A stretch of DNA of 64,000 nucleotides from Arthrobacter sp. KBS0703 (lineage in GTDB: Bacteria; Actinomycetota; Actinomycetes; Actinomycetales; Micrococcaceae), in NCBI RefSeq assembly GCF_002008315.2, contig NZ_MVDG02000001.1, positions 3,844,001 through 3,908,000 of the forward strand, given 5' to 3'. The stretch's first letter is position 1; the number at the start of each line of letters is the position of its first letter. The notes below the pieces were generated by a model that worked only from the letters and a program-made list of their open reading frames with translations, made no database searches and was not told where the DNA came from. Below are positions 1 through 64,000 of this stretch, one piece after another. The translations under genes and the position numbers were made by a program.

Positions 1-372
1 GCGGCTGGATGCGCTGAGCGGTTCCAGCTTTCCGTCCGGGAGGAGCCCGAGGCCGCAGGTGTTGGCGACCTCGACGACGGCGGTCTCGCCGTCGAACGCG
101 ATGTCCGCCTGGACGTGCTGGCCCGTGGGGCCGGCGACCGTGTAGCTTCGCCGGGTGAAGCCGGAGGCGACGGCGGCATCGACGCTGCCGTCACCTCCGT
201 CCGCCAGCGGAAGCAGTTCGCAATGGACCGCTCCGGCTGTGCCGGCGGCACCGGCTGCCGAGCGGAGCCCCGCGGCCAGGGCGGCCGCAACCTCGCCGGC
301 GGTGAGGCTGCCTTTGAACTTGTCGGGCGCGATGAGGGTCCGCACGGTTTTCGGGGCGGTGGTGCTGTGCAT
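1..372 (-). CDS. glxK: Glycerate kinase, N-terminal part (cut by window edge)
   Basis: The first 124 codons of a glycerate kinase are visible; the rest lies beyond the left edge. The N-terminus reads APDKFKGSLTAGEVAAAL, the hallmark start of the GlxK/GarK family, followed by PLADGGDGSVDA. These enzymes phosphorylate glycerate to phosphoglycerate in the cytoplasm. The ATG at 372 lies one base after the stop of the upstream transporter gene, so the two are almost certainly co-transcribed and translationally coupled. With the dehydrogenase further upstream it completes a route from tartrate through glycerate into glycolysis. The family call is seen in sequence; the tartrate role is inferred from context. 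Confidence 0.9.
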   Translation of the reverse strand, partial: MHSTTAPKTVRTLIAPDKFKGSLTAGEVAAALAAGLRSAAGAAGTAGAVHCELLPLADGGDGSVDAAVASGFTRRSYTVAGPTGQHVQADIAFDGETAVVEVANTCGLGLLPDGKLEPLSASSR

Positions 373-373
373 G

Positions 374-1846
374 TCAGACGGTTTCCGAGTAGGCCGGACC
401 GCGGCGGCGGGAGTGTCCGGCTTCATCGGCGCCCCCGTCATGTTTTGGGCTGATTTCCTTGGGGGCGTGGTGGCCGTATTCGGCCAGGTCGTCGTCGATG
501 TCCGTGACCTCGTCGAGGTGGATCGGGTCCTCGCTGGGCATCGGCTCAACCGTCTCGCCGGCGAAGACGCGGCGGGCGCGGTCCGCGTCCAGGGTCCGGT
601 CCCACCAGGCGATGAACAGCGTGGCGACGGCGTTGCCCGTGAAGTTCACCAGGGCCCGGCACTCGGACATGAACTTGTCGATGCCGAAGATGAGCATGAT
701 GCCGGCGGCCGGGATGGTCCCGATGGTGGTGAGCGTGGCGGTCAGGGCGATGAAGCCGCCACCGGCGACGCCCGCTGCGCCCTTGGAGGTGAGCAGCATG
801 ACCGCGAGCAGGCCCAGCTGCTGGCCGATGGTCAGGTCCGTGTTGGTGGCCTGGGCGATGTAGAGGGCGGCAAGGGAGAGGTAGATGGCGGCGCCGTCGA
901 GGTTGAAGCTGTAGCCGGTGGGGACGACGAGTCCGACGGTTTCCTTCTTCACGCCGGCATGTTCGAGCTTCCGCATCAGGCCCGGCAGGGCAGGTTCGGC
1001 AGTGGACGTGCCCAGGATGAGCATGTATTCCTCTTTGAGGTGCCGGATCATCGTGAAGATGTTCAGCTTCAGGAACGCCATGACGGAGCCGAGGACCACG
1101 ACGACGAAGAGGATCGAGGTGGCGTAGAAGAGTGCGATCAGCCCGCCCATGCTGGTGAGTGAGGAGACGCCGTACTTGCCGACGGCGAACGCCATCGCGC
1201 CAAAGGCGCCGATGGGAGCGGCCTTCATGATGAAGCTCAGGATCTTGAACATGACTCCGGTGAGGCGCTGCACGCCGTCCAGGACGGGCGCGCCGACCTT
1301 GCCCATGGCATTCAGGGCGATGCCAAAGACGACGGCGATGAAGATGATCTGGAGGATGTCGCCTTCGACGAAGGGGCCAACGATGCTGTTGGGAATGATG
1401 TGGGTCAGGAACTGCCACCATTCCTGGTGGGCACCGGCGTCGATAAGCTTCGCGGCAGACTCTGAGGTCTTGATCGAACCCGCGTCCGCGTTGACGCCGT
1501 CGCCGAGGCGGAAGATGTTAATGGCGACCAGGCCGAAGATCATGGCGAAGATGGTGCCGACCTGGAAGTAGGTCAGGGCCTTCAGGCCGGTCATGCCAAC
1601 TTTTTTGAGGTCCGCGACGCTGGCGATGCCGCCGACGATGGTCAGGAACACGATCGGGCCGATGAGCATCTTCATCGAGCTGACGAAGGTGGTGCCGATG
1701 GGTTCCATGGCGATGCCGACTGTCGGTGCGAGCCAGCCGACCAGGATGCCGATGAGAATGGCGGTCAGTACCCAGAAGTACAGCTGCTTGTACCAGCGTG
1801 TCTTGGGTGCCGGCGTTGCCGTGCCGGCGGTGGTGATGTGATCCAT
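374..1846 (-). CDS. dctA: C4-dicarboxylate:cation symporter, DctA family
   Basis: This 490-residue polytopic protein belongs to the DAACS family (DctA/GltP). It carries many hydrophobic segments, the serine-containing re-entrant region near GTSTAEPALPGLM and the conserved stretches PTGYSFNLDGAAIY and NFTGNAVATLFIAWW. I chose the ATG at 1846 because GAGGTAGGAATC precedes it; the longer open frame to 1939 has no ribosome site and adds unrelated basic residues. It lies between a tartrate/malate-type dehydrogenase and glycerate kinase, so the likely substrate is tartrate, malate or a related dicarboxylate. The C-terminus ends in an acidic, hydrophilic tail, as in other DctA proteins. Confidence 0.9.
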   Translation of the reverse strand: MDHITTAGTATPAPKTRWYKQLYFWVLTAILIGILVGWLAPTVGIAMEPIGTTFVSSMKMLIGPIVFLTIVGGIASVADLKKVGMTGLKALTYFQVGTIFAMIFGLVAINIFRLGDGVNADAGSIKTSESAAKLIDAGAHQEWWQFLTHIIPNSIVGPFVEGDILQIIFIAVVFGIALNAMGKVGAPVLDGVQRLTGVMFKILSFIMKAAPIGAFGAMAFAVGKYGVSSLTSMGGLIALFYATSILFVVVVLGSVMAFLKLNIFTMIRHLKEEYMLILGTSTAEPALPGLMRKLEHAGVKKETVGLVVPTGYSFNLDGAAIYLSLAALYIAQATNTDLTIGQQLGLLAVMLLTSKGAAGVAGGGFIALTATLTTIGTIPAAGIMLIFGIDKFMSECRALVNFTGNAVATLFIAWWDRTLDADRARRVFAGETVEPMPSEDPIHLDEVTDIDDDLAEYGHHAPKEISPKHDGGADEAGHSRRRGPAYSETV

Positions 1847-1907
1847 GATTCCTACCTCGTTGTGGAATGTCGCTGGAGGGTGCTTTGAAGAATGAAAGTG
1901 GCGGAAA

Positions 1908-1937
1908 GGGCGGCGGCGGTTTGCGGCACCGCCGCCC
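1908..1937. other. GC hairpin between dehydrogenase and transporter genes
   Basis: A 9-bp perfect stem (GGGCGGCGG with CCGCCGCCC) and a 12-base loop sit in the 141-bp gap between the dehydrogenase stop and the dctA start. No T-run follows in the direction of transcription. It may slow polymerase or protect the upstream transcript end, giving uneven expression within one operon. Function is inferred only. Confidence 0.4.
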
Positions 1938-1987
1938 ACTCCGGGCTTGTACTGACCGCCGGTTTGTCGGCTGGTCCGGTGTTCTGG

Positions 1988-3085
1988 TTAGACGGCGGCC
2001 AGGGTGTGGCTCAGGGCGTTGATGATGGCGTCGGCGACGTCGTCGGTGTTGGCTTCGCCGCCGACGTCGCGGGTCAGGTACCCGGCTGCGGTGGTCTGCT
2101 CGATCGCGGCCTCGACCAGGCGGGCTTCCTTGTGCAAGCCGAAGTGGTCCAGCATCAGTGCGGCGCTGGCGATCGCACCGATCGGGTTGCTGATGCCCTT
2201 GCCGGCGATGTCCGGAGCGGAGCCGTGGACCGGTTCGAACATGGACGGGAAGCGGCGCTCCGGGTTGAGGTTCGCGCTGGCTGCCAGGCCGAGGCTTCCG
2301 GCCAGGGCCGAGCCGAGGTCCGAAAGGATGTCTGCGTTCAGGTTCGATGCCACGACGACGGACAGGTCCTCCGGCTTGAGGATGAACTTCGCGCTCATCG
2401 CGTCGACCAGGACGCTTTCGGTTGCCACGTCCGGGTAGTCCAGGGCCACGCGCTGGAAGGTTTCGTCCCAGAGGACCATGCCGTACTGCTGGGCGTTGGA
2501 CTTGGTCACGGAGGAGACCTTCTTCACCGTGCGGGTCCGGGCGAGGTCGAAGGCGAAGCGCATGATGCGTTCGCAGCCCTTCTCGGTGAACAACGCGGTC
2601 TGCAGGGCGACCTCGTTGCCCGGGCCGCGGCCGCTGAGGTTCCGTCCGCCGAGGCCGGCGTATTCGCCTTCGCTGTTTTCGCGGACAACCACCCAGTCGA
2701 GCTCGGTGTGGTCGGCCTTGCGGAGCGGCGACTGGATGCCGGGGAGGAACTTCACCGGGCGGATGTTGGCCCACTGGTCGAAGTTCTGGGTGATGTTCAG
2801 GCGCAGGCCCCAGAGGCTGATGTGGTCCGGGACGTTTTCCCAGCCGACGGCGCCGAAGTAGATGGCGTCGAAGTCCTTCAGGGTCTCCAGGCCCTTGGGG
2901 TCCATCATCTGGCCGGTCTTTTCGAAGTACCCGCAGCCCCAGGGGAACTCGGTCCACTCGAAGGAAAACTTGCCGCCGGAGTTCTCGGCCAGGGCGTCCA
3001 GGACCCGGCGGCCTGCGGAGACGACCTCTTTGCCGACGCCGTCTGCGGGGATTGAAGCGATGGTGAATATCTGGGTGGCGCTCAT
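1988..3085 (-). CDS. Tartrate dehydrogenase/decarboxylase or D-malate dehydrogenase
   Basis: This 365-residue protein is of the isocitrate/isopropylmalate dehydrogenase superfamily, TtuC/DmlA branch. Seen motifs include FGAVGWENVPDH near residue 78, the substrate-binding VVVRENSEGEYAG near 130, and the metal-binding and NAD region DAMSAKFILKPEDLSVVVASNLNADILSDLGSALAG broken into its usual segments, then FEPVHGSAPDIAGK. Members oxidise and decarboxylate tartrate to glycerate or D-malate to pyruvate with NAD. Downstream dicarboxylate transporter and glycerate kinase genes favour tartrate. The ATG at 3085 is preceded by GAGGAGGTAGG, an excellent ribosome site. A LysR-type box lies 105 bp upstream. 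Confidence 0.85.
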   Translation of the reverse strand: MSATQIFTIASIPADGVGKEVVSAGRRVLDALAENSGGKFSFEWTEFPWGCGYFEKTGQMMDPKGLETLKDFDAIYFGAVGWENVPDHISLWGLRLNITQNFDQWANIRPVKFLPGIQSPLRKADHTELDWVVVRENSEGEYAGLGGRNLSGRGPGNEVALQTALFTEKGCERIMRFAFDLARTRTVKKVSSVTKSNAQQYGMVLWDETFQRVALDYPDVATESVLVDAMSAKFILKPEDLSVVVASNLNADILSDLGSALAGSLGLAASANLNPERRFPSMFEPVHGSAPDIAGKGISNPIGAIASAALMLDHFGLHKEARLVEAAIEQTTAAGYLTRDVGGEANTDDVADAIINALSHTLAAV

Positions 3086-3190
3086 GTGCCTACCTCCTCG
3101 TTGAGTCTGTTAGCAGCGTCACACTGCCCTTCCTCTTCAAGTAGAGGGCATGACCCCGAACGGCGTCCAAGACCAAGATTCGATACGGTA

Positions 3191-3207
3191 AATAGGTTGA
3201 GCCTATT
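3191..3207. promoter_or_regulatory. LysR-type operator upstream of the tartrate/malate operon
   Basis: AATAGG-TTGAG-CCTATT is a perfect 6-bp inverted repeat containing the T-N11-A core of LysR boxes. It overlaps the stop codon of the LysR gene and precedes the dehydrogenase start. The same architecture recurs at 4167-4183. Confidence 0.65.
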
Positions 3208-4114
3208 GGTTCGCGGCGTGCGTCTCGTCCTGGACGGCGTGGAGCTCCGCGATTGCCAGGAATGCCCGGGCCGCAGGCGTCAGGTCTTCCTTCCTGCTCA
3301 GGATGGCCACATCGAGGTGCGATACCGGTTCAATCAGCAGTGTGCGCAGCCCTGCCTTGTGGGCAGTCGGGGCCCAGGAGGACGGCATCACCGCGTGGCC
3401 CACACCGGCAAGCACCAGCGGCAGGATGGAGGTCCGGTGGGCCACCTCGACCACGATCTCAGTGTCAACGCCGTGGGCCAGGGCGTCATCCACCAGCCAA
3501 CGCATCAGCGAGCCGCGCTGGCTGGCGATCAGCCGGTGCCCGCCAAGGTCCTCACGCTGGATTGCCGCCCCGGGGCCGAAGGTGTCCGCGTGGGGATTGA
3601 CGATGAGGATCAGCGGCTGCCGCTCGAGGTTGATCACCTGGACGCCGGGAACCTTGATGGCGCTGGACGAGCCGGCCAGGCCGATCTCGGTGCTTCCGCT
3701 GCGGACCGATTCGATCACCTCTTCCGGGGTGAACGCGGCGCTGACATTGAGCCGGACCGACGGGTGGGCCCGGATGAAGCCGGCGATCATGGACGTCAAC
3801 GGCTCAATGCCCGGGGACGGCATGGTGATGATGTCCAGCCTGCCGCTGCGGACGCCCCGAAGAGCCTGGACCGCCGACTGTGCCGCATCGAGATCGCGCA
3901 TCACCAGCCGCGCGGGTCCGACGAGTTCCTTGCCGGCTTCGCTGAGCACCACGCGGCGGCCGATGCGGTGGAAGAGCGGCACGCCCAGCTCGTTCTCCAG
4001 GCCGGCGATGGTCTGGGACAGTGAGGGCTGGGCGATCAGCAGGTGTTCCGCGGCACGGTTGAAGCCGCCATGGTCAACCACCGCCAGGAAATACTTCAGC
4101 TTCCGTGTGTCCAT
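3203..4114 (-). CDS. LysR-family transcriptional regulator of the dicarboxylate operon
   Basis: A 303-residue regulator of normal LysR length. The N-terminal winged helix-turn-helix spans about residues 1-60 (MDTRKLKYFLAVVDHGGFNR, then AAEHLLIAQPSLSQTIAGLE), followed by a linker and a two-lobed effector domain. I chose the ATG at 4114: the upstream extension to 4165 would read toward a LysR box at 4167-4183 and has no family similarity. The gene lies just upstream of and on the same strand as the dehydrogenase, dctA and glxK genes. Matching boxes before its own start and before the operon suggest autoregulation plus control of the operon, with a dicarboxylate as co-inducer. Confidence 0.88.
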   Translation of the reverse strand: MDTRKLKYFLAVVDHGGFNRAAEHLLIAQPSLSQTIAGLENELGVPLFHRIGRRVVLSEAGKELVGPARLVMRDLDAAQSAVQALRGVRSGRLDIITMPSPGIEPLTSMIAGFIRAHPSVRLNVSAAFTPEEVIESVRSGSTEIGLAGSSSAIKVPGVQVINLERQPLILIVNPHADTFGPGAAIQREDLGGHRLIASQRGSLMRWLVDDALAHGVDTEIVVEVAHRTSILPLVLAGVGHAVMPSSWAPTAHKAGLRTLLIEPVSHLDVAILSRKEDLTPAARAFLAIAELHAVQDETHAANQ

Positions 4115-4166
4115 GCCAGCTTCGTCACCGCTTCCGATCCCGGGCTCCCGTCGCCGCGGAAGCATA

Positions 4167-4183
4167 GATAGCCTACGCCTATC
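4167..4183. promoter_or_regulatory. LysR-type operator upstream of lysR (autoregulation)
   Basis: GATAG-CCTACGC-CTATC is a 17-bp inverted repeat with the T-N11-A core, the same length and arm sequence (ATAG/CTAT) as the box at 3191-3207. It lies 53 bp before the chosen LysR start. Confidence 0.6.
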
Positions 4184-4261
4184 GAATGCCCGGCGGTGGT
4201 TGGGCCTGCTGAAATCTCGATCTCGACAAGCTCGATAAGCGGAGTGGAATCGATCAGCGGC

Positions 4262-4786
4262 TTAGCGGCTGTAGATTCCCGTCAGCGTGGCCGTGCCCAG
4301 CAGGTGCTTGGCGAGCTCGGTTCCGAGACCCGCGGGCTTGGTCCCGGTCTTCAGTTCCCCGACGTCCAGGGCATAGACGGTGACGACGTACCGGTGCCGG
4401 CCGTGCCCGGGCGGCGGGGCGGCGCCCAGATATCCGTGGAAGCCGGCGTCGTTCTTCAGCTGTACGGCGCTGGGCGGGAGCTGCGGGCCTGCCTCGGCTC
4501 CGGCTCCCTCCGGCAGCGACGTGACATCGGCCGGGATGTTGAGCACAGCCCAGTGCCAGAACCCCCCGGCGCCGGGGGCGTCGGGATCAAAGACCGTGAC
4601 GGCGAAGCTTGCGGTGCCCGCCGGCGCGCCGCTCCAGCTCAGCTGCGGGGACTCGTCCGCGCCGCCGGCGTGCATCCTGCCGCTGCGCTGCGCGGGATGC
4701 AGGGTCTCACCGTCCTGGAACGAGCGGCTGGTGAGCTCGAACGACGGTACGTCCGGGAGGTTGGGAAAGGGACTGGCGGATGTCAT
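4262..4786 (-). CDS. YbhB/YbcL family PEBP-like protein (Raf kinase inhibitor-like)
   Basis: A 174-residue phosphatidylethanolamine-binding-protein homologue. Seen are the ligand-pocket motifs SPQLSWSGAP and FDPDAPGAGGFWHWAVLNIP (the DPDxP and HW elements of the family), then GYLGAAPPPGHGRHRYVVTVYALD near the C-terminal third. No signal peptide, so it is probably cytoplasmic. Its ATG follows the fructokinase stop by 9 bases, so the two genes form one unit. The biochemical role of bacterial YbhB proteins is not well established and the sequence adds no hint. Confidence 0.88.
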   Translation of the reverse strand: MTSASPFPNLPDVPSFELTSRSFQDGETLHPAQRSGRMHAGGADESPQLSWSGAPAGTASFAVTVFDPDAPGAGGFWHWAVLNIPADVTSLPEGAGAEAGPQLPPSAVQLKNDAGFHGYLGAAPPPGHGRHRYVVTVYALDVGELKTGTKPAGLGTELAKHLLGTATLTGIYSR

Positions 4787-4795
4787 GGCGGCCTT

Positions 4796-5773
4796 TCAGA
4801 TGGTGGTGACTTCGGCTTCCTCTGCTGCTGCTTCGACGCGGTTGAGTTCGGCACGCGTGGGCGGATTGGCACCGGCGCGGGACACTGTCACGGCGGCGGC
4901 GCGGGAGGCGTGCGCCAGGAGGGCGGCGAGGCCTGTCTCTTATACACATCAGATGTGTATAAGAGACAGGTTCTGGGCTCCGGCCAGCCCGCGGTCCACC
5001 ACGCCGGACAGCAGCGCGGCCATGAAGGAGTCGCCGGCACCCACGGTGTCCGCCACTTCCACCCGGGGCGCGGCGAATTCGGTCTCCCCCGCCGCCGTGA
5101 TGCCCCACGGGCCGGCCGCTCCGCGGGTCACCACCACCATGGCTGGGCCTTCGGCGCCGCCCAGCGACAGCCAGCGCCGCGCCGAGTCCAGCACGTCGAC
5201 GCCCGGGTAGAGCCAGGCGAGGTCCTCGTCGGACGCCTTGACGACGTCCGAAAGAGTCACGAACTTCTCCGCCTGGCGCCGGGCATAGTCCGCATCCGTG
5301 ATGATGCTGGGGCGGCAGTTGGGGTCAAAGCTGATGGTCGCGGAGGGGTGGGAATGTTCGACGGCGGCCAGGACGTCAGCGGCGCCCGGCGCCAGCATCG
5401 TGGCAATAGAGCCGGTGTGAAGCAGGGTGGTGCCCTGCAGCATGAACGGCAGCCGTTCGGCGAGGCCGGGAAGCTCCCAGGCGAGGTCGAACGTGTAGGT
5501 GGCGGCGCCGTCGTCGTCCACCAGTGCGGTGGCCACGCTGGTGGGCAGGCCGTCCGGGGCCTGCGGGAGCATGACCGAACTGGCCTTCAGGTGGGCGGCC
5601 ACCGACTCGCCGTAGGCGTCGCGGCCATAGCGGCCGATGAACTGCACGGGGTGGCCGAGGCGGGCGAGGCCCACCGCGACATTGAGCGGGCTGCCGCCGA
5701 CGTGGGCTTCGATTCCGGAGCTGCGCTGGACGACGTCAACGAGGCCCTCGCCAATAACTGTGAGCATGGACAT
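4796..5773 (-). CDS. PfkB-family fructokinase, interrupted by adapter sequence
   Basis: Residues 1-269 form a ribokinase-fold sugar kinase: the opening VIGEGLVDVV, the substrate loop GGSPLNVAVGLARLG, and the catalytic DTVGAGDSFMAALLSGV (anion hole and base). Coding is then broken at 4933-4969 by 37 bp of paired mosaic ends, which add the false ending LSLIHI. Beyond it, in another frame, the proper C-terminus resumes (LAALLAHASRAAAVTVSRAG, then ANPPTRAEL) and ends at 4796. The organism's gene is therefore probably intact, around 310-325 residues, with some native bases missing here. A fructose or related sugar substrate is inferred from family resemblance. Start may be 5773 or 5767. Confidence 0.85.
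4933..4969. other. Library adapter: paired Tn5 mosaic ends inside fructokinase
   Basis: CTGTCTCTTATACACATC is followed directly by AGATGTGTATAAGAGACAG. This is the 38-bp mate-pair junction adapter minus one base. It breaks the reading frame of a kinase whose two halves match on either side, so it is a sequencing-library remnant and not native DNA. Confidence 0.95.
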
Positions 5774-5823
5774 ACTCTGCCAGAGAACGCGGCCCGGCGC
5801 TCAGTGGATCCGGGCAGGCAACA

Positions 5824-5851
5824 GTGCAGCGGACCTTCCGGCCCGCTGCAC
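5824..5851. terminator. Hairpin after the desaturase gene
   Basis: GTGCAGCGG pairs with CCGCTGCAC around a 10-base loop, 21 bp beyond the desaturase stop and ahead of the fructokinase start. No clear T-run follows, so termination strength is uncertain. Confidence 0.5.
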
Positions 5852-5871
5852 GCTCCCGCTGCGGTAATTCG

Positions 5872-7050
5872 CTAGGACTTCTTTCCCGGCAGCGCGAGCT
5901 TGAAGACCTTGGCCCAGGACGATCCGACCTGCTTGAGCAGCGGACCCGTGGTGTACGGCAGGCCGTAGCGCTTGCAGATTTCCTGCACCTTCGGGGCAAC
6001 CTCGCCGTACCGGTTGGACGGCAGGTCGGGGAAGAGGTGGTGCTCGATCTGGTGGGACAGGTTTCCGGTCATGAGGTGCATGAACTTGGAGCCGGAGATG
6101 TTGGCCGAGCCGATCATCTGCCGGACGTACCAGTCGCCGCGGGTCTCGCCTTCCACCATTTCCTCGGTGAACGTGTCTGCCCCTTCGGGGAAGTGGCCGC
6201 AGAAGATCACCGCATGGGCCCAGACGTTGCGGACGGCATTGGCGGTCAACGTGCCGTAGAGCGCCTGCTTGCCCGAGCCGGTCAGCATGGCGACGGCCGG
6301 AGTCGCGGCGTAGTCCTTGGTGAACTGGGTGACTACCTTGCGGCCCAGGGCCTTGAGGTCACGCTTCATGGCCTCCTTGGACTTCTTGCCCTCTTGGTAG
6401 TCCACCAGCTCGAGGTCGTAGATGGCGATGCCCCACTCGAAGATGGGCGCCAGGATGGCGTTGTACAGCGGGTTGCCCAAGTTGTGCGGCTTCCACGGCT
6501 GGTCGGCATCCATGCGCAGGAGGTTGTATCCAACGTCGTTGTCCCGGCCCACCACGTTGGTCCAGCGGTGGTGGAGGTCGTTGTGGGTGTGCTGCCAGGA
6601 ACGTGCCGGCGTGACGAAGTCCCATTCCCAGGTGGTGGAGTGGATGTCCGGGTCCCGCATCCAGTCCCACTGGCCGTGCAGGATGTTGTGCCCGATTTCC
6701 ATGTTTTCGAGAATCTTGGCGAGGCTCAGCAGAGTGGTGCCCGTGACCCAGGCGGCCTTGTTGCGGCCCATCAGCAGCGCGGCGCGGCCGGAAATCTCGA
6801 GGCCGCGCTGGACCTTGATGACGCGCCGGATGTACGCGGCGTCGGACGCCCCGCGCTTGGCCAGGATGTCGTCCCGGATGGCGTCCAGTTCACGGCCCAT
6901 CTCGGCAACCTGCTCATCGGTAAGGTGCGCCGCAGCCGGAGGACGCACCAGAGGGCTGCCGGAGGAGGCCAGCGCACCGGGGCGGTGCTTTGCCGCCGTC
7001 CCGTTGATCGACGTCGATTTCGCGGCTGTGCGGTCAGATATTGCAGTCAT
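5872..7050 (-). CDS. Acyl-CoA/acyl-lipid fatty acid desaturase (DesA3-like)
   Basis: A 392-residue membrane di-iron desaturase. The three histidine clusters are all present: HNILHG near residue 121, HTHNDLHH near 154 and HQIEHH near 330. Hydrophobic stretches around the clusters fit an integral membrane enzyme that places a double bond in a fatty acyl chain. I chose the ATG at 7050, preceded by GAGGAGCTACACC; the open frame to 7104 overlaps the reductase gene. The partner ferredoxin reductase gene ends 13 bp upstream, the same arrangement as mycobacterial DesA3 and its electron-transfer partner. Roles in membrane fluidity and cold response are plausible but inferred. Confidence 0.9.
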   Translation of the reverse strand: MTAISDRTAAKSTSINGTAAKHRPGALASSGSPLVRPPAAAHLTDEQVAEMGRELDAIRDDILAKRGASDAAYIRRVIKVQRGLEISGRAALLMGRNKAAWVTGTTLLSLAKILENMEIGHNILHGQWDWMRDPDIHSTTWEWDFVTPARSWQHTHNDLHHRWTNVVGRDNDVGYNLLRMDADQPWKPHNLGNPLYNAILAPIFEWGIAIYDLELVDYQEGKKSKEAMKRDLKALGRKVVTQFTKDYAATPAVAMLTGSGKQALYGTLTANAVRNVWAHAVIFCGHFPEGADTFTEEMVEGETRGDWYVRQMIGSANISGSKFMHLMTGNLSHQIEHHLFPDLPSNRYGEVAPKVQEICKRYGLPYTTGPLLKQVGSSWAKVFKLALPGKKS

Positions 7051-7063
7051 ACGGTGTAGCTCC

Positions 7064-8158
7064 TCAGATGTCGAGGTTAACGGGCCCGGCGGCTGCCGAA
7101 ACACACGTCTGGATTAGTTGGCCCGGTTCGCCGTGGACTTCGCCGGTGCGCAGGTCGCGCACCTGGCCGGCCCGCAGCGGTAACAGGCAGCTGTGGCAGA
7201 TACCCATGCGGCAGCCGCTGGGCATCAGGACTCCCGCGTCTTCGCCGACGTCGAGCAGCGGCGTGCCGCCGTCGGCCTCAACCTCGCGGTCGGACGCCTC
7301 AAAGGTGACCAGGCCGCCGTCGTGCCCCGCCCCGCCCACCAGGCTGGTGTTGAAGCGTTCGATGATCAGGCTGATGGGGTCCGCGGCGAACGGGCCCGGC
7401 GCTGCTTTCTCGTGGGCGGCGGCTTCGCTGGACCAAAGCGCCTCGGCGTCGTCGAGGAATTCCTCGGGGCCGCAGGCGTAGGCGGCGCGCTGGCGCCAGT
7501 CCGGGCACAGCTCCTCCAGCTGGGCGTTGGATCCGAAGTCCAGCCGGCCGCGTTCGCCGGTGTACCAGTGGGTGACGCGGAAGTTGGGGAACTGGTCCGC
7601 GAGCTCGGACAGTTCCTCGTGGAAGATGCTGTCCTGCGGCGTGCGGGCGGAGTGGATGAGCACGACGTCGGCGTCCGGGCGGTGCGGCACCAGGGTGCGG
7701 ACCATGGACATGACCGGCGTGATGCCGCTGCCCGCAGTGAGCATCAGCAGCGGGCGGGGGTGTTCCGGCAGGACGAAGTCGCCCTGCGGCGGCGCCAGGA
7801 ACAGGATGTCCCCGGGCTTGGTCTGCCGGACCAGGACGCCGGAAACCGCGCCGACGTCACTCACCGTGATGGCGGGATCCTGCCCGGCAGGGGCACTGAG
7901 CGAGTACGAGCGCCAGTGGCGCACGCCGTCCAGCTCCACGCCGATCCGCGCCCACTGGCCGGCCTTGTGGGCCTTCCAGCCGCGGCCGGGGTGGAAGTAA
8001 ATGGTGGCCGAATCCGCAGTTTCCGGAACAACCTTGGTGACCACGCCGCGCAGCTGGCGGGCGGAGAACACAGGGTTAAAAAGCGCAAGAACATCCTCCG
8101 GCGCCAACGGAGTGGTCAGAACGGACGCGGCGCGCGCCAATTTGCGAAGCCGAATCAT
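7064..8158 (-). CDS. Ferredoxin reductase with FAD, NAD(P) and 2Fe-2S domains (desaturase electron donor)
   Basis: A 364-residue flavodoxin-reductase-like protein fused to a plant-type 2Fe-2S domain. Seen are the FAD motif RSYSLSAP near residue 100, the NAD(P)-binding LTAGSGITPVMSMVR near 155, YACGPEEFLDDAE, and the C-terminal iron-sulfur cysteines in PSGCRMGICHSC plus a distal QTC. It would pass electrons from NAD(P)H to the downstream desaturase, as Rv3230c does for DesA3. I prefer the ATG at 8158 because AGGTGG lies eight bases before it; GTG codons at 8167 and 8170 are alternatives. Confidence 0.9.
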   Translation of the reverse strand: MIRLRKLARAASVLTTPLAPEDVLALFNPVFSARQLRGVVTKVVPETADSATIYFHPGRGWKAHKAGQWARIGVELDGVRHWRSYSLSAPAGQDPAITVSDVGAVSGVLVRQTKPGDILFLAPPQGDFVLPEHPRPLLMLTAGSGITPVMSMVRTLVPHRPDADVVLIHSARTPQDSIFHEELSELADQFPNFRVTHWYTGERGRLDFGSNAQLEELCPDWRQRAAYACGPEEFLDDAEALWSSEAAAHEKAAPGPFAADPISLIIERFNTSLVGGAGHDGGLVTFEASDREVEADGGTPLLDVGEDAGVLMPSGCRMGICHSCLLPLRAGQVRDLRTGEVHGEPGQLIQTCVSAAAGPVNLDI

Positions 8159-8467
8159 GTTGTCCACCACCTGTTGGATTCACCCATATATTTCTCCTAG
8201 TGAAGCCGGTGATCGTAATATACAAAACTACCCCAACCCCCAGCTACTACATTCCCCCATGCAGGTGCCGCTAGCAACCGGGAACAACTGTGACAGTAAG
8301 TGTACTTATCATTTATGGTCACGGCGAGCGGGTAGCTCCGAGGGCAAGGCTGGTGCGCCCCTGCCCGGACTCAGCCGGCAGCGGCCTTACTACCTACCCC
8401 ATGACTGTGCAACGAACAGAGGTCGGTGGAGTTCCCATTCTTGCGTACGCGAGCATCAACCCCTCTA

Positions 8468-8500
8468 CGACCAGGCCTCACCGGTGGCGGGGCCTGGTCG
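8468..8500. other. Perfect 10-bp stem hairpin in intergenic region
   Basis: CGACCAGGCC pairs perfectly with GGCCTGGTCG around a 13-base loop. No T-run follows on either strand. It could be a leader structure of the multicopper oxidase transcript or the terminator of an unrecognised small RNA. Confidence 0.45.
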
Positions 8501-8581
8501 TTGCCTGCAGGACCTCGTGGTGCCTGCTCGGCGACTAACGCCCCCATTTCGGGTGGGATAGCAGTCCATACCGGCAAGCTT

Positions 8582-8598
8582 CCAAGGTTTTCAGAAGT
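8582..8598 (+). promoter_or_regulatory. Upstream element shared with the second multicopper oxidase
   Basis: CCAAGGTTTTCAGAAGT occurs here 127 bp before the oxidase start and again, in the same orientation relative to the gene, at 26831-26847. Similarity continues with gaps in identity for another 17 bases (about nine matches) up to ATGG/CTGG. The binding factor is unknown. Confidence 0.55.
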
Positions 8599-8725
8599 TG
8601 TCCAGCGAACACTGGTGTTGTTGTACCTCAGGTTTCTGCACCTCAGGGGGGATTGGCAGGCCGGCGGCCATCGGCTGCGGGCCTGCTTCATTTAACACCA
8701 CCTGATCGCACAATCTGGAGGAATC

Positions 8726-10417
8726 ATGTCTTCTCGCAGGGCAGTTCTGAGGCTCGGTTTGGCGGGCACGGCAGCGTTGACCGGGGTGGCGGTGAGTGTT
8801 GGTGGGGCGGCGCCGGCCTCTTCGCTCATTACCGGGAGCCTGCTCGCACCGAAGAACACGCCAATCCCTTTCCAGGCGCTATTCCGCCGGCCCCCGGAGC
8901 TGGTGCCCTTCCAGACGGGCTTCGATGGCGGCGACCGGAAGCGGCCGTTTGCACGCTACGCACTCACCCAGAAACTCGGCCAGGCCCGGTTCCTGCCCGG
9001 TCTGTCGACCACGGTGGCCGGGTACAATGGCATCTTCCCAGGCCCCACGATCCGGGCCCGACAGGGCGCCCGGATCGAAGTGCGGATTCGCAACGCCTTC
9101 CCGCCGCTCGGCATTCTCCAGCCAGGCGCCTTCAGCACGTCCACACACCTGCACGGCTCGGCGTCCCTGCCCCAGTACGACGGCTATGCCAACGACATCA
9201 CCGTTCCCGGCAACGTCAAGAATTACCACTATCCCAACAGACAGACCGCGCGGACGCTTTGGTACCACGACCACAAGCACCACATCACCGCCCAGAATGT
9301 GTACTCGGGGCTGGCGGGGTTCTACCCGCTATCGGACCGGTTCGACCTGGCGCAGCTGCCGCAGGGGGAGTTCGACGTGCCGCTGATGCTGTCGGACGCA
9401 TTGTTCAACGCCGATGGCTCTCTGGCGTACAACGACAACGGCCAAAAGGGGCTGTGGGGTGACGTGATCATGGTCAACGGCGTGCCGTGGCCGACGATGA
9501 AGGTCAAGCCCCGCATCTATCGTTTCCGGGTGCTGGACGCCTCGATTGCACGCTCCTACCGCCCCACCCTGTCCAACGGAGAGCCCGTGTACATTGTCGG
9601 CACCGACGGGGGTATGACGCCGGTGGTGCAGGCCGTGTCGTCCTGGCGGCAGGGCACCGCGGAGCGCTACGAAATCCTGATTGACTTCCGCAAGTACAGG
9701 CCAGGCCAGAGCGTGGAACTGCGGAACCTCAGCAACAAGAACAACCTCGACTTCGCCAACACCAACAAGATCATGCGGTTCCAGGTGGTGGCCGACTCCG
9801 GTTCCGGCAAGGGGTCCATCGACGCGATCCCCGCGCGACTGGACGACGGCGGATCGCCCACCGCGTCCCGGGGCGGTATCCCCACGATGAAACTGACCCC
9901 GGAGATGGCCGTGGTGAAGCGGCAGCTCAAGTTCATGCGCCAGCACGGCCAGTGGACTATCAACGGGGTCATTTGGGACGACATAGAAAGGTCCGGGTTC
10001 ACCAAGCTCTTCGGCAACCCCCAACCAATGGCTGTCGAGCAGTGGACCATCATCAACGAGTCCGGGGGCTGGTTCCACCCGGTGCACGTCCACCTGACCG
10101 ACGCCAAAATCATCGCCCGCAACACCAACGGCGGCAAACCGTTCGCTTGGGAGGGCGGGCCCAAGGACGTCTTCTACGCCGGTGAGAACGAGTCCATCAC
10201 CACGCTGATGCAGTTCGACGTCGGACCGCGGGAGGGAGGGCGGTACATGATCCACTGCCACAACCTGGTGCACGAGGACCACGACATGATGGTGCAGTAT
10301 TCAGTGGGCGACCTGCGGACCAACAACCCCATCACCTCTGACCCGCCAATCCGCGACTCCTTGCCCGTGAACGCTTTCCCACCGGTTTACCGGCCGGCGT
10401 TTCCGGCCGGAACGTGA
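8726..10417 (+). CDS. Tat-exported multicopper oxidase (CotA/bilirubin oxidase-like), copy 1
   Basis: A 563-residue three-cupredoxin oxidase. It begins with a twin-arginine signal (SSRRAVLRLGLAGTAAL), consistent with folded export of a copper enzyme. All four copper-binding segments are present: THLHG near residue 140, WYHDHKHH near 177, HPVHVHL near 452 and HCHNLVHEDHDMM near 514, the last holding the type 1 cysteine and an axial methionine. These enzymes oxidise phenols, bilirubin or metals using oxygen. GGAGG lies 7 bases before the ATG. A close paralogue is at 24924-26663. The actual substrate cannot be read from the sequence. Confidence 0.92.
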   Translation: MSSRRAVLRLGLAGTAALTGVAVSVGGAAPASSLITGSLLAPKNTPIPFQALFRRPPELVPFQTGFDGGDRKRPFARYALTQKLGQARFLPGLSTTVAGYNGIFPGPTIRARQGARIEVRIRNAFPPLGILQPGAFSTSTHLHGSASLPQYDGYANDITVPGNVKNYHYPNRQTARTLWYHDHKHHITAQNVYSGLAGFYPLSDRFDLAQLPQGEFDVPLMLSDALFNADGSLAYNDNGQKGLWGDVIMVNGVPWPTMKVKPRIYRFRVLDASIARSYRPTLSNGEPVYIVGTDGGMTPVVQAVSSWRQGTAERYEILIDFRKYRPGQSVELRNLSNKNNLDFANTNKIMRFQVVADSGSGKGSIDAIPARLDDGGSPTASRGGIPTMKLTPEMAVVKRQLKFMRQHGQWTINGVIWDDIERSGFTKLFGNPQPMAVEQWTIINESGGWFHPVHVHLTDAKIIARNTNGGKPFAWEGGPKDVFYAGENESITTLMQFDVGPREGGRYMIHCHNLVHEDHDMMVQYSVGDLRTNNPITSDPPIRDSLPVNAFPPVYRPAFPAGT

Positions 10418-10481
10418 GCAGCGGGACTGCCCCACTCCCGTCTCCCACGTGAGAGGGAACCTTGGAGCGCGTCAGGGGTGC

Positions 10482-10520
10482 GGGGGCGGCCGGCAGGCGT
10501 TTCACGCCAGCCGCCCTCCC
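10482..10520. terminator. GC-rich hairpin between convergent genes
   Basis: An imperfect inverted repeat (GGGGGCGGC..GGC..GGCG with CGCC.GCC.GCCC) with loop TTTCA lies between the converging oxidase and esterase stops, so it could end transcription from both sides. Confidence 0.5.
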
Positions 10521-11348
10521 CTAGAGCCCCAGCAGCTCCTGCACCAGCTCGCGGCATTTCCGGTAGGACGAGGCCTTCGGGTCGATCAGCGCGAAGTGGT
10601 CACCCGGAACCTTGACCACCTGCACCGGCGCCCCTGCGGCCCGGGCGGCCGCCACATAGGCTTCCGACTGGCTCATGGGTACGGTGTCGTCCTCAAGGCC
10701 GTGGACCGCATAGACGGGAACGTCGAGCGGGACGGCGCTCATGGGATCGGCGTACTTGTGCCGCTTGGGGTACTTGCCGGACGAGCCGCCCATGAGGTTG
10801 CTCACCGCGCCGTTGCTGAGATCGAGCCAGTCGGCCTGGGCCAGGTTAAGAAGCCCGGACTGGCTGACCACGCCCGTCAGGTGCACCGCTTCGCCGTTGA
10901 GGTTCCGCAGGACCTGCCGGTCCGCGTCCGGCGCCCCGAGCCCTGCGAGCCGGTCCCGGCCGGCTGCCCAGACGGCGAGGTGGCCGCCGGCGGAGTGTCC
11001 CAGCGCCACCACACGGGAAATATCCAGGCCGTGTTCTTCGGCTATTTCGCGGAGCTTGTCGATCCCGGCGAGGACGTCTTCGAAGGTGTGCGGCCAGCCG
11101 CCGCCGTTGCCTGCCCGCCGGTATTCAAGGTTCCAGGCGGCCATCCCGTGCGCGGCGAGGTCCTTGGCCAGCGGCTCTCCCAGTTCCGCGCCGTACTGCG
11201 AGCGCCAGTAGCCGCCGTGGATGACCACCACCACGCCTCGGGTCACCGTGTGCTTGCTCCGGGACTGGGATGCTGGCGGCGGTTCCGGCAGAAAGAGCTC
11301 GCCCCATTGGCTGGGGTGGTCACCGTACTGGTACTTCTGCCGCTTCAC
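10521..11348 (-). CDS. Alpha/beta hydrolase, BD-FAE/carboxylesterase type
   Basis: A 275-residue hydrolase. The oxyanion segment HGGYW is near residue 44, the nucleophile elbow GHSAGG near 118, an acid in VHGLEDDTVP near 215, and the catalytic histidine in PGDHFAL near 250, which gives a full triad. The HGG element places it among carboxylesterase/kynurenine-formamidase-like proteins. The start is a GTG at 11348 with AAGGAGG five bases upstream. No signal peptide. A 46-codon open frame ends across its start but has no evidence of being a gene. Natural substrate unknown. Confidence 0.88.
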   Translation of the reverse strand: MKRQKYQYGDHPSQWGELFLPEPPPASQSRSKHTVTRGVVVVIHGGYWRSQYGAELGEPLAKDLAAHGMAAWNLEYRRAGNGGGWPHTFEDVLAGIDKLREIAEEHGLDISRVVALGHSAGGHLAVWAAGRDRLAGLGAPDADRQVLRNLNGEAVHLTGVVSQSGLLNLAQADWLDLSNGAVSNLMGGSSGKYPKRHKYADPMSAVPLDVPVYAVHGLEDDTVPMSQSEAYVAAARAAGAPVQVVKVPGDHFALIDPKASSYRKCRELVQELLGL

Positions 11349-11558
11349 TGCATCCTCCTTGGGTCCCGGTGAACAGGACGGCGTCCAGCGCCGCCAGGTT
11401 CACCACTGCCGCAGCGCCCGGCAGTCCATTGGACAGCAGGGCACGACGGCGCACATCAGCCATGTGCCGAGCCTACAGGGGAGCCGGTCCCGCCGGGCGG
11501 AAGCCACCGCCGCGACGGGGCAGGCGGCCAGGTTTCAGGAATGACGACGGCGGCTGGC

Positions 11559-11579
11559 GGCGGGGGTGTCACCCCCGCC
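11559..11579. other. Hairpin upstream of the RelA/SpoT-domain gene
   Basis: GGCGGGGGT and ACCCCCGCC form a 9-bp perfect stem with a 3-base loop, 31 bp before the next start codon. It may act on initiation of that gene or end an upstream transcript. Confidence 0.35.
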
Positions 11580-11609
11580 GGCGTCGCACCCCCTTGATAG
11601 TTTGGAACC

Positions 11610-12716
11610 ATGGCAAGCAACTGGGATCGCCTGGACGTCAGTCAGCGCGACTCCGTGCAGGAAAACGTAGAGCTCTACGAGCGAGTCCGGCCTGCCCTGA
11701 AGCTGGTCACCCGCGAGGTCCTGCAGACCCTCCGGACAATGCTCAAGGACACCGAAGTCACGCCGCTGTTCGTCACCGGCCGCACCAAGTCCGTGGAGTC
11801 CTTCCGGGAGAAAATCTCCCGCACCGAAGAGCCGCTGGAACCGGGCGACCCACGGGCGCTGAAGTTCCCCGATCCGTTCCGCACCCTCAACGACATGGTG
11901 GGCGTCCGCGTCATCACCAAGCTGCCGGCCGAAAACGCCGCCGTGGCCAACCTCATCAAGCGCCAGCGGCAACTCTTCGACTGCCGCGGCGACCGTGAGA
12001 AGGACATCGGCTCCATCGAGTCCGGGACGTACGGCTACTCCAGCCGCCACCTCATCCTGCGGACCATCCAGAACGAGGCCGTCAAGGACTACCAGCAGGT
12101 CTTCAACCCGGAGGCGCAGCCCAACGGCAGCTACTTCTTCGAATGCCAGATCCGCACCGTGTTTGCGCATGCGTGGAGCGAAATAGAGCATGACATCCGG
12201 TTCAAGGCCGAGGACCCGCGGGCCTGGACCCCGCACTTCGACCGCCAGTTCACCGCCACCGCCGCCATGCTCGAAACGGTGGAGACCGCATTCGCCGACC
12301 TTCATGAACGCTACGAGGAGGTCCGCGGCTACTGGGACATGGACGGCGAGGGCTCGGCGCAGCTCACGCCCAACCGCATCCGCGACGTCTGGCGCACGCT
12401 GCTTCCGCACGTGGACCGTAAAGTAGATGACGACTGGGGATGGGCCGCCGAGCTCATGGCAGCCCACGGCCTCAACCAGACCGTGCAGCTCGCCGGCCTG
12501 CTCAGCGCCAACCGGATCACCGAGGTCCGCAAGGCCCTGGACCACCGCTACTCCCCCGGCCCGGACCGGCTGCTGGACGACCTCCTCCTCTGGCAGTACG
12601 GCACCAAGCACATTGACCTCACAGCCGAGGCGCCCGACGCCGTTCCGCACCCCCGGCGCGACAGCCTCCAGCGGCGGCTGAAGCAGATCGAGCGCTACCG
12701 CCAGACCAAGAAATAG
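11610..12716 (+). CDS. RelA/SpoT nucleotidyltransferase-domain protein (putative small alarmone synthetase)
   Basis: A 368-residue protein with a RelA/SpoT synthetase fold: the region FVTGRTKSVESFREKI near residue 52, MVGVRVITKLP near 95, GYSSRHLIL near 140 and FECQIRTVFAHAWSEIEHDIRF near 175, which carry the family's nucleotide-binding and catalytic positions. No HD hydrolase domain precedes it and no TGS/ACT regulatory domain follows, so it is a stand-alone enzyme, longer than typical small alarmone synthetases. The C-terminal 130 residues are helical and unassigned. There is no clear ribosome site; TTGATAGTTT just upstream could be a -10 region of a nearly leaderless transcript. The SulP gene starts six bases after its stop. 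Confidence 0.85.
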   Translation: MASNWDRLDVSQRDSVQENVELYERVRPALKLVTREVLQTLRTMLKDTEVTPLFVTGRTKSVESFREKISRTEEPLEPGDPRALKFPDPFRTLNDMVGVRVITKLPAENAAVANLIKRQRQLFDCRGDREKDIGSIESGTYGYSSRHLILRTIQNEAVKDYQQVFNPEAQPNGSYFFECQIRTVFAHAWSEIEHDIRFKAEDPRAWTPHFDRQFTATAAMLETVETAFADLHERYEEVRGYWDMDGEGSAQLTPNRIRDVWRTLLPHVDRKVDDDWGWAAELMAAHGLNQTVQLAGLLSANRITEVRKALDHRYSPGPDRLLDDLLLWQYGTKHIDLTAEAPDAVPHPRRDSLQRRLKQIERYRQTKK

Positions 12717-12722
12717 GGATCC

Positions 12723-14225
12723 ATGAAGCCCGAACAGCTCCAGTCCGTCCGGGCAACACTGCGCTCCCCGCGCCGGCTCAAAACCGAGGCCCTGGCCGGC
12801 CTGGTGGTGGCCCTCGCGCTCATCCCGGAGGCCATCGCGTTCTCCGTGATCGCAGGCGTGGACCCCCGGATCGGCCTGTTTGCGTCCTTCACCATGGCCG
12901 TGACCATCTCCTTCGTCGGCGGCCGTCCCGCCATGATTTCCGCGGCCACCGGCGCCGTGGCCCTGGTGATCGCCCCGCTGATGCGCAGCCACGGGCTGGA
13001 CTACCTGATTTCCGCGGTGATCCTGGCTGGCGTCTTCCAGATCCTCCTGGCGGTCCTCGGCGTCACCCGGCTGATGCGCTTCATCCCCCGTTCGGTGATG
13101 GTGGGCTTCGTCAACGCCCTGGCCATCCTGGTATTCATGGCCCAGCTTCCTGAGCTCATCGGCGTCCCGTGGCCGGTGTATCCGCTGGTGGCCGCGGGCC
13201 TGCTGATCGTCGTCGGCGTTCCCCGGATTACGACGGCGGTACCGTCGCCGCTGGTGGCGATCGTGCTGCTGACCCTGTTGGCCGTCCTGGCGGGAATCAA
13301 TGTCCCCGCCGTCCGGGACAAGGGACAGCTGCCCGAAAGCCTGCCCTCGCTGTTCGTGCCCCACGTGCCGCTGACCCTGGAGACGTTCCAGACCATCGCC
13401 CCGTTTGCACTGTCCATGGCGCTCGTGGGGCTGCTGGAATCACTCATGACGGCCAAGCTCGTGGACGACATCACGGACACCCGCTCCAACAAGACCCGCG
13501 AGTCCTGGGGCCAGGGCGTGGCCAACATTGTGACGGGGTTCCTGGGCGGCATGGGCGGCTGCGCGGTGATCGGCCAGACCATGATCAACGTCAAGGGCTC
13601 CGGCGCGCGGAGCCGGGTTTCCACGTTCCTCGCCGGCGCGTTCCTGCTGGTGCTGGTGGTGACGCTGGGCGACGTCGTGGGCCTCATCCCGATGGCCGCG
13701 CTGGTGGCCGTGATGATCTTCGTCTCGGCCATCACCTTTGACTGGCACTCGGTTGCCCCGAAAACCCTGAAGCGGATGCCGCGCTCCGAAACGGCCGTCA
13801 TGCTGATCACCGTCGCCACCGTGGTGGTGACACACAACCTGGCGATCGGCGTCGGCGCCGGGGTGCTCGCCGCGATGGCGATGTTCGCCCGGCGGGTTGC
13901 CCACTTTGCCACAGTGGAACGGACCGAGGTGGAGCTGAACGGCCGGACCGTGGCCACGTACACCGTGGACGGCGAGCTGTTCTTTGCGTCGTCGAATGAC
14001 CTCTACACCCAGTTCGATTACGCCCGGGACTCGGAGCCGCACGTCGCCGGAGTGGTGATCGACCTGCACGCCTCGCACCTTTGGGACGCCTCCACCATCG
14101 CTGTGCTGGACGCCGTGACAGAGAAGTACCGCAGGCACGGCCGGGACGTCGAACTGATCGGACTGAATGCGGCCAGCATCCAGATGCGCGAACGCCTCGC
14201 GGGCAAGCTCAACGCCGGCCACTAA
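12723..14225 (+). CDS. SulP-family anion transporter with C-terminal STAS domain
   Basis: A 500-residue SLC26/SulP transporter. The N-terminal 390 residues hold about ten to fourteen hydrophobic segments, including the conserved first-helix region GLVVALALIPEAIAFSVIAGVDP and GGMGGCAVIGQTMINVKGSGARSR. A cytoplasmic STAS domain occupies about residues 405-500 (GELFFASSNDLYTQF, VIDLHASHLWDASTIAVLD). Family members move sulfate, bicarbonate or dicarboxylates; which one cannot be told here. It is six bases downstream of the RelA/SpoT-domain gene, suggesting co-expression and a possible tie between stress signalling and anion uptake. Confidence 0.9.
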   Translation: MKPEQLQSVRATLRSPRRLKTEALAGLVVALALIPEAIAFSVIAGVDPRIGLFASFTMAVTISFVGGRPAMISAATGAVALVIAPLMRSHGLDYLISAVILAGVFQILLAVLGVTRLMRFIPRSVMVGFVNALAILVFMAQLPELIGVPWPVYPLVAAGLLIVVGVPRITTAVPSPLVAIVLLTLLAVLAGINVPAVRDKGQLPESLPSLFVPHVPLTLETFQTIAPFALSMALVGLLESLMTAKLVDDITDTRSNKTRESWGQGVANIVTGFLGGMGGCAVIGQTMINVKGSGARSRVSTFLAGAFLLVLVVTLGDVVGLIPMAALVAVMIFVSAITFDWHSVAPKTLKRMPRSETAVMLITVATVVVTHNLAIGVGAGVLAAMAMFARRVAHFATVERTEVELNGRTVATYTVDGELFFASSNDLYTQFDYARDSEPHVAGVVIDLHASHLWDASTIAVLDAVTEKYRRHGRDVELIGLNAASIQMRERLAGKLNAGH

Positions 14226-14317
14226 GGGACCGCAGGGTGCCGTTACCTTAATGTGACATTCGGAAGAGCCTCCCGTACCGTGGAAAAGGTGCCCTTTTCA
14301 CCGAAGAGGGCATTCCC

Positions 14318-14514
14318 GCGCTGATTGCCTAACTCTGCCGCAGCCCGGGATCCGTTCGCAGACCATGTCCGGCAGAGACGGGGAAACCAATTTTCGGCCC
14401 GCTTGAACGGGCCTTGGGGTGAAGCCGCGCAGCTCCTGCTTCTGTTCAGGACGTGCGGCCGGGTGTCTCCCATCCGAATCCGACAGCTCACCTCGCAGGC
14501 ATCGGGAGAGGCTC
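14318..14514 (+). promoter_or_regulatory. c-di-AMP riboswitch (ydaO-yuaA type)
   Basis: The region shows the conserved blocks of the class in order: GATCCGTTCGCAGACC, GTCCGGCAGAGACGGGGAAACC, GGGGTGAAGC and CCGAATCCGACAGCTCACCT followed by CGCAGGC. In actinobacteria this class usually precedes genes for secreted cell-wall hydrolases and turns them off when c-di-AMP is high, and such a gene follows here. The 3' end runs directly into adapter sequence, so the expression platform and ribosome site are missing. Edges are approximate. Confidence 0.88.
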
Positions 14515-14533
14515 AGATGTGTATAAGAGACAG
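14515..14533 (+). other. Library adapter: Tn5 mosaic end between riboswitch and gene
   Basis: A full 19-bp AGATGTGTATAAGAGACAG. It replaces the ribosome site and start codon of the downstream gene, so an unknown number of native bases is missing at this join. Confidence 0.95.
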
Positions 14534-14534
14534 T

Positions 14535-15299
14535 ATCCTTGGCCGCCGCCGCGCAGCCGCCACCCGCTCGAATCCGCTCGTTTCGGCCTCCCGCGCCGTC
14601 ACGGCCGGAGGACTGGGACGCCAGACCGCCGTCATCCTCGCGGCGTCGGGGCTTGCCTTCACCGGAAGCATCGCCGCGAATGCCGCCAACGGACCCGCAC
14701 AGCAGGACGCGGCCCCGGCCGCCGCACCCGCCGCGGCACCCGAGGCTGTCAGCCAGGCGCAGGCTCCGCTGAGTGCGGACTCCAGCGTCCGGATTGACTA
14801 CGAGCGCCCCATCGTAAAATCCACCCCGGCTCCCGTCGTGGAAGCCCCGGTCGTGGAGGCGCCGCCCGTGGCAGAGACTCCGGCGCCCGTGGCCGCACCC
14901 GTCGCTGCTCCGGCTCCGGCGAAAATCACCGTCCAGGCCGCGGCGGCTCCGGCCAAGGCCCCTGCGGCTGCCGCCGGCAGCGTCAACGCCTCCATGGTCT
15001 CGTCCGCCTACGCCCAGCTGGGCATCACCCAAGACTGCACCGCCATGGTTGAAAAGGCACTGGGCGCCTCCGGGATCCCGGTGGGCGACCTCGCCCCGAT
15101 GCAGTTCATGAACTACGGAAGCGTCGTCTCCACCCCCCAGCCCGGCGACATGGTGGTCCAGTCCGGCCACGTGGGAATCTTCGTCGGCAACGGCAATGTT
15201 CTCAGCGGTGGCATGAACGGCTCCAACCAGACCGTGGTTCACCCGCTGTCCTGGCTGACCGCCACGGGCCCGGTCACGTTCGTGCGGGCCGCGGCTTAA
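14535..15299 (+). CDS. Secreted NlpC/P60-like cell-wall protein, start lost at adapter
   Basis: About 254 residues remain. The beginning (ILGRRRAAATRSNPLVSASR, then a hydrophobic stretch ending near ANAANG) looks like an export signal. A long Ala/Pro/Val-rich linker covers about residues 55-140. The C-terminal 110 residues resemble a circularly simple NlpC/P60 or CHAP-type domain, with a candidate catalytic cysteine in QDCTAMVEKALG and histidine in PGDMVVQSGHVGIFVGNG. Such proteins cut peptidoglycan peptides. A c-di-AMP riboswitch directly upstream agrees with a wall-hydrolase role. The start codon was removed by the adapter at 14515-14533, so the first few residues are unknown. Confidence 0.8.
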   Translation: MLGRRRAAATRSNPLVSASRAVTAGGLGRQTAVILAASGLAFTGSIAANAANGPAQQDAAPAAAPAAAPEAVSQAQAPLSADSSVRIDYERPIVKSTPAPVVEAPVVEAPPVAETPAPVAAPVAAPAPAKITVQAAAAPAKAPAAAAGSVNASMVSSAYAQLGITQDCTAMVEKALGASGIPVGDLAPMQFMNYGSVVSTPQPGDMVVQSGHVGIFVGNGNVLSGGMNGSNQTVVHPLSWLTATGPVTFVRAAA

Positions 15300-15345
15300 C
15301 AGCGCCACAACATGCATTCAGCGGGGCTCTTAGGGCACCGCGTGG

Positions 15346-15392
15346 AGGGCCGGTGTTCCGCTGCCTTGGGGGCAGCGGAGCGCCGGCCCTTT
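15346..15392 (+). terminator. Strong intrinsic-type terminator after the NlpC/P60-like gene
   Basis: A 20-bp stem (AGGGCCGG..TTCCGCTGCC with its complement) contains only two G-T pairs, with a five-base loop and a short T-run. It starts 46 bp after the stop codon. Confidence 0.8.
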
Positions 15393-15509
15393 CACTGTCC
15401 CGCCGCAGCATCCGGGGATGCGCACCAAATCCCCCTGCACCAGCCGCGGACTAATCAGTATGCTGACAGAACAGCCATTACGACGGCCCGCCACCGGGAG
15501 GAAAAGACC

Positions 15510-16031
15510 GTGAATGAGAGCAACATCGACGGCGGAACCATCGATGACAATTCGTTGTCCGCGTACTTGCACAGCCATCTGATAGCGGCAGCCGCCGGAG
15601 AGCGCCTCTTCGAACAGGCGGCCAAAACCTGGGACGGCACGCCGCACGGCACCACCCTCAGCCACCTTGCCGCGGAAGTGAGCGCGGACAAGGCAGCGCT
15701 CCACGAGTTCTCCGACCTGATGCATCTGCACATGCCGGCCTACAAGAAGCCGTTGTCGTGGATCAGCGCCCAGATCGGCAAACTGGATCCGCTGAATCCG
15801 CTGCACTCCCCCGACGGAGCCACAGGTCAGCTCGCCCTCGAAGGACTCATCAGCGCGGTCACCGGAAAGTCCCTGCTCTGGAAGTCGCTGATCATCCTCT
15901 CCCGCACGGACGGGCGCATCGACCCCGACACGGTCAACCGCTTCCTGGACCGCGCAAACGAGCAAATCCGGGAACTGGAGGCCCTTCTGCTCGACACGAC
16001 GCCGGAGCGCCTCTCCACGTCTGACGGATAG
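15510..16031 (+). CDS. Uncharacterised helical protein
   Basis: A 173-residue protein without membrane segments or signal peptide. Its composition is rich in alanine, leucine, histidine and acidic residues, consistent with a helical bundle; the stretches SLSAYLHSHLIAAAAGERLF and HLAAEVSADKAALHEFSDLM read as amphipathic helices and slightly recall ferritin-like or DUF892-like proteins, but metal-ligand spacing is not convincing. The GTG at 15510 follows GGGAGG at a good distance; ATG at 15513-15520 is out of frame. It stands alone between a terminator and a convergent diguanylate cyclase gene. I do not recognise a function. Confidence 0.65.
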   Translation: MNESNIDGGTIDDNSLSAYLHSHLIAAAAGERLFEQAAKTWDGTPHGTTLSHLAAEVSADKAALHEFSDLMHLHMPAYKKPLSWISAQIGKLDPLNPLHSPDGATGQLALEGLISAVTGKSLLWKSLIILSRTDGRIDPDTVNRFLDRANEQIRELEALLLDTTPERLSTSDG

Positions 16032-16054
16032 GGGCTTCCTGGGCCGTGGCCCGG

Positions 16055-17194
16055 TCACCCTTGGACGGTTCGGTTCCGCCCCTGCGATTTTGCCTCGTAC
16101 AGGGCGACGTCGGCGGCGGCGATCAGCTCGTCCAGGTCTTCCGTCCCTGCCGTGAATTTGGAGAGGCCGTAGCTGACGGTGGGCATCCGGAGCACCTCCG
16201 GTATGGCATATCTGGCAAGCCGCCGGCTGATCTCCGTGGTGATGGTCTCGGCCTGGCGCGGACCAACGCCCGGGATCATGAGGATGAACTCCTCTCCGCC
16301 GTATCGCCCCACAAGGTCCGTGGAGCGGACCGTCTCCTTGCAGGCATCGGCGAACGCCTGCAAGGCAAGGTCGCCGGCCGCGTGGCCGAAGGTGTCATTG
16401 ACTGTCTTGAAGTGGTCCAGATCGGCAAGGATCAGCGTTCCGGACGTGTCGAGCTGCCTGCAGCGGTCCATCTCAGCCGCCGCCAGCTCAATGAACGCGC
16501 TGCGGTTGAGGAGGCCGGTCAGGCCGTCCTCCCTGGCCACGGTCTGGAGTGCCCGCGTCTGCTGCTCCGTGCTGAGTTCGGCCATGCTGAAGGAGCCGAC
16601 CACCAGGAACACCATGGTGACTAGCGTGGTCACGGAGGATCCGAAGTAGGTGACAAACGTCGGACCGGCCGGACCTTCCGCGATGAAGATCGCCAGACGG
16701 CCCACGTAGAAGACGGCGACGCCTCCGGCAGCTATGGCCGTTGGTATCCGCACCCGGGAGTAGCCGGGCTCCAGCTGCCACAGCTCGCGGGAAGCCAGGC
16801 CAATGAAGAGGCACATGGAGCCCAGGAATACAGCACCCCCGGCCCATGTATTGGATCCCGGATTGTCCAGGGCTGCGGCAATGCCCGCGATGCCCGGGAC
16901 GGCGACGGAGAGCCAGACGTTGCATTTAAGCATCCGGAGCGAACGCGCAGCGGCCCAGACACTCGCCACCCCGGCAATGAGCAGGACGTTTCCCAGCGGG
17001 TTGGCCCACACCTGGTGGGGTGTTCCGTCCAGGAGGAAGCTTGCCGCGCCCGCGAGAAACAGCAGCAGGGCCACGCACCACCAGCCACTGTATGCGGAAC
17101 GGGTGGTGCGGAACGCGGAGAAGTAGAACAGGATGCCCATGACTAAAGCCATCACGCTGAAGGCAACGCGGAGTGTTGCCGTGTCTAGGATCAT
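16055..17194 (-). CDS. Membrane diguanylate cyclase (GGDEF domain)
   Basis: A 379-residue protein with seven or so hydrophobic segments in residues 1-210 and a GGDEF domain in the last 165. The active-site loop is RYGGEEF, and RSTD five residues before it is a product-inhibition I-site. The segment DGLTGLLNRSAF and LADLDHFKTVND are the standard substrate and metal-binding parts. It should make c-di-GMP in response to a membrane-sensed signal and be feedback inhibited. The ATG at 17194 is chosen because it begins just before the first membrane helix; earlier ATGs at 17209 and 17290 are possible. Confidence 0.9.
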   Translation of the reverse strand: MILDTATLRVAFSVMALVMGILFYFSAFRTTRSAYSGWWCVALLLFLAGAASFLLDGTPHQVWANPLGNVLLIAGVASVWAAARSLRMLKCNVWLSVAVPGIAGIAAALDNPGSNTWAGGAVFLGSMCLFIGLASRELWQLEPGYSRVRIPTAIAAGGVAVFYVGRLAIFIAEGPAGPTFVTYFGSSVTTLVTMVFLVVGSFSMAELSTEQQTRALQTVAREDGLTGLLNRSAFIELAAAEMDRCRQLDTSGTLILADLDHFKTVNDTFGHAAGDLALQAFADACKETVRSTDLVGRYGGEEFILMIPGVGPRQAETITTEISRRLARYAIPEVLRMPTVSYGLSKFTAGTEDLDELIAAADVALYEAKSQGRNRTVQG

Positions 17195-17350
17195 TTCCGC
17201 CCCCTGCATCGCGATCCAGTGCAACCCAGTATCGCACCCGCACTGCGCCAGCGATGAGTCTGCCGCCGACTGATTCTGCGCGGCCGACACATTTGTCTGA
17301 CATCAGTCACGAATTGGTTTGGGGCGGCTGTTCAGTGCCAGCATTATTGA

Positions 17351-18376
17351 ATGCTTGAGGCAACAAAGACCCCCGAAACTGCTCCGTTGGCCACGGCGGC
17401 CGGCGTCGAGCCACTGAATCCGGCCCTCGCGGCAGAGGCCAAGATCGCCCGTGTTGCCGTGACCGTGTTCCCGCTGCTGGTGCTGGCTGCCGGCGTGGCC
17501 GGATTCCTGCTCCCCGGCGCCTTCCAGCCCCTCGGCCCCGCCGTCCCGTACCTGCTGGGCATCATCATGTTCTGCATGGGCCTAACGCTGACGCCCCCCG
17601 ACTTCGCTGCCGTGGCCCGCAGGCCGTGGGCTGTGGTCCTGGGCATCGTTGCCCACTACGTGATCATGCCCGGGGCGGGGTGGCTGATCGCCACCGTTCT
17701 TCAGCTTGAGCCGGCCCTGGCCGTCGGCCTGATCCTCGTTGGCTGCGCGCCGTCCGGCACTGCCTCCAACGTCATGGCCTTCCTGGCCAAGGGCGATGTT
17801 GCCCTGTCCGTGGCCGTGGCGAGCGTGTCAACGCTGATCGCCCCGATCGTCACGCCCGTACTGGTGCTCTTCCTCGCCGGATCGTTCCTGAGCATCGACG
17901 CCGGCGCCATGGTCCTGGACATCGTCAAGACCGTCCTCCTGCCCGTCATTGCCGGCCTGATGGCACGGCTGTTCCTCAAGAACCTCGTCGCAAAGGCGCT
18001 TCCGGCTCTGCCCTGGGCATCCGCCGTCGTCATCTCCCTCATCGTGGCCGTAGTGGTGGCGGGCAGTGCCGGCAAGATCGTGGCAGCAGGCGGCATCGTG
18101 TTCCTGGCCGTCGTGCTCCACAACGGCTTCGGCCTCGGACTCGGATACCTGGCCGGCAAGCTGGGCCGCCTGGACGACAAGGCTCGCAGGGCACTGGCAT
18201 TTGAGGTGGGCATGCAAAATTCAGGCCTGGCGGCCACACTCGCCACCGCCCACTTCACGCCGCTGGCCGCGCTTCCGTCCGCCGTTTTCTCGCTGTGGCA
18301 CAACATTTCCGGCGCCATCGTGGCCGCCTTGCTGGCCCGGAGGCCCCTCCAGGACTCCACGCCCGGCGGTTCCTGA
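17351..18376 (+). CDS. Bile acid:sodium symporter (BASS) family transporter
   Basis: A 341-residue polytopic protein with about ten membrane helices. Family motifs include FCMGLTLTPPDF near residue 77, LVGCAPSGTASNVMAFLAKGDVALSV near 128 with the sodium-site residues, and FEVGMQNSGLAATLA near 285. Bacterial BASS proteins carry organic anions such as pantoate, pyruvate or keto acids with sodium; the substrate here is unknown. A hydrophilic N-terminal extension of about 30 residues precedes the first helix. No strong ribosome site precedes the ATG, so a leaderless or later start is possible. The gene diverges from the diguanylate cyclase gene. Confidence 0.88.
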   Translation: MLEATKTPETAPLATAAGVEPLNPALAAEAKIARVAVTVFPLLVLAAGVAGFLLPGAFQPLGPAVPYLLGIIMFCMGLTLTPPDFAAVARRPWAVVLGIVAHYVIMPGAGWLIATVLQLEPALAVGLILVGCAPSGTASNVMAFLAKGDVALSVAVASVSTLIAPIVTPVLVLFLAGSFLSIDAGAMVLDIVKTVLLPVIAGLMARLFLKNLVAKALPALPWASAVVISLIVAVVVAGSAGKIVAAGGIVFLAVVLHNGFGLGLGYLAGKLGRLDDKARRALAFEVGMQNSGLAATLATAHFTPLAALPSAVFSLWHNISGAIVAALLARRPLQDSTPGGS

Positions 18377-18395
18377 GGCTCAGCGGTTCCTGACC

Positions 18396-19001
18396 TCAGG
18401 CGGAAGCCGCCAGGTGGCCGCGGTCTTGCTCGTTCTTCCCGGCCGGCGGCCGTAGCGCCTTGAGGGCGCCCGCCCAGGCAATGACCTGATCGAACACCGT
18501 GGCCAGGTTCTTCTCCGCCGCGGCGGAGGGCGTGAAGGTCCTGTAGTGCTCGAATTCCGTGGCCAGGGGCAGCGCCACCTGGGCGCGGACGTCGGCCATC
18601 TGCAGCTCTGCCGCCACGCCGCGCAGGTGCTCCACGGCGCGGATGCCGCCCGCGCTGCCGTAGCTCACGAAGGCCGCCGCCTTGTTGTTCCATTCCGCGT
18701 AGAGGTAATCCAGCGCGTTCTTCAGCGCTCCCGGAATCGAGTGGTTGTACTCGCCCGTCACGAAGATGAAGCCGTCAAAGCCGGCCACCGCTTCCGCCCA
18801 GGCCCTGGTGTGACCCTGCTCGTGCTTGCCGAGCGACGGCGGCAGCGGTTCATCCAGCAGCGGGAGGTCAAAGTCGGCGACGTCGAGGAGCTCGAACCGG
18901 GCGTCGGCGCGTTCGGCGGCCCGCAGCAGCACCCAGTCGGCCACCGCCTTTCCCAGCCGGCCTGGCCGGGTGCTTCCCAGTACGATCGCAATCCGTGTCA
19001 T
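18396..19001 (-). CDS. NADPH-dependent FMN reductase (flavodoxin-like)
   Basis: A 201-residue flavodoxin-fold protein. The FMN phosphate loop is VLGSTRPGRLGKAVADW at residues 6-22, followed by FVTGEYNHSIPGALKNALDYL near 85, the canonical NAD(P)H-dependent FMN reductase motif, and VSYGSAGGIRAVEHLRG near 115. The start at 19001 follows GAGG at a good distance; the extension to 19049 is unsupported. It lies 99 bp downstream of a flavin reductase and an FMN-dependent monooxygenase, on the same strand, so it may be a second supplier of reduced flavin. Quinone or azo reductase activity is an alternative. Confidence 0.88.
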   Translation of the reverse strand: MTRIAIVLGSTRPGRLGKAVADWVLLRAAERADARFELLDVADFDLPLLDEPLPPSLGKHEQGHTRAWAEAVAGFDGFIFVTGEYNHSIPGALKNALDYLYAEWNNKAAAFVSYGSAGGIRAVEHLRGVAAELQMADVRAQVALPLATEFEHYRTFTPSAAAEKNLATVFDQVIAWAGALKALRPPAGKNEQDRGHLAASA

Positions 19002-19100
19002 GGCAGGCCTCCCCTCGGCGCGACCTTGCTTGCCACTAGGTATTAACAACCGGGCACGGCCCGTTCTTCCCCGGAAGGCTGCGGGATGCGGGCGGTTCAG

Positions 19101-19607
19101 CTAAGCGTAACTGGGCACCGCCAGGCTCCGGAATTCGGACCCCTGGAAGATGAGCGGATCGCTGCTGCTGTCCGTAACCGAGTATCCGTGCACCCTGAGC
19201 AGGACCACGGCGTGGTCGCCGGCGGGGACTTCAGTCTCCACCGAGCAGTCCAGCCAGAGCCCGGCGTCGTTGAGGAAGAGCGCGCCCTGTTCGGTGGCAG
19301 TGAGCCCGATGCCGGCGAAGCGGTCCGCCGATTTCGAGGCAATCTGCCGGCAGGCGTCCGTCTGCCCCGCGGCCAGGACCGAGACACCGATCCTGCCGCC
19401 TGCCCGGATAAGCGGCCACGTCTGCGAGCTGTTCTGCACCGCGAACATGACCAGCGGTGGGTCCAGCGAAACCCCGACGGTGAAGGTCGATGCCACGATT
19501 CCCTGCGGTGCTCCGTCCACGAGCGTGCACAGCGCCGCGACGCCGGAGGGGAAGTGGCCGAAGGTTTCGCGGAGGGAGGCCGGGTCTAAATCACGGTTCA
19601 GAAACAA
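19101..19607 (-). CDS. Flavin reductase (FMN_red, HpaC/RutF type) for the adjacent monooxygenase
   Basis: A 168-residue flavin reductase: the N-terminal LRETFGHFPSGVAALCTL, the FMN-binding ASTFTVGVSLDPPLVMFAVQ and NDAGLWLDCSVE near residue 110 are typical of the family. No ATG is available; a TTG at 19607 gives the right length and overlaps the end of the monooxygenase gene by 17 bp, implying translational coupling. It would supply reduced FMN to that enzyme. The choice of TTG is inferred; nearby CTG is less likely. Confidence 0.85.
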   Translation of the reverse strand: MFLNRDLDPASLRETFGHFPSGVAALCTLVDGAPQGIVASTFTVGVSLDPPLVMFAVQNSSQTWPLIRAGGRIGVSVLAAGQTDACRQIASKSADRFAGIGLTATEQGALFLNDAGLWLDCSVETEVPAGDHAVVLLRVHGYSVTDSSSDPLIFQGSEFRSLAVPSYA

Positions 19608-21102
19608 CGAATTCTCTTTTCGTCGGCGTGGCGGGTTCGGTGGTCGCGGTCGGTTCGGGGGCGCCGTCGGGGACGGCAGGGGCGGCTTGCGCAACAGGCG
19701 CGGCGGGACCGCCGTCGGCGAACGGCGCAACAGGCGCGGCGGGACCGCCGTCGGCAAAAACGCTGGCGGGACGGGGCAGCCCGTAGTGCTCCCGCAGGGT
19801 GCTGCCCGTGTATTCGCGCCGGAACAGTCCCCGGGCCCGCAGGATCGGGATGACATGGTCCACGAACGCGTCAAGGCCCGACGGGAGCACGGGCGGCATG
19901 ATGTTGAACCCGTCCGCCGCGCCCTTCTCGAACCAGCCCTGGATCGCATCCGCCACCTGCTCGGGCGTGCCGGAGAAGGTGCGGTGGCCGCGGCCGCCAC
20001 CCAGCCTGCCGATGAGCTGGCGGACGGTCAGCCGCTCCCGCCGGGCGAGCTCCACGATCAGCGTGTACCTGCTCTTGGCGCCCTCGATCTCGTCCTCCGA
20101 CGGAAGGTCCTCCGGCAGCTGCGCGTCCAGCGGCAGCGACTCGGGCGAAACCCGCAGGATGCCTGCCAGCTGCTTCCGCGCGTGTTCGGGGTGGATCAGT
20201 TCGTCGAGTTCGCGTTCCAGGCGGCGCGCTTCCTTCTCGGTGGAGCCGATGATCGGAACAATGCCGGGCAGGATCTTGACGTGGTCCGGGTTCCGTCCGA
20301 CGGCGGCGGTCTTCCGCTTCAGGTCGGCGTAGAACCGCTGGGCTTCCGCAAGGGTCTGCTGCGCGGTGAACACGGCTTCGGCGTAACGGGCGGCGAAGTC
20401 CTTGCCGTCCTCGGAAGAGCCGGCCTGCACAATCACCGGATGGCCCTGGGGCGGGCGCGGCACGTCCAGCGGGCCCTGGATCCGGAAGTACCGGCCTGTG
20501 TGGTTGACGGCGTGGACCCGGGAACTGTCCGCCCAGACGCCGGCGGCCTTGTCCCCCACCGGGGCGTCGTCCTCCCAGCTGTCCCAGAGCTTCCGGGACG
20601 CGTCAAGGAACTCGGCGGCCCGCTCGTAGCGGCGCCAGTGTGCGGGCTGGTCATCCAGCGAGAAGTTCCGCGCCGCGGCCTCTCCGGCCGTGGTCACCAC
20701 GTTCCAGCCTGCCCGGCCGCCGCTGATGTGATCCAGCGAGGCGAAGCGCCGGGCCAGGTTGTAGGGATCGTTGTACGTGGTGGACGCCGTGGCGATCAGC
20801 CCGATCCGTTTGGTCACGGCGGCGATGGCGCTCAGCAGGAGCGTGGGTTCCAGCGTGCCGTAGGGGCGCTGGCGCACGTCCCCGTGCAGCACCGGTGAGT
20901 CCGCGAAGAAAATCGAATCGAAGGTTCCGCGTTCCGCCGTGCGGGCGAGCCGCTGGAAATGGGCCACCTGGGTGCCCGCAAAGCTGTCGCTTTCGGGCAG
21001 CCGCCACGAGGCCTCATGGTGTCCGGTGCTCATGAGGAAGGCGTTCAGATGCAGTTGGCGTTCGCCGCCGGCGTCGCTGTTGCTGGGTGTACGTTCTGGC
21101 AT
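19591..21102 (-). CDS. FMN-dependent monooxygenase, bacterial luciferase family (NtaA/SnaA/DszA group)
   Basis: A 503-residue flavin monooxygenase. Group motifs include RLARTAERGTFDSIFFADSP near residue 50, ATASTTYNDPYNLARRFASLDHISGGRAGWNVVTT near 105, and VIVQAGSSEDGKDFAARYAEAVFTAQ near 225. Such enzymes oxidise organosulfur compounds, aminopolycarboxylates or similar substrates with reduced FMN. AAGGA precedes the ATG at 21102. The last 60 residues are an unusual Ala/Pro/Gly tail containing a 12-residue tandem duplication (FADGGPAAPVA). Its neighbours are an ABC importer and a flavin reductase, as in alkanesulfonate systems, but this is not the SsuD branch. Substrate unknown. Confidence 0.88.
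   Translation of the reverse strand: MPERTPSNSDAGGERQLHLNAFLMSTGHHEASWRLPESDSFAGTQVAHFQRLARTAERGTFDSIFFADSPVLHGDVRQRPYGTLEPTLLLSAIAAVTKRIGLIATASTTYNDPYNLARRFASLDHISGGRAGWNVVTTAGEAAARNFSLDDQPAHWRRYERAAEFLDASRKLWDSWEDDAPVGDKAAGVWADSSRVHAVNHTGRYFRIQGPLDVPRPPQGHPVIVQAGSSEDGKDFAARYAEAVFTAQQTLAEAQRFYADLKRKTAAVGRNPDHVKILPGIVPIIGSTEKEARRLERELDELIHPEHARKQLAGILRVSPESLPLDAQLPEDLPSEDEIEGAKSRYTLIVELARRERLTVRQLIGRLGGGRGHRTFSGTPEQVADAIQGWFEKGAADGFNIMPPVLPSGLDAFVDHVIPILRARGLFRREYTGSTLREHYGLPRPASVFADGGPAAPVAPFADGGPAAPVAQAAPAVPDGAPEPTATTEPATPTKREFVVSEP
19691..19755. repeat. 36-bp tandem duplication in the monooxygenase tail
   Basis: A 36-bp unit starting GCAACAGGCGCGGCGGGACC at 19691 is repeated at 19727 with 29 identical leading bases. 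It encodes two copies of a 12-residue Gly/Ala/Pro segment and keeps the frame. Confidence 0.8.
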
Positions 21103-21143
21103 GACGTTCCTTGGTGTTCGGGGGGCGTGTATGGGCGCGCCGC

Positions 21144-22114
21144 TTACGCGGCCTGGGATCCGACGGCAGTCCGCCAGCGGGAGAAATGGCGTTCGACGGC
21201 GACCAGCAGGTAGTTGACCAGCAGGCCCAGCAGCGAAACAGTCAGGATCCCCGCGTACATGTCCGGGATCAGGAAGCTCATCTGGGAATTCACGATCAGG
21301 TAGCCCAGGCCGGCTTTGGCCCCCACCATTTCCGCGGCAATCAGGACCAGGATGGAGGATGTCCCCGCCATCCGGACGCCCGTGAAGATGGTGGGCACGG
21401 CGGAGGGCAGGATGACCTTCTGGAACAGCTGGAAGTTCGACAGCCCCAGCGAGCGGGCGGCCCGGATCAGCAGCGGATCGACGGTCCGGACGCCGGCGAT
21501 GGTGTTCAGCAGGACCGGGAAGAACGCGGCGTAGGCCACGATGCTGATCTTGGATGTTTCCCCGATGCCTAGGAGCAGGGTGAAGACCGGGAGCAGCGCG
21601 AGCGCCGCCGTGTTGCGGAACACTTCCAGCAGCGGATTCAGGAAACGGTCCAGGGACCGGTACCACGCCACCAGCAGGCCGAGGGCGACGGCGGCCACCA
21701 CGGCGATGCCGAAGCCGCTGGCCGAACGGGTCAGGCTGGCCGCGAGGTGGTTCTGCAGCTGGCCGTTCTCGATGAGGGTTCCCAGTGCCTGAAGCACCAC
21801 GTGCAGGGGCGGAAGGAAGACGCGCGTGGAGGGCGGCGCGAGATAGGTGGGGCCCAGCTCCCACAGCAGCAGGAACAGCAGGATCGCTCCGGCGCCCCAG
21901 GCCGCGCGCCCCGCCGTCAGGGCCGCCAGGCGGAACCGTGAGGGTCTCTTATACACATCTAGATGTGTATAAGAGACAGGGCATGGGGCGCCTGGCCCGG
22001 GGCTTTGGTCGCGTCGGGCGTCGCGGCGTCCGTTGCTGAGCCGTCCACCGCAGGAGTGCCCGTTGCGGGAGCGTCCTGGGTTGTCGTGTCTTTGGCGAGT
22101 GTTGGCGTGCTCAT
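21144..22114 (-). CDS. ABC transporter permease (SsuC/TauC-like), interrupted by adapter
   Basis: The N-terminal 45 residues run from the ATG at 22114 (STPTLAKDTTTQDAPATG and on, a hydrophilic lead), then 36 bp of paired adapter interrupts, and about 266 residues continue in another frame from SRFRLAALTAG to the stop at 21144. The C-terminal part has six hydrophobic segments and the permease EAA loop (AARSLGLSNFQLFQKVILPSAVPTIFTG broken over its usual length). The frame change shows native bases are missing at the join, so the gene is probably intact in the organism. Its ATG shares a base with the stop of the ATPase gene (TGATG). It would form the membrane channel of a nitrate/sulfonate/taurine-type importer; no binding-protein gene is present nearby. 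Confidence 0.85.
21944..21979. other. Library adapter: paired Tn5 mosaic ends inside the permease gene
   Basis: GTCTCTTATACACATCT abuts AGATGTGTATAAGAGACAG, giving 36 of the 38 bases of the mate-pair junction adapter. The reading frame of the permease differs on the two sides. Confidence 0.95.
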
Positions 22115-23022
22115 CAGGCTGCCTTTCCTGTGGGGATGTTTCTTGCTTCATCGGGTGCCGAACCGTCCGGCTGGATCTTGGCGTGCCCGGCTTCCTGGGC
22201 ACGCCGCACCTCGTCGTGAAGGAGGGACCAGACCTTGTGCCGGTGTTCCACGAATGCGGCGTTCGAGCGCACGTCCTCGTCCCCGGACCGGTCGCCCAGG
22301 TCGATGTCCACGATCTCTTTGAGCCGGCCTGGCCGGGAACTGAGCACCGCCACCCGCTGGCCCAGGTACACGGCTTCGTCGATGCCGTGCGTGATGAAGA
22401 TGATGGTCTTGCCCGTAGCGGCCCAGATGCGCAGCAGTTCGTCCTGGAGCTGCTCGCGGGTCTGGGCATCCAGTGCCGCGAACGGTTCGTCCATCAGCAG
22501 GACGTCCGGTTCGTAGGCCAGGCTGCGGGCTATGGCGACGCGCTGCTTCATCCCGCCGGACAGCTCATGCGGGTACCGGTCCTCGAAGCCGCCGAGGCCC
22601 ACGAGCTCGAGGTACTCGCGCGCCCTTTCGGTGCGATCCTTGCGGTTGAAGCGTTTCCCGTCGCTGCCGGCTCCTTCGAGGCCGAAGGAGACGTTCGCCG
22701 CCGCCGTCCGCCACGGGAAGAGCGCATACTGCTGGAAGACGACGGCACGGTCCCGGCCCGGTCCGGTGACTTCCCTGCCGTCCACCAGGACTTTGCCGGC
22801 GTCCGGCTTCGTCAGCCCGGCCAGCAGGTCGAGGAGCGTGGTTTTGCCGGAGCCGCTCGGCCCCACGAGAGTGATGAACTCGCCGGCGGAGACGTCCAGG
22901 GAGATGCCGTCGAGGGCTGTCAGGAGCGTGCCTTCGGGGTTCTCCCTGGTGGGCCGGACGGTGAACCTCTTCGTGATGTTCTGGAGGCTGATTTTCGGGG
23001 TGGGGGCGGTGCCGGAAGTCAT
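22114..23022 (-). CDS. ABC transporter ATP-binding protein (SsuB/TauB-like)
   Basis: A 302-residue ATPase. Walker A is GPSGSGKTT near residue 53, the Q-loop is VFQQYALFPW near 93, the signature LSGGMKQR near 150 and Walker B VLLMDEPFAALD near 173, with the H-loop THGIDEAVYLGQ. The C-terminal 60 residues extend past the core, as in nitrate/sulfonate-type ATPases. The ATG at 23022 follows GAAGGGAAG; the frame extends to 23256 but lacks family similarity there. Its stop overlaps the permease start by one base. Together they import a substrate probably handled by the downstream monooxygenase. Confidence 0.92.
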   Translation of the reverse strand: MTSGTAPTPKISLQNITKRFTVRPTRENPEGTLLTALDGISLDVSAGEFITLVGPSGSGKTTLLDLLAGLTKPDAGKVLVDGREVTGPGRDRAVVFQQYALFPWRTAAANVSFGLEGAGSDGKRFNRKDRTERAREYLELVGLGGFEDRYPHELSGGMKQRVAIARSLAYEPDVLLMDEPFAALDAQTREQLQDELLRIWAATGKTIIFITHGIDEAVYLGQRVAVLSSRPGRLKEIVDIDLGDRSGDEDVRSNAAFVEHRHKVWSLLHDEVRRAQEAGHAKIQPDGSAPDEARNIPTGKAA

Positions 23023-23376
23023 GGTGAGCTTCCCTTCAGCAGGTGGTTGAATGCGTTCGTGTCCACCATGAGAGCAGAGATGGATCACCGCCTGAAGGGC
23101 GCGGTCACGAGGGGCAACGCGGCGTAATCTGCCGGCGCCGGCCGGGTAAGCCGGCTCCACGACGCGACGGGACGCGTGAAGAAACACTGAGTAACAGCGG
23201 GCGTCTTCCGGCGCCATCGGATGACGCATTGCGCCCGATTCGGGGCGCGCAGGCACGCTGATGTTTCGGACCGCTACGGCCAGTGACGGGCAGCGGCAGC
23301 CGGCGGCGCCTGCCCTTCAGCGGGCAGCCGGGCAGCGAGCGGGTCCGATTGTTACGCTGCGGCCGGCGGCCGGTTC
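23023..23376. other. 354-bp upstream region of the ABC/monooxygenase operon
   Basis: The region lies between the LacI-type gene stop and the ATPase start, all leftward. It is GC-rich with several short inverted repeats (for example GGCGCGCAGG.. and CCGGCGCCGGC near 23130). The ATPase frame stays open across most of it, but without similarity. I see no binding-protein gene and no recognisable riboswitch. Confidence 0.5.
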
Positions 23377-24021
23377 CTAGAGACCGGGGAGTTGCTGCGC
23401 GAAGACGTCGACGGCGGACAGCACCTCGTGGAGCACGTGCAGCGCACCGCCGCCAAACAGGACGCTACCGCTGAGCCGCTTCAAAGGAACCGGGCCCACG
23501 GAGTCGTGCTGCGCCCTTGCCTCCATCTGGTCCATCAGCAGTGCGACGGCCTGTTCGGCTTGCATGGTTTCCGCGATGACCACCTGCGCCACTCCACGCC
23601 TGGCGAGTTCAGTGATGGTGCCGTCCTCGGCGGCTGCCTGCGGGGACACGCCCACAATGACGCCGTCCGCACCGCCGGAGAGCATGAACTGCCGCCAGGT
23701 CTGGCCCAGCAGGATGACGGGCTGGTAGCCGTGGCGCGGCAGGATGGAAGCAGCCGCCGTGGCAAGCGCCCGGTCCGGCGGCCACTCAAGATCGCCGATG
23801 GCGATGGCCACCAGGTCCGTCCGTCCGCGGCGCATTCCGCGGGCGGCCTGGTTGGGGACGTAGCCGAGATCCCCGACGGCGGCCAGGACGCGTTCCTGGG
23901 TGGGCTGGCTGATCCGGGTCGTGCCGCCGCTCCTGCCGGACAGCACGTACGACACTGTGGTCAAGGAGACTCCCGCCCTCTCGGCAACATCGCGGATGGT
24001 GGGGTTGGATAAGCTCCTCAC
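23377..24021 (-). CDS. Short LacI-family transcriptional regulator
   Basis: The N-terminal 60 residues are a standard LacI helix-turn-helix and hinge (TIRDVAERAGVSLTTVSYVLSG, then VGDLGYVPNQAARGMRRGRT). The following 150 residues resemble only part of the usual sugar-binding domain, and the total of 214 residues is far below the usual 330-340. No frameshift is obvious; the frame closes cleanly at 23377. It may be a naturally shortened regulator or another join with lost sequence. It follows the oxidase-lipoprotein pair by 76 bp on the same strand. Confidence 0.78.
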   Translation of the reverse strand: MRSLSNPTIRDVAERAGVSLTTVSYVLSGRSGGTTRISQPTQERVLAAVGDLGYVPNQAARGMRRGRTDLVAIAIGDLEWPPDRALATAAASILPRHGYQPVILLGQTWRQFMLSGGADGVIVGVSPQAAAEDGTITELARRGVAQVVIAETMQAEQAVALLMDQMEARAQHDSVGPVPLKRLSGSVLFGGGALHVLHEVLSAVDVFAQQLPGL

Positions 24022-24097
24022 TGCCTACTCCTGTCACTCTCGCCGCTACGCGGCGCCGGCAGCTGTGTGCCGGATCGATGGAACTTGTCGGATGGCC

Positions 24098-24922
24098 TCA
24101 GCCGTCTGTGTGGGGGTGGTCATCTTGGCTTACAAGCAGTTCAGGGTCCCAGGGCGGTTCGGTGGCCATGTCCACGCCGGTTCCGGAGGTGGACTTCGGT
24201 CCCACGGCAATGGTGGATGACGCAACGTGCGCCTGGCGGGCGATGCCTCCGCGGACGGTCTCCACCAGCTCATCACCGAGCAGCGGTCCCGTGTAGCTGA
24301 TGCTGAGCTCCCCGCCCTTGACCGACGTGTCGTAGTTCCCCAGCGCATCGGAGAGGATTCCCTCCCGGTCCACGGCAGCCGACAGCGCGGCGGGGTTGGC
24401 CGCCTTCACGCTGAACCGGAGATCGTGCACCAGCACGGGGATGACGTAGAAGTTGTTCACGCCCAGTTTCGCGGTGCCCTCTTCAGTGGCCTTGGTGACG
24501 ATGGCGCGGCCGTCATCAACGCTGGCCGTGGCCGGAAGGGCCACAATCACTTCGGGAACCACCTGCTGGAGCACGGCGGGCTCGAGCACATCGGGGGAAA
24601 TGTTGGACAGGACGGTGTTCCGGGCCGCCGCAGCGGAGTCCAGCTTCTTGCGGATGCCCTCAACGTTGGCCTCCAGCGTTGAGTGAACGGCGATCACCAC
24701 CCGGCGCCGGACCATGAGGCCGTCGAAGCTGACGCTGGGCCGGCCGTTGCCGAGGTCCTGCCCTTCCTCGGACTGGGCACCCACCTTCGTGGCCGTGGCG
24801 GACTCGCTCGCCGCGGCGACGGGCGTGGGGTTGGCCGTCGGGTTTGCCTGGGCACCGCCGGTGCAGCCGCTCAGTGAGAGTGACAGCAGCACCGCCGGCG
24901 CGATCAGGATAAGGCGCTTCAT
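24098..24922 (-). CDS. Lipoprotein of unknown function, coupled to multicopper oxidase
   Basis: A 274-residue protein with a lipoprotein signal: basic start MKRL, hydrophobic core and lipobox LSGC at about residues 17-20, followed by a Thr/Ala/Pro-rich linker. The rest has alternating charged and hydrophobic segments (LDSAAAARNTVLSNISPDVL, ALGNYDTSVKGGELSISYTG) and no domain I recognise. It starts one base after the stop of the second multicopper oxidase, so they are co-translated. An outer-membrane-leaflet partner, such as a substrate or copper-handling protein, is a guess from context. Confidence 0.75.
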   Translation of the reverse strand: MKRLILIAPAVLLSLSLSGCTGGAQANPTANPTPVAAASESATATKVGAQSEEGQDLGNGRPSVSFDGLMVRRRVVIAVHSTLEANVEGIRKKLDSAAAARNTVLSNISPDVLEPAVLQQVVPEVIVALPATASVDDGRAIVTKATEEGTAKLGVNNFYVIPVLVHDLRFSVKAANPAALSAAVDREGILSDALGNYDTSVKGGELSISYTGPLLGDELVETVRGGIARQAHVASSTIAVGPKSTSGTGVDMATEPPWDPELLVSQDDHPHTDG

Positions 24923-24923
24923 C

Positions 24924-26663
24924 TCAGGTTCCTGCCGGGTAGGCGGCCCTGTACGTGGACGCGAAACGTCCGGGCGGCATCGTTTCCGTCACCGGCTGGT
25001 CGGCGTAGATGGGGTCGTTGTTCCTCAGGTCCCCCACGGCGAACTGGACCATCATGTCGTGGTCCTCGTGCACCAGGTTGTGGCAGTGGACCATGTAGCG
25101 GCCGCCCTCGTGCTTGCCGGTATCGAACTGCATGAGGACAGTGACGGACTCGTTCTCCCCGGCGTAGAAGACGTCCTTCGGGCCGCCCTCCCAGGCGTAG
25201 GGCTTGCCGCCGTTGGTGTTCCGGCCGATGATCTTGCCGTCGATCAGGTGGATGTGCACCGGGTGGAACCAGCCGCCGGACTCGTTCACGATGGTCCACT
25301 GTTCCACCTGATTCTTCTGCGGGTTCGCGAAACACCGGGTGAAGTTGGACTTTTCCACCGTGTCCCAGGTTTCGCCGTTGATGGTCCATTCCCCGCCCTT
25401 GCGTTGGACCCGCAGGATCCTCTTGGCCACGGCCATGTCCGGGGTCAGCGACATGGTCTCGAGGCCTCCGGTGGCCCGGCTCGGGTGCGGTCCGATGTCG
25501 AGGGTGGACGGGATGGAACTGATCGAGCGGGAGTTCGACCCTGCCGGGGACGGGGAATCCGCCACGACCTGGAACTTCATGACCTTGCCGGTGTTGGCGT
25601 AGTTCACGTTGTTCTTGTTGCTCAGGTTCCGCAGCTCCACTGACTGGCCCGGCCGGTACTTCCGGAAATCGATCAAAACCTCGTACCGCTCCGCGGTGCC
25701 CTGCCGCCAGGACGAAACAGCCTGGACCTTCGGGGTCATGCCGGCGTCGGTGCCCACCACGTAGAAGGGGTCCCCGTTGGACAGCGCGAACCGGTAGGAG
25801 CGGGTGATGGAGCCGACCAGGAACCGGAACCGGTAGATCCGGGGCTTGACCTTCATGGTGGGCCAGGGCACGCCGTTGACCATCACGATGTCGCCCCACA
25901 GGCCGGAGTGCCCGTTGTCGTTGTAGCCGAGCGAGCCGTCCGCGTTCAGCATCACGTCGGTGACCAGGATCGGCACGTCGAACTCGCCTTGAGGCAGCTG
26001 CGCCTGCTCGTGCGCATCGGACAACGTGTAGATAGCGGCGAGTCCAGAGTAGACGCCCTGCGCGGTGAGCATGTGGTTGTGGTCGTGGTACCAGAGCGTC
26101 CGGGCCGCCTGCCAGTTGGGGTAGTGGTAGTTCTTCACCTTGCCCGGGGCGGTGCGGTCGTTCGCGTAGCCGTCGTACTGCGGCAGCGACGCCGAGCCGT
26201 GAAGGTGGGTGACCGTGTTGGACGGCTCCGTGTAGAGCAGTCCTCTCCCCGGAAGGGCATTGCTGATCCGGACCTCCGTGCGTGTGCCTTGCGGAACGCG
26301 GATGGTGGGGCCGGGGAAGATCCCGTTGTAGCCGGCCAAGGTGGTGGACAGCCCGGGCGCGATCTGGGCCTGCCCCAGCTTCTGGGTCAGCGAATACTTC
26401 GCGAATCGCTGGCCGTCAGGGTCGCGACCTGTCGAGAACGGGACAAGTTCCGGCGGACGGCGGAAGGCGGCGGTATACGGGACCGGAGTGTTCTTCGCGG
26501 CCAGCTTGCTCGGAGTGGTGACCGGCGTGGATGTGGTGGCTTCATTGTCATCGGCACCGCGCCTCGCTGCCACACCGTCAAGGACCGGGCCCTCCTTCAT
26601 CCCGGTAAGGGCTACCGCGCCGCCCAGCATGCTCAGCTTCAGCATGTCCCTTCGTGTTGCCAT
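24924..26663 (-). CDS. Tat-exported multicopper oxidase (CotA/bilirubin oxidase-like), copy 2
   Basis: A 579-residue oxidase very similar to the one at 8726-10417 along its whole length. It starts with a twin-arginine signal (MATRRDMLKLSMLGGAVALTG). Copper segments are THLHG near residue 145, WYHDHNH near 182, HPVHIHL near 475 and HCHNLVHEDHDMM near 535. Compared with copy 1 it has about 16 more residues, mostly in the linker after the signal and near the third domain. GGAGGAGAA precedes the ATG at 26663. Unlike copy 1 it heads an operon with a lipoprotein. Divergent position and insertions suggest an old duplication, not a recent copy. Confidence 0.92.
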   Translation of the reverse strand: MATRRDMLKLSMLGGAVALTGMKEGPVLDGVAARRGADDNEATTSTPVTTPSKLAAKNTPVPYTAAFRRPPELVPFSTGRDPDGQRFAKYSLTQKLGQAQIAPGLSTTLAGYNGIFPGPTIRVPQGTRTEVRISNALPGRGLLYTEPSNTVTHLHGSASLPQYDGYANDRTAPGKVKNYHYPNWQAARTLWYHDHNHMLTAQGVYSGLAAIYTLSDAHEQAQLPQGEFDVPILVTDVMLNADGSLGYNDNGHSGLWGDIVMVNGVPWPTMKVKPRIYRFRFLVGSITRSYRFALSNGDPFYVVGTDAGMTPKVQAVSSWRQGTAERYEVLIDFRKYRPGQSVELRNLSNKNNVNYANTGKVMKFQVVADSPSPAGSNSRSISSIPSTLDIGPHPSRATGGLETMSLTPDMAVAKRILRVQRKGGEWTINGETWDTVEKSNFTRCFANPQKNQVEQWTIVNESGGWFHPVHIHLIDGKIIGRNTNGGKPYAWEGGPKDVFYAGENESVTVLMQFDTGKHEGGRYMVHCHNLVHEDHDMMVQFAVGDLRNNDPIYADQPVTETMPPGRFASTYRAAYPAGT

Positions 26664-26830
26664 GACTTCTCCTCCAAGTTCCTGGTAGTTCGTATGGGCT
26701 GCGGGCACGTTTGCTTCAATGTGGTGGCCGTGGCTATCGCCAGCCTTGCTCTGCCGCGGAGAAGACTGACTACGAAATTGATGCACAACTACCGATCCGG
26801 GAGTGGAACAAGGCCATCGTGCGCCGATCG

Positions 26831-26847
26831 ACTTCTGAAAACCTTGG
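26831..26847 (-). promoter_or_regulatory. Upstream element shared with the first multicopper oxidase
   Basis: On the minus strand this reads CCAAGGTTTTCAGAAGT, identical in 17 bases to 8582-8598, and lies 167 bp before the oxidase start. The rest of the 298-bp divergent gap (26664-26961) holds no gene; a small hairpin CCACC-TGAAT-GGGTGG sits at about 26869-26885. Confidence 0.55.
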
Positions 26848-26961
26848 GGAACAGGCCGATCCACGGGGGCACCCACCTGAATGGGTGGTTTACTACAGGG
26901 GGTATCCGTTACCGCTGGCCAGACTGCGCGGCACTGCGGCGCGATTTATTTGGGGGATAAA

Positions 26962-28473
26962 TTGAGGCTTTTTTCGTGGCACCGTCCGTCCGGATTGCGG
27001 CCCCTGGTGGTTTCAGCCCTGGTCATGCTTTTGACCCTGGGGACTGTTCCTCCGGTCGGCGCCGCCGCCCAGGTCTACAACGCCTGCGCGCGGCTCTCCG
27101 CAGGGCAAGTGCAGTTCAACACCTACGGAGCCACGCGGGTCACCTTCGCCACGGCCACGGACCGGAACCAGACGCGGGTGGTCATCACGGGCTGCGTGAA
27201 ATCAGGGGCCGGCTACAGTACCGAATGGCAGACCACCGGATTCGCGGGTAGCCGGGGGTTCTCGGCACCGGGACAAGCCTGGGAGGACACCTACCGCTCC
27301 CCTACCGGATCGTTCACCGTCACCGAGGCCCTGGGCCGGCGGAATCCCGGCACGGCGCTCAGGTACCGCGCCATCAACGCGTCCTCCCGGTGGGGAGGCG
27401 AGCGAGGAGCCACCTACAACCAGTACTTTGAGGGCCGCGGCGGTCCTGCGGACGAGAACCTCTGGACGTACATGAACCAGGGCTACTACGAGCAGGCCGC
27501 CGTCATTAATTACAACCGCCTTCCGGATGCCTCCACGGTCCAGGGCGCCTCGTACGCCATCTTCCTCCACGCCGGAAACGTCCCGTCGGCAGGGTGCATC
27601 TCTACCACGCTCACCACCGCGACCAGGTTCCTGCGCACCGGCAGGCCGGGGGACCGCATCGTGATGGGCGCCGTGGGCGACGTGTTCCGATCAGCTTCAC
27701 GGACGGGCCCCGCGGACACCGCAGGAAAATCCCTTGCCGCGATCCACAGCAGTTCTGATGCCCTGGGCGTGGCCACAGACGGCACCCTGTGGAACTACCC
27801 GGCCCTCGGCAACGGCGGGCTTGGCCAGCGCGCCGCGATCGGCAACGGATGGGGAACCGCCAGCTCGGTGTCCAAAGTGGACTGGAACCGCGACGGCACG
27901 CTGGACCTGCTCGCTCAATGGCCCAACGGCACGCTGACCGTCTACCCCGGCCGGTCCACAGGAGGATTCGGTGCCGCCTTCACCGCCGGAACCGGCGGCT
28001 GGCAGCAGATGGCCATCACGGCCGGCACGTGGGACACCTCGCGGCGGTACCCGGGCGTCCTGGCCCGCGACGCCGCGGGGAAGCTCTGGCTCTACGACAA
28101 CCCTGCCGGCCGGGGGCTGGCGGGCCGCCGGCTCGTGGGCAGCGGGTGGGGCACCCAGGCAAACTTCACCATCGCGGACTGGGACAACAACGGCATTCCG
28201 GACCTGCTGGCACCGGGCCGGGACGGAGTCCTTCGCCTGTACCGCCAGGACGGCAGGGGCAACTTCCGCAGCGAAGCCCGCCCGCAGATCGGCACCGGCT
28301 GGAGTGCCCGCACCATCTCGGCAAGCTCGAGCTTCCAGGGGGCAGGCACCCGGGGGCTGACTGTCCTGTTCCATGACGGCGCCGTGCGATACTACCCGCT
28401 GGGCCAGGGCGGGTGGGGCACCCCCTCCACCATCGGCAAGGGCTGGGGCGGATTCCGCACGTTCGCCCGCTGA
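26962..28473 (+). CDS. Secreted L,D-transpeptidase-like protein with FG-GAP/VCBS-type repeats
   Basis: A 503-residue exported protein. A TTG start at 26962 with GGGGGATAAA just before it gives a clean signal peptide (LRPLVVSALVMLLTLGTVPP, cleavage after GAAA). Residues 40-250 resemble a YkuD-type catalytic domain, with IFLHAGNVPSAGCIST holding the expected histidine, serine-glycine-cysteine core. Residues 260-500 contain about six WNRDGTLDLLA or DNNGIPDLLAPG-type repeats, the calcium-binding FG-GAP/VCBS blades seen in surface proteins. It may crosslink or anchor in the wall. The longer frame from 26881 is not supported. Confidence 0.82.
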   Translation: MRLFSWHRPSGLRPLVVSALVMLLTLGTVPPVGAAAQVYNACARLSAGQVQFNTYGATRVTFATATDRNQTRVVITGCVKSGAGYSTEWQTTGFAGSRGFSAPGQAWEDTYRSPTGSFTVTEALGRRNPGTALRYRAINASSRWGGERGATYNQYFEGRGGPADENLWTYMNQGYYEQAAVINYNRLPDASTVQGASYAIFLHAGNVPSAGCISTTLTTATRFLRTGRPGDRIVMGAVGDVFRSASRTGPADTAGKSLAAIHSSSDALGVATDGTLWNYPALGNGGLGQRAAIGNGWGTASSVSKVDWNRDGTLDLLAQWPNGTLTVYPGRSTGGFGAAFTAGTGGWQQMAITAGTWDTSRRYPGVLARDAAGKLWLYDNPAGRGLAGRRLVGSGWGTQANFTIADWDNNGIPDLLAPGRDGVLRLYRQDGRGNFRSEARPQIGTGWSARTISASSSFQGAGTRGLTVLFHDGAVRYYPLGQGGWGTPSTIGKGWGGFRTFAR

Positions 28474-28480
28474 CGGGGAG

Positions 28481-30272
28481 CTACTCGATCCGCCCCACTA
28501 CGGAGCCGGCGCTGACCACTCCGCCCGGCGCGGTCACGAGTTCCGAGAGCGTTCCCGAGCGGTGCGCTGCCACCTGCGTTTCCATCTTCATGGCCTCCAG
28601 CACCAGCAGCGGATCCCCGGCAGTCACTTGTGCGCCCTCTTCGACGAGCCATTTCACCACGGTGCCGGCCATCTGCGAACGCAGCTCCGCCGGGTGCACG
28701 CCGCTGCCGTCCATCTAGATGTGTATAAGAGACAGCTGCCGGTGGTGCCGCCGGCGGCGGAAGCTCCGCCGTCGTACCCGGCCGGGAGTCCCTGACGGGA
28801 GCGGGCCCAGCCGTCCAGCAACGCGGCCGGCAGCCCGACGGCCAGCCGCTTGCCGTCCACGTCGACCGTGATGGTGCGGCGTTCGCCGCCGGGGGCAGCC
28901 GTGCTGAACTGATCATCGGCCGGAATCTGTCCTGCGAAGTCCGTCTCGATCCACCGGGTGTGGACGCCGAGGCGGTCCGCGGCCGTGAAGTCCGGGGCCT
29001 GGACGACGGCGCGGTGGAACGGCAGGACGGTGGGAACGCCGGTGATACGCATCTCGGCTAGCGCACGGCGGGACCGGCGCAGGGCCTGCTGGCGGTCCGC
29101 GCCGGTAACGATCAGCTTGGCGAGCAGGGAGTCGAACTGCGGCGGTACCAGCGAGCCGGAGCCGAATCCCGCGTCGAGCCGGACGCCGGGGCCCGTGGGA
29201 CCGGTGAACTCGGCCACCGTGCCGGGGGACGGCAGGAAGCCGCGCCCCACGTCCTCGGCGTTGATCCGGAACTCGAAGGAGTGGCCCCGCGGGGCCGGGT
29301 CCTCGGTGAACCGCAGCTGCTCCCCCGCGGCGATCCGGAACTGCTCCTGCACCAGGTCGATTCCGGTCGTCTCCTCCGTGACGGGGTGCTCCACCTGCAG
29401 GCGCGTGTTCACCTCCAGGAACGCCACGGTGCCGTCCGCCGCCACGAGGAATTCGACCGTTCCGGCACCGGAATAGCCGGCCTCGCGGCACACCGCCTTG
29501 GCGGCGTCGTAGATTTCCCGGGTCTGCTGTTCGCTCAGGAACGGCGCCGGGGCCTCCTCCACGAGCTTCTGGTGGCGGCGCTGAAGGGAGCAGTCGCGCG
29601 TTCCTACCACTACTACGTTGCCGTGCACATCCGCCAGGACCTGGGCCTCGACGTGCCGGGGCCGGTCAAGGTAGCGCTCCACGAAGCATTCGCCCCGGCC
29701 GAACGCGGCCACGGCTTCCCGGACGGCCGAGTCGAACGACTCCTCGATCTGGTCCATCTCGCGGACCACCTTCAGCCCGCGCCCGCCTCCGCCGAAGGCC
29801 GCCTTGATGGCTATGGGCAGGCCGTGCTCTTCGGCGAAGGCCCGGGCCTCAGCGGCCGTGGCCACGGGGCCGTCGCAGCCGGCCACGAGCTGTCACATAT
29901 ACGCACGGCGATCTCCCGTGCGGTGATCTTGTTGCCCAGCATCCGGATCGCCTCGGGCGTCGGGCCGATCCATATCAGTCCGGCGTCCAGGACGGCCTGC
30001 GCGAAGTCCGCGTTCTCGGACAGGAAGCCGTACCCGGGGTGGACCGCGTCCGCGCCGGAATCGGCCGCGACGCGGAGCAGCTTCGCGATGTCCAGATAGG
30101 TTTCCGACGGAGCGTTGCCGGCGAGGCTGTACGCCTCGTCTGCGGCAGAAACGTGCAGTGCGTCGGCGTCGACGTCGGCGTACACGGCCACCGAGCCGAG
30201 TTCCGCGTCATCACAGGCACGGGCAATGCGGACGGCGATTTCACCGCGGTTGGCGATCAGGACCTTGCGCAT
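28481..30272 (-). CDS. Biotin carboxylase with biotin carrier domain, interrupted twice
   Basis: The start ([22 protein letters not shown]) and the ATP-grasp core ([44 protein letters not shown]) form an AccC/AccA-type biotin carboxylase. The last 77 residues are a biotinyl domain with EAMKMET. The frame is broken twice: near 29890-29902 by a degraded mosaic end where family members have an AGAP-like segment, and at 28711-28734 by an adapter before the carrier domain. Both breaks look artificial. Its ATG shares a base with the pxpBC stop. AccBC-like genes are often found beside oxoprolinase genes; the carboxylated substrate is unknown. Confidence 0.85.
28711..28734. other. Library adapter inside the biotin carboxylase/carrier gene
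   Basis: CATCT followed by AGATGTGTATAAGAGACAG, that is 24 bases of the mate-pair junction adapter. It creates a false ATG and splits the biotinyl domain from the carboxylase. Confidence 0.95.
29890..29902. other. Probable degraded mosaic end causing a frameshift
   Basis: CTGTCACATATAC matches 11 of the 13 terminal bases of CTGTCTCTTATAC. It lies exactly where the biotin carboxylase frame breaks, between REIAVR and LVAGCDGPV, where relatives have four extra residues. Likely an adapter remnant with base errors. Confidence 0.6.
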
Positions 30273-31942
30273 CAGTTACTCACTTCTTGTGTTGTGGTTT
30301 GCGTTGGGGCATGCGGGGCGATCCGGAAGCGGATGCTTCCGCCGACCGGCACCTGGGCTGCCCGGTCCAGGTGCTCGTCGGTCACGACGCCGATCACCGG
30401 GTAGCCGCCGGTGATCGGGTGGTCGGCCAGGAACAGGACGGGAAGCCCCTCCGGTGGAATCTGGATGGCGCCGGCCACCGTCCCTTCGCTGGGAAGCTCG
30501 CCGTCCCGGCTGCGCCGCAGGGGCTCGCCGTTCAGGCGCATGCCCACGCGGTTGGACTGCGGGGTGACCTGCCAGGACTGGCTGCAGAGCGAGGCAAGGG
30601 CCGCATCGTCGAACCAGTCATCCCGCGGGCCGGGGACAATATCCAGTTCGGTGACGCCCGCCCCCGGAAACTCCGGCTGGAGCTCGGGGCTTCCCACCAC
30701 TCCGGAATCGGTGACGTGGCCGGCCGGGAGCAGCTGGCCGGCGGCCAGCGGCGCGGGGCCGATGCCGGACATGGTGTCGGTGGACCTGCTGCCGAGCACC
30801 GGGGCAACGTCGGCCCCGCCGCGGATGGCCAGGTAGCTGCGGAATCCGCCCTCCGCCTCACCCAGGCTCAGGACTTCGCCGTCGAGCAGGGCAAACGCCG
30901 TGGCGGCGGGCACCGTACGCTGCCGGCCGGGTTCTCCGGCGTCCGACGGCGAGTCAATGGTCAGCGGGGCGGGCGCGCCGGTGACGGCGAGGACCTGGTC
31001 CCCCACGGCTTCGACGCGGAGCCCGCCGGCGACAGTTTCGACGGCGGCCGCGGAAGACCCGTTGCCCACAAGGCGGTTGGCGCGGCGCAGGGAGGCACGG
31101 TCGAGTGCGCCGGCGGCGGAGACGCCCAGGGCGGCGTGACCGTTCCGGCCCAGGTCCTGGATGAGGCTCTGGAGCCCCGGGGAGAGGATGCGGAGACCGG
31201 CCACGAGCGGCACCGCCTGCTGTGCTGCTTCCTGTTCTGTTCCTTCGGATACGGTTTCCGGCGCTGCTTCCGGCAACGCGGGCGGCGTTACGGCGACCAC
31301 CTCACGGACCGGGCGGAACTGCACGCGGTCGCCGGGCCTGGCCAGCGCTGGCTGGGGGCGGCTGAGGTCCCACATGCTCGCGCCGGTGCGGCCGATCAGC
31401 TGCCAGCCGCCGGGCGAACTGCGCGGATACACGGCCGAGTAGTTGCCGGCGAGAGCCACCGAACCGGCGGGAACGGCGGTGCGCGGGGAGTTCCTGCGGG
31501 GGACTTCCAGAACCTGGTTTTCGCCCACCATGTAGCCGAACCCGGGGGCGAACCCTGCGAAGGCCACGGTCCAGACCTGACCGGAGTGGGCCGCGATCAC
31601 GCCGTCCGTGCCCAGGCCGGTCAGCGCCGCCACTTCGGCGAGGTCGTCGCCGTCGTACACGGTGTCAATGACCACTAGGCTGCCGTTCGAATGCGCCGGC
31701 GCCGTGAGGTCCATGTCCAGCAGGAGGGCCGCCATGCGGCGCGCGGCCGACGGCGACTCCGCCTTGATCATCACGGTTTCCGCCGCCGCCAGGACGTCGA
31801 GCTGCCCGGGCAGCGGGGACTCCAGCAGAAGGGCCTGCAGCGCGAGCACGTCCTGCAGCCCGTCCAGCTCGGCGAGCACGGCACGAGTGCCCACGGGCCG
31901 CACGGTTTTCACCCGATGCGCGGTCTCACTTGTTACGGTCAT
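30272..31942 (-). CDS. pxpBC: 5-oxoprolinase subunits PxpB-PxpC fused (KipI-KipA type)
   Basis: A 556-residue fusion. Residues 1-215 are a KipI/PxpB domain ([32 protein letters not shown], and [15 protein letters not shown]). Residues 240-545 are a KipA/PxpC domain ([27 protein letters not shown] and the end [19 protein letters not shown]). Together with PxpA they open 5-oxoproline to glutamate using ATP. The two parts are separate genes in Bacillus subtilis and Escherichia coli; fusion is common in actinobacteria. GGAG precedes the ATG. It is followed, overlapping by one base, by a biotin carboxylase gene. Similar fusions occur in urea amidolyase, but no amidase is present here. Confidence 0.88.
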
Positions 31943-32082
31943 TTGATACTCCGGATTGGGGGTTGGAGTGGTGGAGGGGTTGCGGTGTCCTGCGGGGACG
32001 GACTCGGGCGGCGTGACTGCGGCAGGCCGGCTGCGGCCGGCAGCGGCGGGCGGCTGCGGGCGCGGGACCCGGGCTGGGACGT

Positions 32083-32838
32083 TCAGGCAAACGCGGCAAG
32101 GGTGACGCCGGCCCCGCTGAGGGCCGACTTCACCGCGGTAGCCATGGCAACGGCCCCGGGAGATGTGTATAAGAGACAGCTCTCGGCCCGGATTTTGAGG
32201 ATGGAGCCGTCCACGGCACGGACGGCAGATTCGGTGGCCATCCGGAGGACATGCTCGGCAACCTGTGCCGGATCCTCCAGGACGGACCCCGGCAGTGAGC
32301 GGGAGACGAGCGTGCCCTCCGGGGTGTAGGCCCGGTCCGCGAAGGCCTCCGGTACGGCCCGCAGGCCGGCGGCCTCGGCCAGGCGCAGCACTTCGGAGCC
32401 CGGGAGGCCCATGATGGGCAGTCCGGGATCCACGGACTTGACGGCGTCGACGACGGCCCGTGCCTGCGCAGTGTGGTGGACGATGGCGTTGTAGAGGCCG
32501 CCGTGCGGCTTGACGTATTTGACGCGCGCGCCCTCCGCTGCGGCAAGTGCCTGCAGCGCGCCGATCTGGTAGACCACGTCATCCGCCAGCTCGTTGGGGT
32601 CGATGTCCAGGAAGCGGCGGCCAAAGCCCGCGAGATCGCGGTAGCCCACGTGCGCTCCGATGACGACGCCGGCCGCCGCGGCTTTCCGGCAGGTGCTGCG
32701 GATGACGCTGGGGTCACCTGCGTGGAAGCCGCACGCGACGTTGGCGCTGGTGACCGAGCGGAACATTGCCTGGTCATCGCCCAGGGTCCATCGCCCGAAG
32801 GATTCCCCGACGTCACTGTTCAGGTCCATGGTTGGCAT
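32083..32838 (-). CDS. pxpA: 5-oxoprolinase subunit PxpA (LamB/YcsF family), interrupted in frame by adapter
   Basis: About 251 codons. The opening [49 protein letters not shown] and [10 protein letters not shown] are the family signatures with the metal and substrate residues. Near the C-terminus, after ILKIRAES, relatives have a conserved CVHGD-like segment before PGAVAMA; here that stretch is replaced by CLLYTS, which is the translation of the mosaic end at 32161-32179. The apparent open frame is therefore misleading: the native motif is missing only because of the adapter. It is 140 bp upstream of pxpBC and begins the operon. Confidence 0.9.
32161..32179 (+). other. Library adapter: Tn5 mosaic end inside pxpA
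   Basis: A full 19-bp AGATGTGTATAAGAGACAG that happens to keep the minus-strand frame open and adds the false peptide CLLYTS in place of a conserved active-site loop. Confidence 0.95.
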
Positions 32839-32952
32839 TGTGACCCCTGTCTCATTGATGTGCCTGCTTCAAGGATGCAACACTTTTCCGAATTGTTCAA
32901 CAATCCAGCAATTCAACGATCCGTGTGCGGGGCCCAACCAGCCCCGGCGTAC

Positions 32953-33690
32953 CTAGCGCTTACCCTTTTTCCGGGAGCCCTTGCCGCGGCCCTTGTCCGG
33001 GTTGGGCGCATAGCGCTGGGCCACTTTGGGCTTCTTGGCCCCGGTGCCGCGGCGGTCCGGCTTGGGCTCTTTCTTCGGCTTCTCCTGCTGGGCCGAGGGC
33101 TGCCGCGAACTCTGCGCGGTCCTGCCGCGGACAATGCCGATGAACTCCTCGATCACTTCGTCCGTGGCATCGCTGGGCCACGCCAGGGCGATCTCCGTGC
33201 CGGGCGCTCCGGTGAGGCGCCGCGCCACGGTGTCCTTGACGTTGAAATGCCGGGCCACGGACATGGGCAGGATCAGCAGCCCCGCCCCGGACGCCACCAC
33301 CTGCAGCGCGGCTTCGGGGCCGCCGAGCTCGCCGGCGTCGAGGAAGGTCTCTGCCGACAGGTCCTCAAGCGCCACGTCCTCGAACACGGAGATCTCGTGC
33401 CCCTTGGGCGCCACCACCACAGGCTGTTCCTCATATAGGGGAATGACGTTCAGGCCCTCGCGGTCCACGGGCAGCCGGACGAAACTGAGATCCGCCAAAC
33501 CGTCGCGCAGCACCGAAAGCTGCGCGCCGCCGTCGGACATGAACGAGCGCAACGGAACATGCGGCATCCGCTCTTCCCAGCGCCTGATCCACTTGCCCGG
33601 GGTCACCCCGGCTACGTACGCAAAGCGGAGCTCCCGCGGCTGGGGTTCCGGAGGGGCAGGGGCAAGCGTGGGTTCATCTTCAGCGGGCAC
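32953..33690 (-). CDS. LysR substrate-binding-domain protein lacking a DNA-binding domain
   Basis: A 245-residue protein. Residues 20-180 match the effector domain of LysR regulators (LRFAYVAGVTPGKWIRRWEER, LSVLRDGLADLSFVRLPVD, GLLILPMSVARHF), but there is no helix-turn-helix. The C-terminal 55 residues are a lysine/arginine/proline-rich tail (KPKKEPKPDRRGTGAKKPK) that might bind nucleic acid. The start is probably the GTG at 33690 after GAAGGT. It diverges from the DUF5997 gene, and this pairing seems common in related genomes as far as I recall. Role unknown. Confidence 0.82.
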   Translation of the reverse strand: MPAEDEPTLAPAPPEPQPRELRFAYVAGVTPGKWIRRWEERMPHVPLRSFMSDGGAQLSVLRDGLADLSFVRLPVDREGLNVIPLYEEQPVVVAPKGHEISVFEDVALEDLSAETFLDAGELGGPEAALQVVASGAGLLILPMSVARHFNVKDTVARRLTGAPGTEIALAWPSDATDEVIEEFIGIVRGRTAQSSRQPSAQQEKPKKEPKPDRRGTGAKKPKVAQRYAPNPDKGRGKGSRKKGKR

Positions 33691-33792
33691 ACCTTCACAG
33701 TACCGCCAGCACCGCCCGCTGCTCCCTGCTGCCTGCTGCCCGAACGGCCGGTGTTGGTGCGCCGTACGCGGCTGGCCAGATACCCTTGAAGC

Positions 33793-34191
33793 ATGACCTC
33801 TGCTAACTCCCAGTCCATGAAGCCGGCCACCGTTGCCAAGAAGCTTGGCATCTACCTGCCCGCAACACCCCGGGAGTTCCAGGAATCAACCATCACCCGC
33901 GCCGACTTCGCCGAGCTCCAGGCCAACCCGCCGGAGTGGCTGGCCGAGCTGCGCCGCAACGGCCCGCACCCCCGCCCGGTGGTGGCGCAGAAGCTTAACG
34001 TCTCCATCAGCGGCCTGGCCCGCGGCGGCGTCGAAGAGGCACTGACGACGGCGGAAATCACCGCCCTGCTGCAGGCTCCCCCCGCCTGGCTTGTCGCCGA
34101 GCGCTCCACGCATGCAGCCGTGCGCGCCGAGGCGCAGCGCGTCAAGGACGAGGCTGCCAAGAAGGACGCCAAGAAAGCCCGCCAGGCCTAG
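33793..34191 (+). CDS. DUF5997 family protein
   Basis: A 132-residue soluble protein matching the DUF5997 pattern as I recall it: an N-terminal KPATVAKKLGIYLPATPREFQE, the middle LQANPPEWLAELRRNGPHPRPVVAQKLNVSISGLARGG and a lysine/alanine-rich end. The middle part resembles a helix-turn-helix, so DNA binding is possible. The ATG lies only a few bases after a TACCCTT region, so the transcript may be leaderless. It diverges from the regulator-like gene on the left. Function is not established. Confidence 0.8.
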   Translation: MTSANSQSMKPATVAKKLGIYLPATPREFQESTITRADFAELQANPPEWLAELRRNGPHPRPVVAQKLNVSISGLARGGVEEALTTAEITALLQAPPAWLVAERSTHAAVRAEAQRVKDEAAKKDAKKARQA

Positions 34192-34546
34192 GTTTGTTCG
34201 GCCAAGCCGGCCAAAGGGCGGCGCAAAACGTTTCCTGCCCTTGGAGAAACCCGGATTCCTGATCCCCCAGCCTGAGGGGACGGTCATCCCCCAAGGGGGT
34301 TCAGCCCCCGCACGGGGTTGCTTTCTTGGAGAGTACGACGACGGCCTCCCATCCCCGCCATTGCGGCGAACAGGCGGCCACGCCGGGCCGCCGACCCACC
34401 CTCTATGTGGGGGGACCAGGGGTGCCGCCAAAATGGCGGCCGGAGGCGCTTGGACTCTCCAGGACGTACAGCGTTTCCCCAAGGGGGCCTCTTGATTCTG
34501 TGATTGTGCGTGAAGGTATCGCGCACCTCGGATCGATGAGGTCATC
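34192..34546 (+). other. 355-bp structured intergenic region, no gene
   Basis: Three small hairpins stand out: CCCCC-AA-GGGGG near 34287-34300, CCAC..GTGG at about 34396-34410 and GCCGCC-AAAAT-GGCGGC at 34424-34440. Open frames here have no similarity. It could be a long structured 5' leader of the secreted protein that follows, but it matches no RNA class I know. Confidence 0.45.
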
Positions 34547-36847
34547 ATGAAATCAGCACAGTACGAGCCGGGAGCGCACACTTCTCGCCCTCCTGGTGCC
34601 CGCAGGGCCGGAATCATTGCCACCGTTTCGGCCGTCATCTGCTCAACGTCCATGTTCGCCATTCCAGCCGCCGATGCGGCCGTCCCCACCTTCCCGGACA
34701 ACATCGTGGTCTTTCCCGACCGGGACTTTGTGACGATCGAGGGCTACCAGGACCACCTCGGTGAGACAGCAACGGTTGAGGTCACCCGGCCGGGCGTGGG
34801 AGTAGTCGGCTCCGCCAAGTCCGTGGTCGCCGCGGGAGACGTGGCGTTCGAAATCAACCACCCCGGCGGCGCCTGCTGGGGTGCCGGTACCGGCCTCAAC
34901 GTCACCCCCGACATCCTTCCCGGCGACGTCGTCTCCATCAAGTTCGGCACCGCGTCCGCCGGCGAAACAACGGTCCAGGACACCTACGTGACGGGTGACG
35001 CCGTACTCAGTGGCAGCACCGTCACCGTCAAGGGGCACATCGGAGCCGGCGTCAACCCGAACCAGATGGAGCAGCGCATCATTGAGCCCGCCCTGCGGGA
35101 CACCACCGTGGCACGACGCGACATCCGCGCAATCCCCGGCCCCCTGGCTCCTGCCCCCAAGGGCGGCTACACCTCGAGCCTGGAATACGTGGGCGATACC
35201 TTCACCGCCACCTACAACTTCGACGACGCCGCCACCGCTGAAATAGCTGCCAACGCCGGCCTCGGCGAGCGTGCCATGGCGTGGGAATTTGAGGACGCGG
35301 ACGCCAACCGCCAGGGCCTGACCATCGCAGAGTACGGCGAGCCCGGCGGCCCCGGCATGGGCGGCTGCCCCAACGGACCCCGTCAGTCCGGCCCTGTGGC
35401 CCCCACCAACATCGCTGCCGCCAAGGTATCCGGCGGACTGAAGCTCACCTGGTCGCCGGCACAGGCCGTTCCCGGCACTCCGGCCATCACCGGCTACCGC
35501 GCCATTGCCGTTGGCAAGACCGCGGGCCAGAACGGCACAGGCACCGAGCAGGTGGAAATCGGCAAGCGGATCACCGGCCAGGGCTCCACCGGCACCACCA
35601 TCACCGGCCTCTCCGCCACTGAAGAGTATGACGTCTACGTGGTTGGCCTGAGCAGCTCCGGGGAGACCTTCCCTGCTGCGCACGCGGTTCCGGAGACGGA
35701 CACCACCGCGCCTACGGTGACTGCCTCGCCCAACGGGGCAACGTCCCCCACCGCCCAGAAGGTGACGCTCACCGCCAGCGAACCTGGCGCCCAGATCTAC
35801 TACACCCTGGACGGGTCTCCGGTCGTTCTTTCGGGCGGCGTCCTTTCCGACGCTGCAGTGCTCTACACGGGGCCGATGGACGTCGCCCAGACCAGCACGC
35901 TGTCATTCGTTGCCATTGATCCCTCCGGCAACGTGTCCCAGTCCGGACTGGCCACATTCACCATCACCAACGATCCCGTGCCGGCAGCGCCGGTCATCAC
36001 CTCAGCCACTGCAGCCCAAGGGACGGCCAGCCTGACCTGGACCGCACCGGATCCGGGCGCGGCGGGACTCACCATCACCGGCTACAGTGTCCAGGCCTAC
36101 ACTGCTGACGGCGCGGCGTTCGGCGCCCCCAAGACGGTGGCCGGCGACGTCACCACCCTGGTCTATGACGGCCTCAGTGGTGACACCGCCTACACGTTCA
36201 CGGTCAGGGCCAGCAACATCAACGGCACCGGGCCCGAATCGGCCAAGACGGCTTCCGTGACAGTCCAGGGTGCATTGGTAGCGGTAGCCGGTCCGGATCA
36301 GACAGTAGTCCGGCGCACCACCGCCACTCCGGTCACCTTGGACGGCACCGGTTCCACAACAACCGGCGCCACCTACCAGTGGGAGCAGGTCCTGGCCTCG
36401 CCCACCGATCCCAACAAGGTCACGCTGACCGGCACCACCACACTGAAGCCCACGTTCAGCCTTCCGGTCTTCCAGTACCCGATGACCAACAGCCCGCTCA
36501 CCTTCAGGCTGACGGTCACCGCAGGCACCGACGTCCGGACCGACGAGGTCAAGGTGACGCCAGTGCCGGACCGTGTGACCATCAGCTCGGCGCAGTGGAA
36601 GACCGGCGATCTCCGGATCATCGGCACCAGCAGCGTGGTTGGCGGCGTCATCACCGTCCACTCAGGCAGCCTGACCGGCCCCGTCCTGGGACGTGTTACC
36701 GTCACCGCAGCCGTGGCGCCGGCAACCGGCGGCGACTACACCCTCCGGCTGCGCAACGCCGCCGCCGGCGCGACCAACCCCGGTACCGTCTGGATTGAGT
36801 CCAGCGTTGGCGGCACCGCGGGACCCGCCACCGTGGTGAACAAATAG
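34547..36847 (+). CDS. Large secreted protein with fibronectin type III and chitobiase-like domains
   Basis: A 766-residue exported protein. A signal peptide ends near IPAADAAV at about residue 45. Residues 45-285 form an unrecognised domain with two cysteines (GGACWG, GGCPNG). A fibronectin type III domain covers about 287-385 (APTNIAAAKVSGGLKLTWSPAQ). Residues 386-480 resemble the chitobiase C-terminal beta-sandwich (GAQIYYTLDGSPVV, LSFVAIDPSGNVS). A second fibronectin domain spans 482-575, followed by a PKD-like region (AVAGPDQTVVRRTTATPVTLDG). No catalytic domain or sortase motif is seen. Adhesion or polymer binding is a plausible role. GAGGTC precedes the ATG. Confidence 0.82.
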   Translation: MKSAQYEPGAHTSRPPGARRAGIIATVSAVICSTSMFAIPAADAAVPTFPDNIVVFPDRDFVTIEGYQDHLGETATVEVTRPGVGVVGSAKSVVAAGDVAFEINHPGGACWGAGTGLNVTPDILPGDVVSIKFGTASAGETTVQDTYVTGDAVLSGSTVTVKGHIGAGVNPNQMEQRIIEPALRDTTVARRDIRAIPGPLAPAPKGGYTSSLEYVGDTFTATYNFDDAATAEIAANAGLGERAMAWEFEDADANRQGLTIAEYGEPGGPGMGGCPNGPRQSGPVAPTNIAAAKVSGGLKLTWSPAQAVPGTPAITGYRAIAVGKTAGQNGTGTEQVEIGKRITGQGSTGTTITGLSATEEYDVYVVGLSSSGETFPAAHAVPETDTTAPTVTASPNGATSPTAQKVTLTASEPGAQIYYTLDGSPVVLSGGVLSDAAVLYTGPMDVAQTSTLSFVAIDPSGNVSQSGLATFTITNDPVPAAPVITSATAAQGTASLTWTAPDPGAAGLTITGYSVQAYTADGAAFGAPKTVAGDVTTLVYDGLSGDTAYTFTVRASNINGTGPESAKTASVTVQGALVAVAGPDQTVVRRTTATPVTLDGTGSTTTGATYQWEQVLASPTDPNKVTLTGTTTLKPTFSLPVFQYPMTNSPLTFRLTVTAGTDVRTDEVKVTPVPDRVTISSAQWKTGDLRIIGTSSVVGGVITVHSGSLTGPVLGRVTVTAAVAPATGGDYTLRLRNAAAGATNPGTVWIESSVGGTAGPATVVNK

Positions 36848-37085
36848 GAGCTCCGGCCGCCTCAACGATCGCGGGTGACCCTGGATAATTCCACGAAGTT
36901 CCGCCACCAGTCCGGTGGCTGCAGGCACCAAGCAGGCAGCCGCCGGACTGCGTTGGGCCCGGGCACAGTCCGTACCTGGCACAGCAGCATCCCGCCGACT
37001 GACGCCACCGTCGATTCGCCATCAGCTGGCGTCCGTCATGAGAATGGGCAGCCAGCGCGCGGCTAGCCGTTCAGGGCCGGCTCTC

Positions 37086-37862
37086 TCAGGAGATCTGCAG
37101 GCCGCCGTTGATGTCGTACGTCGCGGCCGTGATGAAGCCGGCGTCCTCGCCCATCAGGAACACCATCAGCGCGGCGATGTCGCGGACCGAGCCGACCCTG
37201 CCCACCAGGATGTCAGCCGACATCGCGGCCTTGCGTTCCTCGGTCAGCGTGCCGCCCATGATGTCCGTGTCCACCGGGCCGGGGGCGATGCAGTTGACGG
37301 TGATGCCGTACTGGCCCATTTCCCGGGCCAGGGCGCGGGTGAACCCGATGATGGCGGCCTTCGAGGCGCTGTAGGCCACCTTGGAGTACGTGCCGCCGCC
37401 GCGCTGCGCCGAAATCGAGGAGACGCTGACGATCCTGCCGAGCTTGCGTTCGATCATCCCCCTGAGCACACGCTGGGTGACCAGGAACGTGCCCGTCATG
37501 TTGATTTTGAACACCCGCTCCCATGCTTCGAGCGTCTCGTCCATGAACTCCGTGGGCGAACTGATGCCGGCCAAGTTGGCCAGGGCCACAATCGGAGGCA
37601 GGGTCGACTCGACCTGGTCGATGGCCGCGTTCACGGTTGCCTGGTCCGAGACGTCAGCGCCCACGCCGAGGGCCCGGACGCCGTAGACGGAGGTGATGTC
37701 CTCCGCCGCCCGCTGCGCCGCGTCGCCGTCGATGTCCAGGATGCCCACCGACCAGCCCTCGCTGGCCAGCATTTCCGCCGTCGCGCGGCCAATGCCTCGC
37801 GGAGACGCGGCGCCGGTCAGCACCGCGGTCCGCTCGGCCGGGAACGTTTCGTGATGAGACAT
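37086..37862 (-). CDS. Short-chain dehydrogenase/reductase
   Basis: A 258-residue SDR. The cofactor motif is TGAASPRGIGRATAEML near residue 16, NLAG near 92, and the catalytic serine, tyrosine and lysine lie in SVSSIS, YSKVAYSASKAA near 140-165. The end GEDAGFITAATYDINGGLQIS is typical. The motif TGAASPRGIG with an aspartate after beta-2 (DIDGD) suggests NAD use. It starts 27 bp after an MFS transporter gene on the same strand, so it likely oxidises or reduces the imported sugar, sugar acid or polyol. Confidence 0.88.
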   Translation of the reverse strand: MSHHETFPAERTAVLTGAASPRGIGRATAEMLASEGWSVGILDIDGDAAQRAAEDITSVYGVRALGVGADVSDQATVNAAIDQVESTLPPIVALANLAGISSPTEFMDETLEAWERVFKINMTGTFLVTQRVLRGMIERKLGRIVSVSSISAQRGGGTYSKVAYSASKAAIIGFTRALAREMGQYGITVNCIAPGPVDTDIMGGTLTEERKAAMSADILVGRVGSVRDIAALMVFLMGEDAGFITAATYDINGGLQIS

Positions 37863-37889
37863 GTTCCTCAGCCCTTCGTCGCCTGGAGG

Positions 37890-39269
37890 TCAGTTCTTGA
37901 TGTCGAACTCGTCGGCGGCGACTGCTTCTTCACCGACCGTGGACGGCGTGCCCGGCTTCACGTGGCCCTCGGGGCGTTTGCGTGCGTAGAGGAAGGTGGC
38001 CACGGCCGTGATGCCGAGGCAGGCCGCGAGGAACACCAGGCCTGACCGGTTGTCGCCGGTGGCGTCGTTGAACAGCCCCACGGCGTACGGAGCCACGAAG
38101 CCGCCCAGGTTGCCCAGCGAGTTCACCATGGCCAGGCCGGCGGCGGCAGCCGCGCCCACCAGGGCCGTCGAGGGCATCGCCAGGAACGGCGCAATGGCCG
38201 AGTAGATGCCCATGGCGGCCAGCGTCAGGGCGGTCATGGCCAGGATCGCGTTGACCTGCACGAGGAAGCCGGCGGCCAGGAGGCCAACGGCCGCCATCAC
38301 CATGCTGATGCTGGCGTGCATGACCCGGTTGCCGGTGCGGTCGGAGCGGCGGCCCCAGAAGTACACGAAGACGGCCGCGATGGTGTACGGAATGGCCACG
38401 ATGAAGCCCACCTCCGTGGTGCTGAACTTGCCCAGAGCGGCAACGATGGTCGGCATCCACAGGCCCAGGCCGTAGATGCCGCAGACCAGTCCGAAGTACA
38501 GCGCGGAGTACGCGATGGTGCGCGGATCCTTGAGCCCGGCCAGGAAGTGGTGCGGCTGGCCCTTCTGTTTGTGGGCAAGTTCCTCGTCCATGGTCTTGGT
38601 CAGCCATTCGCGCTCGTCGTCGGCCAGCCAGTGCGCGTGGCTTGGGCGGTCGGTCATCAGGATCGGGGTAAGCAGGCCGAGGAGAATGGCCGGGATGCCC
38701 TCAATGATGTACAGCCACTGCCAGCCCTGCAGGCCCATGATCCCGTCCATCTGGAGGAGCAAGCCGGACACCGGAGCGCCCAGGGCGTTGGAAACCGGCT
38801 GAGCCAGGATGAAGATGCCCAGCACGGTGACACGCTGCGCCGCGGGGAACCACAGGGTCAGGAAGAACAGGATGGCCGGGAAGAACCCTGCCTCGGCAGC
38901 ACCCAGCAAAAACCGGACGATGTAGAAGGTTGTCTCACCGTTAACGAGGGCCATGGCCGTGGCGAAGATGCCCCACGAGATGAGGATGCGCGCGATCCAT
39001 TTCCGAGCACCGAACTTGTACATGCCGCCGTTGCTCGGAATTTCCAGCAGCGCGTAGCCCAGGAAGAAGATGCCGGCCCCGAGTCCGTACGCCGAGGCGC
39101 TGAGCCCGATGTCCGCACTCATGGTCAGCTTCGCGAAACCGACGTTGTTCCGGTCCAGGTAGGCAACGAAGTAGAGCAGGACGATGAGCGGCATGAGGCG
39201 TCCGCGCACTTTCCGCAGGGTTCTTTGACCCAGCTCGTCCAGCTGGTTCGCAGGATTGATGGAAGTCAT
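37890..39269 (-). CDS. MFS transporter, anion:cation symporter family
   Basis: A 459-residue major facilitator protein with twelve hydrophobic segments. YFVAYLDRNNVGFAKLTM near residue 32 and RFLLGAAEAGFFPAILFFLTLWFP near 118 are typical of the ACS family that carries organic acids such as tartrate, phthalate, hexuronates and galactonate. GAGGTGCACC precedes the ATG at 39269. It is the first gene of a pair with the SDR at 37086. The substrate is not evident; a carboxylated sugar or hydroxy acid is likely from family preference. Confidence 0.88.
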   Translation of the reverse strand: MTSINPANQLDELGQRTLRKVRGRLMPLIVLLYFVAYLDRNNVGFAKLTMSADIGLSASAYGLGAGIFFLGYALLEIPSNGGMYKFGARKWIARILISWGIFATAMALVNGETTFYIVRFLLGAAEAGFFPAILFFLTLWFPAAQRVTVLGIFILAQPVSNALGAPVSGLLLQMDGIMGLQGWQWLYIIEGIPAILLGLLTPILMTDRPSHAHWLADDEREWLTKTMDEELAHKQKGQPHHFLAGLKDPRTIAYSALYFGLVCGIYGLGLWMPTIVAALGKFSTTEVGFIVAIPYTIAAVFVYFWGRRSDRTGNRVMHASISMVMAAVGLLAAGFLVQVNAILAMTALTLAAMGIYSAIAPFLAMPSTALVGAAAAAGLAMVNSLGNLGGFVAPYAVGLFNDATGDNRSGLVFLAACLGITAVATFLYARKRPEGHVKPGTPSTVGEEAVAADEFDIKN

Positions 39270-39365
39270 GGTGCACCTCGCTTTAAGAAACGGGCCCGCC
39301 GGGGTTCCTCAGCGGAACAGTTAATGTTTACCACTCTGCAACCTAATAGTCACCATGCTTATCAA

Positions 39366-39380
39366 CTGCCGTTTCGGCAG
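39366..39380. other. Small hairpin between PHP gene and MFS operon
   Basis: CTGCCG-TTT-CGGCAG lies 35 bp past the PHP gene stop. On the minus strand only a short T-rich stretch (TTGATAA) follows, so it is at best a weak terminator. Confidence 0.35.
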
Positions 39381-39414
39381 GATTTTGGCGGAATTCCGGC
39401 GCGGTTAAGCCGTT

Positions 39415-40458
39415 TCAGCGTCCGGATTTCAGCCAGTCGAGCAACCGTTCCAGCGGCCAGGTGGTGATGATCCGTTCCGCCGGCACGCCGTTCAGTTCTG
39501 CGCGCTCCGCTCCGTATTGCAGGAAGTCGAGCTGGCCGGGGGCGTGCGCGTCACTGTCCACGCTGAAGAGGCAGCCGGCGTCGAGCGCCAGCTGCATGAG
39601 GTTGTCCGGTGGATCCTGCCGCTCGGGCCGGGAATTGATCTCGACGGCGACCCCGGCGTCCGCGCACGCCGCGAACACCCGCTCGGCGTCGAATTCTGAC
39701 TCCGGGCGGGTTCCGCGCGACCCCTGCAGCAGGCGGCCCGTGCAGTGGCCCAGCACATTGGTGTGCGGGTCGCTGATGCCGGCGAGCATCCTGTCCGTCA
39801 TGGTGCGGCGGTCGGAGCGGAGTTTGGAGTGTACGCTGGCCACCACCACATCCAGCCTGTCGAGCATCTCGGGGGCCTGGTCCAGCTCGCCGCTTTCCAG
39901 GATGTCCACCTCGATGCCGCTCAGCAGCGTGAAGCCTCCGGCGCCGTCCTCAGTCGCGTGAGCCTGCGCCGCGTTGACCCTGGCCACGACGTCGAGCTGC
40001 TCGCTGAGGCGCTCCGCGCTCAGCCCGTTCGCAATCTTGAGGTTCGGGGAATGGTCCGTCAGGGCAAGGTAATCGCGGCCCAGAAGCCGGGCGGCGTCAG
40101 CCATGAGTTCAATCGGCGACCCGCCGTCGGACCAGTCGCTGTGGCTGTGCAGATCGCCCCGGAGCAGCGGGCGCAGCCCGTTTCCGCCAGCGGCCAGGGG
40201 TTCCGCGCCGCTCTGCCTGAGCTTCTCCAGATAGTCGGGCACGGCGCCGTCCACCGCCTGCCGGATGACCTGGAACGTGGTGTCCCCGATACCCTTTGTC
40301 CGCTTCAGCCGGCCGTCCCGGGCCCGTTCGGCAACTTCGTCCGGGTCGAGGCCGCCGATGATGCCGGCCGCTTTGCGGAAGGCCTGGACCTTGAAGGTTG
40401 GCGCGGCTCCGCGCTCCAGCCAGAATGCGATCTCATTCAGGGCATCAACGGCATCCAT
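39415..40458 (-). CDS. PHP-domain phosphoesterase (PolX C-terminal-like)
   Basis: A 347-residue protein. Residues 1-80 form a helix-hairpin-helix-like region of the DNA polymerase X type (FKVQAFRKAAGIIGGL, RTKGIGDTTFQVIRQAV). Residues 95-340 are a PHP metal-dependent phosphoesterase with DLHSHSDWSDGG near 103, TDHSP near 134, the glutamate in SGIEVDIL and the distal histidine and aspartate in VASVHS and VDSDAH. It lacks the polymerase palm of PolX. A DNA-repair role is possible by resemblance. AGGGGAA lies before the ATG. Confidence 0.87.
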   Translation of the reverse strand: MDAVDALNEIAFWLERGAAPTFKVQAFRKAAGIIGGLDPDEVAERARDGRLKRTKGIGDTTFQVIRQAVDGAVPDYLEKLRQSGAEPLAAGGNGLRPLLRGDLHSHSDWSDGGSPIELMADAARLLGRDYLALTDHSPNLKIANGLSAERLSEQLDVVARVNAAQAHATEDGAGGFTLLSGIEVDILESGELDQAPEMLDRLDVVVASVHSKLRSDRRTMTDRMLAGISDPHTNVLGHCTGRLLQGSRGTRPESEFDAERVFAACADAGVAVEINSRPERQDPPDNLMQLALDAGCLFSVDSDAHAPGQLDFLQYGAERAELNGVPAERIITTWPLERLLDWLKSGR

Positions 40459-40502
40459 TCATTCCCCTTCCCTGCCGCTCCGGCGTCAAAATACAGCGGG
40501 CG

Positions 40503-40883
40503 TCAGTCCTGGTGCAGCTGGACGAAGTTGCCGCAGCCGTCGTCGAACACGGCCGAGATCCCGTACGGATTCTCGGACGGATCGCCCTGGAACCGGACGC
40601 CGGCCGCAGTGAGCCGCTGGTGCTCGGCCCGCACGTCAGGAACACCGAAAACGATGGCCGGGAGGCCGGCGTCGTGCAGTCCTTTCATGTATGCCGCCGC
40701 GATCGGGTTGTCACTCGGCTCCAGAAGGAGCCCCACGCTACCGGCGTCGGAACCGGGATCCTTGACGATGAACAGGTTGTGCTCCGGCATGGCCATGAGC
40801 GTTTCGAAGCCGAGAGTCTCCGTATAGAAGGAGTGGGCCGCGGCCGGGTCCTGGACGTGGATGCTGCACATCTTGAGTCGCAT
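40503..40883 (-). CDS. VOC-superfamily (glyoxalase/dioxygenase-like) protein
   Basis: A 126-residue single-domain VOC protein with the paired beta-alpha-beta-beta-beta units: MCSIHVQDPAAAHSFYTETLGF at the start and VPDVRAEHQRLTAAGVRFQG then AVFDDGCGNFVQLHQD at the end. The first metal-ligand position is a histidine in SIHV and the last a glutamine in VQLHQD, which may mean altered or no metal binding. I chose the ATG at 40883, since the upstream extension is arginine-rich filler; ATG at 40871 is possible. Function unknown. Confidence 0.82.
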   Translation of the reverse strand: MRLKMCSIHVQDPAAAHSFYTETLGFETLMAMPEHNLFIVKDPGSDAGSVGLLLEPSDNPIAAAYMKGLHDAGLPAIVFGVPDVRAEHQRLTAAGVRFQGDPSENPYGISAVFDDGCGNFVQLHQD

Positions 40884-41027
40884 GCGGCCTACGCTACGCC
40901 GCGCGGCGCCGGCTGCAAACTGCCCACACCGGCGGCGTCCCGCACCCATTGACCTGCGCGGCCGCAGGGGCTGCAATTAAGAACAGCCCGAATTACCGGG
41001 CAGGGCCCGTCGCTTGGAGGTGCTGTG

Positions 41028-41666
41028 GTGCCCGCCGTATCCGAAGCGGTCCCGCTGGGGCCGCTGCAGCTTGTCATCTGGGGCGCAGTGTTGATGGCCG
41101 CCGTTGCCTGCATGGTGGTCGCCGTCCGGCATCATGCCGGCAAGCCCGACGCCGATGGTTCAGACCCGCTGTTCTGGGACCTCTTCGGAGGCGCGGCAGT
41201 GATCGTCCCGGCGCTCCTCATTCCCGCGGTGGCGTCCCCGTTGGCCGGACTGGCCCTGACGGCGGTCGCCGTAGCGAGCGGCGTCGCCGCTTACCGCAGC
41301 AGCCCGCGGATCCTGGCCTGGCACGACTCCAGGCGCCGGCGGCGCCTGGACGCTCCCCGGCGGGAGTCCGCCGCCGAGGTCCACAACGCCGTCCTGAGCC
41401 GCTGGCGGCGCTACGAGCTGGATCCGGCGCTGGCCATCGGCTACCCGGACATGGCGGACGTTGCCCGTCCGGAAACCTCCGCGTTCGTGAAGGCGATGCG
41501 GGAGGCGGAGCTCCTGAGGGCGTCGTCAGATCCCGGATACGCGCCGGCCGTTGCCCGGCTCGAGCTCGCCCTGGGCCGTGCCGAGAACGCGGCAGGCGTC
41601 CCGGGCTGCGGCGGAGGGCTTTCACAGGTACGGCACAGCAGCGCCGAAGCCGCACCACAAGCGTGA
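41028..41666 (+). CDS. Small membrane protein of unknown function
   Basis: A 212-residue protein with two hydrophobic segments, about residues 10-32 (QLVIWGAVLMAAVACMVVAV) and 53-90 (a double helix region), then an arginine-rich stretch (WHDSRRRRRLDAPRRES) and a soluble helical C-terminus. The second of two adjacent GTG codons (41028) is preferred since GGAGG lies seven bases before it. No family is recognised. It precedes the broken PepSY-like gene on the same strand by 73 bp. Confidence 0.65.
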   Translation: MPAVSEAVPLGPLQLVIWGAVLMAAVACMVVAVRHHAGKPDADGSDPLFWDLFGGAAVIVPALLIPAVASPLAGLALTAVAVASGVAAYRSSPRILAWHDSRRRRRLDAPRRESAAEVHNAVLSRWRRYELDPALAIGYPDMADVARPETSAFVKAMREAELLRASSDPGYAPAVARLELALGRAENAAGVPGCGGGLSQVRHSSAEAAPQA

Positions 41667-41739
41667 ATCGGATCATTTTCCTAGGCCGCAGGAGCGGCCG
41701 GCCCGGCCATCCGCCGGGTCCGGAGAATAGGAGATTCAC

Positions 41740-42060
41740 ATGTCCAGGATCAACAAGATGACGGCAGGCATCATCCTTGCCGCGGCGGTGGGAGGCGGTG
41801 CCATCGGCGCAAGACGGAGGAGATCCTGACGGGCGACACCGCCACCAAGGTCGAAGCCGCCGTCAAGGCGGCCCAGCCCGGCACCACCATCGAACGGATG
41901 GAGACCGACGCCGACGGCGCCACCTACGAAGCCCACATCACCAAGGCGGACGGCACCCGGGCCACAGTCCTGCTGGACGCCAACTTCAAGGTGACGGGCA
42001 CGGAGGAAGGTCGCGGCGGCGCCGGGGCAGCAGGGCTTCGACGACGCTGCCAGCAGCTAA
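41740..42060 (+). pseudogene. Broken PepSY-like exported protein (two frame changes)
   Basis: It begins MSRINKMTAGIILAAAVGGGAIGA, an export signal, after AGGAGA. The frame then changes at about 41808-41811, and the middle reads KTEEILTGDTATKVEAAVK, followed by a DADGATYEAHITKADGTRATVLL segment typical of PepSY domains. A second change near 42010 returns to the first frame, where the natural-looking end APGQQGFDDAASS precedes a TAA at 42058. A linker normally lies between signal and domain, so bases are probably missing at the first break. Either a decayed gene or base-level assembly errors; given the adapters elsewhere, errors are a real possibility. Confidence 0.7.
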
Positions 42061-42068
42061 GTTCCAAG

Positions 42069-42131
42069 CAACGCGGGGTCATTCCCGGCCCCATCCGGGC
42101 CGTCCATTGGGCGGCATGTGACCCCGCGTTG
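42069..42131. repeat. 63-bp palindromic repeat, copy 1
   Basis: Bounded by perfect 13-bp inverted repeats CAACGCGGGGTCA and TGACCCCGCGTTG, with a GC-rich inner part containing CCCCATCCGG. The same length, ends and inner motif recur at 49726-49788. It starts 8 bp after a stop codon. Confidence 0.85.
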
Positions 42132-42156
42132 TGGGGCGGTCTATGCGCCGGCCGGG

Positions 42157-42417
42157 CTAGGCGCCGGCCGCGTCCTCGAGGGTTGAGGGAGCGAACAAGG
42201 CGGCGGCCACGTCCTCCCGAAGGAAGTAACTCCGGTGTTCCAGCGGTTGCAGGCTGCCGCGCACGACGTAATAGCCCCTGCCTTCGCCGGGCCCGCCCGC
42301 GGCGCGGTCGATCGCATCGATCAGGCCCTGGTCCAGCGGGGAATCAGGCCCGCGGTCCTGCAGCAAGGCAAGGTCCTCCGGCAGCAGTGAACTGATCATT
42401 CCGTGGATATCCGGCAT
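42157..42417 (-). CDS. Small protein of unknown function (86 residues)
   Basis: Starts at an ATG preceded by AAAGGATGCGGAC. The sequence MPDIHGMISSLLPEDLALLQ and GRGYYVVRGSLQPLEHRSYFLREDV is soluble, acidic and has no signal peptide. No family is recognised. The upstream open frame to 42582 overlaps the divergent SRPBCC start and is not used. Confidence 0.6.
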   Translation of the reverse strand: MPDIHGMISSLLPEDLALLQDRGPDSPLDQGLIDAIDRAAGGPGEGRGYYVVRGSLQPLEHRSYFLREDVAAALFAPSTLEDAAGA

Positions 42418-42580
42418 GTCCGCATCCTTTGTCTCGGCAACGCTCCGCTGTGGTGACGTCCCCCCCGTCGGGCGGAACCGGGTGACTATTTCCCGGTTCA
42501 TCCACCCCGATTGTAAGTGCCCGGCAACGGCGCGGCCAGACCTCCTCCCGGCGGCCCGGATCCGGCCGTAGGATGGGCCC

Positions 42581-43048
42581 ATGTCAACCTATTCGGTCAC
42601 TCGCAGTGCCCTCATCCCCGCCCCCGCCAAGGACGTGTTCCCGCTGGTCAACAACTTCCATGAATGGACCAAATGGTCGCCGTGGGAAGCCGTGGACCCC
42701 GCGCTGAACCGCACCTACTCGGGCCCGGAGTCAGGCGTGGGCGCGAAGTACGCCTGGAGCGGCAACCGCAAGGCCGGCGCAGGCAACATGGAGATCGTCG
42801 GCTCGCAGGAACCGGACAACGTCAACATCCGGCTGGAATTCACCAAGCCGTTCCCGGGCGTCAACCCCACCACCTTCACGCTCGTTCCCGAGGGCACCGG
42901 CACGCGCGTCACCTGGACCATGACCGGCGAGCACAAGGGCATCGGCAAGGTGTTCGGCCTGTTCATGAACATGGACAAGATGGTGGGCGGGGACTTCGAA
43001 AAGGGCCTGGCCTCCCTGGGTGCCGCTGCGGCTTCGCGCACGGCCTAG
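42581..43048 (+). CDS. SRPBCC-family protein (START-like ligand-binding fold)
   Basis: A 155-residue protein with the polyketide-cyclase/START pattern: TRSALIPAPAKDVFPLVNNFHEWTKWSPWE at the start, a central beta region (YAWSGNRKAGAGNMEIV) and GTRVTWTMTGEHKGIGKVFGLFMNMDKMVGGDFEKGLASL forming the long C-terminal helix. Such proteins bind small hydrophobic molecules or act as cyclases. AGGATGG precedes the ATG. The gene converges with the FAH-family gene, with a strong hairpin between them. Confidence 0.87.
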   Translation: MSTYSVTRSALIPAPAKDVFPLVNNFHEWTKWSPWEAVDPALNRTYSGPESGVGAKYAWSGNRKAGAGNMEIVGSQEPDNVNIRLEFTKPFPGVNPTTFTLVPEGTGTRVTWTMTGEHKGIGKVFGLFMNMDKMVGGDFEKGLASLGAAAASRTA

Positions 43049-43063
43049 GAACGCATGGGGTGG

Positions 43064-43093
43064 TCCGGCACGCCCCCCAACGGGCGTGCCGGA
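43064..43093. terminator. Bidirectional hairpin between convergent genes
   Basis: TCCGGCACGCCC pairs perfectly over 12 bp with GGGCGTGCCGGA around a six-base loop, 16 bp after one stop and 22 bp before the other. Confidence 0.7.
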
Positions 43094-43114
43094 TCACCGG
43101 TATCGGCGCAAACG

Positions 43115-44326
43115 CTAGCCCTGCCCGGCGCTTCCCGCCGGCTGGAGCCGCTGGGCCTCCAAATAGCCGAACAGCTGCCGCAGGCCGAAGGTCCACTCGG
43201 GCAGTTCCTCTGAAGCGCCGACCGTGTTGACCAGGGCACCGAGGTGGCGGCTGCGGATGGTGACCACGTCGCCGTGCTTGTGCGTGAAGCCCTGCCCCGG
43301 TTCGTCCCGGTCCTGCGTCGGCGCGAACAGCGTCCCGGTGAACAGTGCGAAGCCGTCCGGATACTGGTGGTGCCTGCCGTGGGTGGCCGCCACCAGTTCC
43401 TCGAACGGCCGGCTGATCCGGGCCACGGTGTTGCGGCCCTCGAGCCGGTAGCCGTCCGCACCTTCGACGCCCAGTAGGATCTCCTCCTCGCGCAGGGTGT
43501 CCAGGGTGAACGCGCCGTCGAACAGCCGGATGAGGGGACCCAGGGCGCTGGACGCGTTGTTGTCCTTCGCCTTGCCCAGCAGCAGGGCACTGCGTCCTTC
43601 CACATCCCGCAGGTTGACGTCGTTGCCGAGCGTCGCGCCCACCACCTCGCCCCGGGACGTGACGATCAGCACGAGCTCCGGTTCCGGGTTGTTCCAGGAG
43701 GAGAAGGCCGGGATGCCGATGCCCGCGCCGAGGCCAACGGAGGACAGCACCGGAGCTTTGGTGAACACCTCGGGGTCCGGCCCGATGCCCACCTCCAGGT
43801 ACTGCGACCACAGCCCCTCCGCGATCAGCACGCGCTTGGCCTCGGCAGCCTCCGCGGACCCCGGACGGACCGCGGCGATGCTTCCGCCGAGGGCCGTGCC
43901 CACCAGCTCGCGCATCTCCGCGGCCCGCCCGGCATCACCGGCGCAACGCTCCTCGATGACGCGCTCGATCATGCTGTCCACGAACGTCACGCCGCAGGCC
44001 TTGACGACCTGCAGGTCAACGGGCGCCAGGAGATGCGGGCGGGTGGCGTCGCCTGCCAGCGAGGCGCTGACGACGTCGGCCGTCGCCCACCGCGGTACCG
44101 CCAGGTCCGGGTCCAGCAGCGCAGCGCGGACTGCGGCAGCGGGGCTGGGCAGCTCGAGCAGTTCCGAAACGGTGCCGGCCACGCGGTGCAGGTCAAAGAC
44201 CTCCGTGCCGCTGACCGCGACCACCCGGGGGCCGCCGGTCTCGACGTCCCAGACCCGGCCTACGAGCAGGGCCTGCCACGCATCCTCCGGAAGGACCGAC
44301 GCCGCCAGGTCCGTCATGCCGCTCAC
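43115..44326 (-). CDS. FAH-family protein, probable 2-keto-3-deoxy-pentonate dehydratase
   Basis: A 403-residue fumarylacetoacetate-hydrolase-fold protein, longer than the 280-residue diketo-acid hydrolases. Seen are CGVTFVDSMIERVIEER near residue 111, KAPVLSSVGLGAGIGIPAFSSWNNPEPELVLIV near 190 (metal-ligand acids), and GATLGNDVNLRDVEGRSALLLGKAKD near 230. Length and position beside a semialdehyde dehydrogenase resemble 2-keto-3-deoxy-arabinonate dehydratase, which makes 2-ketoglutarate semialdehyde. Its ATG overlaps the stop of that dehydrogenase gene (ATGA). The enzymatic step is inferred; hydrolysis of a diketo acid is the alternative. Confidence 0.82.
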   Translation of the reverse strand: MSGMTDLAASVLPEDAWQALLVGRVWDVETGGPRVVAVSGTEVFDLHRVAGTVSELLELPSPAAAVRAALLDPDLAVPRWATADVVSASLAGDATRPHLLAPVDLQVVKACGVTFVDSMIERVIEERCAGDAGRAAEMRELVGTALGGSIAAVRPGSAEAAEAKRVLIAEGLWSQYLEVGIGPDPEVFTKAPVLSSVGLGAGIGIPAFSSWNNPEPELVLIVTSRGEVVGATLGNDVNLRDVEGRSALLLGKAKDNNASSALGPLIRLFDGAFTLDTLREEEILLGVEGADGYRLEGRNTVARISRPFEELVAATHGRHHQYPDGFALFTGTLFAPTQDRDEPGQGFTHKHGDVVTIRSRHLGALVNTVGASEELPEWTFGLRQLFGYLEAQRLQPAGSAGQG

Positions 44327-45894
44327 AGCTCACCCTCCCGGTTGAAGGCATCCTGCTGGCGAGCCGCCGACGGCCGGTGCCAGACGCCGTCGACCCTTTG
44401 CGGAACCTTCCATGGATTGCCGTCCCGGAGCGGTTCCGGCAGGCGGGCGGCGGGGAAAGACTGGTACGCCACCGGGCGCAGGAAGCGGCGGATGGCGGCC
44501 GTTCCCACGGACGTGGTGGCCGACGTCGTGGCCGGGTAGGGGCCGCCGTGGTGCTGGGCGTAGCTGACCGTGACGCCGGTGGGCCAGCCGTTCCAGAGGA
44601 CCCGGCCGCTGATCTCGGTCAGGCGGGCGGCGAGTTCGGCCACGTCGTCGTCTTCTTCGGCCTGCAGCGTGGTGGTCAGCTGGCCCTCGAGGAGTGCGGC
44701 GAGCCCGGCGAGTTCGGACTCGTCCCCGTACTCGACCACGAGGCTGGCCGGGCCGAACATCTCCTGCCGCAGGATTTCCGGGTTCCTGCGCACCGCGTCG
44801 GCCGTGGTGTGCAAGACGGTGGGCGCCGGCGCCGCGGCGAAGTCGCCCTCGACCAGCAGCTCCACGCCGGTGGTGTCCTGCAGGCGGCGGACGGCATCCG
44901 CGTAACCCTGGTGGAGGCGGTCGCTGAGCAGCTGTGCCGGAGTGAAGTCGGCGAGGGCGGCCGCCAGGATGCTGCGGACCTCCGCGTTCTCCGCCGCCGC
45001 CATACCCTGTGACGTTCCGGCCGGCGTGCCAGCCGGAACGAACAGCAGCCCCGGCTTGGTGCAGAACTGGCCCATGCCCAGGGTGAAGGATCCTGCGTAT
45101 CCGGTGAGGATTTCCTCGCGACGTGCTGCCCAGGCGCTCCGGGTGACGAAGACGGCGTTGATGCCTCCAAGTTCCCCGAAGAAGGGAATGGGTTCCGGCC
45201 GCGCAGCGGCGCGGTTTAGCAGTGCCCGGCCGCCCGCCGTCGAACCCGTGAAGCCGATGGCCTTCACCAGCGGATGGTCCACCAGTGCTTCGGCGGCCTG
45301 CCGTCCGGTGACCAGGGCAAAGAGGCCCGACGGCGCGCCGGCGGCGTCGCGCGCTGCCGGCACCGTCTGGGCGGTGCGGACCGCGAGCTCGCGGTGCCCG
45401 TCATGTGCCTTGTGCACGACGGCGCAGCCGGCGGCGAGTGCCGAGGCGCTGTCGCCGCCCATCACGCTGAACGCGAAGGGGAAGTTCGAGGCTCCGAAGA
45501 CCCCCACCACGCCGAGCGGAACGTTGTAGCGGCGCAGGTCCGGCCGCGGTCCCATGCCCCACGAGGGGTCTGCGTGGTCGATCGTGGCGTCAAAATGCTC
45601 GCCCTGCAGGATTTCGGCCGCGAAGAGCCGCAGCTGGAAAACGGTGCGTTTGAGTTCGCCTTCCAGGCGGGGCGCGCCGAGGTGTGTCTCCCTGACGGCG
45701 ATCTCCACGAGCGCCGCGGTGTCCTGTTCCAGTCCGGCCGCGATGGCCTCAAGCCACCCGGCCCGGGTGGCGGGATCCGCCGTCCGGCCCTGTTCGAAGG
45801 CGTCCTGTGCCTCCTCGACGGCCGCATTGAGCTGGTCCGGTCCGGTGGCCGCCCCGGCTGCGGAGTTCCGGACCGCGGTGTCCGCGGCGGTCAT
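44323..45894 (-). CDS. 2-ketoglutarate semialdehyde (2,5-dioxovalerate) dehydrogenase
   Basis: A 523-residue aldehyde dehydrogenase of the NADP-dependent dioxovalerate branch. Key parts are [26 protein letters not shown] near residue 140, [29 protein letters not shown] near 235, [10 protein letters not shown] near 262 and the catalytic cysteine in [15 protein letters not shown] near 300. The group is recognised by its HxAHDGH-like segment and C-terminal RPVAYQSFP. It should oxidise the semialdehyde from the FAH-family enzyme to 2-ketoglutarate. Starts and stops overlap both neighbours by ATGA, so three genes form one tight operon. Confidence 0.9.
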
Positions 45895-47237
45895 CGGCCG
45901 GCCTCCGCGGGAACCCGCGAGGCGCCCGTGACGGCTGCCCTGCCGCCCACTTCCTGCCATCCCGCGCCGGCAGGGAATTCCCAGCGGGTGCGGGCCGCGC
46001 TGAACATTTCGGCGCCTGTGCCGGGGAGCTTCGGCGCGGCGTAGCGTCCGTTGACGATCCGGACGGGCTCCGCGAAGTGTTCGTGCAGGTGGTCGACGTA
46101 CTCGATCATGCGGCCTTCCTGGCTGCCGCTGACGGCGGCGTAGTCGAAGAAGGAGAAGTGCTGGACCAGTTCGCACAGTCCCACGCCGCCGGCATGCGGG
46201 CACACCGGCACGCCGAACTTCGCCGCCAGCAGGAGGTTGGCGATGTTCTCGTTGACGCCGCCCACGCGGGTGGAGTCGAGCTGGAGGACGTCGATGGCGC
46301 CGGCCTGGAGGAGCTGCTTGAACACGATCCGGCTGGCCACGGCCTCACCGGTGGCCACCCGCACCGGCGAAACGCCCTTCCGGATCTCGGCGTGGCCCAG
46401 GATGTCGTCGGTGCTGGTGGGTTCTTCGATCCAGTATGGGTTGAACTCGGCCAGCTGGTTGACCCATTCGATGGCCTCGGACACTTCCCAGCGCTGGTTG
46501 GCGTCGATGGCGATCGAGAGGTCGCCCACGGCCTGGCGGGCCAGGGCCATGCGGCGGCGGTCGTCGTTGATGTCGCCACCCACTTTGAGCTTGATCATGG
46601 AAAAGCCGTCTGCGGCGGCTTCCCTGCTCAGCCGGACCAGCTTCTCGTCGCTGTATCCGAGCCAGCCCGGGGAGGTGGTGTAGGCCGGGTAGCCGTCGGC
46701 CTGCAGCGCGGCGATGCGGGCCGCCTTGCCGTCCTGGCCGGCGCGCAGGATGTCCAGCGCCTGCTGGGGGTTAAGGGCGTCGCGGATGTGGGTGAAGTCC
46801 ACCACGTCCACGATCTCCTCGGGGGACATTTCGCTGAGTAGGAGCCAGAGGGGCTTGTTCTCGCGGCGGCCGCGGATGTCCCACAGGGCGCTGATCAGGG
46901 CGCCGCAGGCCATGTGCGTCACGCCCTTCTCCGGCCCGAGCCAGCGCAGCTGGGAGTCGTGGATGAGGCGCTTGGACGCGCCGCCCAGGTCGTAGATCAG
47001 CTCGTCGATGTCGCGGCCCATGAGCAGGCGGGCGTAGGCGTCGACGGCGGCTGTCAGGATCTCGTTGCCGCGGCCGCAGCTGAATACAAAGCCGTGGCCT
47101 TCGTCGCCCGCGTCGGTGCGGATCACGACGTAGGCGGCGGAGTAGTCGGGGTCGACATTGACCGCGTCGGAGCCGTCGAGTTCCAGGGACGTCGGGAAGC
47201 GGACGTCCTGGGTGGTGATGGAGGTGATGGAAGGCAT
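45891..47237 (-). CDS. L-fuconate dehydratase-type enolase-superfamily sugar-acid dehydratase
   Basis: A 448-residue protein of the mandelate racemase group, L-fuconate dehydratase branch: start [26 protein letters not shown], catalytic lysine region MIKLKVGGD near residue 220, metal ligands [17 protein letters not shown] and [10 protein letters not shown] (D, E, E) near 250-305, and the catalytic histidine in [12 protein letters not shown] near 350. It dehydrates a fuconate-like six- or five-carbon sugar acid to a 2-keto-3-deoxy acid. Downstream genes suggest a pentonate or arabinonate-like acid ends as 2-ketoglutarate. The last 30 residues form an extra tail. Confidence 0.88.
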
Positions 47238-47280
47238 GGATCTCTTCTCTCGTGGCAGTGCTGGAGGGGATGGGCATGAT

Positions 47281-47312
47281 TTCCTATATGAATTTCGATA
47301 ATCATATAGGAA
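47281..47312. promoter_or_regulatory. GntR operator palindrome overlapping the dehydratase promoter
   Basis: TTCCTATATGA and TCATATAGGAA form perfect 11-bp arms with a 10-bp spacer, 44 bp before the dehydratase start. The boxes CTATATGAT recur at 48268-48298. It overlaps the -10 element, so binding should block transcription. Confidence 0.75.
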
Positions 47313-47328
47313 CTGTGACCCAGATCAA
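47301..47328 (-). promoter_or_regulatory. Promoter of the sugar-acid catabolic operon
   Basis: On the minus strand TTGATC, 16 bases, TATGAT. The stretch GGACTTGATC.GG.TCACA around the -35 is repeated at the transporter promoter (48246-48264) and also resembles half of a CRP/GlxR site (TGTGA-N6-TCA). Confidence 0.7.
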
Positions 47329-47372
47329 GTCCCGGACTCCCGCGTCCCGTCTCCGCCGGCGCCACGGGACAG

Positions 47373-47401
47373 AAAAATGCCCCGGCCACAAAGGCCGGGG
47401 C
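47373..47401 (-). terminator. Intrinsic terminator after the GntR gene
   Basis: On the minus strand GCCCCGGCC and GGCCGGGGC form a 9-bp stem with a five-base loop, followed by ATTTTTCTG. It starts 22 bp past the GntR stop. Confidence 0.85.
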
Positions 47402-47422
47402 TGAGGTGCGGCGAGGCTCCGC

Positions 47423-48151
47423 CTACCGGATAATCCGCTTCCGGGGCGGCCCGCCGTCCTCCAGCGGCGACAGTTCCGCATGCCCCTCGAAGGCCTGGGC
47501 GAAGCGGCCAAAGGAGTTGCGGATATGTTCCGCCATGGCGGCCTCGGCCTGCTCCGGCAGGCATGCCTCGATCGCATCCCGGACGGCCGAATGCTCGGCC
47601 ACGGTGATGGCGCCGTCGACGTCGGCGGGGTACAGGCGGAAGGTGTGGAGGTGGCAGTGGGTCTGGGCGAAGGCGTGGCGGACCACCGGGTTGCCCGAGG
47701 CTGCGAGGATGGTGTCGTGAAAGCGAGTGTCGTGGGCCACGAGGTCCTGCCGCAGGTCCCCCGCGGTGGCCATGGTCTCCCGGAACCCGGCAAGCTCCTT
47801 CCCCAGGGCCGCCGCAGGATTCGCCAGCCGGTCCACGGCGGCCGCGCGCGCCGCCCAGGGCTCCACGAGGAGACGGAATTCAAATAGCGACCGCAGCTCA
47901 GCCAGCCCCAGCAGCGGGGTGGTGCTGTAGCCGCGCCCGGGGCTGTAGACCACCAGGTTGTCGCCCTCGAGGCGCTGCAGCACTTCCCGCACGGGCGTCT
48001 GCGAGACGCCGAGGGTGCGCGCAACGGCGTCGATGTTGATGCGCGTGCCCGGCGCAATTTCGCCCTCCAGGATGGCCGCGCGCATGGACGAATAAACGTC
48101 AGTGACTGCGGCTTTGCCTCGTGAAGTATCGGACGATTGACGTGGTGGCAC
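47423..48151 (-). CDS. GntR-family (FadR-type) regulator of sugar-acid catabolism
   Basis: A 242-residue regulator. The winged helix is at about residues 18-85 (VYSSMRAAILEGEIAPGTRINIDAVARTLGVSQTPVREVLQRLEGDNLV in its segments), followed by an all-helical FCD effector domain with the metal-site pattern (DTRFHDTILAASGN, HCHLHTFRL, EHSAVRDAI). The start is a GTG at 48151 after AGAGGTAAG. It sits between the catabolic operon and a divergent transporter, each preceded by CTATATGAT boxes, so it most likely represses both and is released by a pathway intermediate. Confidence 0.9.
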   Translation of the reverse strand: MPPRQSSDTSRGKAAVTDVYSSMRAAILEGEIAPGTRINIDAVARTLGVSQTPVREVLQRLEGDNLVVYSPGRGYSTTPLLGLAELRSLFEFRLLVEPWAARAAAVDRLANPAAALGKELAGFRETMATAGDLRQDLVAHDTRFHDTILAASGNPVVRHAFAQTHCHLHTFRLYPADVDGAITVAEHSAVRDAIEACLPEQAEAAMAEHIRNSFGRFAQAFEGHAELSPLEDGGPPRKRIIR

Positions 48152-48249
48152 GCGCTTACCTCTTTGGTTCTGGTCTGACGGGAGTCGTTTGGGGAATCAT
48201 AAGCCACCGCGCGCCGCGGACGGAGTGCGGAACTTTTTTGGAGCAGGAC

Positions 48250-48277
48250 TTGATCCGGATCACATTATCTATATGAT
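48250..48277 (+). promoter_or_regulatory. Promoter of the MFS transporter gene
   Basis: TTGATC, 16 bases, TATGAT, the same elements and spacing as the catabolic operon promoter, preceded by the same GGAC. Confidence 0.7.
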
Positions 48278-48298
48278 TAACCAGATTCCTATATGATT
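48268..48298. promoter_or_regulatory. Two GntR boxes in direct repeat
   Basis: TCTATATGATT at 48268 and CCTATATGATT at 48288 lie 20 bp apart (two helical turns), the first overlapping the -10 of the transporter promoter. Same box as the palindrome at 47281-47312. Confidence 0.65.
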
Positions 48299-48378
48299 TT
48301 GGCGCCGACATCTTCGGCGTCTTCCCTCCCGCCGGTGCCCAGGGCACCCGAAGCCATGTTCACGTCGAAGGAGACCGC

Positions 48379-49719
48379 ATGACTGCGCTCGGAAGCAAGA
48401 CCGCCACCAAGTCATCCCCCACACCACCGCGCCTCATGACCCGGAAGCGCTGGGTCATCATCTGGCTCGCCTTCATCGGGCTCAGCATCAACTACCTTGA
48501 CCGTTCAAGCCTGAGCGTCGCACTACCGTTCATGGGCAAGGACTTCGAGCTCACCGCCACGCAGCAGGGCCTCATCTTTGCAGCCTTCTTCTGGGCCTAC
48601 GACTTCTGCCAGCTCGCCGCCGGCTGGTACGTGGACAAGGTGGGGCCGCGCCGGTCATTCTCCCTGGCGGCGGTGTGGTGGTCCGTCTTCACCATGGTGA
48701 CCGCCGCAGCGACCAGCTTCTGGTCACTCTTCGCCGCAAGGTTCCTCCTCGGCGTCGGCGAAAGCCCGGCCCCCAGCACCGCCGCCAAGGTGGTTGGCAC
48801 CTGGTTCCCCGTCCGGGAGCGCGCATTCGCCACCAGCATCTGGGACTCCGGATCGCGGGTGGGCGCCGTCATCGCACTGCCCATCGTCACGCTGATCGTG
48901 GCGGTCACCTCCTGGCACGCGGTCTTCATCATCATCGGAATCGCCGGCCTCATCTGGGCCGCCGTCTGGTGGAAGGTGTACCGCAGCCCGCAGGAACACC
49001 CGGGCGCCAATGCCGCCGAAGTGGCCTACATCGAAGAAGGCGGCGCCCGCGGCGAAGCCAGCGATGACGCCGGAGCCGCCAAGCTGCCGTGGCGTTCGCT
49101 CTTCAAGTACCGCACGGTCCTCAGCATGATGTTCGGCTTCTTCTGCCTGAACAGCGCCATCTACTTCTTCATCACCTTCTTCCCGAGCTACCTCGTGAAG
49201 GAACGCGGCTTCGACCTCCTGAAGCTTGGCTTCTTTGGCGCCATCCCGGGCATCTGCGCCGTGCTGTGCGGCTGGCTCGGCGGCTACCTGGCCGACCGCG
49301 CAGTCCGGGCCGGCGCATCCGTCACCAAGGTCCGCAAGACTGCCATTGCCGGCGGACTCGCAGGCGGCTCCGTCATCATGTTCGCCGCACTGGTTCCCGA
49401 AGCATGGATGGCCCTCGCGCTGCTGTCCGTCGCGTACTCCAGCCTCACCGTTGCCGCCACCGGCATCTGGTCGCTGCCGGCCGACATCGCACCCAGCTCC
49501 CGGCACGTGGGCTCCATCGGCGGCCTGCAGAACTTCGCTTCCAACCTGGCCGGCATCTTCACCCCGATCCTGATCGGCGTGCTTGTGGACCAGACCGGAT
49601 CGTTCGTGGCGCCGCTCGCCGTCATCGGCGCGGTCTCCCTCATCGGTGCCGCCAACTACCTGTTCGTCATGGGCAAGATCGAACCCCTGAAGGTAAAGGA
49701 GCCGGTACCGGCGGTTTAA
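48379..49719 (+). CDS. MFS sugar-acid transporter (ACS family, glucarate/galactonate type)
   Basis: A 446-residue transporter with twelve membrane segments. SINYLDRSSLSVALPFMGKDF near residue 37 and ARFLLGVGESPAPSTAAKVVGTWFP near 118 match the hexuronate/glucarate/galactonate group. AAGGAGACCGC precedes the ATG at 48379. Its promoter carries the same elements as the fuconate-type dehydratase operon, so it very probably imports the sugar acid broken down by that operon. A palindromic repeat starts 6 bp past its stop. Confidence 0.9.
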   Translation: MTALGSKTATKSSPTPPRLMTRKRWVIIWLAFIGLSINYLDRSSLSVALPFMGKDFELTATQQGLIFAAFFWAYDFCQLAAGWYVDKVGPRRSFSLAAVWWSVFTMVTAAATSFWSLFAARFLLGVGESPAPSTAAKVVGTWFPVRERAFATSIWDSGSRVGAVIALPIVTLIVAVTSWHAVFIIIGIAGLIWAAVWWKVYRSPQEHPGANAAEVAYIEEGGARGEASDDAGAAKLPWRSLFKYRTVLSMMFGFFCLNSAIYFFITFFPSYLVKERGFDLLKLGFFGAIPGICAVLCGWLGGYLADRAVRAGASVTKVRKTAIAGGLAGGSVIMFAALVPEAWMALALLSVAYSSLTVAATGIWSLPADIAPSSRHVGSIGGLQNFASNLAGIFTPILIGVLVDQTGSFVAPLAVIGAVSLIGAANYLFVMGKIEPLKVKEPVPAV

Positions 49720-49725
49720 CAACAG

Positions 49726-49788
49726 CAACGCGGGGTCACTTCCCGCCCCATCCGGACCTCCGGACGGGCGTTAAATGACCCCGCGTTG
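49726..49788. repeat. 63-bp palindromic repeat, copy 2
   Basis: Same perfect 13-bp ends as copy 1 (CAACGCGGGGTCA, TGACCCCGCGTTG) and the same total length. The inner part also pairs (CGCCC..TCCGGA with TCCGGACGGGCG), so the whole element can fold as one long hairpin and may act as a terminator. Confidence 0.85.
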
Positions 49789-49810
49789 CAGTTGGGTTGG
49801 GGGTGGGGAA

Positions 49811-50301
49811 CTACAGCTCCACTGATGTGTATAAGAGACAGCGCCGACGCTCATGCGGCTGTGGGTGACCTTGGACTTGACCCACTGCAGCACGGTGGCC
49901 GCGGTGCCGCCGGGGCTCGTCCAGTATTCAGCGGAGTCCGAGTCAACGCGAAGCAGGACCACCTCGGGAGTGTCGGGTCCGTCCGGGAACCACGCTTCAA
50001 CGGCCTGGTTCCACAGTTCGCGGATCTTCGCCCGGTCCCGGACCACTTCCGCGGTTCCGGCGACTGACACCCATTCCGTTCGCTTGCCGAAGGACACGTT
50101 GACCCGCGGATCCGCGCCGACGTGGGCAACCTGGGAAGTTCCTTCCCCGGTGAAGAACCACATGTCGCCGTCGTCCTTGACGTCTTGGACGGCCAACGGC
50201 CGGCTGACCAGCGCGCCTTCTTCGTTGATGGTGGTAAACATTCCGATGTGGGAATGGTTGATGATGTCCGTGACCTTGCTGATGTTTTCGGTTTCCGGCA
50301 T
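49811..50301 (-). CDS. Pyridoxamine 5'-phosphate oxidase-family general stress protein, interrupted by adapter
   Basis: Residues 1-154 form a split-barrel flavin-binding protein of the general stress type: SKVTDIINHSHIGMFTTIN, LVSRPLAVQDVKDDGDMWFFTGEGTSQVAHVGADPRVNVSF and DGPDTPEVVLLRVDSDSAEYW in sequence. The coding end is replaced by an adapter at 49824-49841. Just beyond it, VEL and a TAG at 49811 look like the original end, as in relatives ending TVEL. The organism's gene is thus probably intact, around 165-175 residues. GAGGTGG lies before the ATG at 50301. A palindrome GTAAGC-GT-GCTTAC sits about 96 bp upstream. Confidence 0.85.
49824..49841 (+). other. Library adapter: Tn5 mosaic end at the 3' end of the stress gene
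   Basis: GATGTGTATAAGAGACAG, 18 of 19 bases of the mosaic end, replacing the last codons of the gene. Confidence 0.95.
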
Positions 50302-50396
50302 GCTGCCACCTCGTTCTGTCCGTGTGTTCCGTACCGTGCGTTCTGCTCTGTGTGCTTGGTGCACTGCGGGAAGATTCCCCTTGGACCAGCGTATTG

Positions 50397-50410
50397 GTAA
50401 GCGTGCTTAC
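50397..50410. promoter_or_regulatory. Palindrome upstream of the stress gene
   Basis: GTAAGC-GT-GCTTAC, six-bp arms, 96 bp before the stress gene start and 62 bp after the APC permease stop. A possible operator; the regulator is unknown. Confidence 0.4.
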
Positions 50411-50471
50411 TTTCTACCCTGTTCCTGCGCCGACCCGCATCCGCGCGGCCTCGGCGTCACACTCCCCGGCG

Positions 50472-51995
50472 TCACAGTCCCCGGGCAAGCACCTGGCCCT
50501 TGAAGAACTCCGGCCGCACCCTGGCCATTACGAGCATGACCACCACGCCCAGCAGGATCACGCCCATGCCCAGGACGAACACCATGCCCACACCGCCCAC
50601 GGATGATCCGGATCCGTATTCGGGGTCCATCGAGTCGTAGGCCGTCTTGAAGAACATGACCAGCAGGATCACGCCGCCCAGCAGGGGTGCCAGGAACTTG
50701 AAGAAGAATGCCCGGGCGCTGCTGAACGCCACGCTCCGGAAGAACCAGACGCAGGCCAGGGCCGTAATGCCGTAGTAGAAGCAGATCATCATGCCCAGCG
50801 CCGTGATGGTGTCCCAAAGGGCGTTCTCGGAGGTGGTCCTGGTGATGACATAGAACGCTGCTGCTGCGATGGCGGCGGCGATCGTGGCGTAACTCGGGGA
50901 CTTGAACGCCGGGCTGACCCTGCCGAACGTCCGCGGCAGGGCCTTGTAGTGCCCCATGGACAGCAGGGTCCGCGCCGGGGAGACGAACGTCGACTGCAGC
51001 GACGCCGCCGAGCTGCTGAGGATGGCCAGGGACATCAGGATGGCGAACGGGCCCATCACCGGCCCGGAAAGCACGGCGAAAATGCTGGACTGGTTGTCCG
51101 GGTTCCCGGTGCCCAGCCCCGTCTCGCCTACGCCGGCGAAGGAGAGGGTGGCCAGGGCCGCCATCATGTAGATGGCCATGATGACGACGACGGTCACGGT
51201 CGCCGCCCGCCCGGGCGTCTTATCGGGATTCTTAGTTTCCTCGTTCATGGTCAGCGTCACGTCCCAGCCCCAGTAGATGAAGATCGAGAGGGAAACGCCC
51301 GCCGCAAATGAGGAGAAGGAGTCCACGGCGAAGGGGTTGAACCAGTCAGGCGAAATGGCCGTGGCGTCAAAGGCGGAACCGTTGGCCACATGAAGGAAGG
51401 CGGAGACCGCGAACCAGCCGAGCACCAGCAGCTGGAAGCCCACCAGCACGTACTGGACGCCCTTGGTGGTTTCCATGCCCCGGTAGGAAATCCAGCAGGC
51501 AAGGGAGATGAACACCAGGGTCGTGGCGATGTTCAGCGGCAGGTTGGTGGTCAGCTCGGCGAGTTCGGGGTTGCCGAACAGCTGCGAGAGCATGAGGTAG
51601 AAGAAGTCGACGGCGACGGCCGCCAGGTTGGACAGCACGATGATGGTGGCGGCGATCAGCCCCCACCCGCCCATCCAGCCGATCCACGGGCCAAAGGCCC
51701 GCGTTGCCCACGTGAAGGAAGTCCCGGCGTCGGGCATTGAATTGTTCAGTTCGCGGTACCCGAGCGCCACCAGCAGCATGGGGATGAACCCCACGAGGAA
51801 AATCGCCGGCAGGTGCACGCCCACCTCGGACACCGTGGGACCGAGCGCCGCGGTGAGCGTGTACGCCGGGGCGATGCATGACACGCCGATCACCACCGCC
51901 CCGATCAGCCCCACAGACCCGGCCTTCAGGCCTTTTTCGCTGAGCGTCTTATACGATGCGTCCGCGCCCTTGGCGGCAGCGGCTCTAGTGCTCAT
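50472..51995 (-). CDS. APC-family amino acid/polyamine permease
   Basis: A 507-residue permease with about twelve membrane helices. The first-helix motif GLIGAVVIGVSCIAPAYTL near residue 30 and DAGTSFTWATRAFGPWIGWMGGW near 88 are typical of APC carriers. It starts 56 bp after the stop of a putrescine oxidase gene, on the same strand, so it probably imports putrescine or a related amine, the same pairing as in other actinobacteria. GAGGC lies before the ATG. Substrate is inferred from context. Confidence 0.88.
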   Translation of the reverse strand: MSTRAAAAKGADASYKTLSEKGLKAGSVGLIGAVVIGVSCIAPAYTLTAALGPTVSEVGVHLPAIFLVGFIPMLLVALGYRELNNSMPDAGTSFTWATRAFGPWIGWMGGWGLIAATIIVLSNLAAVAVDFFYLMLSQLFGNPELAELTTNLPLNIATTLVFISLACWISYRGMETTKGVQYVLVGFQLLVLGWFAVSAFLHVANGSAFDATAISPDWFNPFAVDSFSSFAAGVSLSIFIYWGWDVTLTMNEETKNPDKTPGRAATVTVVVIMAIYMMAALATLSFAGVGETGLGTGNPDNQSSIFAVLSGPVMGPFAILMSLAILSSSAASLQSTFVSPARTLLSMGHYKALPRTFGRVSPAFKSPSYATIAAAIAAAAFYVITRTTSENALWDTITALGMMICFYYGITALACVWFFRSVAFSSARAFFFKFLAPLLGGVILLVMFFKTAYDSMDPEYGSGSSVGGVGMVFVLGMGVILLGVVVMLVMARVRPEFFKGQVLARGL

Positions 51996-52051
51996 GGGAT
52001 TGCCTCTCCGGAAAGTTCATTCGTCGTTGAATGGGTGGGGAGCCGCGCCGG

Positions 52052-53521
52052 TCAGCCGACGGCGGCCGCGGCGTCGGCCAGCTCGGCCTCGCCGAACGCT
52101 GGGGTGCTGTGCGTTGCGGTGCTGCGGATTGCCGCCGCCGTCCCTGCTGCGGCCGCGATGCGGGCCGCCGTGAACTGGCCCATGCGGACGGCGCCGTCCA
52201 CGTGCTGGTAGCCCTCGGCGGCGAGGTCGGAGGAGCACCAGTAGATGGGTCCGACCGGCGCATGCTGGTCCTTGCCGTAGCGGTGCAGGCCGCCGAGGTC
52301 GTAGCTGGAGGCGTACGCACCGCGGGTCCACTCCTCCGAGCCCCAGTCGGATTCGAAGTAGACCTCCGGTTCCAGCGCCTTCTCCCCCAGGAAGCCGGCG
52401 ATGGATTCCAGGACGGCGCGCTTGCGGTCCTCCGCACTGAGTTCGAAGACGGCGTCGGCCTTTTCGTCCGAGATGAACCCCACCAGGGTTCCGCGCGAAT
52501 CCCCGTGGTTGGTGTTGTCGTAGACCTCCTGCACCAGGGACCCTGCGCCGAAGCCGGTGCCGGACAGGCCGTCCTCGCGCCAGAACGGCGTGCCGTAAAC
52601 GGCGTGCACCTTGATCACCAGGCCCAGCGACTGGTGCTGGTGCATCTGGTGCTGGCGGCGCGGCAGCGGCGGGTTAAAGGAGACGCGCGAGTACAGGTTG
52701 GGCGGCACGGCCATGATCACGAAGCGGGCGTTGACGGTGGCCCGCTCGGAAACGGCGGTGACGCGGTAGCCGGCGGTGTTTCCGCCGGCGGGGGTTGGCT
52801 CCCAACTGATGGTGCGCACCGGACTGTCAAGCACGACGTCGGCACCCAGTTCCGCCGCCTGCAGCAGGGACACCTGCTGCATTCCGCCGATCACGCGTTT
52901 GTCCAGGATGAAGTCCTCGTCCGTCAGGTGGGTGAAGGAGCCGGCGGAGGCGGCCATCAGCACTGCCTGCAGCGCGGAGAAGGCGTGGGCGGGCTTGGTC
53001 AGCATTCCCCCGGCGATGAACAGGCCGATGTTGTTGCAGGCTTCTTCATCGGCGGAGTTCTGGCGGAGCCAGTGGTGGAACGAAATGGTGTCCAGTTCCC
53101 GCGCCTTGGGGTGGGCCCAGGGCTCGGTGGGGCCGATTTCGGCGGCCAAGGCGTCGAGCAGTCCCGTGAGCTTGTCCATTTCGGAAGCCGTGGTGGCACT
53201 GACGGGGAAGGACTCCCCGGTGTAGCGGATGGGGGTCCCGTCCGCACCGATGTAGACCGACTCGCCGTCGCGGTAGCGGGAATAGGTCTCGAGGCCGAGC
53301 TCGTCCAGGAGCGCCAGCAGGGCCGTCTGGTCCGGCGAGACCCACTGGCCGCCGATTTCCAGCATGGCGCCGTCAACGGTGTCGGTCCAGGTGCGGCCGC
53401 CCACGCGGTCGCGGGCTTCCAGTACGGCAACGGTCAGGCCGGCCTTCTTCAGTGCACGGGCGGCGGTGAGGCCGGAAGGGCCGGCGCCTACGACGACGAC
53501 GTCGCGGTCAAGATTCAGCAT
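52052..53521 (-). CDS. puo: Putrescine oxidase (flavin monoamine oxidase family)
   Basis: A 489-residue FAD-dependent amine oxidase. The dinucleotide motif VVVVGAGPSGLTAARALKKAG is at residues 8-28 and GGRTWTDTVDGAMLEIGGQWV near 42. The C-terminal SSDLAAEGYQHVDGAVRMGQFTAA holds the FAD-contacting end. It matches the bacterial putrescine oxidases of Micrococcus, Rhodococcus and Arthrobacter, which turn putrescine into 4-aminobutanal, ammonia and hydrogen peroxide. GAGAGGACATC lies before the ATG. A strong TetR-type operator lies 39 bp upstream. A different small amine is possible. Confidence 0.88.
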   Translation of the reverse strand: MLNLDRDVVVVGAGPSGLTAARALKKAGLTVAVLEARDRVGGRTWTDTVDGAMLEIGGQWVSPDQTALLALLDELGLETYSRYRDGESVYIGADGTPIRYTGESFPVSATTASEMDKLTGLLDALAAEIGPTEPWAHPKARELDTISFHHWLRQNSADEEACNNIGLFIAGGMLTKPAHAFSALQAVLMAASAGSFTHLTDEDFILDKRVIGGMQQVSLLQAAELGADVVLDSPVRTISWEPTPAGGNTAGYRVTAVSERATVNARFVIMAVPPNLYSRVSFNPPLPRRQHQMHQHQSLGLVIKVHAVYGTPFWREDGLSGTGFGAGSLVQEVYDNTNHGDSRGTLVGFISDEKADAVFELSAEDRKRAVLESIAGFLGEKALEPEVYFESDWGSEEWTRGAYASSYDLGGLHRYGKDQHAPVGPIYWCSSDLAAEGYQHVDGAVRMGQFTAARIAAAAGTAAAIRSTATHSTPAFGEAELADAAAAVG

Positions 53522-53559
53522 GATGTCCTCTCTGTGGCCGCCCGAGTGATGCGGACCAC

Positions 53560-53580
53560 TAAATGAATGCCATTCATTTA
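53560..53580. promoter_or_regulatory. TetR operator between putrescine oxidase and tetR
   Basis: TAAATGAATG and CATTCATTTA form perfect 10-bp arms around one central C. It lies in the divergent gap, 39 bp from the oxidase start and 83 bp from the regulator start, so one dimer or pair of dimers could control both genes. Confidence 0.8.
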
Positions 53581-53662
53581 TGATGACTATAGCGCTTTTG
53601 GCCTGCCCGCGGAAGAGGCTGATGGAATAATGCTGAGGACACCGCCCGCAGAAAGGCCAGCC

Positions 53663-54391
53663 ATGCCGGCATCACCAGCCTCCCCCGGAAGCACAGCCCT
53701 CGGCGAACCGAGATCCGAGGCAGGACGGCGCCGGGCCGGCCGCCCGGTAGGCGGGGTCCTGGACAAAGCAGGCATCACGGCCGCTGCGCTGAAGCTCATT
53801 GAAAAGAAGGGCTACGACGGCCTCACCATGGCCGCGCTGGCCCGCTCACTGAACGTCGCCCCGTCGGCCCTCTACAACCACATGGAATCCAAACGCGACG
53901 TGCTGCTGCTGGTGGAGGACCACCTCGCCGCCCTGGTTGACGTGTCAGCCTTCGGCGCCGAGCGCTGGGAGGAAGCGGTCCGGAAGTGGGCGTGGAGCTA
54001 CCGGGACGTGTTCTCGCGGCACACCCCGCTGATCCCGGTCATCGCGGTGCTCCCGGTGACGGACGCCCCGCAGACGCTGGCCATGTACGAGACCGTGAGC
54101 GCCGGATTCCGCGACGCCGGCTTCCCCGAAGAGCGGATTGTCTCGTCCATCGTGGCGCTGGAGTCGTTCATTTTTGGCTCGGCCTACGACGTCACAGCTC
54201 CGGCGGACATTTTCGACTCCGGCTCCATGGCCGACGCCACGCCCAGTTTCACCGGCGCAGTGCGAAGCCTGGCCGCGCAGGGGCATGAACGGCCGGCGGA
54301 CGTGGCGTTCAGCCTTGGCCTTGAGGCACTGATTGCGGGGCTCGGGACGCTTCGCGAGGAACCGCCAGCGCCCGGGCTACGGAGTGTCTGA
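53663..54391 (+). CDS. TetR-family regulator of putrescine oxidase
   Basis: A 242-residue regulator. After a 30-residue flexible lead rich in Ser/Pro/Arg, the helix-turn-helix reads ITAAALKLIEKKGYDGLTMAALARSLNVAPSALYNHMESKRDVL in its segments at about residues 35-80. The rest is the helical ligand domain. I chose the ATG at 53663 (AGAAAGG upstream); the frame is open from 53567, inside the operator, so that start is not credible. It is divergent from the oxidase-permease operon with a perfect palindrome between, so it likely represses both in the absence of a polyamine. Confidence 0.88.
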   Translation: MPASPASPGSTALGEPRSEAGRRRAGRPVGGVLDKAGITAAALKLIEKKGYDGLTMAALARSLNVAPSALYNHMESKRDVLLLVEDHLAALVDVSAFGAERWEEAVRKWAWSYRDVFSRHTPLIPVIAVLPVTDAPQTLAMYETVSAGFRDAGFPEERIVSSIVALESFIFGSAYDVTAPADIFDSGSMADATPSFTGAVRSLAAQGHERPADVAFSLGLEALIAGLGTLREEPPAPGLRSV

Positions 54392-55349
54392 CCGCCTCGC
54401 CGCACGGGCCTCGCCACGGCGGACATCAATCGTGGACGTGTTGCTGCTCGCCGTTGCCGTGGCCTGGGGTTCAACCTACTGGGTCGCCAAGGAGCTGGTC
54501 AGCCCGGACACCGTGCTGGCGGTGCTTGCCGTCCGAATGCTGCTGACCGCCGTCGCGCTTGGCCTGATCCTCGTCGCCCTGCGAAAACGGTTGAAGAGGA
54601 CGGAGGCCGTGATCGGCGGCATTCTGGGCCTGCTCTTGTCCACAGTCTTTACGTTCGAAACCTTCGGCCTTGCGGCGACCAGCGCCACTAACGCCGGGCT
54701 CATCATCAGCCTGACTATCGTGATGACTCCCGTGCTGGAGACCGTGGTGGGCAAGCGGAGGCTGAGCGGGCTGTTCTACCTGGCCGCGGTCATCGCGGTT
54801 GCCGGCGTGTACTTCCTCGCCACGGGCGGCGCCTCGGCGTCCTTCGGCTTCGGGGACTTGCTGATCCTGTTGGCGGCCGTTGCGCGGGCGGTCCATGTGA
54901 CGGGGATGCACCGGCTTTCGGCCGGACCCCGCATCGATTCACTGAATCTGACCTTCGTGCAGATGGCGACCTGCGGTCTCGTATTTCTCATCATGTCGGG
55001 CCTCTGGGGAGCACCGGTCGTGGCCTATGCCACAAGCATGGACGGGTCCGCCTTACTGCAAATGGCCTATCTCGTGATCGTCTGCACGGTGTTCCCGTTC
55101 TTCATCCAGATGTGGGCGGTGCGCAGGACTTCTCCAACCAGGGTGAGCCTCCTGCTCGGAACCGAACCGGTCTGGGCCGCAGTCATCGGCGTAACACTGG
55201 CCGGCGATGTCCTGGGCCCCCTCGGCATCCTGGGTGTGGTGCTCGTGCTGGCTGGCACCATGTGGGGGCAGCGGCTTGAACTCAAGACGCCGCCCGTGCC
55301 CCCGGCCGCCACGCGGCAGCGGGATAAAGTCCGCGATCCGGCGGTATGA
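54384..55349 (+). CDS. EamA/DMT-superfamily exporter
   Basis: A 321-residue protein with ten membrane helices in two EamA repeats: AWGSTYWVAKELVSPDTVLAVLAVRMLL near residue 29 and FFIQMWAVRRTSPTRVSLLLGTEPVWAAVIG near 245. These proteins usually export amino acids, metabolites or drugs. A GTG at 54384 overlaps the TetR stop by 8 bp, so it is co-translated with the regulator. An upstream ATG at 54333 would lie inside the TetR coding region. Substrate unknown; polyamine export is a guess from context. Confidence 0.87.
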   Translation: MSDRLAARASPRRTSIVDVLLLAVAVAWGSTYWVAKELVSPDTVLAVLAVRMLLTAVALGLILVALRKRLKRTEAVIGGILGLLLSTVFTFETFGLAATSATNAGLIISLTIVMTPVLETVVGKRRLSGLFYLAAVIAVAGVYFLATGGASASFGFGDLLILLAAVARAVHVTGMHRLSAGPRIDSLNLTFVQMATCGLVFLIMSGLWGAPVVAYATSMDGSALLQMAYLVIVCTVFPFFIQMWAVRRTSPTRVSLLLGTEPVWAAVIGVTLAGDVLGPLGILGVVLVLAGTMWGQRLELKTPPVPPAATRQRDKVRDPAV

Positions 55350-55401
55350 GTGCAGGCGGCCGTGCATCCACATGCGGTTCACGCAGGGGTAATGTGGCCG
55401 A

Positions 55402-55845
55402 ATGCCCGACCTCAGCATGACCATCAGACTCGCCGCCACCACTGATGCGGACGACGTCTGGCGTCTAGTTCAGGATTTCGCGTCGACGTCCCGGCCAGAG
55501 CGTGAGTCTTTTGACCTAACATTCCGTTCGCTGGTCGAGGCGCCCCATACCCTCGTTCTCGTAGCCGAGCACAGTCCCGGATCGGTTGTGGGCTATCTGT
55601 TGGCCCACAGCCGCGCCACGTTTCTTGCCAATGGCCCTGTTGCCTGGGTCGAGGAGGTCATGGTTGCCGAGCTGGCGCGCCGACAAGGCGTGGGACAGGC
55701 CTTGATGTTTGAAGTCGAGGCATGGGCGGAGTCGCAAGGTGCGGCCAACGTGTCGTTAGCTAGCCGGCGGGCCAGCGATTTCTACCTTGCCCTTGGGTAC
55801 GCGGACGCTGCCACGTTCTTTAAGAAACACCTCAATTCCCGCTAG
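55402..55845 (+). CDS. GNAT-family N-acetyltransferase
   Basis: A 147-residue acetyltransferase: MTIRLAATTDADDVWRLVQDF at the start, the beta-4 stretch VAWVEEVMVAELARRQGVGQALM near residue 80 with the acetyl-CoA phosphate loop RRQGVGQA, and ASRRASDFYLALGYADAATFFKKHL at the end. The internal ATG at residue 6 may be the true start. The substrate is unknown. It converges with and slightly overlaps the truncated DJ-1 gene. Confidence 0.88.
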   Translation: MPDLSMTIRLAATTDADDVWRLVQDFASTSRPERESFDLTFRSLVEAPHTLVLVAEHSPGSVVGYLLAHSRATFLANGPVAWVEEVMVAELARRQGVGQALMFEVEAWAESQGAANVSLASRRASDFYLALGYADAATFFKKHLNSR

Positions 55846-56287
55846 CGGCATCGAACGCGGTGGATTCATCTTTTCTGGCAGTTTCGACGGCGTGCTGCGC
55901 GGTCGCCAGCGCGCTGGCAGACTTACGGATCGAGGCCATGCGGAGACTCTCGGTGGCGGCGATGATGCTCTTTACTGTTTCAGGGTCTGCCTTGCCTGGC
56001 GAGCCGTGGTCGAACGGCGGTTTCGGGTCATATTCGATGGCCAGCTGAATCCTGCGCGCTTCGTCGTCGCCAAAGAGCTCCGCCGCCAACGTGAAGGCAA
56101 AATCAATCCCTGAGGTAACGCCAGCACCTGTGATTCGGTTTCTGTCGCGGACGACTCTTTCGGAGGTCGGGTGGACGCCGAAGTTTTCGAGCATCTGGAG
56201 GGACGCCCAGTGGCTGGTGGCTTGGTAGCCGGTGAGGAGCCCCGCCGCGGCAAGGAGGACAACGATTCTCAGTGGACCGGGCGGCAT
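55832..56287 (-). pseudogene. N-terminally truncated DJ-1/PfpI-family gene
   Basis: The 151 codons match only the second half of DJ-1/PfpI/isonitrile-hydratase-like proteins: LLAAAGLLTGYQATSHWASLQMLENFG and GVTSGIDFAFTLAAELFGDDEARRIQLAIEYDPKPPFDHGSP. In relatives a VCTG nucleophile elbow lies just before LLAAAGLL; here it reads LRIVVLL, so the catalytic cysteine and the first 100 or so residues are gone. No N-terminal half is found in any frame up to 56401. The remaining frame has no stop, so the loss may be recent, or a join may have removed it. Confidence 0.8.
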
Positions 56288-56401
56288 GATTTCAGACTAT
56301 ATGAGGGCGTGCGTCATCCAGCGCGGCTCGGCTAGCGGCTCGGTCCCGCCAGACAGCCGCCGCTCATTGTGGAGCTGCCGCCGGTTTGCCACCCTTGAGG
56401 C

Positions 56402-56866
56402 ATGACCATGGAAGAGGTTATTGAATTCGTGAAAAGCTTCGACGGCGCACTCGCGGTCGTTCCCGCCCCGGGAGACGGCTCGCCCGAAATTGCCTGGGGC
56501 GATGCATTCTTCTATTACGCCCCGGACGGCACCATGCCCAAGGCGACCCAGCCGTTTGCGACCATCGTGACCAAGAACTACCCCGACGACGAGCGGTCAC
56601 GCCTCGACCGGCCCGGAGCCTTCCGCGTGAACGTGGCTGCCGGGAAGCCTGCCTTCGTTGAGTGGACGGGCCATCAACCCGGCGATCCGGCGGAGGACGT
56701 TGATCCGGGTGTGGATGACAGGGTCATTGCACATCCCGTCTACGGATCACTGGGGTGGCTGGCCGTCGTCAACCCGGGGCCTTCGACATCCCAGACAGTG
56801 CAGAACCTGCTCCGTAAGGCCTACGAACTCGCCCGGTCCCGCTACGAACGCCGGATGGCTCTCTAG
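56402..56866 (+). CDS. DUF6194 family protein
   Basis: A 154-residue soluble protein matching what I recall of DUF6194: APGDGSPEIAWGDAFFYYAPDG near residue 22, TQPFATIVTKNYPDDERSRLDRPGAFRVNVAAG near 50 and HPVYGSLGWLAVVNPG near 112. Function is unknown; related proteins are sometimes annotated as erythromycin-esterase-like or ribosomal neighbours without evidence. Start may be 56402 or the ATG at 56408. A small helical-repeat gene follows by 19 bp. Confidence 0.85.
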   Translation: MTMEEVIEFVKSFDGALAVVPAPGDGSPEIAWGDAFFYYAPDGTMPKATQPFATIVTKNYPDDERSRLDRPGAFRVNVAAGKPAFVEWTGHQPGDPAEDVDPGVDDRVIAHPVYGSLGWLAVVNPGPSTSQTVQNLLRKAYELARSRYERRMAL

Positions 56867-56885
56867 CTCCATGGAAGGTTCCACC

Positions 56886-57158
56886 ATGTCCGATTGTGAT
56901 CTCGCCGCCCTACGGGAACGAGCTGCCCACGGCGACCCCGACGCCATCGGGGAACTCGTTGAACTTGCCGCCGAGCGGGAGGATTTCGAGGAGCTGCGGC
57001 GCCTCGCAGACGGCGGCAGCCGGGATGCCGCGGACCAGCTCGTTGAGCTCGCCACAGAAAAAGAAGACCTGAACGAGCTGCGCCGCCTCTCCGCCGGCGG
57101 CAACACTGACGCGGCCGACGTTCTCACCGAGCTGGCCGAGGAAGCCGCCGAGGAATAG
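56886..57158 (+). CDS. Small acidic helical-repeat protein (90 residues)
   Basis: The protein is built from about two and a half copies of a 28-residue helical unit: GDPDAIGELVELAAEREDFEELRRL, then SRDAADQLVELATEKEDLNELRRL, then NTDAADVLTELAEE. It is highly acidic and soluble, resembling a miniature Sel1 or HEAT-like solenoid. GGAAGG precedes the ATG at 56886; an ATG at 56871 is possible. It may be a protein-binding scaffold. It follows the DUF6194 gene closely and faces the cyclase-like gene with only 4 bp between stops. Confidence 0.7.
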   Translation: MSDCDLAALRERAAHGDPDAIGELVELAAEREDFEELRRLADGGSRDAADQLVELATEKEDLNELRRLSAGGNTDAADVLTELAEEAAEE

Positions 57159-57162
57159 CTGG

Positions 57163-58110
57163 TTACGGAGCGGCATAGGCCTGCCCGTACCACGTGAGCA
57201 CGCGCAGCGCCCTGAGGGTGTTCCACCTGCTCGGTCGCCCGTCGCATTCTTCCAGGGCGAAGTGGATCCGTCCGGGATGGGTGTTTTCCAGCAGCCAGGT
57301 GCCGTCGGGCTGCCGTTTCGAGCGCAGCAGCTCGATGGCTTCGGCGAGGCGTTGGTCCGGAGCGCCGCCGGCGTCGCGGAAGTAGTCGAGGCCGCGGAGG
57401 ACGTCGTAGAACCAGCGCGTCGGGTACGAGAACTGCAGCCAGTCCGTGTTGATCAGTTCGCCGGTGCTCTTGCGCCGGAGGAGTGCGCGTCCGAGCAGGT
57501 ACTCCTCGCCGCGGTGCCGGGCCGCGACAGTTGCCGGCGTCCCGCCGGTGGTGCGCTCGTGTTCCAGCAGCCCTTCGAGCACGTTGATGGTGGTGGCGAA
57601 GGATGACCGTGTTGAGCCCCGTTCGGCCTCGCAGTTCCAGCCGCCGTCTGCGAGCTGCTCGCCGAGCAGCCGGGCGACCACGCCGTCGACGTCTTCGCCG
57701 AAGTAGGCACCGAGGCCCACCGTCATGCCGTTGATGCAGGGCTCCACTTCCCCGTCGAAGAACGGCTGATCGCCTTCCTCCCAGCGACTGTTCTCCCGGA
57801 CGAGTTTCACCGCGCGGCGGGCCTCTTCGCTGCCGGGCTCGAGCCCGAAGTCACGCAGCAGCAGCAGGCTGTAGGCCGTCGCGGTCCAGGGCTGTCCGAC
57901 CTCGGATTCATCGAACGGCGATGGGAAGTAGGTGCCCCCGTCCCACTGGCCGTCGGTGCCTTGCAGCGCGAGCAGCCGGGCACCCCAGCCCTCGCTGGCC
58001 ACACGTTCCCGCTCAGCGTGTACAGCCTCCGCCGGCGCATCCGTGAGGTCGCGAAGGACCTGCCAGCGGATCGAAGGGTCAGAGTCGAGTAGCCAGTCCA
58101 GGACCTCCAT
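57163..58110 (-). CDS. Terpenoid cyclase/prenyltransferase-fold protein
   Basis: A 315-residue all-helical protein resembling squalene-hopene cyclase and prenyltransferase toroids: QGTDGQWDGGTYFPSPF near residue 48, EQLADGGWNCEAERGSTRSSFATTINVLEGL near 148 and KRQPDGTWLLENTHPGRIHFALE near 270 are QW-like repeats. Catalytic cyclase DxDD-type acids are not evident, so it may not be a cyclase. I chose the ATG at 58110 because the longer frame to 58155 would run through a terminator hairpin. The spacing between GAGGGG and that ATG is very short, so a GTG at 58125 is an alternative. Confidence 0.72.
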   Translation of the reverse strand: MEVLDWLLDSDPSIRWQVLRDLTDAPAEAVHAERERVASEGWGARLLALQGTDGQWDGGTYFPSPFDESEVGQPWTATAYSLLLLRDFGLEPGSEEARRAVKLVRENSRWEEGDQPFFDGEVEPCINGMTVGLGAYFGEDVDGVVARLLGEQLADGGWNCEAERGSTRSSFATTINVLEGLLEHERTTGGTPATVAARHRGEEYLLGRALLRRKSTGELINTDWLQFSYPTRWFYDVLRGLDYFRDAGGAPDQRLAEAIELLRSKRQPDGTWLLENTHPGRIHFALEECDGRPSRWNTLRALRVLTWYGQAYAAP

Positions 58111-58138
58111 CCCCTCAAAATACACGCGCTCAAAGGAA

Positions 58139-58176
58139 AGGGCGACGGCCGCCATAGACCGCTGGCCGTCGCCCTT
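58139..58176 (-). terminator. Terminator of the ABC/oxidase operon
   Basis: AGGGCGACGGCC pairs perfectly with GGCCGTCGCCCT (12 bp) around a 13-base loop, 55 bp past the oxidase stop; TTTCCTTT follows on the minus strand. Confidence 0.75.
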
Positions 58177-58230
58177 GTCCTTCGTGCAGTACCTTCCGGT
58201 CTGTGCTCCGGGAGTCTCAGGACCGGAGAG

Positions 58231-59352
58231 TCAGGAGAAGCGCCCCGGCCGGAAGGTCGCCAGCATCGGATGCCGGTTTCCGGTCAGGATTTCCCCCGCG
58301 AGAAGTTCGCCCGCGATGAGGCCGAGCGTGGCTCCGGAGTGCGTGAACGCCACGAAGCAGCCCGGCGCCTGGCCCAGTTCGCCCAGGACGGGCTCGCCGT
58401 CGCCCGGGATGGGCTTGTAGCCGATCTTCCAGGACGCCGGCTTGAGCTCGGGGTTGCCGGCAATGAGCTTGGACGCTTCGTCAGCGAGTTCCTGGACCAC
58501 CTCATCCGGAATGCTGAACGTCCCGTCTGCATGCTCAGTGATGCTCCCTTCATACCAGTCGTGGTCGAGGGCGAAGGTGCTTCCCGGGTTGGGGCGGACG
58601 GCGGCCCGGGGCGTGTTCATCACGGCGGCAACCTCGTGCTCCACGGGCTTGGTCACCACCAGCATGGAGACAGGGGACGCGTTCGGAATCTCGACGCCGA
58701 GCGGCGCCACCACGGCGGGTGTTGCGGCCCCGCAGGCGACGAGAACCGCATCGGCTTCGTAGATCTCACCAGCCGCCGTCTCGACGCCGGCGGCCCGGCC
58801 GCCGTCGACCGTTACGGACGCCTTGCCGGCGTTGAGGACCAGCTCACCGCCGCGGGCGTGGAACTCCGCCATGAGGAAATCCACCAGGTCCGGCAGGCTG
58901 ACCCAGCCCTCGCCCGGGTTGAAGATGGCGTTCTCCGGCACAGCGCCGGCATCGATGCCGGGGGTGACCGATGCAATCTCGTCCGGAGCCAGCAGTTTGG
59001 AGTCATAGCCCACAGACCTCTCGTAGGCGTGGCGGGCCTCCGTGACAGCCTTTTCCCCGGCTGCGTTCCACATGAGGCCGCCGCCAAACTGCAGCCATTC
59101 CCGGCTCGGATCGGCTGCGAAAAGCGTGCGGTAGCGGTCGACGCCGGCGAGGCGCAGCAGGTGGTACGGCGTGGACCGCTCCCCCGCGGAATTCAGCCAG
59201 GAGAGTGAGCGGCCGCTGGCTTCACTCGCAAGACCGGTTTCGGTCAGCAGGACCACCGAGGCGCCTCCGCGGAGCAGGTGGACGGCGGTGGAGACTCCGA
59301 GGATGCCGCCGCCGATGACGGCGACGCGTTTGGTTGAAGCTGTGGAGGACAT
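58231..59352 (-). CDS. FAD-dependent oxidoreductase (DAO family), fructosyl-amino-acid oxidase-like
   Basis: A 373-residue DAO-fold flavoprotein. The FAD motif VAVIGGGILGVSTAVHLL is at residues 9-27; TETGLASEASGRSLSWLNSAGE follows near 38; VLVACGAATPAV near 208 and KIGYKPIPGDGEPVLGELG near 315 complete the FAD contacts. Length and the SGRSLSWLNSAG stretch recall bacterial fructosyl-amino-acid oxidases of Corynebacterium and Arthrobacter, but that is from memory. It is the last gene of an operon with a polar amino acid-type ABC importer. GGGGAGACGT lies before the ATG at 59352. Confidence 0.82.
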   Translation of the reverse strand: MSSTASTKRVAVIGGGILGVSTAVHLLRGGASVVLLTETGLASEASGRSLSWLNSAGERSTPYHLLRLAGVDRYRTLFAADPSREWLQFGGGLMWNAAGEKAVTEARHAYERSVGYDSKLLAPDEIASVTPGIDAGAVPENAIFNPGEGWVSLPDLVDFLMAEFHARGGELVLNAGKASVTVDGGRAAGVETAAGEIYEADAVLVACGAATPAVVAPLGVEIPNASPVSMLVVTKPVEHEVAAVMNTPRAAVRPNPGSTFALDHDWYEGSITEHADGTFSIPDEVVQELADEASKLIAGNPELKPASWKIGYKPIPGDGEPVLGELGQAPGCFVAFTHSGATLGLIAGELLAGEILTGNRHPMLATFRPGRFS

Positions 59353-59410
59353 ACGTCTCCCCTTTCTAATGGTGTACGGGGTGCTTTGGCCGCGCGAAGC
59401 TCGCGCGCGG

Positions 59411-60454
59411 CTACGCGAACGCGTGGATTTTTTCGATGATCCTGAGGACTTGGACGGACTCAGCGGGGTCGACGGGGAGCGGCCCCTCCCCGCGGAGGCA
59501 GCCCGCGAGCTCGGCGTAGAACCGGGGATAGGCACCGGTCTGGGCCGGCACGGGCACGGAGGCGCCGTCGGTGCCGAGGACTCCCCATGAGTCCTCGGGA
59601 TCGACGCCGTAGGCAGGATCCGACGGCGTGATCCCGGCCGCGAGGGCCGGTTCCTGGCTGTCCAGGCCCCACTTGGTGTAACCGGCCGCGGACCCCAGGA
59701 CATGGAAGCGCGGGCCTGCCTGGGCTGCCATGCCGTTCATCCACAGCCTGGACCGGACCCCGGATTCATGAAGCAGGGACACGAAGGCCTCGGTGTCGGC
59801 GCCTTCGGGGCGGGGTGCGTGATTTGCCGTCTCCCCGTAGCTTTCCGCCACGGGCCCGAAAAGCTGGATGGCCTGGTCGATCAGGTGGGCCCCGAGATCG
59901 TGGAGAATGCCGCCGCCTGCTGTGAGGGTGGCAGTGTCGCGCCAGTTGCCGAAGCCTTCCGGCCGCCACCATTCAAAGCGCGACTCAAAGGTTCGGACTT
60001 CACCCAGGGCGCCCTCCCGCACGAGCTTCCGGAGCGTCAGGAAGTCCGCGTCCCACCGGCGGTTCTGAAACACCGTCAGCTGCACGCCGCCGTCGGCCGC
60101 TTGGGAGATGAGCTCGTCGCCGTGGGCCGACGCCGTGACGAACGGCTTGTCCACCACGACGTGGAGGCCGTGGGAAATTGCGGTTGAGGCGAGATCGACG
60201 TGGGTTGCCGGGGGCGTCCCGAGGACCACAAGATCAAGGTCCCCGGCCATGGCGAACAGCGCCTCCGGCGTCGGGACGATCCTGGCCTCGGGGTAGCGCC
60301 TCGCCGCTTCCGCGGCCCGCTCGGGATCCGCCGTCACGATCACATCCAGCGAATAGTCGCCATCCGCGTTGATCAGCGGCGCATGGAAGACCCTGCCCGA
60401 GATCCCGAATCCGACGACGGCGGTGCGGATGGGTCCGTCGGTCACCGTCCTCAT
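59411..60454 (-). CDS. Gfo/Idh/MocA-family oxidoreductase
   Basis: A 347-residue NAD(P)-dependent sugar oxidoreductase-like protein. The nucleotide motif VVGFGISGRVFHAPLI is near residue 13, the catalytic-region lysine in VVDKPFVTA near 100, and GGGILHDLGAHLIDQAIQLFG near 185 carries the conserved aspartate and histidine. It is coupled to the ATPase gene by a TAATG overlap. A sugar or cyclitol derivative released from the imported compound is the probable substrate; this is inferred from operon context. Confidence 0.88.
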   Translation of the reverse strand: MRTVTDGPIRTAVVGFGISGRVFHAPLINADGDYSLDVIVTADPERAAEAARRYPEARIVPTPEALFAMAGDLDLVVLGTPPATHVDLASTAISHGLHVVVDKPFVTASAHGDELISQAADGGVQLTVFQNRRWDADFLTLRKLVREGALGEVRTFESRFEWWRPEGFGNWRDTATLTAGGGILHDLGAHLIDQAIQLFGPVAESYGETANHAPRPEGADTEAFVSLLHESGVRSRLWMNGMAAQAGPRFHVLGSAAGYTKWGLDSQEPALAAGITPSDPAYGVDPEDSWGVLGTDGASVPVPAQTGAYPRFYAELAGCLRGEGPLPVDPAESVQVLRIIEKIHAFA

Positions 60455-61233
60455 TACAGCACCTCCGACAGGAAGCGCTGGAGCCGTTCGCTGCGGGGAT
60501 TGTCGAAGAGTTCGGCCGGCGTGCCGGCCTCCACCACTTCGCCCTCGTCCATGAAGACCACCTGGTCGGCGACTTTGCGGGCGAAGCCCATTTCGTGCGT
60601 GACCACGAGCATGGTCATGCCGCGCTTGCCGAGGCCCGCCATGAGGCCCAGCACGCCCTTGACCAGTTCCGGGTCCAGTGCGCTGGTGGCTTCGTCGAAG
60701 AGCATCACTTCGGGTTCCATGGCCAGTGCCCGCGCGATGGCGACGCGCTGCTGCTGTCCGCCGGAGAGGTCCCGGGGCCGGTGGTCTGCGCGTTCGGCGA
60801 GGCCCACTTCGGCGAGGCGGCGGCTTGCGTGTTCCCTGGCCTCGGCCTTCGACATTCCCTTGACGCTCCAGAGCGCCAGCGCAACATTCTCCAGTGCCGT
60901 GTGGTCCGGAAAGAGGTTGAAGTGCTGGAAGACCATGCCGATCCGGGCACGCAGGATATCCGGCTTGACCTTCAGGGCGCTCTCGTCGGCCAGCAGCACG
61001 TCCCCGCTCTTGGGTTCATGCAGGCGGTTGACCCCGCGGAGCAGCGTGGACTTGCCCGAACCGGACGGCCCGATGATGCACGTGGTGGTGCCGGGGGCCA
61101 CGGTGAGGCTGACGTTGCGGAGCACTTCGATGTCCCCGTATGCCATGGTCAGGTTCTTCAGCTCCAGGCTGGAGCCGTGGAAGGTGCTGGCGTCCGCGGC
61201 GGCGGTGTTGGCGGTGTTGCTTGCGAGGCTCAT
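60454..61233 (-). CDS. Polar amino acid-type ABC transporter ATP-binding protein
   Basis: A 259-residue GlnQ/HisP-like ATPase. Walker A is GPSGSGKST near residue 54, the Q-loop is VFQHFNLFPDH near 101, the signature LSGGQQQR near 160, Walker B VMLFDEATSALDPE near 180 and the H-loop VTHEMGFARKVAD near 214. The MVFQHFNLFPDHTALENV pattern is typical of polar amino acid systems. Starts overlap the permease stop by ATGA. It powers import of an amino acid, opine or glycated amino acid. Confidence 0.92.
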   Translation of the reverse strand: MSLASNTANTAAADASTFHGSSLELKNLTMAYGDIEVLRNVSLTVAPGTTTCIIGPSGSGKSTLLRGVNRLHEPKSGDVLLADESALKVKPDILRARIGMVFQHFNLFPDHTALENVALALWSVKGMSKAEAREHASRRLAEVGLAERADHRPRDLSGGQQQRVAIARALAMEPEVMLFDEATSALDPELVKGVLGLMAGLGKRGMTMLVVTHEMGFARKVADQVVFMDEGEVVEAGTPAELFDNPRSERLQRFLSEVL

Positions 61234-62018
61234 GTGTTGCTCCCGGTGATCAGCGGCGACGCCGCATCGAGTTCCTTGACTTCGTTCAGCCCACTGCTGG
61301 GCGCGGACGGCCGGCGCCGGCCCGTCCGGAAGCGGTTGTCGAAGTAATTCACCAGATGCGTGAGCGGCACGGTGATGATGAGGTAGAAGATGCCCGCCAT
61401 GACCAGCGGCGAGAGGTTGCCGGAGAGCACGGCGGCGTCCTGGCCGACGCGGAACAGCTCACGTTCGCTGACCAGCAGGCCCAGGAAGTAGACGAGCGAA
61501 GAATCCTTGACGATCGCGATGAACTGGTTCACCAGGGCAGGCAGCACCCTGCGGATGCCTTGCGGTACCACCACGAGGGCCATCGACTTGGCGTAGCTCA
61601 TTCCGAGCGCGCGGCACGCCTCGCCCTGGCCCTTGTCCACGCTGAGGATGCCGGCACGGAAGATTTCGCCGATGTAAGCGCTGGCGATCAGGCTCAGGGC
61701 GATGATTCCCAGCGGGTACGGCGACGGCCCGAAAATCGACTGGCTCAGGCGGGCGAACCCCTGGCCGATCAGCAGGATAGTGAGGATCGCGGGAAGGCCG
61801 CGGAAGAGATCGGTGTAAATCCGGGCGGGAACCCTCAGCCATTTGGACGGGGAAATGCCCATGATTGCCACGATCATGCCCAGCACCAGGCCGATGATGG
61901 TGGCCGCGACGGAAATGATCAGGGTGTTCAGGAGGCCCACCCCGAGGAGCTGGGGCAGCACTTCGGCCATTGCGCCGAAGTCGAAAAACGTGCGGATGAT
62001 GGTGTTGAGCCAGTCCAT
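61230..62018 (-). CDS. Polar amino acid-type ABC transporter permease
   Basis: A 262-residue HisM/GlnP-like permease with five to six membrane helices. The EAA loop reads GQGEACRALGMSYAKSMALVVVPQGIRRVLPALVNQFIAIVKDSSLVY in its segments near residues 132-180, the hallmark of polar amino acid permeases. A hydrophilic C-terminal tail (RTGRRRPSAPSS and on) extends past the last helix. It lies between the binding protein and ATPase genes. Only one permease is present, so the channel is probably a homodimer. Confidence 0.9.
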   Translation of the reverse strand: MDWLNTIIRTFFDFGAMAEVLPQLLGVGLLNTLIISVAATIIGLVLGMIVAIMGISPSKWLRVPARIYTDLFRGLPAILTILLIGQGFARLSQSIFGPSPYPLGIIALSLIASAYIGEIFRAGILSVDKGQGEACRALGMSYAKSMALVVVPQGIRRVLPALVNQFIAIVKDSSLVYFLGLLVSERELFRVGQDAAVLSGNLSPLVMAGIFYLIITVPLTHLVNYFDNRFRTGRRRPSAPSSGLNEVKELDAASPLITGSNT

Positions 62019-62050
62019 GGTTGCTCTCAGACGTAGTTAGCTTGTGAATC

Positions 62051-62081
62051 CCGGGCAGGCCGCGTCCGGCGGCCTGCCCGG
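62051..62081. other. Perfect hairpin between binding-protein and permease genes
   Basis: CCGGGCAGGCCG pairs with CGGCCTGCCCGG over 12 bp, with a seven-base loop. A hairpin after the first gene of an ABC operon often leaves a stable upstream transcript so that more binding protein is made. Confidence 0.6.
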
Positions 62082-62128
62082 TGGTGAGCCGGTTGGCTTG
62101 GTGCCCGGCGGCGTATGCGCCGGGCTTG

Positions 62129-62989
62129 CTACTTGCTCGGCGTCGGCGAAGCGGTCTGCTCCGCCTTGGGCAGGTACTGCTCCGGCATCGGCGAGCCCGG
62201 GAACCACTTCTGGTAAAGCTTCTTCCAGGTGCCGTCCTCCATTGCTGCGGCCAGTCCCTTGTTCAGGGCCTCCTTGAAGGCGGTCTTGCCCTTCGCGACG
62301 GCGAACCCGGCGGGGGCGTCGAAGGACGGGATGTCCGCAGCGCTCACCAGGCCGTACTGCTCCTGGTAGGCCTTGGCTGCCTCGTAGTCCAGGAAGTGGG
62401 CGTCCACGGCGCCGCTGTTCACGGCGGAAATTGCCGTGTTGTTGTCCGGGAAGCGGACCAGGTTGGCGGACGTGAAGTTCTTGACCGCGTAAGCCTCCTG
62501 AAGCGTTCCCTGGACTACGCCGAGGCGCTTGCCGGACAGGCCGTCGGCGTCCTTGATGCCGGAGGTCTTGGTGGTGATGACTGTAAGGTAACCGGCGAGG
62601 TAGCCCTCGGAGAAGTCAACGGTTTCCTTGCGCTTGTCGGTGATGCCGATGGCGGCCACACCGACGTCGAACTGGCCGTTGGCCACTGCGGCGAGCAGGC
62701 CGGAGAAGTCCTGCCCGGTGAAGACCACATTGTCTACGCCGGCGCGGTGGGCCACGTCCTTGAACAGTTCAACGTCGAAGCCAGTGAAGTTTCCCTGGGC
62801 GTCGGCGAAGGTGTAGGGCTTGGAGTCGCCGAGGCTCGCGACCCGTATGGTGCCCGGTTGAATCAGGCCGTACGGGTTGTCAGCTGGCGCAGAAGATGCC
62901 GACGAGGACGCGCCGCAGCCCGAGAGTGCGAGCACAGCCGCCAAGGCTGCTGCAGCCACGGCTGCCGGGCGGAAGTTCAGTTTGATCAC
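62129..62989 (-). CDS. Polar amino acid-type ABC transporter substrate-binding lipoprotein
   Basis: A 286-residue binding protein. A lipoprotein signal ([19 protein letters not shown]) anchors it outside the membrane. The SBP family 3 motifs are [15 protein letters not shown] near residue 70, [27 protein letters not shown] near 107, [13 protein letters not shown] and [13 protein letters not shown] near 190. The GTG at 62989 is chosen because it places the signal at the start; the frame to 63058 only adds a proline-rich lead. It faces the LacI gene, with a double operator between. Confidence 0.9.
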
Positions 62990-63064
62990 AGCGTTGTCCA
63001 ATCGTTGGAGGGAGAGCGGTGCTGTCAGGGCCGCCGGAGGAGGTTCTCGATGAATCACTCTTGC

Positions 63065-63103
63065 TGAGTCCGGTCTCAGTCCCTAGGATTGAGACCGGAC
63101 TCA
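63065..63103. promoter_or_regulatory. Double LacI-type operator in the divergent promoter region
   Basis: TGAGTCCGGTCTCA and its exact complement TGAGACCGGACTCA lie 11 bp apart. Each is nearly palindromic by itself, with a central CCGG as in LacI operators. They sit 75 bp before the binding-protein start and 64 bp before lacI. Confidence 0.75.
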
Positions 63104-63167
63104 CATCGATTGATTGAAATGTAGCCGAAGCTAAATCAGGCGTCAATAGCCCTCCCGAAAGGTGAAC

Positions 63168-64000
63168 ATGAGCAGTGACGGAGCCAGACGGCGCGACGTA
63201 ACGGTTGCCGACGTCGCAAAAGCCGCCCAAGTGTCCAAGGCGCAGGCAGCCCGCGCCCTGGGAAACTATGGCGCGGTTAGCGACGACGTTCGGGAGCGCG
63301 TCCTGGCCGCGGCGGAAGAGCTGGACTACCGGCCCAATGAGCTCGCCCGCAGCATGAACACGGGGAAATCGAACACCATAGGCGTGGTGGTGGGAGACAT
63401 CGAAAACCCACACTTCGGCCTGGCCACGAGGGGCATCTCGGACACGGCGAAGAAGAGCGGATTCAACGTCATCCTGATCAACACGGACGAGAATACGGCG
63501 GCCGAAGTGGACGCCGTGCGGGTCCTTCTGGACAAGCGCGTGGACGGCCTCATCGTGGCTCCCGCGTCATCGGTGGAAACACAACATTTACAGCGGGTTC
63601 ACGATTCCGGGCGCCCGCTGGTCCTGCTGGACCGCTCTGCGGAAGGGCTTGCCGTCGAGACGGTCGCCGTCGACATGGCGGGCATCTCCTATGAGTCCAC
63701 CCAATACCTCATCGAGGCAGGCCACCGCAGGATCGCCTTTATCTCCACGTTGCGGACGGACGCCGCCTACGGCGACGGCGCGAGGCTCGACTCCTCGCAG
63801 ATCTCCGACCGCCTGGACGGCATGCGGCGCGCCTTCGAGGACGCCGGGCTGCCGACCCCCGGAGACCTCGTGCGGCTCAATGCCGGCGATGCCGAGTCTA
63901 TCCGGAACATCACCCGGGAGGTCCTCCTGCAGCCTGACCCGGCCACCGCCGTCGTCGCCTCTGACGGCCTCATCGCCCTCAGCGTGGTGGAAACCATTCA
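63168..64000 (+). CDS. LacI-family regulator of the ABC/oxidase operon (cut by window edge)
   Basis: The first 277 codons are visible. The helix-turn-helix is TVADVAKAAQVSKAQAARALG near residues 11-31, the hinge is LDYRPNELARSMNTGKS near 51-68, and a full ribose-type ligand domain follows (IGVVVGDIENPHFG, GLIVAPASS, PLVLLDRSAEGL, GHRRIAFISTL). CCGAAAGGTGAAC lies before the ATG. The neighbouring divergent operon and the paired operators between make it the probable repressor of that operon. The rest lies beyond the right edge. Confidence 0.92.
   Translation, partial: MSSDGARRRDVTVADVAKAAQVSKAQAARALGNYGAVSDDVRERVLAAAEELDYRPNELARSMNTGKSNTIGVVVGDIENPHFGLATRGISDTAKKSGFNVILINTDENTAAEVDAVRVLLDKRVDGLIVAPASSVETQHLQRVHDSGRPLVLLDRSAEGLAVETVAVDMAGISYESTQYLIEAGHRRIAFISTLRTDAAYGDGARLDSSQISDRLDGMRRAFEDAGLPTPGDLVRLNAGDAESIRNITREVLLQPDPATAVVASDGLIALSVVETI

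Follow-up and report, generated by a model that had tools for sequence, protein, structure and literature searches.

The 19-bp sequence AGATGTGTATAAGAGACAG, found at six of the seven places that the initial annotation listed in this stretch of DNA, is almost certainly (probability about 0.98) an untrimmed Nextera-type mate-pair circularisation adapter that has been assembled into the genome of a soil bacterium. The window, that is, the whole stretch of 64,000 bp that was analysed, spans positions 3844001-3908000 of C1, a contig of 4,420,187 bp in an assembly of 4,860,540 bp in 37 contigs. The decisive evidence is a 38-bp junction, a palindrome composed of two 19-bp mosaic ends placed head to head, which joins the two ends of chromosomal fragments measuring about 3.1-4.5 kb, as in an untrimmed mate-pair circle. 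The mosaic-end sites are an assembly artefact with several hundred false joins and represent no biological feature.

Extent of the repeated sequence in the assembly

The whole-assembly screen for the 19-mer that the initial annotation had proposed as a check was run and returned 681 exact copies (339 + 342), compared with 0 for the reversed control. These numbers, together with the closed fragments described below, bear out the earlier identification of the sequence as the Tn5 mosaic-end adapter. The exact 38-bp junction is present in 251 copies, leaving by subtraction 179 19-bp ends (88 + 91) outside perfect 38-mers, and the sites with an intact 19-mer number at most about 430. In addition to the window, 16 stretches of C1 were examined; they were not drawn at random, several having been picked where copies had already appeared, so their copy density is no estimate for the genome. 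There were no Ns in the 384 kb of C1 made up by the window and these stretches.

The flanks of 29 full junctions were higher in GC content, 0.711 versus 0.659 (p about 1e-6). The predicted folding of the same flanks was also stronger (p about 8e-7), an effect that was weak when GC was matched (p = 0.017). Junctions in C1 are often paired: two of them lie about 80-400 bases from each other and enclose a short island, for example at 59254/59555, 106315/106697, 418386/418467 and 799034/799202. We compared the window and the 16 stretches with one another for displaced copies of such islands from 3-4 kb away, and among hits of at least 95% identity and more than 42 bases no second copy of an island was found; the hits consisted of the junction adapter plus a few chance bases.

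Closed fragments in the small contigs

Eleven of the 35 small contigs (C3-C37) were retrieved: C8 and C18 for their matches to the window, and nine arbitrarily. Six were mapped to C1, two were all N, and for C6, C10 and C15 the comparison was limited to the window and the fetched stretches. In all six mapped contigs the junction closes a chromosomal fragment end to end, giving nine fragments of about 3.1-4.5 kb whose sizes carry an uncertainty of a few bases, since the fragment ends and the adapter share some letters:

C8 (3,822 bp): fragment of 3.79 kb, window 14760-18546 opened between 17130 and 17131; a full 38-mer joins its natural ends
C5: fragment of 4.15 kb, C1 4280706-4284853; anatomy as in C8
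C7: fragment of 3.89 kb, C1 2870373-2874266; anatomy as in C8
C4: three junctions; overlapping fragments of 3.86, 3.87 and 4.53 kb
C3: fragments of 3.56 and 3.61 kb; by self-comparison, a closed walk through two overlapping circles
C18: fragment of about 3.1 kb, starting at window 18808 and ending just past 21943

Eight of the nine fragment-closing junctions are exact 38-mers, the exception being the middle one of C4. The ends of C3, C5, C7 and C8 abut exactly on the chromosome. C18 carries a second junction at its first base, which leads to window 19827 and for which no partner was seen. The six mapped contigs duplicate chromosomal sequence and inflate the assembly, and this may explain part of its 2.58% contamination estimate.

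C18 also provides a second reading of one of the sites within the same assembly. It agrees with the window up to the site at 21942 and then has 20 letters that are absent from the window, namely 15-18 genomic bases (a shared GTC can be assigned either way) plus the CT with which the junction begins. The remainder of the junction follows and then window 18808, 3.1 kb away, whereas the window continues with a junction two bases short and then 21980. The ordinary bases that C18 has where the window has adapter contradict the 21942 site.

Copies in the window

A scan of the window for the mosaic end, allowing up to three mismatches, gave eight matches at six sites, while 100 shuffles gave none. 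At each of the six sites the mosaic end is exact or has one mismatch, and the chance expectation is none. The sites, with one doubtful case placed last, are as follows:

4933-4951 (-) and 4951-4969 (+): head-to-head mosaic ends, 37 of the 38 bp of the junction, one T missing
14515-14533 (+): single exact 19-bp mosaic end
21942-21960 (-) and 21961-21979 (+): mosaic ends placed head to head; 21944-21979 holds 36 bp of the junction
28717-28735 (+): exact mosaic end; the CATCT before it supplies five more junction bases, 24 bp in total (28712-28735)
32161-32179 (+): single exact mosaic end
49823-49841 (+): mosaic end that is mismatched only in its outer base
29890-29902: AT-rich 13-mer CTGTCACATATAC with a 1-base frame break; adapter origin unproven

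The claim that two of the sites match the head-to-head mate-pair junction was confirmed, with 37 of 38 bp at 4933 and 36 bp at 21944. The position given earlier for the fourth site, 28711-28734, was off by one, as the 19-mer preceded by CATCT occupies 28712-28735. Of the seven copies originally counted, six stand and that at 29890-29902 is no clear copy. Its local alignment score against the junction was matched by 90 of 20,000 shuffles of its own letters and reached by 33 of 20,000 random 13-mers from the window, for a 13-mer that had been picked after the fact. Relatives are GC-rich and one base longer here in all five aligned loci, out of 14 loci tried, the other nine giving no alignment on that strand.

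The junction remnants in the window measure 37, 36 and 24 bp, followed by three with 18-19 bp. None of the six sites is a perfect 38-mer although 251 exist genome-wide, and at all six the + half, next to the right flank, is kept and the left half is cut or absent; we counted both points against the mate-pair reading. Shortening during joining would explain the missing junction bases as such.

The initial annotation had each site interrupting or removing the start of a gene, which holds for some sites and not for others. At 4933-4969 the adapter lies in a - strand gene for a PfkB-family kinase (Pfam PF00294) and brings in-frame stops towards the end of the gene; in a protein search with its product the nearest records were from Arthrobacter and Pseudarthrobacter (94% for Arthrobacter sp. 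ISL-28 and AFG20). The site at 49823-49841 likewise affects a gene end, replacing the C-terminal end of a gene without a Pfam match, with the frame open. At 32161-32179, inside a gene of the LamB/YcsF family, the frame is also open and six foreign residues, CLLYTS, are encoded. The copy at 14515-14533 shifts the frame of a gene close to its start; the NlpC/P60 match of this gene is weak and below the cut-off. The 28712-28735 site and the doubtful 29890-29902 correspond to two frame shifts within one biotin carboxylase gene. Finally, 21942-21979 has an ABC permease gene on one side (21147-21857) and an ABC ATPase gene on the other (22117-23058). The adapter stands at the N-terminal part of the permease or ahead of it, and since it leaves the frame open, gene prediction could give the permease a false N-terminal extension.

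Comparison with related genomes

Ordinary sequence is found in a relative, G042, at most of these sites. At 4933 it has about 31 ordinary bases compared with 37 adapter bases in the window, and ordinary bases likewise replace the adapter at 14515, 28711 and 49823. At 32161 there are 22 bases between the matching pieces, versus 19 in the window, and the protein alignment is in frame throughout. At 21942 and 28711 the alignment of the near flanks to G042 was too poor to give a replaced length.

The 19-mer was found in one of the 98 other genomes searched (99 rows with G000), in a collection that by its description holds one genome per species. That genome, G014, has 5 + 2 copies. Six of the seven are stubs at contig ends, five at base 1 and one occupying 26646-26664, the last bases of a contig of 26,664 bp, while in the seventh (C118, 4479-4507) a 19-bp adapter stands directly before ten N. 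This placement looks like the state before gap closing.

Alternative explanations

The mosaic end could have come from ordinary short-insert Nextera libraries, as adapter that was read through, rather than from mate-pair libraries. The 179 of 681 19-mers that lie outside perfect 38-mers would fit such an origin, as would the single ends at contig edges in G014. However, the i5 or i7 primer parts should then continue beyond the mosaic end; a search of the window for these adapter parts, at up to two mismatches, gave scattered, chance-like matches only, none within 400 bases of any site. Moreover, circularisation is needed to produce the 251 exact head-to-head junctions and to close fragments of about 3.1-4.5 kb. 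We regard short-insert read-through as very improbable.

Many scattered copies in a single genome are also what one would see if a short mobile element or palindromic repeat of natural origin, with Tn5/IS50-like ends or of the MITE type, had spread through it, and the 19-mer does resemble the IS50 outer end, with three mismatches. In the window, however, the outer end, at three mismatches, picks out nothing other than the mosaic ends, and no inner end is found with up to three mismatches allowed. The head-to-head ends abut directly, with no cargo or transposase between them, and of the 29 full junctions none has an exact 9-bp target-site duplication, nor even one matching at 7 of 9 positions. 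G042 shows ordinary bases in the adapter's place and no clean empty site, the one genome with the 19-mer among the 98 others searched has it at contig ends and at one gap edge, and C18 reads genomic bases at 21942 in the very same assembly. A natural element is so improbable on this evidence as to be negligible. The mosaic end is also part of laboratory transposons, and its presence could in principle mean that the strain was really mutagenised or engineered with Tn5. This is the least probable of the explanations weighed: there are up to about 430 sites, the head-to-head ends enclose no cargo, and 9-bp duplications are lacking. The earlier statement that the sequence is neither a new repeat, a CRISPR nor a transposon agrees with these results: transposon, MITE, CRISPR and engineered Tn5 were all rejected on the absent duplications, the abutting ends, the lack of native ends in the window and the occurrence in 1 of 98 genomes.

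Possible origin of the joins

The initial annotation had explained the sites as untrimmed adapter at gap-filled joins. False joins are supported by the 251 junctions, the six mapped contigs and G014; as for gap filling itself, we infer that joining during gap closing is the most likely route by which the mate-pair adapter entered the chromosome. Contigs may have stopped at GC-rich, poorly covered places, ending in reads that ran into the junction. When gaps were closed, the adapter stubs at their ends could then have served as a universal, self-complementary overlap: since the junction reads identically on both strands, every junction-bearing end seems to overlap with every other. Neighbouring contigs would thus have been fused over the adapter or over a few bases in common, with no Ns at the join and a loss of roughly ten to a few tens of real bases.

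We lean towards a broader conclusion, namely that a self-complementary adapter serves as a universal false overlap that raises apparent contiguity. The genome would on this account contain up to about 430 hidden joins, each with lost bases and often with a broken frame at GC-rich places, and other N-free short-read assemblies built with mate-pair libraries would be likewise scarred.

Implications for annotation

Genes at adapter sites should not be labelled pseudogenes, and adapter-encoded residues such as CLLYTS, VYKRQ and SYTHLDVYKR should stay out of protein databases. With the genome rated 99.99 complete, the completeness measure is blind to false joins. A screen for the 38-mer, on the other hand, detects the junction artefact at once, and the value of these results is as a data-quality warning.

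Comparison with known systems

The junction corresponds to an adapter in published use. In PMC7357533 a biotin-labelled ring adapter is used to circularise fragments of about 4 kb; all 38 letters of that adapter are identical to the junction in this genome, and the circles of about 4 kb closed by the protocol compare with fragments of about 3.1-4.5 kb here. In PMC6298255 junction adapters are introduced by tagmentation and trimmed with NxTrim. The two procedures differ in that the former sonicates the DNA and ligates the adapter whereas the latter tags with a transposase, and the sequence alone cannot tell which route was taken in the case of this genome.

Library adapters in deposited genomes have been described for TruSeq, where, according to PMC11536531, 1,020 of 15,657 reference assemblies were contaminated after FDR correction, the contamination being concentrated at contig ends and lowering contiguity. 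The present case is similar in that a library adapter persists in a deposited genome, and in scale, with 681 copies of the 19-mer here and as many as 805 of a 12-base adapter in a single assembly in that work. It differs in the kind of adapter and in its location, as the TruSeq adapter was found at contig ends while here a mosaic-end junction lies in the interior of a contig of 4.42 Mb, of which the 384 kb that were read contain no N. The effect on contiguity also differs, having been lowered by the TruSeq adapter in the account of PMC11536531 and apparently raised by false joins in this genome.
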